Shown here in pieces: positions 1 to 64,000 of a stretch of 64,000 nucleotides of DNA; position 1 is the first letter of the stretch; every line of letters starts with the position of its first letter. Source of the DNA: Heterotrichella gracilis. Lineage: Eukaryota > Sar > Xanthophyceae > Tribonematales > Xanthonemataceae. A program made the translations under genes and the position numbers. The stretch spans positions 124,001 through 188,000 of the forward strand of contig JAULBX010026163.1 of the NCBI GenBank assembly GCA_032358255.1, given 5' to 3'. The notes below the pieces were generated by a model that was not told where the DNA came from, did not search any database, and worked only from the letters and a program-made list of their open reading frames with translations.

Positions 1-515
1 CCTTGTTACTTGGCAAAAGGAATGCTCTGTCTTTGGTCTCAGAGATCAGTGCCAAGCTGTATGCGCTGCAGGGTGCTCCTGCCCACAACATGGTTCATTT
101 CCATTGTCAAGAGACCGTACACAGTAGGCAATACGGTGTCAAATTGTGCTGTCACTAGCACAGGCTGCTGTACCCATACCGTATGCGTGTCTTTGTCCTA
201 TCACGTGGCTGGGATCACCAGGAGCACTTTATCCCTGCAAGCTTTCACAGCCACTGCATAGATTCGGCAGTTTGTCGCATCATATGCATGGATTTGGTGT
301 GCAGGATTGGGGTATCAACAAAGGCGATCCTGCACTGGCTTGTCATAGCTAGTGCTTGCAAAGACATGGGCACTGCTCAAAAGTCTGGTGTCGTGATATA
401 CTGTAATCTAGGGGTAAGGGAGGTGCAGCAAGAGCTGTGTGTACTGCGGAGAAGCAGGACAAAGGAAACAATTAGCTAGGGGGCAGCTGCAAGTGTGTCC
501 AACGACACAGGTGGG
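1..515. other. intergenic, downstream of H3
   Basis: No gene recognised. Short open frames here have no family resemblance and no splice logic. This is the 3' flank of the histone H3 gene. Confidence 0.6.
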
Positions 516-528
516 TGGGTTTTCCAAG
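516..528 (-). promoter_or_regulatory. conserved element downstream of the H3 stem-loop
   Basis: On the minus strand this reads CTTGGAAAACCCA, starting 5 nt after the histone stem-loop. The H4 gene has CTTGGAAACCCA at the same 5-nt distance after its stem-loop (2247-2259). The same position and near-identical sequence in two separate 3' flanks suggest a processing signal comparable in position to the animal histone downstream element. Function is inferred only. Confidence 0.5.
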
Positions 529-533
529 TATGG

Positions 534-551
534 TGGTGTTAAAAAACACCA
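534..551 (-). terminator. histone mRNA 3' stem-loop (H3)
   Basis: On the minus strand TGGTGTT, TTTT, AACACCA form a 7-bp stem with a 4-nt loop, 35 nt after the H3 stop. The 16-nt core has the same architecture (6-bp stem starting GG and ending CC, 4-nt U-rich loop) as the replication-dependent histone hairpin bound by SLBP in animals and known as a palindrome in volvocine algae. An identical hairpin follows H4. Confidence 0.9.
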
Positions 552-586
552 GTTTTTGTTGCTTTGGACAAGCCTAAGCTGGGAGC

Positions 587-2189
<1,603 letters not shown>

Positions 2190-2223
2190 ACAGCCTGCTC
2201 GCCTCAGCCCAACAAAACAAAAC

Positions 2224-2241
2224 TGGTGTTTTTTAACACCA
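2224..2241 (+). terminator. histone mRNA 3' stem-loop (H4)
   Basis: TGGTGTT, TTTT, AACACCA: 7-bp stem and 4-nt loop, identical to the hairpin after H3, and preceded like it by an A/C-rich run ending AAAAC. Confidence 0.9.
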
Positions 2242-2246
2242 CCTTC

Positions 2247-2259
2247 TCTTGGAAACCCA
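2247..2259 (+). promoter_or_regulatory. conserved element downstream of the H4 stem-loop
   Basis: CTTGGAAACCCAA begins 5 nt after the stem, matching the element at 516-528 behind H3 in sequence and spacing. Candidate 3'-end processing element. Confidence 0.5.
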
Positions 2260-4309
2260 ACTTGCCCACAGTGGCAACCTGCTTGCATCCAAAGCACTTG
2301 CCTTTCTTGGAACCACAACTCCCACAGAGACATATGCATAGCCCGTGTTCCCCAGTGCAAGGTTAGCAAGCTGGCGTCAGGCTGACACTCTCAATGTATG
2401 TGTCGAGAGAAGTATCTGCCTGTGTCAAGTTTGACCTACATTTTCAGCTGCTCTGGGCTCCACAGACTGATAACAGAGTACCGCCTCCATGGCTGACCCT
2501 TGGACAGAAAGCAAAGCCAGCTGCAGCTTGTAACCCTCACACGCTCCTGGTCTCAATGTTGAAGCCCCAGCCTGCGGTGTTCAACTCCATATGCATGCTG
2601 AACTGTGCACAGCTGCTCACGCTCGTTCCGTTTCCTAGGAACATTTCCAACAGCCGACGCCGTCATTCCACTTTTGAAGGTTCCACCAACCCGATGAGGT
2701 GCGCCTCTTGTGAACCCAGATAAACCCTATCGAGCGGGGCCGATTGACATCCTGCCTGGTGCTCATGAGCCAGCGTGCCACTGCTTATTTGCAGCTGTGC
2801 CACTGTGGTTTCGTTGCAAGCTTTCACAGCGTTGCCAACATGGACAGGCACCGTTTTGTGCCAGAGACTCCCAAACCACCCCAGCAGCAAGTGCAAACCG
2901 CAAGAACCAATCATGCAACGCCTGCCCTGGCGCTGGCCTGCCTGGATGGTGTCAACGGTGTTACATCCTCTGCCAGCACTCTGGACAACTAAGCCTCATA
3001 GAACAACTGTGGTCTGCTGTTATCACTACAGGGTACAACGACGGCTTCAAGTCTGATGCTTACTAGTTGCCAATGGTGCATCATATGGTAAGAACGCGTC
3101 AGACAGAATACATAATGTACAAGCTCCTTGGGTACTATCGGCAGCAGCAATGGGCTTGCTAAAGCGCGTCCTACCGACTAGACACCGCCCCTAGGGTTTG
3201 AGGAATACCCTCTAGAACCTGAAGTCATGCAATGGCTGACAAACAGTTAGAAACAGGTAAGGCGCAGCACAAACGAGCGCAAGTTATGGTACGGCAGTAA
3301 TACAAACAAAGTGCAGACTGGAAAATGACGAAGAACCAACCCTGGACGCGTTGTAGCTAATTCACCTTAGGCTATCCACACTATGCGTCCAAAAAGCACG
3401 GCATCACGCATGCCCTGATCTGTATAACGCTGCAACCATCCACTAGCCGTCCCCTGGAAAATCGATTCAAACCACGTCCCAAAGCAACTGCAAAGACCGG
3501 GCCTGCCAAGCCCACCGCGCAGTGGTCCGACAGAGTATGGCAAAAGAACAAGTGGCGGTCTTGATACACCTGCGCCCCGACTTAGAATTGCAATGTACAG
3601 CTTCGGGGCAAACATCTGTTGCAGCCCAACTTGCCTCTGCCAATGGTCCTAACTTCTAAAACAATGCCAATTCCTCTTCTCTTTAACCCCTTGCACCTTA
3701 CCGCAGGGTAATGATGCCTATCAAACTCTAACGAATCGGGAGTGCTCAGTTCACTGAATAATATCGGGACCTAACTAGCCAAGGGTCCATCAGTCTGACC
3801 ATACAAGCTGACAGCTGCGGCACAGACATCAATCCCCAGCTGCCTGCATTTCCCACACCTATATCCCCGCAGCACCCGCCCCATCCCCGGCAGTACATCT
3901 CTCTCGCGCCCCCCTTGCCCATGCCCCACCGCCCCGCCACTTCCTGCTGGAGGTCTGCAGCGTCCACCCAGTCATTGCGGCCCACTTATGTCTGACAAGC
4001 AAGCGCTGCACTCCACACCCACCCACCATTGGTGATGAGACAGCTGCCCCGTAATCAGCTGTCAGCACCAGAAATAATTGCAAGCTCAGGCATCAGCTTG
4101 TCGCCCAAGGCGCCCCGATGAGGGATCCCCAATGAGCACCACCAGGGATGCTTGGAGGCTGACATGCCACCCATGTGCCCCGCCCCCCACGGCTAGCGCT
4201 GTATAACCAAAAGCTGCCGGGCCACCCACGGCCCGCCCCTCCCCATACCCAGCATAGATGCCATGGGTAATGCCACCCCGCCGCCGCCCCCCGCACTAGG
4301 AGCGCATCC
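2260..4309. other. intergenic, no gene recognised
   Basis: Low coding signal on both strands; the open frames are short and match nothing I know. The part near 4190-4309 is GC-rich flank of the duplicated RbcX-like 3' end. Confidence 0.5.
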
Positions 4310-4700
4310 CTGACCCGCCACCGCATGAGGGAGCGCAGCTTCCACCGATAGCCGCCCGCGCCCGCGCCATCGGCGCCTCATTGCGGCGGCGGCGGCGGGC
4401 CTAGAGATCGGGGTTGGAAATGTGCTGGACAAAGTTGGGGTAGTCCGCCGGAATGTCTGTGGCGGTTGCGATGATGTTGAGCAACGACCACCCCATCCTA
4501 GAACTGCCACCACATAAGGGAGCGCAGCTCCCACCGATGGCCGTCTACGCCCGCGCAGCATGGCGCCTCATTCCGGCGGCGGTGGCGACGGCGGCGGTGG
4601 CGGCGGGCCGTAGTCTGGCAGGTCGGGGTTTGGTATGGGCTGGACAAAGTCGGGGTGGTCCGCGGGGATGTCTGTGGCGGTTGCGATGCTCTCGAGCTTG
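4310..4700 (-). repeat. tandem duplication of the RbcX-like last exon
   Basis: About 4310-4490 and 4507-4700 are diverged direct copies. Both contain the GGAGCGCAGC...CACCGAT stretch, the proline-codon GGC/CGG tract and the segment encoding the end of the last exon. The copy nearer the gene (4568-4700) is open; the distal one is decayed and lies beyond the stop codon. Confidence 0.75.
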
Positions 4701-7700
4701 TACGAGATTGTCATGGCCTCCCGCATGAGCAGCGCGTTCTCCTCGCTGATGCTGCTCAGGTCCTGGACCATCTCCTTGGACACCTGGGTGCGGATCTGGA
4801 GGCAGGGATGGGGGCGGGGTGAGAGGATGGGTGGCGGGCGGGTTTTAGGGGTCCATGCGGTGCTGGCATGGCACTGACCAGGAGTTGTGGATGCGTGCAC
4901 AAGGGTTTGTGGTGCTGCACAGGGTCCTGCGTCGTCTCATTAGACCGGCCGGGTTTGGATGCAGGGGCGCAGGAGAGGTGAGCGACGTTGTGAATGTGCA
5001 GCAACCGGTTTAGGGGATGCCTTGTGCCTAAGAATCTGGCGGACTATGCAGTAAGGATATTTGCTGGAAAGGAACAATAATGGTTCTGCAATAACGAAGG
5101 CTCTATTACAAGCAAGCGCCTCCCATGCATTACCTTGGACAGGGCCCCTAATGACAATGCACGCCATTGGGTAGCACAATCCAGCTGAATACCCCATGCC
5201 AATCAAGTCCACTGTGCGCTGTTTAGGGTTTAGGGTTCGGGTTAGACCCACTCACATCCATGATGCGCTGTGCGATGTTCCTGGGGTCTACGCCGCAGCC
5301 CTTGGTGCAGTCAAACATAGCGTCCCTCCCCTGCACATTGTGGCCAGGAATTAGTTTGGAGTGTTCAGTGTAGGGTTCTTGGCCTAGGATTGTTCAGAAA
5401 CTGCCTGCAGGCGTTCCCAGAATGCATGTAATTTCAATCCAATCAAGTTTGGGTGGATTCAACATCGGAACCAGGCCTTGGCAGCCAAATCGATAGAGCC
5501 CACCAGCACTTGCAACAGCTCGTGCTGGGTGGCGCAGGAGGTGCAGGGGCGTGTGCCGATCGGGGCTGTGCTGCTAATGTGCACACAATTACCAAGCCCC
5601 ACTGTAAAGCCTAAACCCTTTTTTCAGTGGGGTTCCATGCAGCACAGGACAAAGGCCGATTGGAAACCTCGCTGCACTGTTGGGATGCATTCCACCCGCA
5701 TCTATGTTAACCTTCATTGCAAACATGGTAAAAGGAAAAAGGAGCACTTGAATAACTCCCACCTTGATCACTACTGCTTTCAAGTACAATAAATAGCGCT
5801 TTTTACTACTGTAAGTGTAACAAATTGCTGCTTTTTATACACTTGGCTTCCCCCCCCCCAACCAGCGGCCCCTGCCTCACCGTGTCATACTTGGCGGCCT
5901 CGATTGGCATGGACAGCAGCGTACGCAGGAAGGTCTCGCCACTCACGTCGTCCCATGCGCCATCCTGCATGGTGAGGGTATGGGTGTCATGCAATGAAAA
6001 ACAATGAATACTGGATGCGTACATTCCAAATAGGGATGTGACCCTTGTGGTGCAGTGTGCATCCATGCACACACACCCTCGCCACACACGCCACCATTCT
6101 CCCACACACGGCAACCCGCGCTCGGGAGAATGGACAGAGACATGGGAGTACACAGGTGCAGGACTACTGGCCACCATTACCACGCAGCAATGGGTATCAG
6201 ACGAACCAAAGCCATGAGACCATGGGGCAAGGCATACCCTGACATGCATGCTAGCCCTGCTTCCAACAATGAAGCACGTTCCAACCATGCGCTGTGGCAT
6301 CGGCCACTCCAGCATTCCTGGCCTGGGTGCCCGTCGCGACCGTTTGTAAACTTCCTCAAGGAGAACCCCATACCCAAGGTAGGAGTGCGCTGGGTGCGCT
6401 GGGTGCGACAGGGTTTCAGTACTTGCCCTTACATCTCCTTACCCCGTGTGGCGCTTTCGCTTTCTTTCTTTCCTTCTCTGTCAAAAATCAGGGGTGCACA
6501 GCACGCCCCAGCGCACAATACCCACCACACCCCATCGCACCCATCGCACCCAGCGCACTCCTACCTTGGGTATGGGGTTCTCCTTGAGGAAGTTTGCAAA
6601 CCAGTGGTACACGTTGAGGTTGGTTTCTGAGAGGTAGTACAGCAGCGTGCGGGCGGAGCGCTCTGTCAGCAGGCCTGCAAGGGGGGGGGGGAGCACAGGG
6701 TGTATATACAGGGCGTAAATACAGGGTGTAAACACAGGGCGGTTTTCAGGTCAAACACATGTCAGCCACCAAGCAGAGTGCGGGCGGGGCGCGCTCAGTG
6801 AGGAGGCCTGCCAAGAAGGGGGGAGGACGCGTAATGGTTTTTGTGTGTCAATATACGCTAAACACAGGGCGTAGAAACAGGGGATCGCCATTTGGCTGGA
6901 ACCCCTGCAAGCAAGTAGAACAGGAAAAGGCAGGGGAAACACAGATTAAACAGCACGCCCCCCGCACGCTCTGTTACAGAGCCTCTGCCAGCAGGCCTGC
7001 CAAGGGGGGGTAGAGGCGCAAACACAGGGCGCCTCAGGGAAAACCCAAGTCAGCCACCCAACACGCCAGGTGCTTTTGACCGCTCAGAGGAGCTACTAGG
7101 ATGGTGAACACAAGCGCTGAAGTGCAAAGCCTGGCCACAGGGCAGTGTAAGGCCCCCGGCAGTGCTAGCCTGGCCACACAAAGTGAAGCCAAACGGGTAG
7201 GGCTGTGCCCACTGCTGCAAGTTGCAGAGCGTCCCGTTGGCTATCGAAAAGCCAAGCCAGCATGCAATTGTCAAGAGCTATGCATCCAACAAGCAGTGTG
7301 TGGAGGGCAGAGGTCGCATGTGTGTTTTAACCTTGTGAAAATGGCCTATACTTGATAGCGGTTATCAAACAGCTGCGACTATTCGTCGGTCGCAGGTAAA
7401 TTGTGACTCCAGTCGCTTCAAAGATGCGGTGTAAGCAACTTGCCTAGTCTAGCTGCCTTATAACCTGTTTGCAATCTTGCCCTCAGTCTCACCCATGCCA
7501 ACCTCAACCTCAAAACCGTTTCTGTCGGTATTTAGCACAATACAGGGCAGCCCCAACTCACCTATTAACCGGTCCCTGTTCCCATCCCTGAGCGGTGTAT
7601 CATCAGGGTGCCTGGTCCACGCAGGTCGCCCCCTCCTCCTCTTCTCGTTCTCAAACGCCTTGCCCTTCTTAGATGCCCTGTCGTTGTTGGGATCCCGCTT

Positions 7701-7856
7701 CCTGTCGCCTCCTCCCCGCCTGGAGTCGTACGCCTCTCCCCTCACCACCAGGCTACTCCGAGAGGGGGTACTGCAGCTGGCGACACTGCCTCGTGACAGG
7801 GGCAGGGTTCCAAACATGTGGCCGGGGGATGCCGTGCTGGCCAGAGCACTAGCCAT
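4568..7856 (-). CDS. RbcX-like Rubisco assembly chaperone, plastid
   Basis: Five exons: 7562-7856, 6565-6674, 5881-5964, 5256-5330, 4568-4795; 263 residues, all phases closing with GT-AG introns. Exon 1 (about 98 residues) starts MASALAST and is rich in Ser, Arg and Ala, like a chloroplast transit peptide plus basic linker. Residues ~100-215 resemble RbcX: ART(x4)YLSETN...WF..FL.ENPI aligns with the RbcX helix carrying QLSETN, GETFLRTLL with the next helix, and IAQRIMDVR...KEM with the helix around RIxxVRE. RbcX clamps the C-terminus of the Rubisco large subunit as an arc-shaped dimer. Oddities: an insertion of about 14 residues with two Cys before the last helix, and a C-terminal tail ending in a run of Pro. 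Similarity is recognised by eye only; a related plastid helical protein is the alternative. Confidence 0.6.
6343..6602. repeat. inverted copy of RbcX-like exon 2 edge
   Basis: The end of exon 2 plus its donor and intron start (minus strand, ~6535-6602) reappears on the plus strand at ~6343-6410, nearly identical over about 65 bp, including the tandem GCTGGGTGCG motif. The arms are ~125 bp apart inside intron 2, so the pre-mRNA can fold into a long hairpin. Confidence 0.85.
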
Positions 7857-9117
7857 GGCTACAAGGCAGAGGGAAGGGTGTTTTTAAAGGCAACGACGGC
7901 TTCGCATGCTAGGCACGGAAAAGTTAACTTCGTTGTGGAGGGCTGCTTGAACAAGGGTGTGTGCATTTGGGTTGAGAGCTTGGCTTTGTCTGTGCGTTGT
8001 AGAAGTTTTTGAAGCTGGGAAAGGCGGGCAGCGGAGGCCACATGACGTCACCCCAGTGCGACTCCCCCGTTAACAGCAAAACCCCTACAGGTTTTTCCAC
8101 CGTAGGGGGATAGTGGCACCGGCAAATGGGCAGGCTTGGGTGTCCAAACCATTCCAAACAGCCAGAAAGACAGCGCTGCCGCGGCTATCAGTTGGCAACG
8201 CAGCCCCACCACAACTACAATGGCAAGATTCGATGGGGGATGGAATGGCGGGTGGGTCTGCCCAATTGAATGGGTCCAACCCTAGGGGAATGCTTGGTGA
8301 TAAATCATTCAGCTGACCAACCAACTGCACACCACATTTGCACACCACAGGAGCCTCTTCTCGTGATGCTGATTAATCACAAGAAACACCCCATGCTCGC
8401 TTTCTGCATACTCCACTCCAAGCAATTGCACTTTCAAATATCCTTCAAAGCCAAGCCCTAGGGTTTCAGGGTCTTTAGTGTCACCTACGAAGTAATTGCT
8501 ACCCGCTGCAAAACAGTTCCTAGAATCTTTCGAAATGGAGTCAGGGCCAGAACAGGATGCAAAGATAAAAACCTCGCAATCGCAGATGCCCAAACGTGCA
8601 GCACCAGCATAGTTTGGGGGAAACACGATTGCAGCACAGGACTCCAATCTCATTGAGGAAAAAGAATATTTCTCTGGGCAACAGGTGTGCCCCGTGTATG
8701 GCCAAGCCTTTGGTGAAAAGAGGGTGTATGGCGTGCCTTTCCTGAAAAAATAGGGACCTTGCAAGCCATTTGCAGAGAGAAAGGGAACTGTGGACACTGA
8801 AGGGACCTAAACAGATGTTGAGGTTCTGCAGCAGTTGGATATTCTACCGATATCGCTATAATAGTCGCATGACGAGGGGGAAAAGGCAGAGATGACAAAG
8901 GAAGGAGGAGAATGTGCGGCGTCTACACTTCAAATGATGCCAAAGCTGGCACTGACAATCGTCCCTAACAGGTCTCTCATAAATTGTACTTGATGGTTGC
9001 AAAGCGCGTCGTACTCCCCATGGCGCACTGAGTGGCCGAACGACTGCATGCAATATAAAAGCCATTTGATGCAATTTAAAGTAATCCCATGCCACCCATC
9101 AGGCCAGCTGTTCCCAG
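7857..9117. other. intergenic between RbcX-like 5' end and GT92 3' end
   Basis: No gene recognised. It should contain the promoter of the RbcX-like gene (minus strand, just above 7856); no clear core element was picked out. Confidence 0.5.
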
Positions 9118-9650
9118 ATCAGCGCCTCAACCTCAACCTCATGCAACTGGTGGGTACAATCCTTGTCCATAATCGACAGAAATCAAATGACTTTAAGCTG
9201 CGATGAGTGCTGATCGGCTCCAATCGGTTCCAATCAGGCCAGCAGCTCCTGGATGAGCTCATCCGCGTCCGCCTCCGACTCCCGCAGCTTGTGCAGGTGG
9301 TACGTGCAATCCTTATCTGTGATGAATTCCACCTTGTAAAATTGGTCCCACCCCTTGCGAAGCAGCTGCCCGGTGCCCCGCGCAATCTTCTCCTTGTACT
9401 CCTGCACGCAAATAAGAAAAGGTATTCTTTAATCAACTGTAGAATACAATTTCAACCTCGTAGACCTGGTCCCACCCCTTGCGCAGCAGCTGCCCCGTGC
9501 CCCGAGCGCGATCTTCACCGTAAACCTATATGCAAATAAAGCATATTAGTCTTTGATATATTTAAAAATATTAAAAACCACCTTGTCGACCTGGTCCCGC
9601 CCTTTGCGCAGCAGCTGCCAGGTGCCCCACGCAATCTTCTCCTTTTAGTC
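9118..9650 (-). repeat. echoes of the GT92 last exon
   Basis: Besides the intact exon 9234-9401, decayed copies lie at ~9455-9530 and ~9575-9650 (both keep the codons for a KIAxGTxQLLRKG stretch) and at ~9118-9185 beyond the stop (similar to the CTYHLHKLR segment). The intact copy keeps phase and splice site. Confidence 0.8.
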
Positions 9651-12600
9651 CGTCAACACAACAAGTATCAAATTTCTGTAATGAGCAAAACAACAAGCAA
9701 AACAATTCTTCAATAAATTACATAATGCATCACAATGTACACATCCTCCCGGTCAGCAACGTCTTCTTTCCCGAGGCTAAGGGTGGGAAGCAGAGTGAAT
9801 GCTTGGGGATGTGCATGAATAACGCAAATCCAGTTGAAAAAGCCAGCCCATGTGGGCACAAAAGCTCCAGGAGCCACCCCCAGACATCTTGAAATTTCAT
9901 TAAAGCCACCTCCAGCCACCCCAAAAAGCCAACCAGATTTCAACAAGCCACTTCCAGCGACCTTTTTGCCCAAGTTTATTTCACAGTCACATTCAGGGAG
10001 CCAACCCTGGCTCACAAGACTGTCGCAGGTGCTCAATAAACTCACCCCCGTATATATTCATTTGAAATTCCAATATGCATGGACTTAAAATTCTAATAAT
10101 TTAAAAAAATATATTTTAATTACCTCGAACGACTTGGTGAAGTAGTGGTGCAGCGTGAGGCGGTTGAAGCAGGCGACAGAGCTGCGCGCGCCCTCCACTT
10201 TCTCCCCGCACGTGTTTTCCGAGTGCCAGCCCTCACGGTAGGTGAAGGTGTGGGGATTGCCCTCCGGGCGGATGCCTGCGGCTGTGTTGACTAGCTGCTT
10301 CACCTGCAGGGGAGGGTGGGGATTAGGGTTTAGGGTTTGTGCGCATCAGGACACGGGGGGAGGGGATAGGAAAATATGAGAAAGGAGGAGGGGGTTTGGG
10401 GGGATGGTCTCCGAGTGCCAGCCCTTGCGGTAGGTGAAGGTGTGGGGGTTACTCTCGGAACGGATGCCTGCGGCTGTGTTGACCAGCTGCTTCACCTGCA
10501 GGGGAGGGTAGGGATTAGGGTTTAGGGTTCATGCGCATCAGGACACAGAGGAGGGAGGGGAGGGGTAAGGTGAGAAAGTGGTGGTGGTGGCGAGGGGAGG
10601 AAATGGTCTCACAGTGCCAGCCCTCGCGGTAGGTGAAGGTGTGTGGGTTGCCCTCCGGGCAGAGGCCAGCGGCTGTGTTGACTAGGTGTTTCACCTGCAG
10701 GGGAGGGTAGGGGTTTGTGCGCATCAGAACATGCGGGGAGGGGAGGGGCAGGGGAGGTTTAAGATGAGAAAGGGAAAGGGGGGTGGGTGGGTGGGTGAGT
10801 GGGGGGATGGTCTCCAAGTGCCAGCCCTCGCGGTAGGTGAAGGTGTGGGAATGGCGGGGTACGTGCGGAGGCCAGCGGCTGTGTTGACTAGCTGCTTCAC
10901 CCTGCAACGAGAGGGTGGGGGGTTATGATGAGGCGATTGCGCGTCGGCAGGGCCCCTTGCAGCAGATGTGGGGGCGGGGATGGGGTTGGGCGAGGAAGGT
11001 GGCCATTGTAGGCATGCAAGGTGCCTCTTCAGCAGTGCATGAATTGCCAGCAGTGACTGCAGAGGGATGAGGGAGGGTGGGGAATGTAGCAAAGCTTTAG
11101 GGTCTTTAGGGTTTAGGTATAGGGTTTGCAACACAAAACCCTACCTGCAGGTTGAGCTTGCTCTCCTCCTTGGTGCACTTGATGTAATTCTTGAGCGTGC
11201 CCCCTACCGGCCGAGCCAAAAACCCCGATGACCCGAAAACCCTCCAGTTGACCGCAATAGACCCCAGGTGCTCGTAATCCTTGAGGATCGTGGGCACGTC
11301 TGGGGATTTGTCAAGGGGGAAAAGGAACTCGTCGGTGTCGATGAACCCCATCCACCTGCAGGGCAGAGGGTTTAGGGTTTAGGGTTCTGAGCAGGCACCA
11401 CAGGGTTGCAGAGGGTTTACGCTTAGGGTTTCAGCCAAAACCGAGCCAGCACTGCTCATACACCCACATTTCCAGGGCACAGACTTGAAGGTACGGTGAG
11501 GGTTCAGCCATTAAGGTGCAGTGTACAGGGTTTAGGGTTCCGCGGCACAGATTTGAAGATACGGTGAGGGTTCACCCATTAAGGTGCGGTGTTTAGGGTT
11601 CAGGGTTCACCTGTGCTTCTTGCCAAAGCGAGCCAGGCACTGCTCATACACCCACAGCTTTAGAGTCCAGACATTAAGGCATGGTGTTTACGGTTTAGGG
11701 GTTTAGGGTTCAGGGGTCACCTGTGATTCTTGCCAGACCGAGCCAGGCACTGCTCATACACCCTCAGCTTTAGGGTCCAGACATTAAGATACAGTGTCCA
11801 AAGTTTAAAGTTTAGAGTTCAGGGTTCACCTGTGATTCTTGCCAAACCGAGCCAGGCACTGCTCATACACCCACAGCTGGGGCCTGCCCTCATATGAGGT
11901 GAAGTACTCGTAGTGCACCAGGCCGGAGTCAATCCACTCCTGCAGCGGGCGAACAATTTAAATCAGGGGATTACAGGATGTTGAAGACAGTCACATTCAG
12001 GGCGCCGACCCAGGCCCACAAGACTGTTGGAGGTGCTCAGGGAATCAATTACAAAACGTCAAAATAGAGCAGTTGGTGATGTGTGAAGTGCTCGTAGTGG
12101 ACGAGGCCGGAGTCGATCCATTCCTGCAGGGGGCAAGGGGTGGATGATGGGGTGGTGTGGGTAGGTTTGGGGGGATGTGACGCAGCACACATACTGTTTA
12201 AAAACAGCAATTTACCCAGTAATTCACCCGCTCTCGGCCCAGCCCTGTCCCGGAACCCTAGCCAGAACCCTTACCTACAGCTCTGGCAGGTCCCTGCCTT
12301 GGGTCTTCACAAATCCCTAGAACACCCCAACCGCACACCTACAAAACCCTTGGAAAACCCTAGCCAAGACCATTACCTGCAGCTCTCCTTTCATCGGGAT
12401 CTTGCTGTGTGATCCCACACGTAGATCTTCCCCACCCCACCCTTTTGTGGTGCTCAAACCACCCTGGCAAGCCCCTGCTCTGTATTTTCACGAACCCTCA
12501 AATCCCCCAACGGTACGCCTAGAAAACCCTATATTACCCTCTATAACCCTAGCCCCAACCCTTACCTGCAGCTCTGCTTTCATCGGGATCTTGCTGTTGT

Positions 12601-15600
12601 GATCCCACACATAGATCTTCCCCACCCCCACCCTTTTGTGGTGCTCGAACCACTCTGGCAGGTCCCTGCCCTGGTTCTTCACGATGAGGCAGAGGGAGAG
12701 GTACTGGGAGGGGAGCGAGGAGGCGGCGGCGGCGGTAGTGGTGGCGGTGGTGGGTGCTTTGGTCCTGCGAGGTGGTGGGGAGTCGGTGGTGGGTGGGTAG
12801 GTCGGTGGGTGGTAGTTGTGCTTTCCCCAAACCAGGTGCATGTGAAAATCATATTTCCCAACGGTGGTAGATCACCCACGACATGCGGACAATCTTGGAT
12901 GATCCAAGGCCACTTCAAATGGTTTAGGGCCAGATTTGGATGATCCAGGGCAGTTTTGCATGGTCTAGGACATTTTTTGAAGGATCCTTGGCAATTGCAG
13001 GAGCTTCCCAATGCATCTGGCCCACATGACCATTACCACCCACCACTACACCCACACCCACACCCACACCCACACCCACACCCACACCCACACCCACACC
13101 CCACACCCCGCACCTTGCCCCCTGCTGCTTTGTAATCATGTCGGATACTGCCTGGTGTATGCTGCTCCCCCTGCCAAGGTTTTCCTTCCCCTTTGCAGCT
13201 GATCGCGCCCGGTTTCCCCCCTGGCCAAGCTCCTCATCCTCCCCAACCTTTACTTCCCCTTGGCCCAAGTTGATCGTCACCACCTGCAAAGATACAAATC
13301 CCATTATATTTGGCCCACTTTCTTACTGCACGTCAATTCAAAATCCCTTTTTCCATTGATTTCATAATAAGGGACACCAGTGCAGGCATGTCCCCGCCGA
13401 ATCCAAGATGAACTCTAGGGTTTAGGGTAAGCCTACAAACACTGCCTGGAGTTCAATCTAGTTGAGCCTACGACTACCGCCTAGGATTTAGGGTACAAAA
13501 CGCAGGCACGGATTAGGGTGTGGGGGGAAGGGTTCTGACGAACCCAAACCTTTCCCGCCCTCGCTCCCTGGCTGCCGCCTAGGGCTCAGGGTAAGTACCG
13601 CAAGCTGGGTTAGGGTTTGGGATTAGGGTTTAAGGTTAGGGTTTAGGGTGTATGCCCCCCACCTTTTCCCGCCCTCGCTCCTTCCGCTTGCGCCATCGCC
13701 GCGCCCGCCCAACACCACGCGTGCCCTTGCTTGCAGACACCCCACCAGCACCAGCACCAGCACCAGCACCAGCATCCGCACCAGCACCAGCACCCGCCCC
13801 CTCACCAGCACCGGTGTTCGGCTTGAAAGCCTTCCTTTTAGTTGTAGCACCAGCAGCAGCACCAGCCTTGTTCCCACGCCGCAGTTTGCCAGCGCTGGCG
13901 CCTTCCCGAGCAGCGCTGATGTGGTCGGAGGCATCACCAGCCTCAGAACCAGCCTTAGCACCAGCACCAGCCTTAGCACCAGCACCAGCACCAGCACCAG
14001 CACGAGGCTCAAGGGAGGAGGCCCCACCTCCCCTCCTTCGCCCCCTTGTGCCCACCTTGGCGGCTTCCCGGGCAGCGCCGGTGTATGCTGAGCCATCACC
14101 AGCCTCAGCACCAGCACCCGCACCAGGACCAGCTGCTAGGGAGGTCCCAGCTTGGTTTCCCCTCCGCACTCTGGAGGTGCGGGGGTTGTGTCCCCCCGCC
14201 CCCCTGCCGCCACCACCATCGAGGGACCTCTGGCGAGGGTAGGAAGACCCTAGGGTGTCGCCATTGGGTGCTGCCCGCATGGCTTTGGATGGTGCTTGCT
14301 TGTGGTTGGATGGTGTGTGGTCTCCAGAGGATGCTGCCTTGATCCTGCCAGCTGATGACGCCCGATTGCTAACGACTGGCACTTGATTGGTGTCATCAGG
14401 CTCCTCATCGGATGGTGTGTGATCGTCGTCGGATGGTGTGTGGTCGTCATTGGATGATGTCTGATCGGTATCATCTGGAGCCTCATTGAATGGTGTGTGA
14501 TCGTCGTTGGATGGTGTCTGCTCGTCATGGGATGATGTCTGATCGGTGTCATCTGGAGCCTCATTGGATGGTGTGTGATCGTCATGGGATGATGTCTGAT
14601 CGGTGTCATCTGGAGCCTCATTGGATGGTGTGTGATCGTCATGGGACGATGTCTGATCGGTGTCATCTGGAGCCTCATTGGATGGTGTGTGATCGTCGTT
14701 GGATGGTGTGTGATCGCCATTGGCTGGTGTCTGATCGGTGTCATCAGGTGCCTCATTGGATGGTGTCTGATCGTCATTAGATGGTGTCTGCTCGTCATTG
14801 GATGATGTCTGATCGCCATCAGGTGGTGTCTGATCGGTGTCATCAGGAGCCTCATTGGATGGTGTCTGATCGTCGGTGGATGGTATCTGATCGTCATTGG
14901 ATGATGTCTGATCGCCATCGGATGGCGCCTGATCGGTGTCAGCAGGTGTCTCACCATCACCAGACTGGACATCATCTCCCGCTGGTGCTTCCTCCCCCCT
15001 CCCTTCACCCCCATCCCCTTCCCCCCCTTGCTGGTCCCCTTCACCCCCCTCCGCCTCCCCCCCTTGATGCGTGTCGCCCCCCTCCCCCTCCCCCTGCCTG
15101 GTTTCCTCCCCTGAAGCCTCCTGTTGCTCCCCTTCTGCACTGTGCCCCCCGTCCCCCGCATCTTGCCTGGTTTCCTCCCCTGAAGCCTCCTGGTGCTCCC
15201 TTGCTTCACTGTCGCCCCCGCCCCCCGCATCTTGCCTGGGTTCCTCCCCTGATGCCTCCTCCTCCCCCTCATGTCCACTGTCGTTCTCACCCCCCGCGTC
15301 TTGCTTGGTTTCCCCCCCTGCAACCTCCTCCTCCCTCCCTTGTTCACTGCCATCTCCATCCTCCTCCTCTTGCCTGGTTTCCTCCCCTGCAGCCTCCCCC
15401 TCGCCCTCTACCCCCCCTGTTTCCTGCTCCTCTTCATCCTGATGCAACCTCCTCCCCTGCTGAATCCCCCTCCCCTCCTCGCCCCCTGCCGCTCCCAACT
15501 CACCCCCAGCATGATGCAATTCCCTCCCCAGATCCCGGTCTGTCTTCCGCCCCTGGCTGCTGCACCGGATGACGTCTTGGTGGAACCAAGGGGAGGGAAC

Positions 15601-15765
15601 CGCGGGGGTGGTGCAGGGTTCGATGCCAGGGGAGGAAACCCTGGGAACTCCCCCGCTGGCACACCCTTTACACCCCTTGCTGGCTGTGCTGCTGGCGGTG
15701 AAACGGGGGGGGGCCACCAGCAGCAGCACCAAAACCCTTAGGGTGTGCCAGGGCTGCGGGCTCAT
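9234..15765 (-). CDS. GT92-family glycosyltransferase with long acidic stalk
   Basis: Seven exons: 13663-15765, 13114-13283, 12566-12764, 11830-11939, 11145-11355, 10124-10303, 9234-9401; about 1046 residues, all phases consistent. The C-terminal ~330 residues are a GT92 (DUF23) domain: SLCLIVKNQGRDLPEWFEHH, GVGKIYVWDHNS, EWIDSGLVHYEYF, then WMGFIDTDEFLFP with the catalytic DxD, AVNWRVFGSSG, NPHTFTYREGW and LHHYFTKS. GT92 enzymes are Golgi type II proteins that add hexoses (for example galactosyltransferases). The chosen ATG gives a short basic N-terminus and a hydrophobic VLVLLLV segment, a plausible signal anchor. Between anchor and catalytic domain lie ~690 low-complexity residues: Glu/Gly-rich repeats, a 19-residue Asp/Thr/Ser repeat, then an Ala/Gly-rich basic part. 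A GTG 63 nt upstream is open but less likely as start. Confidence 0.9.
9977..10036. repeat. 60-bp repeat shared by two GT92 introns, copy 1
   Basis: The segment CAGTCACATTCAGGG...CACAAGACTGT...GAGGTGCTCA-like recurs at ~11987-12047 in another intron of the same gene, with roughly 85% identity by eye. Confidence 0.75.
10400..10905 (-). repeat. tandem echoes of the GT92 FTYREGW exon
   Basis: Three extra copies of the first half of exon 10124-10303 lie upstream at ~10400-10500, 10608-10697 and 10812-10905, spaced about 190-205 bp. Each encodes a VKxLVNTAAG...TFTYR.GW-like stretch behind a CTGCAG acceptor; the outermost is frameshifted relative to the family. TTTAGGG-rich spacers separate them. 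Confidence 0.9.
11430..12127 (-). repeat. tandem echoes of GT92 exon 4
   Basis: The 3' part of exon 11830-11939 (codons for WVYEQCLARFGKxH plus donor) is repeated at ~11430-11480, 11600-11670 and 11715-11785. Its 5' part (EWIDSGLVHYE) is repeated at ~12072-12127. Only the copy 11830-11939 joins both halves. Spacers carry TTTAGGG-like motifs. Confidence 0.85.
11987..12047. repeat. 60-bp repeat shared by two GT92 introns, copy 2
   Basis: Partner of 9977-10036. Confidence 0.75.
12272..12480 (-). repeat. echoes of GT92 exon 3
   Basis: ~12375-12480 repeats the end of exon 12566-12764 with small deletions that spoil the frame; ~12272-12312 is a shorter second remnant. Both keep the CTGCAG-GTAA-like donor context or part of it. 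Confidence 0.8.
13048..13100 (+). repeat. ACACCC microsatellite
   Basis: About nine ACACCC units lie in the GT92 intron just after the donor at 13113. Confidence 0.9.
13535..13580 (-). repeat. echo of the GT92 exon 1 end
   Basis: The GAGCGAGGGCGGGAAA segment at the exon 1 donor (~13660-13685) reappears here in the following intron. Confidence 0.6.
13740..14005 (-). repeat. GCTGGTGCTGGT-type coding repeat
   Basis: Low-complexity CACCAG runs on the plus strand encode Ala/Gly-rich stretches of the GT92 stalk. Confidence 0.8.
14360..14960 (-). repeat. 57-bp coding minisatellite
   Basis: Direct repeats with a 57-bp unit encode a 19-residue motif (SNEAPDDTDQTSSHDDHTP and variants) in the GT92 stalk. 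Adjacent copies are nearly identical around 14540-14690, suggesting recent homogenisation. Confidence 0.9.
15040..15410 (-). repeat. coding repeat of the acidic GT92 stalk
   Basis: Roughly 60-70-bp repeats encode Glu-rich units with a GEETRQDAG-like core. Confidence 0.75.
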
Positions 15766-17182
15766 ACCCTTAGGGTTAGCTCGGCTGCGGCTGGACCATG
15801 CCTGGTTGGCTGTATGCTGCTTGGCCACTGCTGCTTGATTGTGTCAGTACTGGCGGGCTGTTGAAAGAGTGGTTTTGGCCTACTGTGTGGTTTCTGGAAG
15901 CCCCGTCCCTGGGGTGCCTGCAAGGGATGTGACAGATATCATCAGAGGTCGGTACACAGTCCCACTGGCAGTGCTACACCATGCCATGCCACCTGCATAC
16001 CACCGATACCCGCATACCACCTTTCAAGTACCCTTTCACTGCTGCAGCATACACTCAACCAACATCACGTATCATTAGGACATGGTAGGTACCCCTCACT
16101 AGATAACCATCCAACCCCTCTACACTCGTTTTGCGCCACGTATTAACCACTTTTACTCCCAAACCAAGGCGGGCGGGTGGGTGAGGCGATATTGCCAGCA
16201 ATGGGTTGCGGGTGGTGGGTGGTGTGGTAGTGGGTGGTGGGTGTGGTGCCAACACACCTCAAGCCAGGCAGCTGGTGGCTCCCTTTGTGGAACGCCAGTG
16301 TGACCCTAAAGGGTTTTGGCCGTGAACCAAGGAATACCCTCGCAGCTATTGGCACCAAACGTTGCCCATGGCAAGCGCCCCGTTGGCTGTTTCGCCTGCG
16401 CGTCTGCGAGAGGAGGGGCGATGTGGTTCTGGCTAGGTTACGACAGTCCTTCCGCGCATGACAACACATGCGCATATAATAGAGGCTACCCAGGCGTAAG
16501 TACAGCCGTGGTACCACTAGGTATGGCCGTAATACCCAGCATTGCAACATGCATGCATGCATATGCAGACACGCAAGTGGCATGCGACGATAATTGGCCC
16601 CACCAGCCGCCACCTTGTGCAATCTGCCAATCAAGTGACTAAGTCCTTTCAATCAACCGCCCGTAGCGCGTGCATAGCCTTGAAACCGACTTGGGAGTCG
16701 CGTGCGTTTGGAGAGTCCCTGGCTGAACCCCTTCCATCGCGCACCTTTGCGTAGAGGTATCCCTACACGAGCTAGTTGACCAACGGCGAGGCAAGACGGG
16801 AAAGGAGTTTCACCCCTGTCAGAAAGCTCTACTGAAGACCGGCACGGGGTGCCCCACAAAGCAACGGAGGACGTTGGGTTCCCGTGCGGAATGTGCTGAT
16901 CTTGCACGTGGGGAAAGACCTCAGCACGCACCTCGCGGGCTTAGTCTCGTTATAGCAGATATATTCGCACCCCGCCACTGCGCCAAGCACCTAACCTAGC
17001 CCCGGTTTGTGTGGAGGCCGAGAGGAGGTGTGACTTGACGCACAGGAGCGTGTGTTGTGTGTATATGCAGAGGCCCTTGGGCCAGGAACCCTAGCGTTCA
17101 GCAGGGGTACTGTACTCGTCAGCCTGCTTTTGAAGGGTTAACCCAAGACTGGCTGCGTGGGCTCAAACCAACCCTAAGGGTT
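15766..17182. other. intergenic upstream of GT92
   Basis: No gene recognised on either strand. The first part should hold the GT92 promoter. A GCATGCATGC alternating tract lies near 16550. Confidence 0.5.
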
Positions 17183-17520
17183 TTTCTCCGGCGTGGAACG
17201 CACACAGATGTGTAAGACCCCCCAGCGGTGCCAGCATTTTAGTGTATGTCACACACCCCATGCCTAGCAGTGGTGGATGGCATGCAGCTAAGCACATCGC
17301 GAGGGGAGTATGTACTGTACTTGCCCCTCTCAGCGGTGCACAGCTGTTTTCCTCCGGCGTGGAACGCACACAGATGTGTAAGACCCCCCAGCGGTGCCAG
17401 CATTTTAGTGTATATCACACCCCCATGCGAGGCATGGGTGGGGTGCATGCCGCTAAGCACATCGCGAGGGGAGCGTGTGTACACTGCACTCGCCCCTCCC
17501 AGCAGTGCACAGATGTATGA
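17183..17520. repeat. 166-bp tandem repeat, two units
   Basis: ~17183-17348 and ~17349-17520 are direct copies starting at CTCCGGCGTGGAACGCACAC and including AGACCCCCCAGCGGTGCCAG and CTAAGCACATCGCGAGGGGA. No coding potential seen. Confidence 0.9.
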
Positions 17521-18477
17521 GTAGTATAGAGAGGACATAGCCATTAAGTGGAAGGAAGCTTGGTGGCTGGGGGACTCAAGTCAGACTGCAAATGTGGCAA
17601 CAGCGCTTGGGGCCATTGCCATGGAAACGGCCATGCATGCCACAATCCCACTTACACACTACTCACCAGGCAACTGACACCCTGCTCACCAGAAACCCTA
17701 GGGTTTGGCAAATGGGCAACAATGTGGTACTTGTAAAGAGAAAGGGAAAGCGCGACCGCCGATGGGGGTGGGTATCGTCTTGGTGTGGCTGGGACGTTCA
17801 TATTCCCAGGTAGAATACACTGCCATTGTAGATTACAATGCCAGTTGAAAAGCAACTTCCACCATGTCGCTCAATTGCAATTCATGAATGGACAAATTGA
17901 GGCACCTTGTCGGAAACAACACATTGTCCCGATAAAAGAAAGGGTAAGAAAACTAACGACAGCGCTTGGCACAAGAGTGGAACCATGTAACAAGCTCTGA
18001 ACCTGTGGGAAAACCAACTGCAAAAACAGGTTTGTTGCCTGCACTGAAGCATATTGGGGAGCAAAACCCTGCAAGGGCGCGCTGCGGCCTGTCGGGAAAA
18101 GCAGCGAAAAGTCTGTTTGACATCAGGCTGGCAGGCACAAGAGCATTGCAGTGTTTCCTGAGCGATTCATAGACAGTCCTCCGGATGATGTAATGTGCAA
18201 CCAAGCCTGAGACTGCCATCCTAAACATTGCTACAGGCCAAAGAGTTTGATGCTCCCCTTGCCCCAAACGCTCCCGAGAGAATATTGTGATGTTAACAAA
18301 CCTTAAACCCTAAGAACCCTGGAAAAAGAAGTTAAGAAATACTTGGAAACGCCTACCTCCGTCCCCCTCCCTTACCACACCCCACCCTGCCCTGGAAACC
18401 CTGATTAGAAGACCCCAGGGACTACCATGTACGGCAAAAAACCTACACATGCCGGAATAAGGGTGCGAAAACGGGGG
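17521..18477. other. intergenic, no gene recognised
   Basis: Between the tandem repeat and the MATE 3' flank; no coding signal I can support. Confidence 0.5.
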
Positions 18478-18585
18478 CCAGTTTTCACCGCCAGGGTTGT
18501 TTATCCTCCCCTTGTTTCACCGCAGCTGCCAACCCCTCCTCCACATAGCTGTCATCATCTGAGCACCCCCCCACATGAGGGATGC
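18478..18585 (-). repeat. echo of the MATE last exon, past the stop
   Basis: Resembles the end of the last exon (codons for CSxDDSYVEEGLAAAVKQ.EDKQP) and lies ~100 bp downstream of the true stop at 18678-18680. Confidence 0.8.
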
Positions 18586-18677
18586 ACTGATGGTCACAAA
18601 ACCCCTCCCTAGGGTGAAAAAACCCAGCCAAAACCCTACACATGCCGAAACAAAGGGACAACAACGCGCGCCCACCC

Positions 18678-21600
18678 TCACCGCCTAGGTTGCTTATCCT
18701 CCTCTTGTTTCACTGCTGCCGCCAACCCCTCTTCCACATAACTATCATCCTCTGAGCACCCCCCGAAGCTGTCCATGAGGGATGCGGCTGAGCGGCGGGA
18801 GGGCGCGGCAAGGGAGGCGGGGGGTGGTGTGGTGTTGTAGGCGGGAGGGTAGGAGGTGCCCAGGCTGGTGGCCAGGCCGGTGCCTGTGAGGTGGTAGGGT
18901 TTTGATTAGGGTTTTGGTAAGGGTTTCAAACTAGGGTGGGGTGGTGTTGTATGCGGGGGGGTAGGAGGCGCCCAGGCTGGTGGCCAGGCCGGTGCCTGTG
19001 AGGTGGTAGGGTTTTGATTAGGGTTTTGATAAGGGTTTCAACTAGGGTGGGGTGGTGTTGTATGCGGGGGGGTAGGAGGCGCCCAGGCTGGTGGCCAGGC
19101 CGGTGCCTGCGGGAGGGTTTAGGATTCTTAGAAGGGTTTTAATTAGGGTTTACTGATTTGGGCACGGTGGTAGGTGGGGTTTTCATTAGGGTTTGGGTAA
19201 GGTTTTAATGCAGGGCTGGAGGCCAGGGGTTTGGCAGGTGTTGAATTTGGCTACTCGAATACACAAAGCCCTGCCGCTCACCTTGCGAGTAGGAGGGCAT
19301 GGAATCCTCGTGGTGAAATGACCGCCTGGGCAGCGAGGTGGGGCCAAACCGGTAGCTGCCCACCTCCCAACTGGCAGCCATCCCCGGCACAGACACCCCC
19401 TCACCCCCCACCCCCCAGGACCCCCCGGTGAGGGGGGAGGCGAGGGGCGTGTGCTCCTCCCCCTCTGAGAAGGTCCCCGTGAGGGTTCCGGAGAGGGTGT
19501 TTGTGGGGTCTAGGGAGCCGACGCGGTGCGCGGCTGAGGCTGCTTCGGCACCCCAGTCGAAGCGCGCGGTCATTACGCCTAGGGCGATGGCCTGTGGGCG
19601 GTGGTGGGGGGTGGTGAGGAGGGTTGCGTGTGTGTCTACAATTGGGCGTGGGTATCTAGTGTATCTAGCGTACTGCTTTGCCGCCCTTGCAATAGGTTGG
19701 AGGGGTTGGCTGTGGGGGCAAGCGGAAATTGAATCGAAGACCCCTAGGGTTTTTCGGTGTTCAACTGCTTGCAGGCATGGCGTTCCTGTTTTGGGGTTGT
19801 GTTTGGCAATTTGTTGGGCTATTGAGCTCAACGACCAATTACAATGCCAAACAAGACCCCAAGACAGGAACGCCATGCCTGCAAGCAGCACGGCACTGAG
19901 GAAACCCTAAACCCTAACACCTCACCTGTGGGAGCGTTGCGATGTTGAGTCCCAGCCACAGCCCCGCCACCTCCAGCCCCAGGGGAAACGAAAAAGCACA
20001 AAACCCAGCCAAAAATGCAAAAAACTAGTGCCAGAGAAAACGCAAATCCCACCAAATGCCCCAGTACACTACCCACACACCCAGACCCAAAAGCACTGCA
20101 CACCTGTAGCAGTGTTGCGATGTTGAGTCCCAACCACAGCCCCGCCACCCCCATCCCTGAGCAAAATGCAAAACCTTAAACCCCGCCGACGATGCAAAAG
20201 CAAGTGCCAAAAAACATCTTGAAACCCACCAGAAACCCTACTGTCCTACCCAACCACCAAAACCTCACTTGTAGCAGTGTTGCGATGTTGAGCCCCAGCC
20301 ACAGCCCCGCCACCCCCATGCCCAGGGAGAAAGCAAACCCCTAAAACACAGTTGAAGGGACAAAACAAAGTGCCAAAAACACCCAAACACCTGGGACACC
20401 ACCAGAACCCTTGCTCACCTGTAGGAGGGTTGCGATGTTGAGTCCCAGCCACAGCCCCGCCACCCCCATCCCCAGGGGGAAAGCAAACACGTATGCCAAG
20501 GGGATGCCTACCAGCCAGTTTGTGACGGTGTTGGTGACAGCGCCTATGCCCTGGCGGCCGGAGCCCCGGAGGGTGCCTGCGGTGGGTGGGTGGGGGGGAT
20601 GGGGGGGCACTGTGGTGATGGCGGTGGTGTGGCGTGGTGGCTTTGGCGGTGCCGTGCGTCTGCTGTGGTATCTGTTACGAGAACGGTACCACTGGCTAAC
20701 AAGCTTTCATAAAACAAAAACAACAGGAAGAAGGGTATTGAGTGGTGGCGGTGTTGGTCACTGCGCCTATGCCCTGGCGGCCGGAGCCACGGAGGGTACC
20801 TGCGGTGGGGGGTGGGGTGGGTGAGTACTGAAAGGGGTGTGACGGGTGCTACGGGGGTTCTGTTATGCGCTCGTGGACCGAGGCGGGAGGTAAGGTGGTG
20901 GTGGTGTCAGCACAAATGGCTTTCTAGCAAGGTTGTAGCAACAGTTAATTGAACAAACAAAGAAGAAATACCACCCAGGGCAGCAACTCCACCTCCCCTT
21001 GAGAAGGCAAACCCTAAAGAGACCTACCCATTCAAACCCTACCCAAACCCTTAATATTACACCAGGCACCACCCCAGCACGCACCTGTCAGCACGTTGCA
21101 AATTCCATCTGGAATGAGCGGCAGGGCTACAGCTACAGCGCTACACAAGGCATCACCTGGCCTGTGTAGTCTACCACCTCCCGAGATGAGGCAAACACCC
21201 ACCCCAGGGACCCCCAAACCCTAAAAATAACCCTACTAAAACCCTAAAAAACACCACAAGCAGCCAGGCACAACCCCAGACCCCACTCGCACCTGTCAAC
21301 ACGTTGCAGATCCCGTCCGGAATGAGCGAGAGCGCCACCCAGGGTAGCACCTGGCCTGTGTAGTCTACCACCTCCCGAGAAGAGGCAAAAATCCATCCCA
21401 GGGATCCCCGCGCCGCCAGCAGCCCACCGGCACACACCACCTCACCAAAGGTGATGAGGGCGAGGGACACCTGTGAAGGAGGGGGGAGGGTTTAGCATAG
21501 AAACTCTGGCAGCAGGTACGAGCTTGTATGTTTTCTCTTTGATCATCTGCCGTTGGCATTAATTCACCCTTTTGGATTTTGGCCCTCTGCCCGCTTGCCA

Positions 21601-24600
21601 GGGAACCCCCTGGCGCCGGCGCTTCACCAACCACCGGCACAGCAGGCGCCAAGGGAACATGTGGGGGCGGATTTGGGGCTATTAAAGAGGCAGGTTGGTA
21701 TGGTTTAAGGATCTGTTCTGGTGATTGCAGTGATTCATGGCCACCCCCATATTGGGCAGGAGAGCTGATAGGGTAAAACTTGTCATATCTAGGGGTTTTG
21801 GGCACCATTCAACGCACCAGCATGGCGGTTTTGGCTCTCCCAGGTTGGTTGGCCCCCAGCTCATTTGCCACCCGGGTAGATGTGGCAGCCGCCATTCCCA
21901 GGGGCAGCATGAAAATTATGTAAATTAAAATTTCCAGGGTTTGCAGGGTTTCAAATTTAGGGTTTTAGGGCACCATTAACACACCAGCATGGTCGTTTTG
22001 GCCCTCCCCGGTTGATTTGCCCCCAGCTCACCCTCCCCGCCACACCCAGGGGTTTTAGGGTCTCCACAAGAACGTTTTAGGGTCTCCACAACATGGTTTA
22101 GGGTTTGATATCTGGGTAAATTTCCGCACCAGCATGGCAGTTTTGGCCCTCCCGGGTTGATTGGCCCCCAGCTCGTTAGCCACTCGGGTAGATGTGGCAG
22201 CCGCCAATCCCAGGGGCAGCATGAAAATTATGTAATTGAAGTTCATGGCCACCCCCATGGTGGACATGGCCAGCTGGGGATTGGGCAGCCATCCCGACAT
22301 GATTATCAAAACCTCCAGCGTCCACCAGCGCATGCAGATCATGACTGTGGCGGGGAGCGCCAGGCGCAGGTAGGATCCCCAGCCGGAAAAGGCCTTGAGC
22401 GTCCTGCAGGGGTGGAGATGTATTATTTCGTCAAAAGCTTGATTGCAAATGCCGTCAAATGTTTTTGGCTGATAGTTTGGAAATAAAATCGGTCACCTGA
22501 GCATAGACCACCACCACTGCCACATAGCCACGTCACGCACCAGCCGTTCCACATCCTCCCCTCGCCCCCCTTGCCTCCCCGCCCAATCACCACCATCCAT
22601 CCCACCAGCACGACAGATAGTCAACATCAACCCCCCCCCAACCACCCGCCGTTCCACGTCCTCCCCTCGCCCCCCTTGCGTCCCCGCTCAACCACCACTA
22701 TCCATCCCACCAGCACGTGAGTCATACTCGTATTCAGCCCTTCTCAGCCCAAAAGCCACGCCACCTCTACCACAGCCACTGCCACCACCACCACCACCAA
22801 TCACAACAACAAAATCAGCGGTATCACCACCACACCACCACGCACCAGCCGTTCCACGTCCTCCCCTCGCCCCCCTTGCGCCCCCGCTCGATCACCACAA
22901 TCCACCCTACCAGCAGCGCAGTCATAGTCAGCATGAGCCCATCATAGGCCAGAGCGGCCCCCGATAGACCCCACCCCACCCCAAAAATGAGCACCCAGTT
23001 GTAGAGTGGGGCCAGCAAGGCTATGATGGCAGTTGTCCATGTACCGGGTTGGATGAGGTTCTGAAAGGGAGGGGGTTGGGGGGTCAGGGCATAGGTAGGA
23101 TGGTGGTGGTGGGAGAGAGTCTGTGCAAGTGGTGTGCAGCAGCAAGATTTGACAGCGACCTTCTACCCAGTCCCACCAGGCCGAATACCTAACCCTTTTC
23201 AAACCCTGCTAGTTCCCACCCTATCTCCGTTGCCTGCATCACCTGGCGCACCCACATCCAACTCCACCACACCCACCAGACCCCACCTGTCATGAGGTAC
23301 CGCAGCGTGCACTCCATCGCCCCTGCGAAGACCACGACCCTACCAAACCCTACCAAAACCCTACCCCAAAGATTCCTCCTCGCCTGCGTCATGAGGTGCC
23401 GCCGCATGCACTTCATCTGCCCGCAAAACAAATGGTCCCATCGAACCCTACCAAAACCCTACCCAAAAACCCTCCTCACCTGCGTCATGAGGTACCGCCG
23501 CATGCACTCCATCGCTCCAGCAAAGAATAGCGAGGGTATTAGCTGGATGAGGTAAGCGCTAGAACTGGCGCTGATGGAGGGGTCCTGGCCTGCAAAAAGG
23601 GGGGTTTTGGGTTTATTTAAGGGTTTAGGGTTTAGTATTCAGGTTATGGGCATGTGGCTAGCTCCGCAGGTGGCTCCGCATGTCGCCCCAGAGGCTACCA
23701 GGCAAATGCATTTAGGGCTCTTGGGGGTTGCCAATAGGGTTCACACTGCTAAATGGCCGAGGGTTTAGCGCTAGGGATCTGTGGCCGACAGCGTAGGGTA
23801 TTGCGCTAGGGTTTTGAGCGTCTGCACGCACCGAACGCGATGAGAATGCTCCCCATTTGGCTCCACAGCGCGCAGATCGCTGCGAATGCCACCAGGCAAA
23901 TGAGCAGCGCCCGCTGGAGGACCAGGCCTAATTGAGCGTAGTTTCCGGCCCCGTACGCCTGCAGGGGTGGGGTATGGGTGTGGGTGGTGGTGGGTGGGGT
24001 TGGATTACCTACTTGCTAGCTGAGCGTAATTCGGCGCCGTGTCACATACATACAAGCGCCGTGTCGCCACACATACACAGCCATGGGACTTATGAGGGGC
24101 TTTTCCTGCTAAATTTGACATTGGCCAACAAGGAGGTTATGTTTGCATATTTACCTGTCCGCACAGCGTCTCCATGCCGCTTGACAGCCCCACCATGAGC
24201 GACATGCCAAGCACATTGTATATGGAGGAGGACAGGACCACCACACTTAGTTCGAGCTCTCCCAAGTGGCCAACGAATACGGTGCTGACCAGGGAGATGG
24301 CATAGTTGAAGAAGCACTGGAGGATGAGGGGTATGGCGAGAAGGAGCTGGCTGCGGGGAGGGAGGGGTGGAGGGGGTGGGTGCGGGGGAAAGGGTTTTCT
24401 GCATTTAGGGTGTTTAGAGTTTAAGAGCGTTGGCGCACAAGCACTGTGCTGACCAGGGAGATGGCGTAGTTGAAGAAGCACTGGAGGATGAGGGGTATGG
24501 CGAGGAGGAGCTGGCTGCGAGAGGGGGGTGCAGGGTTTTATGAGTTTAGGGTGTTTAGGGTTTAAGAGAGGTGGCCCACAAGCACGGTGCTGACGAGGGG

Positions 24601-25253
24601 AAGGCATGATAGAAGAAGCAAGGGGGGGTGAAGGACACCTCCCCACGGCTAGGACGTGGGGGTGGAGGGTTTTGTGAGGGTTTGCGGCAAGGCTGACTGC
24701 TCACCAGTACTGCTGGGATGCACGTGGCTAGCAGACTAGTATGTGCTTAGGAAAAGGGGGAGACGTTGTAGGAGCACAGGGAAGGAAAAGAGGGTTTGGA
24801 TGCAGGGGGTTGGGCGGAGGTGGGTGGGGAGCGGGGTGCGTGTGGTGTCAGGGGTTGCGACGCTGTGCACAGCTACAGAAACTGCGCACACTATAGGACT
24901 GATCCCAGGCCCTGACAACTACCCGTATCCAAAGACGGTATCAAACCAACCCAATGCATATGCATATCCCTGTAGTGCACACACTACCGCACTGCCAGTG
25001 GTGCAGGCCCATGGCAGCACGCAATGCACCACCCCTGCTGGGCAACACCAGCTCCAATCGGGACGCACATTTTGGTTTCGTGCCGTATTTTCTCCTCCCA
25101 GGTGGTGTCTGCAAGAAAGGACTCCTGATCCAGCCCCTCGTTCTCTACATACACCAAGGGCTCCCGCAGCGAGTGGCCGTTCTGTGCTTCGTCGGCAAGA
25201 TGGTGCAATCCCGAGGTCCCAGTTTCTGGCTGCCCATCCTTGGTCCTTGCCAT
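18678..25253 (-). CDS. MATE family multidrug/toxin efflux transporter
   Basis: Ten exons: 25030-25253 (3' border tentative), 24155-24350, 23832-23958, 23480-23589, 22846-23060, 22130-22403, 21293-21470, 20419-20576, 19282-19591, 18678-18883; ~665 residues. MATE proteins are 12-helix H+ or Na+ antiporters exporting organic cations or metabolites. Signatures: PLILQCFFNYAISLVSTVFVGHLGELEL and GMETLCGQAYGAGNYAQLG in the first half; WNGWTLKAFSGWGSYLRLALPATVM, ATSTRVANELGANQP, REVVDYTGQVLPWVALSLIPDG and ARFDWGAEA in the second. The layout is like plant DTX proteins. The hydrophilic C-terminal tail of ~160 residues is longer than usual. Exon 1 encodes a hydrophilic N-terminus from an ATG in CCATGGCA context; its junction to exon 2 is my best phase-correct guess. 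Divergent to the cupredoxin fusion gene. Confidence 0.95.
18945..19110 (-). repeat. two echoes of the MATE last exon start
   Basis: The acceptor-proximal part of exon 18678-18883 (GTGLATSLGASYPPAYNTTP codons) is repeated at ~18945-19010 and ~19055-19110, spaced ~115 bp, with TTAGGGTTTT-like spacers. Confidence 0.9.
19920..20335 (-). repeat. three echoes of the MATE exon 8 end
   Basis: Copies at ~19920-19985, 20098-20165 and 20265-20335 repeat the exon end encoding GMGVAGLWLGLNIATLLQ with its donor; the intact copy is in 20419-20576. Confidence 0.9.
20755..20805 (-). repeat. echo of the MATE exon 8 start
   Basis: Repeats the acceptor and the codons for GTLRGSGRQGIGAVTNT, upstream of the intact exon. 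Confidence 0.9.
21083..21215 (-). repeat. echo of MATE exon 7
   Basis: Diverged copy of most of exon 21293-21470 (SLGW.FASSREVVDYTGQV and LIPDGICNVLTG recognisable) with a small insertion; followed by its own donor-like site. Confidence 0.9.
21808..22030 (-). repeat. two echoes of MATE exon 6 end
   Basis: ~21808-21925 repeats the codons YIIFMLPLG.AAATSTRVANELGANQPGRAKTAML nearly perfectly; ~21970-22030 is a shorter decayed copy. Confidence 0.9.
22530..22715 (-). repeat. two echoes of the MATE exon 5 end
   Basis: ~22530-22625 and ~22645-22715 repeat the VGWxVVIERGRKGGEGRTWNG part of exon 22846-23060. Confidence 0.9.
23283..23430 (-). repeat. two echoes of the MATE exon 4 end
   Basis: ~23283-23335 and ~23365-23430 repeat the FAGAMECMRRYLMTQ part of exon 23480-23589 together with the donor. 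Confidence 0.9.
24435..24660 (-). repeat. echoes of the MATE exon 2 start
   Basis: ~24435-24525 repeats the acceptor and SQLLLAIPLILQCFFNYAISLVSTV codons; ~24575-24660 is a more decayed copy. Confidence 0.85.
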
Positions 25254-26176
25254 GGGAAAGGAGCTGCCTGGTACAGTAAAATGTCCTCCTTTCTGGGCGA
25301 GAACCTCGCTGAGGCTTGGCGGCAAAACGTGGGTGGCGAAAACGTGAGCCTCCGAAACGACTTATTCACGAGGTGGAAGCGTTCACCTGAGCGGTGCTGA
25401 GTGGCTGGCAAGGCCCGAAGGTAATAGGGCTAGAGGTGTGACGCAGCAATTGGGGGTGTGGTGGCAATGGGCCGGGGTAAAGTGGTCCCAGCGTGATGGG
25501 TTCCTTGACATGCCACACACCCACTGGCCAGACTTTGCTAGCGGTGCAGTGCGAGCCTACCCATCACTCTGCTGCACAAGTGCGACAAGACGTTTCAGCG
25601 TTACTCCCAGCTTGGATCCTGCCACGGGCAAGCAACAAGGAACACAGGAAGATGCACGAGGGTGTGGGGCTATCACGTGAGGTGGAACGTGCTCAATGTG
25701 AACGGGCGTGATTGCCACAAGCGGCCTTCCACTATTGCAGCATTGCGATGATTAAGCCCGGCAAAGAATGGCAAGATTGCAAGAATAGCAGGCCCTATCT
25801 TCAGGTTACAAGGGCATTTGCGCAGTCAAGCTCGAAAAATGAAGCCCTTTTTCGTGGAAAAGCCTATCAATTAACCTCCCCGTCGCAGCAGATTACTCTT
25901 CCATGTTTTGGCTCTCGAGGACTTGCGTTCGTGGCTTCACAGCTGGTGCTACAACATGTACCAGATGCACCCGCAAAATGTACTTTCTTTCGATAGCAGA
26001 AGTCCCCACGATTGCCCACACACTCGGGCATTGAGCCTGCGCAAGCGTTTGCCGGTGTCTGTTAACGTTTTGCCAGACGCTGTTGACTCCATTCCTGTAC
26101 ATGCCTGCCACGTTCGAAAGTTGACCGATTTCCTTCCTTGGACCTAGCGTGCTACTGGGCAGCTGCTGGGCTTGCG
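25254..26176. promoter_or_regulatory. divergent intergenic region, MATE / cupredoxin fusion
   Basis: 923 bp separate the two opposing ATGs and must hold both promoters unless further 5' exons exist. No specific binding site was recognised. Confidence 0.5.
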
Positions 26177-29100
26177 ATGAAGGCTTTCCAGGCGGGTTTA
26201 TTTCTGGCTGCGTTTGTTGGGACAGCCATTTCTGCAGCTGCTGAGAACCATGCGGTTGAGTGGACCCTTGGAAAGGATTATGGCACGATGGATGTGGCGG
26301 TGGGAGACTCCGTGGTACGAACAAACCCCGCTAAACCAGGCCTCATTAAAACCCTTTCCAAACACCCACCTGGGTTTGGAAGACAACGTGCAACGCAAGT
26401 ACTTACGGGAATTGCAACGGGATTCGGCATCGCCCCCGGATGTACCATTGTACTGGTACCAGTTTTTGCATGCATGCGTTGAGGCAACTTTGCACCCACG
26501 TCGCCATATAAGAACCCAAGCACTAGGAAACCCTTTTTCGAAGCTTTAAATCAATTTTTTGAACGTGGGCGTGTTGTGCCTGACGCTGCCTTGCACCCCA
26601 CTGTACCAATGTGCTGGGTGGGTGAGGTGGATGGGTGGATGCTTAGTACGTGCGTTAGACCCTTCAAGCCGGCTTAGTGTTCCGGCCTCTGTCTACAATC
26701 CTCAGCTAGTGGGTGTTTTAGCGGCACGCGTTTGCACTTCCAGTGAAGGGTCTACAGCTGTCGGTTAGTGGGGGTCATCGATGGGGTTAGTCACCTGCAT
26801 GTGAAATGTGACGTACCAGATTTCCAGCAGTTTTCTACCAGCGCTAGTAAACACAACGGCGCACGATATGCCTCCTATGTTGCTCCTTCCAACTGTTCAT
26901 GTGTACGCCCACCCCACCGAACGTAGCTCAGGACGTTCCCTGCCTGGTTCCTACCCACCCCTCCACCACCCATGCATTTCACCCTACCACTGCACCTAGC
27001 ATGCAACAAATGCCTTGGTGCAGTTGCTAGGGCAGAGTGCAACCTAGGCCTGGCTGAGCCACAGTGAAACTTTATGATACCCCCCTATCTCCCCACACTC
27101 CCCGACCCAGTGCCTGCCCTGCACACGCACAAAACCCTAAACCCTACTGTGAACCCTCACCCACGAACCCTTTCCTGCACCAGCCTGCTTTGCTGCGACC
27201 GTCCCCACCTCCCCTGTTCTAAAACAATGCATGCAACAATCCGAGAGCGGCACTTCCCACCTGGTTAGATCATTTTCTCTCGCTCCCTCTCCACCCCCCA
27301 AACCTGCGCAAATGCACCACACGCCCCACCACCCCACCAGCGCCAGTCCACTCAGACCTGTATGAAACCCCCCCGCACACATGCAGACCTTCACATGGTT
27401 TGGTGGCTACCACGATGTGTGGCTCATCCCAAAGGCAGCGTGTGTCTTCACCGATGGGACACAGGTAAGGAGGAGAAAACCCTAATAAACCTATTATGAT
27501 CCTTGTCACACAGAGACAATCCTAAACCCTCAACAGGGGGAGGTAATTGAAATCCATGAGCTCTAGGCGCTAAAAGGTTTACCTGACTTCATGGGTATCA
27601 TGATGTGTGGCTCATCCCCAAACCAGCGTGTGTCTTCCTTCACTCACGGGGGAGCAGGTGGGAAAAAACCCTAGAAAGAATGGGAGTGGAAACATTCATG
27701 CGGGTCCATAACTGCTTTTTTGGGATTTTTGTGGGTTCGTCCCGGGGATTATTATATGGAAATTTGCCAAACATTTGGTGCACACTTTTGAGCCAAAATC
27801 GCTGCGGTCATCGGGGTATGAAGACCCGAATCAATCGCCCGATTTAGGTAGGCAGGGAATCCCTGAGATGACACATTACACCGCGAACATGCAGCATTTC
27901 CCCATGTCGCACCCAGCAGCTTTCATCAGGAAGCCCCCCAAGCCTCCCATCTCCCCTCCCCTCGCCCTACCATCCCACCCCCCACCTCCACCACAACACC
28001 CACCTACCCGCTCCCCACCACCCTCCAGGTTGCGAGCGCCAATGACACCCCTTACACATTCAACGCCACTGCACCGGGCCTGTCCTACTTTGGATGCTCC
28101 CTCACCGGTCACTGTGATGCCGGCATGTTGATCACAATCAACGTCACTGCACAGGCGCCAGGTGGGTGTTAGTTACATGCATGCTGATCTGGCATTTGTG
28201 CCGGAATTATTGTACTACCATTAACAATAATGATCACAACAATATATGAATGGTGGGTGTGAGGGACTGCATGGATGTGGGTGCCAAGCGGAAGGGGAGA
28301 AGGGGCATTGCTGTGTTGGGGCAAAATTTAAGTTAGGCGTTTGCGCTTTGGCTGCGTTCTCGCCGGGCACTGCGATACGGGCATGCTGATCACAATCAAG
28401 GTCACCGCACAGGCGCCAGGTGGGTGTGGGGGGACGGGGTTGCATGATGCGACTTGCATCGGTGGGCGCAGTGGTAAGGCAGGAGGAGGGGTGTGTAGGG
28501 TTGTGGGGGTTGGGGTACGGCCGCCGTTCACGGGGGCTTCGGGTGTCAGCTTCTTGCGAGGAACTTCCTTCACCTTCCGGCGGGCTTGAAGGGGTGGGAG
28601 GCATGGTTGTGTAGGATCAAACACTACTCCATGGGATCATTTCACGTGCACCCGCACTCGGTGGTGCCATACCGAGACATGCGTAAGCCTGTTTGACACC
28701 TTAAGCTGGGGTTTAAACCCAATTCCGCCATGCACCCACTCACCCCACCCCCCTCAACCCAGGCGCCCCCGCAACCTCGGCACCAGCACCTGCACCCGGG
28801 GCCGCCTTGGAACCAGTGGGCGATGGGTACTGCCTTGCCCCTGTGGACGTGGGGGATGGGGTGTTTTTGGTGTACTGCAGGAGCCAAAGTGTGGCCATGG
28901 CGCCTGGACAGGTAAGGGTTCTTAGGGTTTGACATGTTGGGGTTGTAGGGTTTGGTGTTCTCGGTGTACTGCAGGAGCCAAAGGGTGGCCATGGCGCTTG
29001 GCCAGGCAAGGGTTAGGGTTTGGCATATTAGAGGGTAGGTATTTGGTGTTTTTGGTGAACTGCAGGAGCCAACGCGTAGCCATGGCGCCGGGCCAGGTAA

Positions 29101-32100
29101 GGGTTTAGGGTTTGGTGTTTTCTGTGTACTGCAGGAGTCAAAGTGCCAGGACAGGTAAGGATTTAGGGTTTAGCATTCTGATAAGTTTGGACACTGACTA
29201 GGGTTAAAGGTTTATGGTGATCCTCCCACTCCACCTCTCATCACGCCACCCCTGCCGGTTCCTCCCCTCAGGTTGTGATTGAAGACGTCCCCTTCCCCAA
29301 CCCATACCCTCCTGGGGTGTTGCTTGAGAGGCTTGCCCTGGAGAGTCAAGTGGTGGACAAGACAGGCAGGCCAGTGCCACTGTCTGAGGTAAGGAAACCC
29401 TAACAGAAACCCTAAGGGTCCAAGGTCAATCCTAAATTGTAAAAATAGCAAGGTGTAGGGATTCCTTGTTGGTGGACAACACAGGCAGGGCGGTGCCACT
29501 ATCCGAGATAAGGAAACCCTAAACCCTAAGAAATGGTCTCCAACACTCGCATGTCACTGCCATGGGGTGTGGGCAGAATGTCAACATTTTAAGTATGGGT
29601 TTCTTTGGCCTCCTTTCACCACACATACACCCACCCAGTAGGTCATGATCTGATTGTCAACACCACCGCAGGTGTATCTCCACCACACCATTGGAGTGTA
29701 CACCTCAAATATAAATTACAAATATAAATTACTTCATTTTGTAGTGAAGTCGCTTTACATGTGTGAAATATAATTCATCTGATTTGTTTTTGGCTCTCCA
29801 GGTGTATCTCCACCACACAATTGGGGATGTGCGCTTCTCGGCTGGGGAAGGGGCGGAGACACGCGGCAGCCCCTCAAAAGTGCCCTACCCAGAGCCCTAT
29901 GCGTTTGTGGTCAACGGGAGCGAGCTCTTTTCAGTAGAGAACAGGTGCGTGTGCGTCCTGGGGCCTCGGAATCTCACACATCATTGTCACCATATTTTGG
30001 GCAGATTTTGCGTCTTTTACATATTTCGTGATATTGTCGCCCGTTATATCGATTCCTTCACCCAATAAACGCAGTGGGTGTGGTGCCCCCCCACCCTCAA
30101 ATCCTGCCATACCTACCCGCAACTAATTACTGGTGAAAATCGGTGGATTTCAGCAAAGATGATCAACACATGGTGGTGCATGCACCTCCAATCACCCCCC
30201 GGTTGCTCCCTCCCCAGGTACCATCTAATCTCCCTCCCCTTCCCCAGGTACCAGAACCTGCACCTCATCAACACAGTGGGTGTGGTGCCTCCCAACCTCA
30301 AGTCATGCATAGAGTGCTGGTGCGAGGGGAGCGATCCCCCTGTAGGGTCGGTGGGGTGCTGCCACAACTGCACTTCGCAGTCTAATGCCCCCCCTGTGGA
30401 CTACCAAGTGGAGTTTACTACACAGTACAGGTGCGTGCGGTGGCAAAACCCTAAAACCCTAGACCCTAGACCAAAACACCCGGACCCTATCTAAATCCTA
30501 CACCCGGCAGTCTCACACACTTGACGAATGCCAGCTCCCAGCCCTAGTGCCTGACACTATCCTGTAAAAACCCTTCCGCAGGGTTTTGAACGACACCGAT
30601 GCCCTGGAGCAAGTGCAGCTCATCCGCCAAGACCTGGTCCTCTGGCCTAGAATAGCCTAACATACCCTCCTTGCCCTTTAATAAACCATAAACGTTGCAC
30701 CCCTAGTCCCCCGTAGGTCACCAGGAATTACACCGCCAGGCTGGTTTCTGACATGTGGTTGTTTGAAAACCCTCCCGTAGGGTTTTGAACGACACCGATG
30801 CCCTGGAGCAAGTGCAGCTCATCCGCCAAGACCTGGTCCCTGGCCTGGAGTACAACATCTTCAAGGGCAAGACAGGGGACGTAAATACGCTCACATTGGA
30901 GATCCCCGTCGACCACATGTGCCCCCAAAAAGGGCCCTTTGGCATGCTGCGCTGCACCGCGCATTTGCACATTGGGGGGAAATGCATCAGCGCATATGAT
31001 GCAAAGACTGGGGAGCTGATCTGCGACTCCTGTGGGGTGTATGGCACCAAAGCAGGTGCGCGGAAATACCCTAGAAGAAACCCTCAACGATACGTACCCT
31101 CAAATCTTGAAAGGACGTTGCACAGGATCCTTAGTTGGTGCGCTTTGTGGCCACCTCAGAAATACCCTAGAAGACATACTCTAGAAGGAACCCTCAACGA
31201 TACCCTCAATTCTTGAAATGGCATTGCAGAGGATCCTTAGGTGCTCTGCGCATGTGTTACAACGACCACATGTAAACAGGTGGCGCTACTCACATCAACC
31301 TTACATGGAGCTTTGTCTCTCACGAGCCCACCTCTTGTGCAGATGTGGCAGGGGATGAGAAGGGGTACATGGTTGGGGTGACATATGAGGACTCTGACCC
31401 ACCATACATGCTGGCTCCCGGGCAGATGGTGCGATTTGTGGCAACCTACGATGCTGCAGACACATATGGAGGTGGGTGTTTCCTAGGGTTCTGTAGGGTC
31501 TTGCTTTGTGGCCACTTACGATGCTGCAGACACATATGGAGGTGAGTGTTTGTAGGCTCTCGTGGAGGATTTTGTCTGCATTTGTGGAGGGCACCTGTGC
31601 AGGGTGTGCCGAAGCTCTTCGTCCAGTGCGTGTTAAACCCTGATCTAGGGTCTCAAGGTTTTGATGGAAACCCTCCTCCTATCCTACATTCCACAACCAC
31701 AACCCTCAATGTGTTTCAAATTTGTGATTACGATCCACGCCCTCGCCGAATTTGACATCCAGACCCTAAAAATCTGAAGTCTAAACCCTCCGTCCTGAAC
31801 CCTAAACCCTACATGTGATTCCACAGGTGTGATGGCCATCATGATTTATGCCCTCACCAATTTCGACCTCTCCGACTGCCCAGATTTCTACTCCCGGAAC
31901 ACTATCATATCGGTCCCCGCGGGATACACACCCACCTACACAGGTGAGTAGAACACACCCTCAGGAGGGTATGGGGTGGTAGTGCTTAGGCAAACCCAAC
32001 TGTGGCATACCCAACGTGTAACCTGTGGTTGCCTGTGTGTGGACAAACCCATTGTAGGGTATCCATGCTGGTGAAAACCCCTAGATTGTGGTATTGATGC

Positions 32101-33046
32101 CAGCCAATGCATTCACACCCACCAGTGCTCACACCACCAGTGCTGCGTACTGCGGTTCATCTTTATCCATGAAGTTTAGGGCTTTTTTATCCTGACACCC
32201 TGGTCGCAAGTGTGATAACTCCTGCATTTTGCTAATAGAACGAATTTGATTTTGACTTGTCCTTCAATTTCCCAGGTCCCTCGGCTGATGCTGCATCCCC
32301 ATCTAGCACCTCCCCCTCCACCAGCGCCAGCGACAAGAAGTGGGAGAGTGTTTTCCCAAACCTGCTTACACTGCCTGACACCTGCCGGGAGGAGCTGGTC
32401 AAGGTACGCGCGGGAAACCCTGGCAGGAAACCCTCATGGCAAAAACCTGACTGGTCATGAACCCTAAAGCGAGCGGAGCCTAGAAAGGGAGGGGGACATG
32501 TGTGCCCGCCTTTGCTGGCTGACTGAATCCAGGTAGACTCAGTGGTTCCCTTCATCCAAAGCATCCCCCCCCCCCCCCCCTCCCCTCACACCCAATACAT
32601 TCTTCAAGGTTTTGCATGCTATGGGCTTTCCGCTAAGGGTTTCTGCGCCCCCCTTGTAGGGTTTCGACGCCTGCCAAACCATTGTGGAATCAGTGGTCTC
32701 CTCCAACCAGACCTCCATCCGAAGCACCCCCACCACCCCCACCACCCGCCCAACCGGCGGCCCTCGGCCCCCCCACCCCCCCACGGGCGCCGCCACCACC
32801 CCGTCCTCCACCACCCAGGCCTGCTGCGAAACCCTCCTCGGGGGTTTCACAAACGCGCTGGTGAACGACACGGGTTGCCTGTGTCCCATGGGTGTGTGGC
32901 TGAACTCGGATAGCAACCTCCAGTCGGTGCTGATGGAGACCTATGACCAGTGCAGCGCATACACCAGTGCCGCCAAGCTGGGGGCGCTGTTTTCGGGGCT
33001 GGAGACCTCGTTCAGCCAAAAGTGCCAGGCCGGGGTGGGAAGGTGA
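26177..33046 (+). CDS. secreted cupredoxin-SURNod19-eight-Cys fusion protein
   Basis: Twelve exons: 26177-26314, 27387-27464, 28029-28161, 28763-28911, 29272-29388, 29802-29944, 30248-30430, 30781-31055, 31343-31471, 31827-31943, 32276-32403, 32660-33046; 658 residues, all phases closing. Residues 1-~22 form a signal peptide (MKAFQAGLFLAAFVG). Residues ~25-115 are a plastocyanin/phytocyanin-like cupredoxin with all type-1 copper ligands (His in GYHDVW; Cys, His, Met in GCSLTGHCDAGM) and a possible extra disulfide. Residues ~165-485 match SURNod19 (stress up-regulated Nod 19): GRPVPLSEVYLHHT, TAHLHIGGKCISAYD, LAPGQMVRFVATYD. The C-terminal ~170 residues carry the eight-cysteine order C..C..CC..CxC..C..C of lipid-transfer-like proteins, with a long Pro/Thr insert between Cys2 and Cys3. 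No GPI signal seen. An extracellular copper or redox role is inferred. Confidence 0.88.
27590..27662 (+). repeat. echo of cupredoxin exon 2
   Basis: Decayed copy of exon 27387-27464 (TGTGTGGCTCATCCC kept) with donor-like end. Confidence 0.75.
28352..28423 (+). repeat. echo of the cupredoxin exon 3 end
   Basis: Repeats the LxGHCDxGMLITIxVTAQAP codons and the donor of exon 28029-28161, 262 bp downstream. It includes the copper-binding His and Met. Confidence 0.9.
28945..29156 (+). repeat. three echoes of the exon 4 end
   Basis: ~28945-29008, 29037-29097 and 29117-29156 repeat the VYCRSQSVAMAPGQ-donor segment of exon 28763-28911, with TTTAGGG-like spacers; the third is truncated. Confidence 0.9.
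29468..29702 (+). repeat. echoes of exon 5 end and exon 6 start
   Basis: ~29468-29510 repeats the TGRPVPLSE-donor end of exon 5. ~29670-29702 repeats the acceptor and VYLHHTIG start of exon 6. Confidence 0.85.
30065..30115 (+). repeat. echo of exon 7 interior
   Basis: Resembles the TVGVVPPNLKSC codons of exon 30248-30430. Confidence 0.6.
30582..30644 (+). repeat. echo of the exon 8 start
   Basis: Nearly exact copy of the acceptor and first ~60 bp of exon 30781-31055 (GTTTTGAACGACACCGATGC), 199 bp upstream. Confidence 0.95.
31500..31755 (+). repeat. echoes of exon 9 end and exon 10
   Basis: ~31500-31543 repeats the FVATYDAADTYG-donor end of exon 9. ~31690-31755 is a decayed relative of the exon 10 start. 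Confidence 0.8.
32565..32580 (+). repeat. poly-C run
   Basis: Sixteen C in a row in the intron before the last exon. Confidence 0.9.
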
Positions 33047-34322
33047 TTGGGATTATGATACAACATGGCCAGCGGAGGTGATATTATAACAGGAGTGTGG
33101 GGAGGTGATGGCCACCTGACGGTGTGGGTGCCGCCATGCTGACCCAATGTGCGGTTGTGGGTGGAGGGGGGCAGGAGTGGGGAGGGATTGTTGGGGGTGA
33201 ATAGGCCCATTGCAATGTTGTTGGTTAGAGGGCGTTGCCTATAGCTGCCACCATGACGGCATCATGCTGATGGGCACAGCGTTTCTTCAGGCTTTTTTTG
33301 TTTTTGCACCGATTTTTTTAAACATCTTTTGTACGCATCTCCTTGTTCTAGAACATGCATGAGTAGGTGGTCAACGACCATGAGGTACTGTCAAGGGTTT
33401 ACACAGGGTATTTCCGTGCCACATAGGGTGACGCAAGTGGGGGGCTGTCGTTGCCGTACCGGTAGCACAGGGCCTTTCAGTGCCCGTAAAATATGTTTAT
33501 TTGGCCGTGAAGGACACAGGAGCATGCCTGGTCAGATAAACCGCCCACTTGCAATTGCACTGTTTTCTTGGTTTCCCTGCGCTAGGGCATGTCACATACA
33601 GTATAACCTGCTTTAATGGTAGGACCTGTGGCTAGTTGAGTCGCACGACAGGATGCGGTTCCCCAACATTGCAACATCGGGCATTTCCTCATTCAGTTTG
33701 TACAACTAACGTTCTGTGAATCTGGTATGAGTGCTTCATTCTGAGCTATTGGGTCCGCCTAGTCATTGGCAGCCAATGTTTGCATGATCTGGGCCTAGGG
33801 CCAGCTGCAGTGTGCTATCCCAGCGGCTGTGGCAAAGTGCCCTATTAGGACGCACATTGCGTTGCCGTAGCCTAGTGCAGTACAAGCTTGCAAGAAGCAC
33901 GGTTGAGAATTTAAACCTGGTCCAGTTGATGTTTGCCATCGACCAATGATTCATGAATGAATGAAGTTGCATCCGATGAGCAGCCATCGAATGACTTCAA
34001 CACTGGTCGTGATTGACCCTGCTGCAATGTGACACCTGGTGGTCCATCACAAAGGCTGCCCAGCCATTGACCACGACGTCGTCTTAATACCCTTGTGGAG
34101 AATGCAGGACAAACTCCAACCCACAGGCACACTACGTAGTACGTACGCAGTGTATACAGAGCCACTCTGGAAGATACTTATATAGGAGGAGATATGCAGG
34201 TATCACATACTGTCTACTGCGCTGTCGACTGCTGCTCAAGGACATTCATTCGTTCATTTGCTTTACGGGATGCACGCATGCGCATTTACTGCGCATTCCA
34301 CCGAGGACTCCACTCTCCTCTC
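33047..34322. other. intergenic between two convergent 3' ends
   Basis: Convergent 3' flanks of the cupredoxin fusion and the NUB1-like gene. No gene recognised. Confidence 0.55.
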
Positions 34323-37300
34323 TTACTGCGCCACCCCCTGCTGTTGGCTCTCCAGCAGGGCCAAATACTCCTGTATCGCGCACCCCTCCTCAGCCACATC
34401 CACATCGTATGCGGCCAGGGGGTCGTCCCGCACCTCCCCAGCAATCTCATCCTCCATTTCCACGTCGCGTGACGTGCCCCCCTGCTCCTCCCCCCCGGGT
34501 GCCTCTTCCTCGTGCTGCTCCCCTGGGTGCACAGATTGCTAGTTTGAAGTAAAACTAGGGGGACATATTAGAAAGTAAGCATTTACCATTCAGATACGAA
34601 GCCTTCTTAGGACTTTGAATCAAGAGCCACAAAGAGAAACTAGAAGTAACTTTGTTGTGCCAGGTGCCAGGTGACAAGGGTGTGAGATGCAAGCGCCTGC
34701 AAGCATGGAGCAACAAGCAATGCACCATCAATGCCCCCTCTCCTCCCTCCCTCCTTACCTGCCTCACCCCCCTCCCCTTCCCCCCCCTCGTGCGCCCCCC
34801 CCCCCATAGCCACCAGCCCCTCCAGCGCTGCCCCCACGTCCCCACCATGCGCCACCAGCTGGCGTCTGCTTGGCCCCGCCCCAAAGCCCATGGACATGAG
34901 CTGGGCAAGGGAGGCGCTGTCAACGGGGTGGTCCTGCTGGGGAGGGAAACACGATTCCATTAATGCCAGGAGTCTTTTCTTTGGAATTATATTTTTGTTG
35001 CCTGTACAAAGTTTGCCACTGTTTATAGCTGGCGCCTGATTGGCTCCGCACCACCGCCCATGGACCTAAGCTGGGCAAGGGAGGCGCTGTCAACGAGCTT
35101 GTCCTGCAGGGGAGGAAATAGTTTGTTTTCCCCTGGTACACAGTGATTGGGTGGGGCTTATTTCAAGTTCGTGGCGGGAGAAGATGTATCCCGGGGGTTT
35201 TGGGCTGGCCCTGGGAGGTGACCTGCAATTTTGTGCCATTTTGTTTGGTTGGCACCCATAAGCAACACCGCTTGTGCTACTAGCAGGAATTCCACTCTAA
35301 GGGTTGTCTGGCACAACAACCCCATGATTTATTTGCAAGACAACCCCAACATTGAAACTTTAATGGTGTGGTCGGGTGTGGTGCTTATTTCCTTTTTCTG
35401 TGCATGTTAAGACACAATGTGTGTTGCGCTAGAGCAAAGGTAAATACATGAATGATAGGCATATCAATTGTCTTAATTTTCCTTGGCTACGGAGCTCCCA
35501 GGCCTCCCCACTAGGGTTGTGGGGTCGAGGCGTGGCCACACCTGGTCCCCCAACCCCTCCTTCTTTGCTCGCTTTGCTCCCCTTAGGGTTGCCGCTAGGG
35601 TGATGCTCTCTGCCTGCTGGGGTTGCAGCAGGGCATCCAGGGCCTCTTGGAAAGAGTTGTCAGCCTGCGAACAGTAGAGGAGACGTGGAAATTTTGGTGC
35701 AATTCAAGAGATGCAATAAAACGCAATTTTGTTACGAAGTTTACGGTACTCCGGCGCGGCGGCGCAACCACAGAGTACCACTAGGGTTGTGTTTTGGCCC
35801 CCAGCAGGCTACACCACCCCACACATTGTACACCTGCCCGAGCATCTCCACCCCTACCCCCCTCCCGTGACCCACCACCCCTAGCCACCATCGCCCCCCG
35901 CAGCCCCCCACCTGCCTCAGCACCTCCGCCGCCACCCCCGTCTCATAGTCCAGCGCACCCAAAGTGAATTTTATAATTTTTAGTGCAAGGTTTACACTGT
36001 TATTTATATTTCTAGTGCAGCCACCACCACCCACCTGCCTCAGCGCCTCAGCCGCCACCCCCCTCTCATAGCCCAGTGCACCCAGCCTCTCCACAAGCTC
36101 CATATCCACGTACACACCGCTGGGACACCGGCCATACCTACAAATTGAAAATGGATCTAACAGGCAAAGACATAAAAGCAGTTAAAGCGGCGCGCCAGAC
36201 TGTAAACATGCACCGTAGATAATTTTTATTCCAAGGCAATATGTCTTTGTTATTCAACAGGGTCTATATCCACGTACACACTGCTGGGGCACCAGCCTAC
36301 TCGGAATGGAAAACCACAGGAATCACATGATTAATATTGCAATACTGGTGGGCCAGGCTGGTGACAGGTTGCGTGGATGTTTTTACCTGCTCCAAATGCA
36401 TATGCTCGCTGAGCGGACTGCCTGGACCATGGTGAGTATAAAAGGTTACCAGCAATAAGAAAGAGCGCTTCCACCTTCCCCACACCCCCACCCACCCATC
36501 CCCAACCCCACCCCCACACCCACCTGTGCTGCTCCTTGGTGAGCTTGGCTTGCTCCTTGCGCTTGGCCTTGCGCTCCTGTGGGGTGCAGACCACGTCAGC
36601 AGGGAATGGAGCCAATAAAAAACCCTAAACCCTACGCCCCGCGTAAACCCTAACGCCGTTGCAGCGCATGCGCCCTGCACCGTGGCCCTGCGCTCGTTCA
36701 GCTGGGTGCAGAATGAGGATCCTACAAACAAATTGTACAAGCTGGGAGGCTGTCAATACCCTAATTAACGTACCAAAATCCTTAGCTAGGTTTACATACA
36801 CCGGCGTTCTGTTTCTTTCTTTCTTTCACCATGCATCCCAGTCAAAAACCCTAATGGGCGGGAAATGCCCCCCTTGGTGTGCGGGGAGGGCGCCCGACCG
36901 ATCGTTCTGCCAAAAATCCACCGAACCGTCCGGAACACCATCTGCTCATAAACAGGTGGCTTTCACAACACCAAGACGTGCCGCAATCGCTTCAAGCCAG
37001 CAGCTTTGTCAGCGTGTGTGACTGCCCTCCGTTGATAGAGCAACCACACTACATCGGCGTGTGCAATGGCGGGCGTCGAGCGATGCACACCGGCGTTTGA
37101 ATAAGAATGGCTCCTGCCAGTTTGAAACACAGTGGACAGAAGTCAGACCACGGTTAATACCAACCCGGTTGCAAAACCAGTTCTAAAACTACCTCACGTA
37201 TGGGGATGCTTGCCGTTTTCTCCTCTGCGTTTGCGCCAAAGGGGATCGAGCTGGGCCCCTGCGAGCTGAGCCATCGTGGTCGAGATGATTCCGCCAAAGA

Positions 37301-40300
37301 GCAGGAGCCGGTGGTGTGCACAATGCTGGTAGACTCGGAGGCTTACTGCAGCATCTCAGAGACGCTGTTCAAGTCTGCGGACGTGTCCATTCACAGAGAA
37401 GGTGCGCCACTTTGGTTGATTGCCATCCTGGGTTGTGTATTTCAGGCAATCCCAGGCTGACGTAAGCGTTTATACACAGCCCACACCACCTTCACCACTG
37501 GGTGGGTTCTTGTGCAAGGGCTGTCATACTGGTTTGAAGGTTGCGATTCCCACCTTTTCTGCATACTGGGCGGTGTTTTGCTCACTGGTGTCAGGGCTTT
37601 GAGGTTGGGTGGGAAGGGAGGGACTGTGTGACCACACCAATCCTCGGTATTGACACGTCAACGACCGACCGCAGGCTGCCTCACCTGCGTCGTCATAGGG
37701 AACGCAGATGGAGCCCACTGCTATTCAAGCAGCACAACTGCAGAAAGCATCGTGGACGCATACAGGGCCACGGACGACCTGAAGCACTTCCAGTCCTGGT
37801 GCGTCGTAGCCCGGGGCAACTTGTCGGATACAAATCCCAGAGAAACACCACCAACACCGCCTATTAGGGGAAAAACTACCACACGGACTTTCCTACCAAC
37901 ACTGCTATTTGCCGTCACCAGGCCTCGCCATCGCTGCACAAACCATCGCTCCATACCTGTCAACCGATTCACCTGACACCCAAACCACCCGCCAATATGT
38001 TGACAAGCAGAGGAAACCCACCTCCAACCTCACTTTCCTACCCACAACCGCAGGCTACGGGAGGTGGTGGACGATGCAACCTTTCTGCTCTACGACAGGA
38101 AACGAAAGGTGGTGATCGCTGCTGCTGGGGAGCACTGTGATGTGCCCCTGCATGTGGGGTTCGATCCAGAAGGCCAGCTGTTGTTGGCCACCCAGTGGAG
38201 CCACCTGGACTACTGCGGGACCTACAGGATGACGCTGGAGAGGGGGGACATGCTAGGCAGCGCAGGTAGGGATCGGCGAGGACGTGTAGGGAACCAGGTT
38301 TGGTAGTTTCCCTGTCTGCCCTGTCACTCTAGACTCCAAGATGAAGATTACAAGATGGGACCTGCGCTACTCAGGTTGTTCACTTGCCATCGTGTGATCT
38401 TCATCTTGGAGTGACTAGAGTGATAGGGCAGGGAACAACCAGGGCGTGCACTGTGGCTGAGTCAGCACCTTGAGCCTACAGCTTGTTGACTAATTTGGAT
38501 AGAAACATCTGGCGTGGTGCAGTTCACTCCCCAAGACAACCCTAGGGACCCTAACACACCGTTCAGCGGTATCGTACCCACACGCACTCCATTTTGGTTG
38601 CCCGCGCCTCCCTCCACCCCTCCACCCACCCACCCCCCACCATGCAGGCATCGCACTGGATGGCGTCCAGCAGCTAGGCGTGCGCCCCCACCGCCCACCC
38701 ACCACCACCCGCCGGCAGCACCCCCGCAGGCCCAGCCAGTGTGTGGTGGCAGCCAACGACATACTGCTGCCCCAGCCTGCCGTGGGGAGCGGATGAGCCA
38801 CACCTGGGATTTGAAATTTTGCTGGGATTGGATATTTTGCCAGCGTTTGTTTTATCAGTATGTGGATCTTTTCGGGGTTGGCAGCCAGCCAGCAGCAAGG
38901 GAGACATCGCTAGAGCACCGGGGTTGGGAGCCAGCGCCAGTGGGGACTGTATGTGCACAGTCAGCAAAGCAGGTGGCAGCCATGCACGCACAGCCAGTGC
39001 ACCACTACCAAGCACCCATCTGTCGCTCGCAGCGCATTTTAGAGCAGGGGCCACACCGCAACAGGGCCCAGCACGGCCAGCTACCAGTGTGGGGGTAGGG
39101 GAGCAGGGGATCAATCGGTGGGGACAGGCAGCGAAAGGAACTAGCACCCGGTGTTTAGACACCACTTGTACTATAAGAACACAGTCAAATTAGAGCACAC
39201 TAACGCTAAATCGGGTTTGGGGCGCCTTTTACAGCAGCGGGGGTCGTCGGGACTAGCAAGCAGCAAGCAAACCCATTTGTACCATACAGCACGCAACAGT
39301 ACCCCTCCCCCCTCCCTTTGTTTCCCCGCCGACCAAGGACACCCTCACCCCCCACCCCCCATCAAGCCCCCACCTTTGCCTCTTGTTGGTGCTGGATGGC
39401 AAGGGAGATCGCCTGCTGGGTGTCCCCTCCACAGAATCGCAGCGCGCGCGTGGCCTGAAGGTGGGAGAGAGTTTTGGAGGAGGTCAAAACGGCATTAGTG
39501 GCGCAAGGGGTGGGGTTTAGAGGGAAACAGGACAATGGCAGTTGCTCTAGAATGTGGGGTTCGTAGTTGACTATTTATGTAGTTGGTTTTGTTGACATTT
39601 TCTCGGGGGTGGTACCAGCGTGCACCCTTTTGCCTATAGCAGGCATCGAATACACATGTACGCCAATGAATATATCAGCATGGAATTAAGGCTGCGGCAT
39701 CTATTGTTGCAACAAATCGGCAGCAACTGTGGCGTAAGCAGTGTCCGCAGTACGGTCCTGTGCGCCGTGCAACACTTGGATATGGCTTTAGATCAGGGGT
39801 TGGAGGGAAGCAAACAACCATGTTTTCAACACCACACTAATCTTTGTGGCGATCTTCTATAAACCCTTTTTCTATCACTGGAAGGGGGCCCAATGCGCTC
39901 AAATTGTCGCCGGCATTTACCGCTTTATGTATTATATTCCGGCCTGTTTTGCCGTCGAAGCTGGGAAGTTTTGTTGTCCATGTGTTATTGTGCCTCCCAA
40001 GTTGGTGACCACGTGGTCGTGCAATCATTATGATGGGGCTATACGGTGCAAGTTGATGACATCCGACTCGGAGGAGTGCACCCGTTTGGCAGATATGTCG
40101 TAGTTTGTGCCAATTGATCTGCGTGCCAGCATCTGGAAAAATGGTGCCGTGTGTAACCATGTTTATCAAATAATTTGTACCACCCATAACAAACACCGGG
40201 CCCCCTATCACTGGTAATCGGCCGCGACTATGCCCCCGCATCCACCACAGTGGCTGATTGCCTTAGCGCCGTGTACTGACCATGGCATTGCCAAATGGCA

Positions 40301-43300
40301 ATTTTGGATTTTGATTTGATGGAATTTGATAGTTTATCAAAGGTGGCACCTCCGCCATGGTGCACCCCGCAACCCATCGGCCCGCACCCGCACCCACACA
40401 CCCCCCTCCTCTAGATAGGCCCCCTAGCCAATGGCATGTAGACTACACGAGCCTGGCTTGTTGCCTTGAAACCCAACCCCATCAGCCTGTTCAAACGACC
40501 AAAATTTGGGTTGTAACGCACCTCCCTGGTCCCAAACCCCATCCCCGTCAGCGCGGCCAGCGCCTCGTCAGCCACCTGCAGCTTCTGCCAGCTGGCAAGG
40601 GCAGCGCCCAGGGCTGACCGGGCACCCGCCGCATCCCCCCCGTGGTATGCGCACACGCCCTCAAGCAGAGACAGGCGCACATACCTGCACAGAGAATAGG
40701 GTTTTGGGTAGGCTTTTCCTAGGTGATAGGTTCTCTCTTTCAAAGAGAGGTAGAAAGGGCGTGTGAAAGGGCTCTTTTGGAAACCCCTTTCTCACGCATA
40801 TGACCAGCTTTGGAGAGGAGTCCTCGTGCAGCACCCTCCAGGAGCCGCTCCTTGTTGGCTCAGTGGCTGTGCAAGGCCCTGACAAGCAGCCCCCGAGCAC
40901 CCGCCGGGCTTGGGTAGGGATTTGGGTTGAGGGCTTGACTCAAGTAGTAAGCTAACAAACCCTGGTATAAACCCTTTCTAAGAGCGACAGGGTTTCCACC
41001 TACGTGGCCAGCTCTGGAGAAAAGTCGCCATGCAGCACCCTGAGCCGCTCCTTGTCGGGGCCGTGGCTGCGCGCCAGCAGCTCCCGAGCGCGCGCCAGGC
41101 GCTGCCTCCCCTCTGCCACCTGGCGCTCGTCGCGCTGCTTGAAGTGACACCTGGAGGCAAAGTTGTTTGGTGTTTAGGGTATTTCTAGGTTCTAAAGTAG
41201 GGTGTTGTTAAGGGTATTTCTAGGTTCCGCCAGGGTGAACGGCGAAACAAATGTGCCCACAAATGCACATGCATGGGGCCACCCAACATCCTGTGTCCAG
41301 CAACATCGCCACGTTGTCCCACATGCACAAGCAAGGCTAGGGTGATTTAGGGCTCACACATGCACATGCCTTGCAGGCATGTTATATTCCAAATATATGC
41401 ATTTGATCTATTAACAGTACATTTTGATGTTCAAAAACTAGAATTGATTAAACCCACCATGCGATGTCCAGCAGCAGCATGGCCACGTTGTCCACCAGCT
41501 CTACCCTAGCTAGGGTCCACCAGGGCAAACGTAACTTCAACCCCCACACCCTAGTTCACTTTTGCAGACACATTTCACTGATCAGCCCCCACAAATGCTT
41601 ACAAACGCATGCACACCAAACCTACCACCACCCACCATGCTATGTCCAGACCAGCATGGCCACATAGCTAGGGTCCACTAGGGTAAACACACACATGCAC
41701 ATGCAGGCCTGGGTCCACTAGGGTAAACGCACATCACATGCACATGCACGCACACACACGCCCCTCCAGGCATTCACACACACACACACACTATTCACAC
41801 ACGTGAATCCGCAAAGCAACCCACCATGCAATGTCCAGCAGCAGCATTGCCACGTTATCCACCCGCTCCAGCAGGCTAGGGTCCACTAGGGTAAAGGCCT
41901 CCTCAGCCAGCAGCAGCTCATCGGCAGCCTCGTTGAACTGACCCTGGGGGAGGGGGCAAATGGGGTATGTTTAGGTTTCAACTTAGGGTCTACTGAGGTA
42001 TGATCCAATAGGGTACAGCCCTCTTCTGTGCACTGGCCTTGCAAGTGTTTGGCAGGAGCGGTTGGTGGAAAAGCTCCCCTCAAGACCAAGCAGGCTAGGG
42101 TCCATGAGGGTAAATGCCTATTCAGGCAGCAGCAATCGACAGCCTCGGTGTACTGACCCAGAGGGAGGGGAAGGGGAAGGTTGTTATGCTGCATCTTTCC
42201 ACCCCTCCCCTTGAGGCGCCTTTGACGAGCTGGAGCAAAGGTGGTGCGGTGGGTGCGGTGGGTGGGGTGGCATAGCAGTGCCACATGATGCGGCTCAACT
42301 TTGCCAGTCTCCTGGCTGCGTGCTCGTGCAGCGCCAGGCCCTGGGAAACCCTGGAAAGCCTAATAATGCACCAGGGTTTACTAGGGTTTTCCTGTACCTT
42401 TGCCAGCCTCCTTGCCGCGTGCTCATGCAGCGCCAGCCCCGTGACCAGCAAACAAAGCCTAATATAGGGTTTCAAAACCTTGTATAAGGGTTTCCCGCAC
42501 CTTTGCCAGCCTCCTTGCCGCGTGCTCATGCAGCGCCAGCCCCGTGACCAGCACTTCAACCCCAAGATAGGGTTTCAAAACCTCGAATAAGGGTTTCACA
42601 GACCTTTGCCAGCCTCCTTGCCGCGTGCTCATGCAGCGCCAGCCCCGTGACCAGGGCCTTGCGGTCCGATGCGCTGTCAAGCTGGAGCGAGGTGCCATCC
42701 TGGTTCTCAAGGGAGAACTCGTACGACCCATGCAGGCCCCTGCAGCAGGGATTCGGTAGGGTAACACTAGGGTTCTCGAAGGAGACTTGTACGACCCATG
42801 CAGGCCCCTGCGGGTTGGAAGTGGAGAGGGTATAGATTAGGGTGTGTTTAGGGTAACGTCAGGGTGCTATATTGGTTCTCAAGGGAGAACTCGTACGACC
42901 CATGCAGGTCCCTGCGGGGATGGGGGTCGTTAGAGGTTTGTGAGGATCTTAGAGGGTCATTAGGGTTTTGTTGGTGTTTGCGACGGGTATTTTAAGGGAG
43001 AACTCGTACGACCCATGCAGGCCCCAGCGGGTAGGTGGCATTAGGGTGGTTTAAGGAGTTTGAGAGACTTCTCCAGAGAAAACTTGTACGGCCCATGCAG
43101 ACCCCTACAGCAGGGTATTGCTAGGATAATACCAGGATTCTCGAGGGAAGGGTGGCACACACGGACCACCTACGGTAGGGTTTAGGGTCCAGGTTTTAGA
43201 GCCCACACTCACCTGCCATCCCCCCTGCTTGCCATCGTCTCCGCTGCCTGCCGCAGCCTGTCCAGGCGCTGCGCCCTCTCCTCCTGCGCGGCCACCGGCC

Positions 43301-44126
43301 CCCCTGCCGCTGCGCCACGTGTCACCAGCAGGCGCGACGAGGGGCCCACGCCGCAGCTGCGCAGGGTGGCGCCCTCTTCCTGCGCGGTGCAATGTAAAAA
43401 CCTTGGTTTGAAAAACTTGAACAGTAGGATGAGAACACAAGACACAAGACAGATGTGACTGTCAAATAAAACCTTGTAGATCTTGTAACACAACCAACAG
43501 AGGAAAATTGAGGTGAGCGCGAGGACAGTATGGAAGCCCTGGTTTCAGAGCACAATGATGGCATGCACTGGGTGCAGGAAGCACCTGACTTGTGCCAACG
43601 GGGTTGCAAGTAACAACTTGTTTTGTGCAATCTTATCTTGCCATTGAGTGTCACATAACTTTGGCGTACAACTGCGCACAGCATGCATGCAATGAGAAGG
43701 TAAATTTGGCGTATAACTGCAACATGCATGCATATACCAACCGATGTAAACCCACAAAACCGTGCAGTGCATCCTATGCAGCAAAGCCAGTACAAAACAA
43801 ACCCCATATAAACCAATGCTGCAACCAAACAGCACCCAGTAGCGCACCTGCAGCTTGCGCCCCCCGGCAATCACCTTCAGCCCTGCCGCTTCCGACACCG
43901 GTACCCCTGCACGCACACGCAAGCATATGGCCAAGCCCCCACGAAACCACTGCAGAAATCAATCTCACGCTTTTTACATATGTCTGCGGGGGCGTGGAGT
44001 GGGAGGCGCACCCATTGCCGCGCAGATAGCCCGCTTGCACTCGCCCACAGTGCCATCTAGGTCAATAGCGACACTGCCGCTGAAGGCTCCCGCGCACTTG
44101 AGGTGCACCGTCCCTGGGCCCGACAT
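34323..44126 (-). CDS. NUB1-like NEDD8/ubiquitin adaptor (UBL + UBA)
   Basis: Thirteen exons: 44012-44126, 43848-43906, 43213-43379, 42604-42739, 41825-41943, 41004-41150, 40522-40684, 39374-39454, 36524-36576, 36035-36137, 35542-35664, 34759-34933, 34323-34522; 546 residues. NUB1 (NEDD8 ultimate buster 1) carries NEDD8, FAT10 or conjugates to the proteasome. Order matches NUB1: N-terminal ubiquitin-like fold; RKALVTGLALHEHAARRLAK; ADELLLAEEAF...VDNVAMLLLDIAWC; RLSLLEGVCAYH; a UBA (LTGMGFGTRE-ATRALRFCGGD); a basic KRKEQAKLTKEQH linker; a second UBA (LGALGYERGVAAEALRQADN); a third (LMSMGFGAG...GGDVGAALEGL); and an acidic tail DVAEEGCAIQEYLALLES. Exon 4 uses an unusual GTCTGT donor. A separate gene lies in the 2.8-kb intron after exon 8. 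Length is slightly below human NUB1 (about 600). Confidence 0.92.
35050..35108 (-). repeat. echo of the NUB1 exon 12 start
   Basis: Repeats the acceptor and the VDSASLAQL.SMG codons of exon 34759-34933. Confidence 0.85.
35920..35965 (-). repeat. echo of the NUB1 exon 10 end (UBA)
   Basis: Repeats GALDYETGVAAEVLRQ codons and donor; a further remnant of the exon 10 start lies at ~36258-36292. Confidence 0.85.
36655..36700 (-). repeat. possible echo of NUB1 exon 9
   Basis: Weak similarity to the CAG-GAGCGCAAGGCC acceptor region of exon 36524-36576. Confidence 0.4.
37200..38796 (+). CDS. TSJT1/Wali7-type glutamine-amidotransferase-like protein
   Basis: Four exons: 37200-37401, 37675-37798, 38054-38265, 38648-38796; 228 residues, phases 1, 2, 1 closing. 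It matches the plant aluminium-induced / stem-specific TSJT1 family (DUF3700, GATase_7 fold): start M(GM)LAVFSSAFAPK, central VVIGNADG and EAYR-like IVDAYRATDD, then LREVVDDATFLLYDRKRKVVIAAAG and VGFDPEGQLLLATQ, equivalent to the family's YDSK...FAALGSDG...WGIAADGS block. The family has a class II amidotransferase fold but no proven activity. The LRDR motif of land-plant members is changed to ATDD. The start could be the second ATG at 37206, which gives the family's usual MLAVF. The whole gene lies antisense within a NUB1 intron. Confidence 0.85.
38310..38433. repeat. inverted repeat, MITE-like hairpin
   Basis: Arms ~38310-38348 and ~38396-38433 (CTCTAG...CTCCAAGATGAAGAT and its complement) match over about 37 bp around a ~47-bp loop, inside the last intron of the TSJT1-like gene. 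No target-site duplication was verified. Confidence 0.7.
40795..40910 (-). repeat. echo of NUB1 exon 6
   Basis: Decayed copy of most of exon 41004-41150 (GACAAG-GAGCGGCT and GGTGCTGCA-like blocks kept). Confidence 0.8.
41460..42130 (-). repeat. echoes of NUB1 exon 5
   Basis: Flanking the intact exon 41825-41943, fragments at ~41460-41520, 41638-41690, 41705-41725 and 42060-42150 repeat VDNVAMLLLDIA or the exon start (AGGGTCCACTAGGGTAAA-type blocks). Confidence 0.75.
42280..42545 (-). repeat. three echoes of the NUB1 exon 4 end
   Basis: ~42280-42335, 42395-42445 and 42495-42545 repeat the VTGLALHEHAARRLAK codons. Two of them carry better donors (GTACAG, GTGCGG) than the intact exon. Confidence 0.9.
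42770..43145 (-). repeat. four to five echoes of the NUB1 exon 4 start
   Basis: ~42770-42812, 42868-42915, 42985-43025 and 43068-43112 each repeat GLHGSYEFSLEN-type codons behind a CTG(C)-rich acceptor; a fifth fragment lies near 43140. Spacing ~95-115 bp. Confidence 0.9.
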
Positions 44127-44384
44127 GCTGGTTTTGGGCAGCGACACTCGTTCACAAGCACGTAAAATTGGAGGGTAAGGGTCAGCAGGTACGGTGTCCT
44201 GTCCCTAGTTGTCCGTGTGTGGTGGTTTCAGCCTATGCACGCCTCTGTGGGGTAGAGCGGGGGTGGTAGGCTGAGCGGGGTCCCCATGCACTGGTATATG
44301 CACGCTTTGGTACGGGTCACGATACTAAGTACCCAGCTGCTCAGGGCGAGGGTCCCTAGGCCACATTGCGTTTTCTAGGGTTTT

Positions 44385-44955
44385 TTAGGGTTTCCAACTG
44401 GATAGAATGCAGAGTTGTGGGGTTCCCACTAGGTGGAGTTCATCCACAGCCAAAATTGGAACAGGAACCCTGTCCGCATCCCCTGGTAGTGCTTTTATAC
44501 TTGCTTCCAAGCTATCAAGGGGCGTGTACAACCAAGGACTCTGCGGGGTGTGTGGCCTTTGCACTGCCAGTGCGTACACCCTGCCAGGGGGTGTAGCAGC
44601 TACTGTGGGAAGGTTGGCGTCCAGGGGGGGGGGCGGTATGCATGTGTATGTGAAGGAGAACACGCAGGGGGTGCCGGACTGGCGGGCCTCCCAGTCTAGG
44701 CGCTGCAGGAGGGTGCGGGCAGCGCTGTGGGAGGAGGGGGGAGATTTAGGGTTTGAACTTTAGGGTTTAGGGTTTTGGGCCGCTCGCTCCACGCCCTGCA
44801 GGAGGGTGCGGGCGGCCATTTGCGGGAGGAGGGGGGGATTTTAGGGGTTAGTGTTTACGTGTAGGTACCGGAGGAGGGCGCGTATGGCAACATAGAGTTA
44901 TTATTCAGGTCCAGGCGCTGCAGGAGGGTGCGGCGGCCACCTTTGAAGGAGGGGG
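44385..44955 (-). pseudogene. decayed copies of the U-box gene last exon
   Basis: ~44590-44730 resembles exon 46743-46931 (ARTLLQRLDxEARQSGTPxVFSFTYTCIPPPPLDAN) and runs open to 44385 with a different end. Shorter copies lie at ~44780-44825 and 44905-44955. Splicing from the preceding exon (phase 0) into the 44730 copy would be out of frame, so I call it a remnant, not an alternative exon. Confidence 0.65.
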
Positions 44956-44974
44956 GAGTTTACTTCTTGGAGTT

Positions 44975-45125
44975 TACTAAATAGGGTTTAGGGTTTAGGG
45001 TTACGAGTTTTTTACGGGTTAGGGTTTAGATTTACCTAATAGGGTTTAGGGTTACGAGTAATTTTGTCCAATCTTCAGGATTTAGGGTCCATGCGTCAAT
45101 TTAGGGTTTTTTTAGGGTTTAGGGT
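44975..45125 (+). repeat. dense telomere-like TTTAGGG tract
   Basis: Many TAGGGTTTAGGG and GGGTTAGGG units, imperfect and interrupted; an internal telomere-like tract in the U-box 3' flank. Confidence 0.85.
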
Positions 45126-45153
45126 CCATGCGTCGACCTCCTCGTAAGGCGTA

Positions 45154-45360
45154 CAGTAAATTTGGCGAAAACTGGGTCAACGTACTGTCTTGCGCGCAGT
45201 TGCGTTCCGCGCGCGGCATTTCGCGCGCCTAGTTCAGTAAATTCGCTGAAACTGGGCCAAGTTACCGAGCTGCGCGCAGTTTACGTTCCGCGCGCCGCGT
45301 TCCGCGCGCGCCGTACGGTTTAGTAAATTTGCTGAAAAGTGGACCAACTTATCGTACCAT
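45154..45360 (+). repeat. CpG-rich tandem repeat, 2.5 units
   Basis: Units start at 45154, 45235 and 45321 with (C)AGTAAATT.G.TGAAA.TGG.CAA and contain GCGCGCAGT and TTCCGCGCGC blocks; period about 81-86 bp. No coding signal. Confidence 0.85.
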
Positions 45361-45509
45361 GTCATGCGATGCCCGTTTCCTTGCCGTCCTGCTACGCACC
45401 TGGCTTCGCAAGGATATGTAGCCAACAAAAAAGGCACCTCTGTCACGGTACCACTCCTCAGCGGGACTCGGTCTCACCCAGGTGGGCTGACAAGCGCGTG
45501 GAACGACTT

Positions 45510-45592
45510 GGCGAGGTAGCTGAGCAAGTAGTGCGTCGCCCTGTCCGGGTAGACGGGCGCAGCGAGGTCCAGGTTTGATCCCCGGTCGCCCC
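45510..45592 (+). mobile_element. tRNA-like module, possible SINE head
   Basis: GGTAGCTGAGC resembles a pol III A box and GGTTTGATCCC a B box, about 55 bp apart. GGCGA at the 5' end pairs with TCGCC at the 3' end, and an anticodon-arm-like hairpin lies between. It is too imperfect for a working tRNA; a tRNA-derived SINE or tRNA relic is the best reading. Confidence 0.4.
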
Positions 45593-46742
45593 GATAAGTT
45601 TCTCTGGCCTCAGGCCGATTGTGGTGGTAGGAGTGGACCTGCATTTTGCTCTTTTTCGCTTTGTGCGCTGCATTTTTGCTTTTCTGCTTTTTGTAGACAT
45701 GCTTTTGCGCGTCGCCAAGTTGCAATCAACCGGCAATGCCCCATTTATATTCTCATATTCCACATACAGCTGTTGTTCTGTCTTTTGCCTTCGTTCCAAT
45801 TTGATTAAGGCCTTGCACATTTGTCCCTATGTCATGCACATCTGTACACATTCGGTGTATACATATATGGTGCACCTGTTGAGAGTACTGTACTTGGCTT
45901 AGTGTGAAGTAAGCAGGGCTTTTAATTAAGTCCAAGGCAGAAAACGCACCACGCAACTGAGCCTTTCTTCCTGCCTTGTGCTAGCGCCTTCTCAGGTTGC
46001 TCTGCATATATGCATATATATGCGTGTACTTTCAGCTTTCGGAGCTTAGCCTCTAGAGTCATGTCAGTAACGTTAAAAAAAAAAAAGCGGCACGTGCAAT
46101 ACAGTACAGTACTTCAAGGTTGGTGCAGCAAGATGGAGTGCAGCGCAAGCCCCAGGTCAACTCCCTTTGGCACTAGCTGGTGTAGTATGCCACGGGGTAC
46201 GTTTGGGTGGATCATCATATGGCAAATATTTGCACCGATAGTATTGCTGCGTGTTTGAATCATTTACTCAGTCTGACAACCACCCGCTGGCAGCTGAGCT
46301 GGACTGCAATAAACTGTTACAACCCTTGTATAGCTAGGGTACTTTCAGATTTCAAGCATGACATCCCATCTAGCACCAAATAGCTAAGAAGTACTCGTGA
46401 TAATACATGTCAGCCAACACATGCTAGTACCTGTACAGACATGTCCCCTAGGGTATTTCTTGTCCCCTAAATTTATACCAGAACGGACAATCAATGCTAC
46501 AGTAGTTACAGTGTCACAATACTCAAGATGTCCCCCATAGTTATTGCAAAATCTGCCGACGCTGCCCCGCAATTGCCAACACGCCACTTGACAAAAAAGA
46601 AAAGGAAAGCGGCGCCAAAGGCGCGCAATGCACTGCAGCTGCCAATCCTTGTGCTGCACTAGCTGTGCACACTCCATTGCTTGCTGGTGTGTTTTACATC
46701 GTAGCCTCCCCGTAAACCCCAGCGGTGCCCAAGGGGCGTATA
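45593..46742. other. 3' flank of the U-box gene, no gene recognised
   Basis: A pyrimidine-rich stretch follows the tRNA-like module; nothing coding is supported. Confidence 0.5.
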
Positions 46743-49700
46743 TCAATCAACATCCAACGATTCTGCAGAGAAATGGCCTCCGCAAGGGGTGTGTGACAGC
46801 GTCACAGCTGTGGGAAAGTTGGCGTCCAAGGGGGAGGCGGTATGCATGTGTAGGTGAAGGAGAACACACGGGGGGTGCCGGACTGGCGGGCCTCCCGGTC
46901 CAGGCGCTGAAGCAGGGTGCGGGCAGCCATCTGGGGGAGGAGGGGGGGTGACAGGGATTGAAGTTTTTAGGGTTAAGGTTCATGCGCTGTAGGAGGACCA
47001 ACAGCCCAAATGGACATGTTTTATAGTGGATCACACAATTGAAGTGTTGGAGAAGTGCCTTTGAGCCAATGACATGAATCATACAACATGCCCCAGGTAT
47101 AGGCACAATGTACACCCACTGTGGATCCCCGCCCATCCCCTCCCCTCGCCTCCACCCTCACCCCCCACCCCTCACCTGCGCCTTGGGCGGCAGCACCACC
47201 CCCTTCCCTCCCAGCAGCTCCAGCAGCCTCCCCCTCACTGCATCCCCCCCTTGGGCCTTGGCCTCTGCCTGCATGCGCTCCAGGGCCGCGCCATTGGTCG
47301 ACAGGTTGTGGAGGGCAGATAGGGCGGGGAGGAGGATGGCAGGGTTGGTGGAGGGGAGGAGCTGCGGGTGGGGGAATGGGGTGGTGAGGAAGGATGTATT
47401 TTGGTTCTTGTAAATAGTACGGTGTGCTTGATTGGGTGCTTTCATTTCCCAAACATCTTAGGGATGCTGTTTAGGGTTTGGGTTGTTGGTTGCCAGGTTG
47501 TGGCTGGCGGTGGAGGCGGGAGGAGCATGGATGCCCTCCACACCCAGCCCTCAGCCCCACACCCACCACACACAAACACCCAAAATGCAGACATCTCCTC
47601 CTTACCCACCCCATCGCCCCACCTGCAGCAGCGCCCCCACCGCCCCCGCCTGCACCACCGCCCCACTGGGGGTGTGGGGGCACATTGATGGGCCCCCCTT
47701 CCTCCCCCCAATCCCAAACAGGTTGCCCCCCCCCTTGGCCCCCGCACCACACTCTGCACAGGCGGCCTGCCTGGATGCCACCAAATGCGCCAGGGCGAGG
47801 GCGGCTAGGGTGCGGCTCTGGTCGCCTGCAGGGCAAAGGGGTCATAGGGTCATGCACTAGTTTTTTTTTTTTTTTTGTTTATTTGGATTCACATAATTAA
47901 AGGGAGGAACGCTGCAGGGTCCTAGGATTTACAGTCAGTCAGCCAAAACAGATGTCTTGGATCGGTCACCGCACCAGGGTCGCAGAGGCTAGCAAGGCTA
48001 GGGTTTGTAAGGGTTCTGCTGAACCATATTTCATACGCCACTCACATACTCACACCCTTCAACTTACACCCTAATTATGGGTTCTGCTATCCACCGCTTT
48101 TGCTAGGGTTTTGCTAGGGTATCTAGGGTTTTCCCCCCGCGCACCTCCCTCCCGCAGCATCTCCACCAGCCCCCCCACCACAGCCCCCCCACCCCCACCA
48201 GTCAGGGTGTGGCGGATGGCCTCTACCGCCCCCCCGCTGCCGGCCACCGCCCCCCCCTCCCCCCTTGATTCCTCGTGGCACACCTGGTGGATGAGGCCGG
48301 CTGCCATATCGTGGGCCATGGGGCTGTGAGACATGGGGCTGTGAGACAAGGGGGAAGTACATAAGTCAGTGCAATTTCCAGCATGGTAACTGTGAGTGGG
48401 TGCATGGATTTCAGACCCCTTCTTTCTAAGTGGAAAACAGTGGCATTGTGGGGTATTGCCTGCCCCAGCTCAGCAGCCAGGGATGAACTTCATGACGTGG
48501 CCAAATGGTGGCTGCTGCCGGCTGCCATGTCATGGGCCATGCGACTGTGGGACAAGGGGGTAAAGGCATGGAGAAATAGTAAGTGCATGCCCAGTGGTTT
48601 GAAGTCAACCCCCAAATCCTATGCGTGACTCCAGCCAAGCCTAGGGTTCTGTCCACCTGTGCACACATGCAGCTGATGCCCTATGCATGCTACCGCCTAC
48701 ATCTGTGTGAACCCTAAAACCCTGGTATAGGGTTTAGGGTTTTGCGCACCTGCCCTGTGCAAACATGCAGCTCAGGCCCGGCAGCAGTCCCGGGTTTGAA
48801 GCCAGCCCCACCACCGCCGCCGGGTGGGTTCCCCCTGTTTTGTGATCGTGCGCCACCTCCCACAGTAGCCAGGCGGCGTACTCCTGCCCCTACAATTGAA
48901 CAAACACATAAATAAGCAAACAAACATACACGAAAAATATATCCTTATTACCTTCAAGAATGGCATTGATTGATGGGATTTACCACGCATATGCTGATGA
49001 TGGCCCAGCATTACATAGGATTGTGCCTGGTGACTCGATGCGCAAGGGTGATGGGGCAGACAAACTTACCACTCCCTCACCAAAATATTAGCCCATTCCA
49101 AGCATAAACCTAGCCAAAAAAAGCCTTACCTGCCCCGCCACGCGCCCCATCGCCCCCAGCATCTCCTGCACAATCTCCCCCTGGTTGCCCCTGTTGCTCC
49201 ATAGCGCAAGGGTGGCGCGAGACGATAAAAACCTCCCCGAAGCGGAACCCTTGTCTAGGGCAACCGCCAGGGACCTGGGAACGCCAGTCCCGGGGGTGGT
49301 AAAGGATCCCAGGACATCCTCTGGCATCTTATCGGTGAGCATGTGGGTGAGCGCTGAGAGGGCCTCAGCCTGCAGGGTTTGGGGTTTTAGGGCTTTACTT
49401 TCAGCAAGAGGGGGCATGTGGCTGCGGCAGGTGTGGGTGGAGTCTCAAGCTGCTGTTTGATGTTGCAGCTGAAGCTAAGCGAATTCCTCAAAATGAATGG
49501 TATTTGACTGTAATTTGCTCAGCGATGCTCATTATGCCCATGACTTGAGACATGGCAGCAGAACTACACACAGAGCACAACTACACAGTCTGAACACGAA
49601 ATACCATCCATCCATGACATGGGTAATTACACCCGCTACGCACCTCGCCTGTCGACCCTCCGCTCGCCAGGCCCCGCATTGCTGCCAGGGGATTTGTGCC

Positions 49701-52700
49701 CCCCCCAGTGGCGGCCCCCGCGCGGCACATCTCGCTCAAAATGTCGATTTTCGTGTTCCAGTGGTGCCACCCCAGGGATGCCAGCGCCATGGCTGCGGCG
49801 TGGCGGGCTGGGGGGTTTGGAGAAAAGAGGAGGAACACCAATCGGGGCAGGCCTTGATGTTGTACCACCTGTAGGCAGAGGAGGTTTTTGTTAGGTAAGC
49901 TGGTCTAGTCAAAATGCAAAAGCATGCATGGGATTTGTCGCTCAAGGTGTTGCTTCTTGAGTGACGCATGGGGATTTGGTGTTCTCCACAAAAGCATGGG
50001 ATTAATTGGGCATGCAAACTATGTGATAGGGTCACAATAAAAAGCCAGGGACACTGCTGGAAGGGTGCCCCCCTCGTCCCCCACCACACACCCACCACCA
50101 TCATCACCCACCCACCTCCATGCATGCCCGCTCCCCCAGCTGCGCAACCCTCTTTAGGGCATTGGCAGCATGCCGCTGGCACTCCGGCTCACTGGGATCC
50201 GCCAAGCACCCCACCAGCAGCGCAACACCGCCACCTGTCACCAAGATAGATACCATAAATACATATGTATTGTAATTTGCTTGATCAATTAAGGCAACCA
50301 TATCTCTGTTGCTCTTAAACTTTCTTACTATCAGGTAAGCTGAAGCAAAAGCAATGTGCATGAGGAAAAGGCGGCATTGGTTTTAGAGGAAGTACCACAA
50401 AGGGGTGCGTATTACCCTCACCTGCCAGCACCTCCTCCCGACAGCTGGCATCGCTCGCCAGGTCAGCGAGCTGCCACACCAGGTAGGATAATATGGACTT
50501 GTAGGCGGTGGAGGAAACGTCCTCGGAGCGCAGCCGGGCTAGGGTTTCCTGAAGGAGCGGTAGGGTAATTAAATTGGGTGTGGATGGATGTAGGGGGCAA
50601 ATACGTCACTAAGGCCAGGATCTCTCGTGGAATTCCGGGAAAAAGGACCTGCTTGATCCTGGTTGTGCTATACCCTCGCAAGCCCCATAACCTAAACTCT
50701 AGGGACTTACCCTAGTCAGCGTCAGCTTGTCCGCCCCGACGGGCCGCTCCGCCGGGTTAGGGTACTGCCCAAAACCCTCCTGAGGCCCCTCCTCCCCCGC
50801 TGGAGATCCAGTCGCCCCCCCAAGTTGGGGGTACCCATACGCCCCCACTGCGTTTCCATACCCGTACCCCCCCAGAGGTTGCGTGAAGGAGCCGGTTGGG
50901 GTGTTAGGGTTTTCAAACGAGTAGGCGGTGACCCCCGAGGAAGGGGGGGCATCGTCCAGGCCCCCAGAAGGGGAGGTCGCTTCGAGGATGGTGGAGGGGT
51001 AGCGGGTGTGGTGCGCTTGGGGGGCACCTGCGGATAGGGTTTAGGGTTTTGGTTGGGGATAAGTTAGGGTTGGAAGGGTATTTAATTGGTATCAGGTGGC
51101 AAGAGCTGGGGCTGGTGGCGGGGCAGTTGTGGAGATGGGGAATTTCCTCAAGAGTTTTGGTAGCTTGTTATTTAGGGCTCGAGGGTTTGGGAGAAGCGCC
51201 TACGTCGACTCATGAGTCATTTAGTAATGACTAATAGAGGAATTTTGCCTCAGACCCTAAACCCTGAAGCCTACGCATTGCCCACAGTCAACAGCACAAC
51301 CCAATTCCCCCTTCAACCATTCCCCCACCCACTCACCCGCATCGCCACCCACACCCCCATCCTCCGACCGCGCCAGGGGGGTTTGGTACGCCGAAAAGGA
51401 GGGCAGGGAGGCCTCCCTCTCCTGGGTGGCGCTGGCGCGGGTCTTGAGGCGCACAAGCTTGCGGCGCGGGGGCTCGTTGATGTTCACCTGAAAGGAGGCA
51501 AATTGGATTGAATTAAGACCTGGTGGGGTTGCAGGATCCTCTGGTAATATCCCTGAAATTACAGCAAACAGTCGTTACAGGATTTTGGTAGATGGCAGTG
51601 TGGCTTTGAAAGAAAACTGATGCATGGGTGGTGCATGCCCGCATGGCTATATTTTTGATAACATAACAACACAGCGGTGAAAAGGGCTACACATGCCAAA
51701 AGGTTAGGTTTCTTTCTTTCTTGGCACATTGGTGCATCAGTCAATACCCACCTTGTGGCGCTCCGCCCATGAATAGATGAGGCTCTTGGGGATGTAGTTG
51801 GGCACCAGCTGGGTGAAATGCAGCTCGGTGCCAGTCAGGGGGCACATATTACTCTCTAGTAACATAATTTCCCCATCTTGTAGGGTCGCTGCAAGGGTTT
51901 TGGCAATGGTTTCCTAGGGTTTGGCACCCACCTTGTGCCGCTCCGCCCACGAGTATATGAGGCTCTTCAGGATATAGTTAGGCACTAGCTGGGTAGCGTG
52001 AAGCTCGGTGCCAGTCAGGGGGCACATGTACTCACTTTGAATAGGATTTCCCACTTCTAGGGTTTTGGCCAGAAGATCCTAGGGTTTCCAAGGGTTTTGC
52101 CCCCCACCTTGTGCCGCTCCGCCCACGAGTATATGAGGCTCTTGAGGATGTAGTTAGGCACCAGCTGGGTAGAGTGAAGCTCGGTGCCAGTCAAGGGGCA
52201 CATCCTACTCCCCTCCTCAAGCCATTTCTCGATGTTCTTGCGGTCGTAGGTTTGCCCTGTAATAGGAGCAACAGGCAGCAACAATGGGTTGTCACAAGTG
52301 GGATGTATCATGACAACCTTCTGCTGATGTGTCACTACCTGCAACCCAAGTGTACCGCCGCAAGGCGTACCATGAATGCATTTGTGATAGCACGTGTACT
52401 CATCTACATGATATAGATGAGTCACATGCACTCCAATTGAACAGCAAGGCCTGGCAAGGTGTTGTCAGTCAGCCATGCACATGCGGCGCCAAGCAATAAT
52501 GTGGTCCAGGCACTGCCATGTCATTTTGCCAAAATGGCGGCGCCGCTGCTTGTACATCCATGTCCCTTGCTGGAATCACGAGGAACAGCCTGGGTACTGT
52601 TAATGCTCACCTGTTTCCACCAGGATCACTGGATCTGACATGAGCTCCTCACTGATTGGACAGCACAGCTCCTCAGGGGGGAGCACGTCATGGGAGTGCT

Positions 52701-52839
52701 TTGGGGGAACTGGGGAGGGAACAGGGGTGGGGTGCTGTTCCGGGGAGGCAAGGGGGGGGAGGGGGATGCCGGCGGAGGGGGGGGAGGGGTCGGTGGGGGG
52801 TGGGGAGTCGGGAGGGGGCGGATCGCTGCCAGCGGTCAT
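46743..52839 (-). CDS. U-box/armadillo-repeat E3 ubiquitin ligase
   Basis: Thirteen exons: 52611-52839, 52108-52256, 51337-51487, 50711-51027, 50422-50548, 50116-50234, 49644-49868, 49130-49369, 48750-48889, 48145-48323, 47623-47825, 47176-47361, 46743-46931; 817 residues, all phases closing. A Pro-rich N-terminus (~55 residues) precedes a complete U-box at ~56-125 ([34 protein letters not shown]...CPLTGTEL...LVPNYILKSLIYSWAERH), which binds E2 enzymes without zinc. A Gly/Pro/Tyr-rich linker follows, then armadillo-type helices from ~330 (GGGVALLVGCLADPSEPECQRHAANALKRVAQLG; ARHAAAMALASLGW; ALHNLSTNGAALERM) for substrate binding. The layout matches plant PUB-ARM ligases; the target is unknown. 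Exon 10 has two tandem CTCACAGCCCCATG acceptors 15 bp apart, in frame. The ATG choice follows the Pro-rich open frame. Confidence 0.95.
47861..47876 (+). repeat. poly-T run
   Basis: Sixteen T in the intron just upstream (gene sense) of exon 47623-47825. Confidence 0.9.
48515..48560 (-). repeat. echo of the U-box gene exon 10 start
   Basis: Resembles the ACAGxCxCATGGCCCAxGA and GGCAGCCGGC codons of exon 48145-48323, ~190 bp upstream in gene sense. Confidence 0.7.
51750..52030 (-). repeat. two echoes of the U-box exon 2 end
   Basis: ~51750-51850 and ~51930-52030 are near-identical copies of MCPLTGTELH.TQLVPNYILKSLIYSWAERHK plus the donor; the intact copy is within 52108-52256. Both echoes are still open over this stretch but lack the acceptor half. 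Confidence 0.95.
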
Positions 52840-53996
52840 GGTGTGGGGTGGGGGTGGGGGCTGCGGGGTGTGGGGTGGTGGGGTGTCAGGGGTGCGCGAT
52901 ACATGGGGAGGGGTATCGCAGTGGGGAGGGAAGTTGCGCAGGGTTTTGGAATAGGTGATGCCAAGTGGCGGTGCACAAATGCGTTCAGCTGCGCTGATGC
53001 CAGAAGTGACTGAGAGGTGTATTGTGGCGGGGACACAGTACAATGGAGGCGCTACTGAGTATGCACATAACCAACCCCAGTGGGATAGGATATCTCAAGA
53101 TTGCATTGAAATGCATATAAAGCACCCCCCCACGTGGACAACTCTGAAGAGCCAAGTTTGCTATGCCACACTTGGAACTAACCAAGGAGGAGGGGTTTCT
53201 AGAAGCACGGCGCGTGAGAGGGCATGGAACGGTCCATGAAGCCCGGCATCCCAAAGTGTGGCGACGAATGCCACCACCGATGCAGGTGCCACCAAGTGAC
53301 CCAACACTAGTTAGCTCAATCGCAATGGAGGCACATGCATGGTGCCTAAACTGAACGGTGCACAGTCAAGGGCGGGCGGGCGCTGTAGCTGCATGCTCCC
53401 TATGTCCTCGGCACATGCACAGCGCATATGCATGCATTGCCCAACCCAACCCACCTCCTCCCTTGCCGTCACGCCTTTAGAAGCGCTCTCACTGCGTCCA
53501 CGAGCAGACAGACTGCAATTTGGTCCCTACGATGTTTCCTTAAGAGTGCCACAGCCGAAGACGGTCGGTACAAGGTTTCGTTGTCGACAACTACCGGATG
53601 CGATACGGCATGTCAAGGCAATACGAACAATCAGGGTTGCGTCGTTACCCAGTGAATACCACAGCCGGTGTGGGTTTTGATTTGTGCGTAATGAGGTGCA
53701 TGTCACCTGGGTTTAGTGCCTTTGTATGTTGCACTTTTGCCACAGCTCTGGTGAAGCACTGAGCAGGTGTCCTGCACCTGACAGCTTGCCACCTGGCGGT
53801 AACGCTGACATGGCATATGCATGCATGCTTGCGTTTGTAACGACGCTGCTTTGTGAACACCACTGTCGTTACATACAATTAAGTTTGAAACAAACTTAAC
53901 GAAAGCTTTCGCTAGCCTGCTGGGCTCGCAGGGTTACCACAATCAGCGTAGTAGGAAAGGGTCAGTCGGTAACATACCCCACCCCCGTACATATGC
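52840..53996. other. divergent intergenic region, U-box / CENP-B-like
   Basis: Should contain both promoters. The minus-strand frame continues open above 52839 but without a further ATG. No other gene recognised. Confidence 0.5.
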
Positions 53997-56578
53997 ATGG
54001 AGGGGTATCGGGTGCCCCCAAAGCCACCAGCCAAGCGGCTGCAGCTGAGCGTGCAAAGCAAGAAAGCCATATGTGACCTACGGGCCTCGAACCCATGGCT
54101 CACGCAGGAGGACCTGGTGGTGCTTATCTGGCGCAGGCTGGGGCTGGACCTTGCCCGGGGTACCCTGGTGGGGGTGCTCAAGGATGCTGCCAAGTGGGAG
54201 CAGCTGGATAGGGCGCAGGTGGGTGGGTGTAGGATGCAAGCATTCCCGCCAGTTTAGCAGGATATGTTACAAGGTGAGCGCTCGCGGTTTAGCCTTGCAT
54301 ACAGGTGCCTTGCTCGCAGTAAGAAACATGGCCTCCAACCCTAAACCCAAAATACCCTTGTGGGGTTCCTCAAGGTCGCTGCCAAGTGGGAGCAGCCTGG
54401 ATAGGGCGCAGGTGGGTGGGCGGTAACATATATAGGAAGGTTGAAAGTCAACCTTTTTGTGCTTATAGGGTGCAGGCGGGTCTGTACTGACACTGCTCAT
54501 ACCGTTGGTGCCCCCAGGAACTACAGTCTAACTTCTAGTATAAGCGCGTGAAACCCTACAACCCTAAACCCTCGTGGGGTTCCTCTGCCAAGTGGGAGCA
54601 GCTGGATAAGGCGCAGGTGGGTGGTGTTGCTGGTTATATGGCAAGATTTGGCAGTCAGTCTTCCAATCATACGGGTCTGTTCTGTTTCAAGCAGGGTTCC
54701 TGACATAGGTCGTACCATTGCATGCCCGCACTGACTAAATCCCCATCTCCACACCCTGCACCCTATACTCTTGTGGGGTCTCAAGGACGGAAGGTTCAGG
54801 AACTGGCCGCCTGAGAAGCTCCGCAGCGCAAAGTACCCGATAACGTACCGATACAGTACCCAGCTGGCACCGGCACTGCTCCGGCGGCGCCAGCAGTGCA
54901 CTCCATAGCCCAGCCAAACCCCACGAAACCCTACCAAAACCCTACTGGACATGCCCCTAGCTGGGAGTGGCACGTGCTCCTGTGTACTAGCAGGCCAGCG
55001 CCAGCGATGCACTCCATAGCCCCACAAACCCTACCAATACCGTACCAAACCCACAAAACCCTACCAAAACCCTACCAAAACCCTAGAAACCCTGCTAGAC
55101 ATAACACCAGCGTGACAGTGGTTCATGCTGCCGCAGGTGACTTCAAAGAAGCTGCGCAGCGCAAAATTCCCGCAACTGGAGCAGGCTTTATTCCTGTGGT
55201 ACCAGCAGGCCAGGGGTGCACCAGGGCAAGCATATTCAGCCATACCCTGTCAAACCCTACCAGACCCAACCCTTCACAAATGCAGAACGATATTATTATT
55301 TTCAGTCCAATGATTGACACACAGGTACCCTGATCTTGCACACCATGATCAGCGATTATTACATGCCCTGCAGGTGACTTCCAAGAAGCTGCGCAGCGTA
55401 AAGTACCCGCAACTAGAGCAGGCGCTGCACCTGTGGTACCAGCAGGCCAGGGGTGCAGCAGCCACCAGCAACACCCTGTCGGACGCCCGCCTGCTGGCCC
55501 AGGCACAGACCCTGGCTAAGGGTTTCCCTGACATCCCCGACGCAACAGGTGAGGCCAATCTTAACTCTCCTCAGTTTTTGCTTAGAGGGGATATGTAGAA
55601 GTGGTGGGTGGCCGTGGTATGTACCACGGTTGCCACTCGCGCAGAGAGGTGCCCTGCATTCCCCTCCAACGTTGTAATGCCAACATTTAATTTGTACTAC
55701 ATATACATCAGTACAAGATACATTTTGTATTATTCTAAAGTCTACTTAGTTACTTACGCAATATGATTTCTCCTGCAGAGCTTAGTGCTGGCTGGCTGCA
55801 ACGCTTCAAGCAGCGCCACCACATAAGCACCGCTGCCAGGCAGGCGCATGCGCAGCATGCAGCGGGTGAGCCCAGTACCGGCGAGCCCAGCATCAGTGGT
55901 GACACAGGCGTAGGTGGCGGCACCAGGGCGCTGCCAGAGGGCTCAACCAGGCATGGGCATGTGCAGCGTACAGCTGGTGGGCCCAGTACTGGCGAGCCCA
56001 GCACCAGTGGCGGCGCTGCGGGATTGGCTGGCATCCAGGGGGTGCTTCCTCAACCGCCCCCCCGGGAGGCCAGCAACAGCGCCACCAGCCGTGCTCAGGT
56101 GCAGCCCGCGGTGGGTGTGCCCAGTGGACTGCCAGGTGGCGACCCAGGCTTAGGCGGCACCCAAGGGGTGGTGCCGGAGGGCAACGGCGTGGACCCCCCT
56201 GCTGCGCACGTGTTGGTTGCCGAGGCGTTGGAGGTAGAGACTGTGGTGGGGGTGCGGGGGGATGCGGCGGGGCAGAAGAGTGCAGAGGCTGTGGTGGGGG
56301 CTGTGGTGGGGGCAGCGGGGGTGGAGAGTGCGGAGGAGCAGGGGAGTGACAGGGATGATGATGATGGTTTGGTGTACCCCAATGACGTGCAACCCCCGGT
56401 GGTGTCCCTGGCCCAAGCGCGGTTTTGCGCTGAACAGCTGATGCAGTTTGTGCAGGGCCAGCCCCACTACCCGGTGGAGTTCCAGCACTGGATGAGTAGG
56501 ATACAGGGCCAGATAGACAGCGACCTCGCCGCTAGGCTGCTGTCACAGCGAGCGCAAACCCTAAACCCTAAACCATGA
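53997..56578 (+). CDS. CENP-B/pogo-type DNA-binding protein lacking DDE domain
   Basis: Three exons: 53997-54218, 55374-55548, 55779-56578; 398 residues, phases 0 and 1. Residues ~12-74 are a CENP-B N-terminal helix-turn-helix (KRLQLSVQSKKAICDLRASNPWLTQEDLVVLI...GTLVGVLKDAAKWEQL). Residues ~75-150 are a second HTH of CENPB/Tnp_Tc5 type (LRSVKYPQLEQALHLWYQQAR...LAQAQTLAKGFPD...SAGWLQRFKQRHHIS). The usual DDE transposase domain of pogo/Tigger elements is absent. Instead there is a Gly/Pro/Ser-rich region, an acidic patch (SDRDDDDG) and a short helical end (VSLAQARFCAEQLMQFVQ), similar in place to the C-terminal helices of domesticated CENP-B relatives. A host chromatin or transcription factor derived from a transposase is inferred. 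The last codons read through CCCTAAACCCTAAA. The start is the second of two ATGs 4 bp apart. Confidence 0.85.
54355..54622 (+). repeat. two echoes of the CENP-B-like exon 1 end
   Basis: ~54355-54422 and ~54570-54622 repeat the AAKWEQLDRAQ codons and the GTGGGTGG donor of exon 53997-54218; both have lost frame. Confidence 0.9.
54790..55250 (+). repeat. echoes of CENP-B-like exon 2
   Basis: ~55130-55250 is a close copy of the start of exon 55374-55548 (VTSKKLRSAKFPQLEQALFLWYQQARGAP) with a good acceptor. ~54790-54905 and ~54985-55020 are decayed fragments. Confidence 0.9.
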
Positions 56579-58525
56579 ACTCAAGGCGTGCGCACACCCT
56601 GCTGCACCACCCGTGGTGGCGGTGCTTGTCTGTTCCTTTGTTTGGTTGTTTGTTCTTTGGGAGTACGCGGTTTTCCAGGCCACCAGCCGATTGCAACTGC
56701 CCAACTTTATTGTAGATATGGCGTCTGTTTTGTTTTCGTTTCATGTCATTGTAGAGTGTTGCCGGGCCAGTGCTTTAGCGACAGACTATCAGTGTTACCA
56801 TGTCGCTACACTCCCGCCACAACGCATGCAAACCACCCGCTCCACCGTCCTTGATCACTACGTTTACCTGATAGGGCAGTGCTTTCTTGTATGCTTGAAG
56901 TGCACGGTTTTCCAGGCCACTTAGCTGTTTGGCCTGTGCAGGACCCCACTCCACCCTCCTGGTTGTGAAGGTATCATGGGCCAGATTGGCCTCAGCACTA
57001 GACGCCCACGACGCACGCAACCGGTGGACACACTATACCCAGCTTGTACCAGTACTAAATCGGTCTAGTTAAAGAGGCCCCTCGTAGCCTACGCATGCAT
57101 GTTCTTGCATGCATGCGCCGTGTGTCCGTGGGAGACAGGTGGATAGGTCACGGGCGACCAATGCTGCAATACTTACAGTTTTGTTGGTTGGTTTCGTGCT
57201 TTGTAAGAAGCTGCTAGGCCTGTGCTTTGTGTTTATGGTGTGTCACAAAAGGTTTTGAACTGCATATTGTACTACCCCTTGAAATCCACCAACACCTTTT
57301 TTTGAAGTTTGAAAATAGCCAGGTTGTCAACGCTAGGGGAAACCAGCAGTGAAGCGACCCAAGAGCGTTCAATATCCAAACTGCGAGCTATCTAAAGTGA
57401 ACTTGACACACACGCCGCCTCACGTCAGTCAAGCACACCTCTCACAACACCGCGCACATTTCAGACAGACAGTGCCCCAACGAAACAGCGGTTGACTAGT
57501 CAAGATACCAGCAGCGGGAGTGCACCCATTCTGGACACGCCAACGGAGCAGGTAAACACCCTTCCGCTGGTGCGATACCTCGCAAAGGCTAGGTCCGACG
57601 TGCGGCGTTTGTAACTATATAGCTACGATGTGCGGACTCACACACTTGGCTGTGATGGGTGGGGGGGCGTGGGGCGGCGGTGGGGTACACTATTCTGAAC
57701 GATAGCCTGCTGCGGATGTGCAGATACGAGGTCTTGTTTTCTGTTCCCCTCATGGGTGCATCAGTGTGCGAGGTGGGCTCTAGTGTCCAGTTGGGCGCGC
57801 ATGTATGCATGCATTACCACCTGGGTTTGAAGTTGTGCACTCGTGCGAATAATAGGATTATTGTTGGCATTGCACCTCACAGCAGCCAACATCCTCATTT
57901 TTGGAAGGTGGGTATCGACAGCTTGCCCATCTTTGCGTGATTGGGTCTGGGCAGGCTCGGGGAGCCTTTCTTCAGTTGTTCACATGAGGAGAGGGTTTGA
58001 TGCCATACTTGCACTGACTGGTCAATGCCTGGTCACACACGACTTAGACAGGTGCATAGCACGCGAAAATATGCAGAGGGTACACGCATGGACTCATACG
58101 CTATACATCCAGAGCCTTGTTGACAAAGGCACAGACGCCCACCCACCACCCACACACTTACCTATGGTGCCCCCCCCACACAACCCCCACCCTCCCACAC
58201 ACACACCTGGAGGCGCACTGCCACAGGAAAACACATGTAGGCAGAGAGGTTCAGGCACACGCACATGGGTCACCAGCGCCAATACCGTTTAAGCCGCAAA
58301 CCACCACGACCATGTGCTGTAAACCCTAAACCCTAAAACCGTACAAGCTGCAAACCACCATGACCATGTGCCATAAAGCCTAAACCCTAAATCACCCCTC
58401 CCTTCTAACATCCCATCCTCCACCTCGCGCAGCGCCTGCCCCCCATGGACCACCCCTGAAACCCGGTCAGGGCACCTGACCACATAAACCCCAGCATAGG
58501 GTTTTGCTGGGCACCACCGGCAGCC
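56579..58525. other. intergenic, no gene recognised
   Basis: No coding sequence I can support between the CENP-B-like stop and the next ATG; the second half includes the promoter of the coiled-coil gene. Confidence 0.5.
58291..58400 (+). repeat. short tandem repeat with CCCTAAA tails
   Basis: Two ~50-bp units (GCAAACCACCA.GACCATGTG...AAACCCTAAA) lie in the 5' flank of the coiled-coil gene. Confidence 0.85.
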
Positions 58526-61500
58526 ATGGAGCGGGGCCCCTCCCCCTCCCCTCTCACCCGCTCCCGCCTACCCCCCCTGCTGGCCCCGGGGGGGTACACC
58601 CGCCACCTGGCGCCACACACCTTCTCACGCCGGAATCGACCCCGGGACATCCCACATTCAAACCCTCGGCCAACCACCACCGTGAGCGCACAGGCATCCA
58701 ATGACACTCAGCCCACCCCCACGCCCAGTCCCCACACCGCCACCACCACCACCCCCGGGCTGGACCAGGCGGCCCGGGTGGTGTGTGGGGTGGCGCTCTC
58801 CCTGGCAGCGGTGTGGTTGTCTTCCCCTGCCCTGGCGGCTGCCGTTCAGGAGGTAGCGGCGCAACAGGTGAAACCCTAGACCGTAAAACTTAACCCTAAG
58901 CCCTAAACAGGGGCAGTGGCTGGATCTGTGTAACAAGTAGGCAAAAACCTGGATAACCCTAGAAAATACACCTGGATGTAGGGTGGGGTGGCGCTCCGCC
59001 CTTGGCAGCGGTGTGGTTGCATTCCCCTGCTGGCGGCGGTGGTATAGGAGGCTGGTGTGCAGCTGGTCTGGGGGTCTCTCGCATCGCAAACCCTATGCAA
59101 AACCCTAGGCACTAGGCTGTGATTTGTAGCGGGTGCTTCATGGCGGGGATGTGGTGCTTGGTGAGGTGCATGTTATTGAAGGCCTGGGGTTTAGGTTTAC
59201 GTTGGAGGTAGTTTAGTGCCCTCCTTAGGGTTTAGGGTTTTGGGTTTTGGGTGTGTGCTTCCTGTATCGGCACAGGCGCGGTTCCACCGCAACCCTGTGC
59301 AGGGTTTCGCCTTGACCGGGGGAATGCGAGAGAGGTCTACTCCCTACCATAGCTGTGCAACTGACACCGAGCGTAACCCTCAACCAGAGCGTAATCCTAA
59401 AACCCTAAACATGACATGGAGCGTGTCCCTCGCACAGGCTCCCCCCACCGCACCCCCCGCCGCCGCACCGCCAGGGGAGGAAAGCAGCGCGCAAGCAAAC
59501 GGGGAGGATACCCCCGGCCCCAGCTCCGCAGCCCCTGCAGCCTCTCAGAAGGAGGTTGTCAAGGGGGAGCAAGCCGGTGCCAAGGCAGAGGGGAAGGAAG
59601 GCGGGTTGTCCATCGGGCAGCTGCTGCACCAGTGGATCGCGCCCGCGCTGGGCGGGGAGGCTTCGCCTGGCGACAAGCCCGGGCCATTCGAAGCCTCCTC
59701 CGCCGACCACAGCAAGGCGATCGGTCCCCTCCCCTTCCGCCTCTCGGTAGCAGACTCCCCTTCCCCCGTCGCCTTCCCTGCGGCTGCTAAAGGGGAGGGT
59801 GGGGCGGGAGCGGCCCCTGCAGTGGGGGTCAAAGCCTTAGGCGAGGGTTTGGCCAAGCCAGGGGAGGACAGCGCCAAGGCAGGAGAGGTATGTAGGTTTG
59901 TGTGTACCTTGCCTGTTGCCCAAAGGGTTCACGTTCATAGGTTAGGGTTTACTGAGTGGTTAGCTGACCACCAGGCTTGATTTGCCACTCTTGCCATCTG
60001 AGCAAATAATATAAATGGCCCCTACATCCTCGATAGGTGCGCATCACATGGGGCACATGCAGGGGCTTGGATTTAGGGTTTAGGGTTCAAAATGATGCGT
60101 GGAGTAGCAATATGCTATGAGCAAGGCTGCATTCTCATGCCGCGCCATTGAAACACCCAACCCATTCGCTCCCCTTTCCGCTCCCTGTAGGCCGATGCCT
60201 CGCCCGAGGGTGGCGCGGTGGATGCCCAGGCGCAGCAGCGGGCCACGCTCGAGGCTCGCAAGCAGTTTGAGCAAGCCGAATTACCTGCCTAAACCCCCAA
60301 ACCCTAGGTTTAAAACCCTACTGGCATGAAGAGCCTGGATTCCCAAGCCGCGCCAATGCACCACCCAGCCCATTCACCCCCCATTCCACTTCTTGTAGGG
60401 CGCTCCCGCAGATGAGGCGGAGGGTGGCGCGGTGGATGTCCAGGCGCAGCAGCGGGCCACTCTTGAGGCTCGGAAACAGTTTGAGCAGGCTGAGCTGGCA
60501 GCTCTGAGGCGGCAGCGGATGGAGCTTGAGGCCAGGAGCAGGGAGCAGCAAGCGGGTGAGGGGGTGCATGACAATATGTTATATGTAACTAGATTGTGCA
60601 CAATAGTATAATGCTTGCCAAGGAGAAAATTGACAATAGATGAGAGGCGAGGCTTAGTAGCAGACTGGTCCACTAAACTGCTTATTTTAATGCAATGCAG
60701 CGGTGAAGCTGAACAATCACATGCGGAACCACATGTGCAGTGCCATCTATGCCCGAGTCAGCCTGCATTCACCACTAGGGCCACATGCCATGCAATCTGA
60801 ATTCTCAGATGCCGCCCCCATTCCTGCTCTATATATGTCAGGCATTGCCTTTGCTTACTGTTGTAACCGATTCCCACTTTCAACCAGGTTTGAAAAAGCA
60901 GCAGGAGGTGGCTGCGCAGCCACAGCAGCAGCCGGAAGCAAATGGTGGCAAGCAGGTGCTTGACAAGGAGGCATTGGAGCAGGCTGCTGGCAGGAAGAGG
61001 CTGGAAGAGCTTGCTGCTGCCCAGAAGCAAGAGGACGAGGCTGCTGCTAGGAAGGCGCAACAGGAGGAGATTGCTGCCAGGAAGGCTCAGGAGGAGGAGG
61101 TTGCTGCTGCTAAGCGAAAGGCAGAGGAGGAGGCTGCAGCCAAGGTCAGGCAGGAGGAGGAGCTTGCAGCCAAGAAGAAGGCAGAGGAGATTGCGGCTCA
61201 GAAGAAGGCAGAGGAGGAGGTTGCTGCTAAAAAGAAGGCTGAGGAGGAGGCAGCTGCAGCAAAGAAGGCTGAGGAGGAGCGGATTGCAGCTCAGAAGAAG
61301 GCAGAGGAGGAGAGGATTGCTGCTCAGAAGAAGCAAGAGGAGGTTGCTGCTCAGAAGAAGGCAGAGGAGGCAGCAGCAGCCAAGAAGGCTGAGGAGGAGC
61401 GGATTGCTGCTCAGAAGAAGGCAGAGGAGGAGAGGATTACCGCTCAGAAGAAGCAAGAGGAGATTGCAGCTAAGAAGAAGGCAGAGGAGGCAGCAGCAGC

Positions 61501-64000
61501 CAAGAGAGCCGAGGAGGAGAGGATAGCTGCTCAGAAGAAGGCTGAGGAGGTCGCAGCCAAGAAGAAGGCAGAGGAGGAGGCAGCAGCAGCAAAGAGGGCT
61601 GAGGAGGAGCGGGTTGCTGCTCAGAAGAAGGCAGAGGAGGAGGCAGTGGCAGCCAAGAAGAAGCAAGAGCAGGAGCTTGCTGACAAGAAGGCTGAGGAGG
61701 AGAGGGTTGCTGCTCAGAAGAAGGCAGAGGAGAAGAGGATTGCTGCTGAGAAGAAGGCAGAGGAGGAAGCAGCCGCAGCCAAGAAGGCTCAGGAGGAGAT
61801 TGCTGCCAAGAAGAAGGCGGAGGAGATTGCAGCGCAGAAGAAAGCAGAGGAGGAAGCAGCAGCGGCCAAGCGGCAGCAAGAGCAGGAGCTTGCTGCTAAG
61901 CGGGCTGAGGAGGAGAAGATCGCAGCTCAGAAGAAGGCCGAGGAGGAGAGGATTGCAGCTGAGAAGAAGGCAGAGGAGGAGAAGATCGCTGCTCAGAAGA
62001 AGGCAGAGGAGGAGGCAATAGCCAAGAAGGCTCAGGAAGAGCTTGCGTCGAGACAGAAGCAGGAGCAGGAGGTATGTGCGCTAGTAATTTAACTGCATTT
62101 GCAGTGGTGCGGCCAAATGGGCAGTCAGCCTTGAAACCAGCAAGCGCATTGTATGCTATCCGCCGTTCAATGTTGCTTGTTTACCACAGAAATTACATGA
62201 ATTAGGGCGATGGCGTGCACTACGCTGCACTACACATGTGCACCTTGACCACCTCTGACTGAGATCTGCACTAGCCCCATTTTGTGTTGATGTACACAAC
62301 CATTACACAGCTACATCAATAAAGTCAAGTGAAAAATAATTAATGTTATGGTCTTTGCATCAAGCAGGGGTTTGCAGCAGAGTTACAGAATTTGGTGCGT
62401 GCTTCACAACCTTACAACAAAATCTACGACGTAATCAATCAACAATAGGAAAAAGTGAGACATCCTGTGTTTTGCTTCAAGCAGGAGATTGCAGCCAAGC
62501 AGCGCGCTGAGGCCGAGGCTGCAATCAAGTAGAAATTGATCATTACAGAAAGTGATGAAGTGGAAATAAATAGGGATATTTGATTAACACTGTGTTTTGC
62601 TTGAAGCAAGAGATTGCAGCCAAGCAGCGGGCTGAGGCCGAGGCTGCAACAGAATCCCCAAAATATGCCGCAAAATAATCAAGTCGAAATTAATCAAATA
62701 GAAGTTAAACAAGCAGAAATATATAAGTAGAAATATGTAACATTATGCGTTTGCATCATGCAGGAGATTGCGGCCAAGCAGCAGGCGGAGGCCGAGGCTG
62801 CAGCCAAGCAGCAAGCAGAGGCCAAGCTCGCTGCTCAGGCGGAGCGGGAAGCACTGGAGGCCAGGAGGCTCCAAGAGGAGGCTGCCGCCGCTGAGCGGGA
62901 GGCGGTGGAGGCCCAGGCCAAGCTGGAGGCGGAGCAAGAAGCAGCGCGCATGCAGGAGGTAGGGGTGAGCACTCGCCACTGCGTGACATGTGTTTGAAGT
63001 GCATTTTCCACTGGTTATGGATTGCGCTGCATCAACGGCCAAATCTTCTCCTGGCGAATAATGTACCCCCACAATAAAGCCAGTTTTCATGGACTCCGAA
63101 TATGATTGTTCTTACATTCCCTTCAGGAGGCTGGAAAGACTTTGCAATGGGAAGTTTATAATGTCTTTACTTATTGATGCATTTCCCTGCAGGAGGCTGC
63201 TGCCGCCAAGGCCGCCGCTGAAGCCAAGCGGGCAGCGCAGGAGGAAGAGAATAGGATGAAGGAGGAGGAGGAGGCCCGTGTGCGTGCACAGACAGAGGCT
63301 GCTGAGAGGGCGATGGCGGAGGCTGCCGCTGCTGCGAAATTGGTAGGGTAATTCATAAACCCTAAACCCTGCATAGGATTGCCAGCGGGGCCAGCCAGCG
63401 GGCAATACGTGTAGAGGAATTTAATATGTTGATTGCACAAGCCATATGCTAGTAGGATGAAAGTTGCCAGGTCAGGAGTGCATAGGTTGGGGCGGCTGAG
63501 ATGGTGATGGCTGCGGTGAAGTTGGAAGGGTAATCTACAAACCATACATCTTGAGACTGCTGCTGCCAAACTTTCTAGACGCAGCTAGTGGGCAATGCAT
63601 GTAGAGAAATGTGACCCTGTGGATTGCACAAGCCATTAGAAATGGAGGCTGCCTGGGCGCTAGTGCATAGGTGGAGGCGACTGAGAGGGCGATGGCTGAG
63701 GCTGCAGCTGCCGCAAAACTGATCAAGGTGTTGAAATACTGCCGCTCCTTCCATATCGGAGCTTCAATCAATCATGTTGAACTGTGCTTGCAAAATTCTA
63801 TATGGTTTAGGGTTTAGGGTTTCTGGACAGGTTAAAAGTCCTCGAGCGTATGTGGGCGGTTGTGTGCTGCACTGGGCACAGGTTGGCGATGAACCCCGGC
63901 CTAAACCCTTCTCGCCCCCGTTCCTCCCTCTGCAGCGCGACGCCCAGTTCCAGAAGGAGCTGCAGGAGACCTCTGTCCAGGTGGACCAGGCCCTGGTGGC
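58526..64000 (+). CDS. thylakoid-targeted coiled-coil protein (partial, 3' cut)
   Basis: Exons: 58526-58867, 59438-59887, 60399-60555, 60888-62071, 62764-62958, 63193-63342, 63936 to the window end; >840 residues, phases closing. No family recognised. Exon 1 encodes a Ser/Pro/Arg-rich plastid transit region followed by a hydrophobic segment ending SSPALA-A, the form of a bipartite thylakoid-lumen presequence; no twin-Arg pair is seen, so Sec-type import is more likely. Exon 2 encodes an Ala/Pro/Gly-rich region with one amphipathic patch (LSIGQLLHQWIAPAL). From exon 3 on, residues ~265-830 are almost continuous Ala/Glu/Lys heptad-like repeats (EERIAAQKKAEE units), predicted to form a long single helix or coiled coil like TolA or caldesmon. 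The coding repeats at 61010-62060 are tandem. A structural or tethering role is a guess. Confidence 0.78.
58970..59065 (+). repeat. echo of the coiled-coil gene exon 1 end
   Basis: Repeats GGGTGGCGCTC...TGGCAGCGGTGTGGTTG and the end of exon 1 (the thylakoid signal region), frame lost. Confidence 0.85.
59255..59300 (+). repeat. possible echo of the exon 2 start
   Basis: CGGCACAGGCGCGGTTCCACCGC resembles the acceptor and start of exon 59438-59887. Confidence 0.5.
60185..60292 (+). repeat. echo of exon 3
   Basis: Close copy of the start of exon 60399-60555 (EGGAVDAQAQQRATLEARKQFEQAEL) with a TGTAG acceptor, ending in a stop; phase-compatible, so it could be a mutually exclusive or poison exon. 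Confidence 0.9.
62483..62650 (+). repeat. two echoes of the exon 5 start
   Basis: ~62483-62532 and ~62607-62650 repeat AAGCA(G)GAGATTGC.GCCAAGCAGC with acceptor; the first ends in a stop. The second has AAGCAA before the repeat, losing the CAG acceptor. Confidence 0.9.
63490..63728 (+). repeat. two echoes of the exon 6 end
   Basis: ~63490-63535 and ~63670-63728 repeat the AAERAMAEAAAAAKL codons and donor of exon 63193-63342. Confidence 0.9.

Follow-up and report, generated by a model that had tools for sequence, protein, structure and literature searches.

Exon echoes in an algal genome: probable relics of recurrent small tandem duplications, with telomere repeats enriched at their seams

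Beside many predicted exons of the window (the whole 64,000-nucleotide stretch of Heterotrichella gracilis DNA analysed here, contig C365, positions 124001 to 188000, from an assembly of 68.5 Mb in 903 contigs) lie short copies of exon edges, here called echoes, which probably stem from small direct tandem duplications that arose repeatedly and whose copies then decayed. One end point of such a duplication would fall within an exon and the other in the adjoining intron, leaving copies mostly 90 to 380 bp apart with a median of 190. The copy still attached to the rest of the exon would remain functional, and the other, stranded in the intron, would decay; since the intron parts of the unit would decay faster, old duplications would be reduced to an exon-edge match. 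The initiating breaks probably arose at interstitial telomere-like tracts or were filled in with their help, for example through staggered breaks whose overhangs are filled in before end joining.

The 21 sequences searched add up to 325 kb. Besides the window they include a 90-kb stretch of contig C320 and 19 further pieces chosen at even contig-number steps and hence non-randomly (one comes from the same contig as the window); the window itself was picked for the interest it held for its reader. Local self-matches were taken from self-BLAST at E ≤ 1e-5 and a distance below 1.5 kb. Gene models come from a simple gene finder trained on the 325 kb itself, and its calls also decide which copy counts as the true exon; some echoes were called exons by it, so that counts depending on the finder are biased toward exons. 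Its splice signals are plausible (acceptors TGCAG/G, donors similar to CAG/GTGAG), and the H3 and H4 models were judged correct by eye. Among nine echo-free models, six pass the Pfam cut-off (GT92, MatE, SURNod19, UBA, U-box and a Tc5-type DNA-binding domain) and three fail it. The closest named relatives of the MATE transporter of the window are in green algae, at 41-46% identity.

Overall, the local self-matches in the 325 kb number 233 in direct orientation against one inverted. In the window alone, self-BLAST gives 96 direct pairs against one inverted pair within 1.5 kb, in 42 clusters, with two self-palindromes left out of the inverted count; a run under cluster settings gives 45 clusters, 40 of which touch a predicted exon. 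The claim of an earlier note on this DNA that exon echoes are real and local is thus borne out. Under the cluster settings the 325 kb yields 131 clusters, consisting of 91 with exon and edge, 15 with exon, five within an exon, 12 intergenic and eight intronic. Predicted exons inside a local repeat amount to 173 of 598 in the 325 kb and to 67 of 129 in the window; the latter count, inflated in part by the finder calling some echoes exons, exceeds the 25 affected exons given as a minimum in the earlier note. At least one exon lies in a local repeat in 34 of the 57 predicted genes with at least four exons, and the predicted coding bases that have a noncoding copy close by make up 3.69% (3.13% outside the window). 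Local self-matches are absent from eight of the 21 sequences, and the window list holds no direct pair for H3, H4 or the gene at 37.2-38.8 kb. Non-local matches within the 325 kb touch none of 73 echoes and one of 73 spacers. A whole-genome search with one 1.6-kb U-box stretch finds matches at other loci only outside the echo array, at query bases 447-911, among the five candidates scored. On these searches, within the 325 kb and with that one stretch, the echoes are not a dispersed mobile element, whether an introner or another transposable element.

The geometry of the copies is regular. We collected 73 pairs in which only one of the two copies continues into the exon, and 69 of them, stemming from 11 of the 21 sequences, keep a direction rule: 38 copies of a 3' edge lie downstream of it and 31 copies of a 5' edge lie upstream, which is the geometry of tandem duplication across a splice junction. 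The remaining four pairs break the rule. The spacing of copies has a 5-95% range of 89-384 bp. Among the 110 exon-bearing blocks of spaced pairs, 66 contain a single exon edge, 16 span an entire exon and 28 lie within an exon; in one-edge blocks the medians are 50 bases of exon and 11 of intron, close to the earlier description of segments of 40-130 bp at one exon edge together with its splice site. Single echoes of 3' edges on the minus strand are found at 12283-12684 (echo 12283-12493 of the GT92 exon edge 12464-12684, with two 1-bp gaps) and at 41451-41529 (86% identity to exon 41825-41943), and on the plus strand at 31505-31551 (94%, exon 31343-31471). Those of 5' edges lie on the minus strand at 12083-12134 (88%, exon piece 11899-11950), 20745-20823 (90%, 20522-20601) and 35027-35118 (86%, UBA exon piece 34857-34948, with UBA_7 on the echo-free model), and on the plus strand at 55133-55224 (88%, exon starting at 55374); a plus-strand pair at 60124-60493 (80%) shares an exon 5' edge with 67 bp of intron. 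Partial echoes are seen at 27592-27637 (plus, 87%, SURNod19 exon 27381-27464) and 48496-48559 (minus, 82%, U-box/ARM exon 48145-48338). Around the 3' end of the first long gene model on the minus strand, at 4305-4697, a direct repeat pair (4305-4482 and 4494-4697) has 75% identity.

Arrays of at least three copies run head to tail with similar unit lengths. On the minus strand, the GT92-like gene has an exon-edge array of four copies at 10218-10927 (unit about 192-200 bp, with a TTTAGGG tract), and an exon 3' edge (exon copy 11810-11878) is echoed at 11438-11939 in units of 68-110 bp. The MATE gene has a tandem array of three copies in the final portion of its model (18822-19151, minus, unit 112 bp) and, at 19921-20487 (minus), an exon edge (20414-20487) with three downstream echoes. 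The SURNod19 gene on the plus strand shows an exon edge and three downstream echoes at 28860-29171 (unit 91-94 bp, with a TTTAGGG tract), and the U-box gene on the minus strand an exon edge (52103-52210) with two downstream echoes at 51746-52210 (unit 176-180 bp). Copies of the exon piece at 24279 lie at 24443-24634 (minus). The largest set, at 42691-43148 on the minus strand, consists of the 5' edge of an exon (42691-42743) with four echoes upstream of it, five copies being the most in any one set.

Exons are involved more often than random placement predicts. For 93 spaced pairs, 74 involve an exon, eight are intron-only, eight intergenic and three within an exon, against expectations of 45.3, 18.3, 21.9 and 7.5, respectively; for 47 full tandems, 35 involve an exon against 29.3. 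A special exon-targeting mechanism, for which 74 against 45.3 looked strong evidence, was nevertheless set aside, since the excess is mostly explained in simulation by intron decay about twice as fast. This rate was tried because, in four arrays, mismatches between echoes are 58 in 503 exon-like positions and 111 in 426 intron-like ones, summed over non-independent pairs; in the SURNod19 array, one of the four, the intron-like part is not more diverged than the exon-like part. Nor is the doubled intron rate shown in general, since paralogous introns are alignable at 21% divergence with 80 gap columns, which also weakens the candidate of generally hypervariable introns.

Nine simulation runs were made in all, and the setting quoted here was selected after inspection of the data. 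Simulations with a single clock fail to give the exon bias (exon to other 492:365 and 302:410). The best run, tandem duplication with a doubled intron rate, gives 117:24 for spaced pairs against 74:16 seen and 200:70 overall against 109:25 seen; 117 of its 200 exon-involving pairs are spaced, against 74 of 109, and its median intron and exon parts are 16 and 65 bp, against 11 and 50. It misfits in the spacers recognisable as flank copies, which are 29 of 90 in the run and 12 of 76 in the data, and among blocks of at least 90% identity spacer-flank homology is found in none of 12, against four of 13 simulated. Most of the exon bias can thus be explained by differential decay under a setting tuned post hoc: the exon part of a duplicated unit decays slowest, so old duplications come to resemble exon copies. 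The earlier statement that no standard class of element fits does not lead to a new element aimed at exon edges, which is unneeded, because most of the pattern is accounted for by the direction rule, the head-to-tail arrays and tandem duplication simulated with introns decaying faster.

The seams of the echoes are marked by the telomere repeat, a link that the earlier note had missed. The repeat of this genome is TTTAGGG, with perfect arrays in correct orientation, among the matches listed, at the starts of contigs C70, C140, C526, C609, C717, C770 and C824; in all there are 50 forward and 51 reverse matches, an internal example being that of C95 at 24,514 of 111,353 bases. Rotations of AAACCCT are the commonest 7-mers in predicted introns and rank top among the 7-mers enriched in echo-bearing introns. 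We define the seam as the place where the echo starts inside exon sequence, and scored motif coverage over the 30 bp outside it in 59 pairs, i.e. the 73 less the four that break the direction rule and ten with an unmappable edge. Coverage is.192 at the seam against.051 in nearby noncoding DNA, and exceeds all 200 control draws (maximum.085). A telomere 7-mer lies within 30 bp of 30 of the 59 seams, against 17% in the control, and 29 lack it. The enrichment appears in three sets of loci (window.180, C320.175, other loci.213), and motif coverage is.077 behind the echo. In the window, the minus-strand 3'-edge echo at 21062-21215 of exon piece 21264-21409, which carries a 14-bp insertion, has a seam adjoining the preceding TTTAGGGTTT-like tract, and on the plus strand two echoes of the exon-1 edge 54161-54227, at 54353-54624, each have a CCCTAAA-like tract before them. 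Across 32 pieces, with L017 left out, pieces denser in clusters also have a higher coverage by the telomere motif outside them (rho.64).

The signal varies with spacer length. In spacers below 70 bp the telomere tract occupies about a quarter of the scored stretch beside either copy; in those of 70-110 bp (12 pairs) the seam, at.050, is weaker than the exon side, at.138; in those of at least 110 bp (33 pairs) the seam side has.204, the exon side.099 and the middle.073. With all pairs pooled and exons excluded the signal is weak (spacer above flank in 29 and below it in 21 of 84, p.008), and it is strong once seams are oriented on curated pairs. Echo-free introns also carry the motif after the donor (.062), so it is partly a general feature of introns. 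Since telomere-like tracts stand at about half of the seams, we infer that the duplications were caused by break repair that took place at these tracts or made use of them. Against this, the corresponding end behind the echo does not repeat the tract (.048), though repetition is expected if the tract predated the duplication. It is conceivable, and we put it forward tentatively, that telomere tracts in introns seed local duplication through the action of CST with Pol alpha-primase, or of telomerase, on breaks within them, copying the exon edge and leaving a telomere-marked seam, in which case telomere maintenance would drive intron growth genome-wide.

The same seams bear on a rather unlikely alternative, in which a staggered break is filled on both sides (X becoming X-filler-X'), the filler often being telomere repeat and the spacer never having been a copy of local intron. 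In accordance with it, 64 of 76 pairs with noncoding spacers have no significant spacer-flank homology, the other 12 having it; at 30567-30654 (plus), for example, a 5'-edge echo (94%) of the exon starting at 30781 has a 111-bp spacer whose flank homology is non-significant (z 1.2). In 36 spacers the motif is also concentrated at the seam (.188) and beside the exon copy (.149), compared with mid-spacer (.045) and with the values behind the echo and at its matching far end given above. On the 12 of the 69 junctions that were usable, the next four bases match in register at.58 against.297, and such microhomology at seams is suggestive. On the other hand, full head-to-tail tandems account for 42 of the 141 nearest pairs, 19 of 60 pairs show spacer-flank homology by local alignment against six in the control, the one-clock simulation of filler events (302:410) yields too few exon-involving pairs with too long intron parts, and the motif after donors extends to echo-free introns. 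The telomerase strand rule, with the G-strand running outward from each broken 3' end, is likewise not found: over 20 bp each, G and C motifs cover.065 and.068 after the left copy and.089 and.079 before the right. On the gene strand, spacers of 5' edges are C-rich (15 C only, three G only, 14 none) and those of 3' edges mixed (12 G only, eight C only, five both, 16 none), and this composition may reflect the need for pyrimidines near acceptors.

Several known systems resemble tandem duplication at breaks. In mammalian cells, fill-in by CST and Pol alpha-primase at breaks makes small tandem duplications (PMC8355091); these are alike in being small, direct and tandem, and a telomere-maintenance complex does the fill-in there, but telomere-repeat seams are not described in the parts of that report drawn on here, and the units of the alga exceed in length the 49-bp overhangs of one of its designs. 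Mammalian interstitial telomeric sequences, according to the parts used of PMC2246262, were inserted at breaks, with flank duplications at 6 of 130 rodent and 4 of 25 primate sites and with in-register microhomology. They share with the echoes telomere repeats at repaired breaks and flank duplication; however, those sites were selected by the telomere repeat and duplication is rare among them, whereas the sites of the alga were selected by duplication and lack the telomerase strand rule. The vertebrate repair-mediated duplications of PMC2671141, as far as the passages used go, also copy nearby DNA, exons and splice sites included (one exon copy being inverted), and were found through insertions into transposable elements, with tandem cases within 50 bp excluded. 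Their mean distance is about 1.2 kb, against about 190 bp for the direct copies here; proximal capture has an acceptor site separate from the donor, and the copies here are direct and adjacent. Exon-like copies beside exons also arise by tandem exon duplication, and excerpts of PMC9013439 put the share of exonic bases that have an 80% copy at 0.08% for fly, 0.06% for worm and about 2% for human; the 3.69% of the alga, mostly from partial exons, is far above fly and worm, a rough comparison as the methods differ. In our literature search, exon-edge duplications marked by telomere repeats turned up in no report on algae, an absence that proves little. Should the link to telomeres hold for young events, the genome would be a natural record of small tandem duplications arising at breaks, and telomere end processing would be tied to intron growth.

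A tandem duplication of an AGGT-containing exon piece could also give birth to an intron, the echoes being a by-product. The class of geometry is the same, and what was drawn from PMC4974935 supplies a precedent in potato, where the duplicated stretch likewise spans an intron-exon boundary. But a boundary-to-boundary match, the hallmark of a new intron, in which the donor matches its own acceptor, occurs in only three of 522 predicted introns; intron gain is thus largely refuted and very improbable as an explanation of the echoes.

The coding state of the echoes agrees in part with tandem duplication followed by decay. Among 73 echoes, 26 have a frameshift and 12 a stop, 32 having either and 41 neither over their short length; in the window, the plus-strand partial echo at 58983-59051 of exon 58526-58867 is frameshifted, and among three copies of an exon piece at 9246-9675 on the minus strand (9329, 9451 and 9578) the last has an in-frame stop. 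Among 59 mapped splice sites, donor GT or GC is retained in 28 of 30 echoes; acceptor AG is kept by 22 of 29 echoes and by 26 of the 29 exon copies. Hence the earlier claim that one copy of each set stays intact and the others drift stands only in part, in that 32 echoes are broken and ages vary; the unbroken frames of the other 41 and the splice sites so often kept make it less clear-cut. Presumably most echoes are dead. Decayed exon-edge copies that retain coding signal and splice sites are easily miscalled as exons, as our own gene finder did, and annotation should take warning.

These same figures have to be weighed for retention of echoes by selection or use, as alternative or mutually exclusive exons or as decoy splice sites, which we consider improbable. 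The 41 unbroken echoes and the 28 intact donors favour it, as do the differences between spaced pairs with both copies called exon (32 pairs), chiefly at third codon positions (.073/.072/.211), which suggests that some copies are or were in use or that the finder prefers clean copies. So does the MATE exon edge 22125-22235, echoed twice at 21813-22030 (minus), where by hand count eight of nine differences in the 93% copy are synonymous. Where only one copy is called exon (50 pairs) the pattern,.110/.092/.217, is near that of a neutral copy beside synonymous change in a constrained exon. Against selection, 32 echoes are broken, and most blocks hold one splice site only; the 16 whole-exon blocks of 110 are the only ones with both splice sites, as mutually exclusive exons would have. 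Moreover, the echo-free MATE model aligns to seven homologous algal proteins, all without the repeats, and the MatE and U-box domains are continuous in the models once echoes are omitted.

The ages of the copies differ. Divergence ranges from 2.5 to 26% and is heterogeneous among 69 pairs (chi2 145, 68 df), so the process is recurrent, as the earlier note had held, and a single burst of duplication is ruled out. None of 94 spaced pairs reaches 98% identity, and young copies may be collapsed in the assembly; this would favour an artefact in which two diverged haplotypes or misjoined reads were placed side by side, a hardly credible explanation given the range of divergence, the frameshifts, the multi-copy arrays, the direction rule and the absence of any N in the 325 kb. 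In the four-copy array at 42299-42654 (minus, unit 99-103 bp), three exon-like 51-mers are identical, as against differences of 12-23% between the intron-like parts, a contrast suggestive of gene conversion or constraint.

At positions 42398-42654, three exon-like 51-mers are identical to one another, and the intron-like parts lying between them are 12-23% different. It is possible that gene conversion between the exon and its echoes is behind the identical units. Among the local self-matches (E<=1e-5, less than 1.5 kb apart) found by self-comparison of the 325-kb sample, the pair at 6342-6601 is the sole inverted one, being an exon-edge copy of 73 bp with 94.5% identity that adjoins the predicted exon 6565-6674, and it could form a hairpin. 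In addition, two long near-palindromes are located at 19765-19888 and 38316-38431, with 124 and 118 aligned bases respectively, which are possibly small hairpin elements. The pair 44603-45000 and 46808-46978 (85% identity, 2.2 kb apart) marks a relic copy of the U-box gene's final exon, and this relic is locally repeated in its own right. Local repeats are absent from six sampled pieces in the self-comparison (L005, L007, L008, L017, L018 and L021), all having predicted genes except L017; the telomere repeat TTTAGGG is also scarce in most of them, an exception being L018.

A dispersed repeat of about 600 bp, with tandem copies inside, is shared at 81% identity between 45145-45723 and positions 3844-4428 of piece L013. 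A short one (88% identity) occurs in predicted introns and elsewhere, at 9983-10035, 11987-12039 and L021 214-272. The gene at 53997-56578 carries a Tc5-type transposase DNA-binding domain and is possibly domesticated; the Pfam scan of a 161-residue piece detects no further domains. Finally, a coiled-coil-like gene model contains a coding repeat rich in Glu, Lys and Ala (60951-62072), with units of 27-120 bp.
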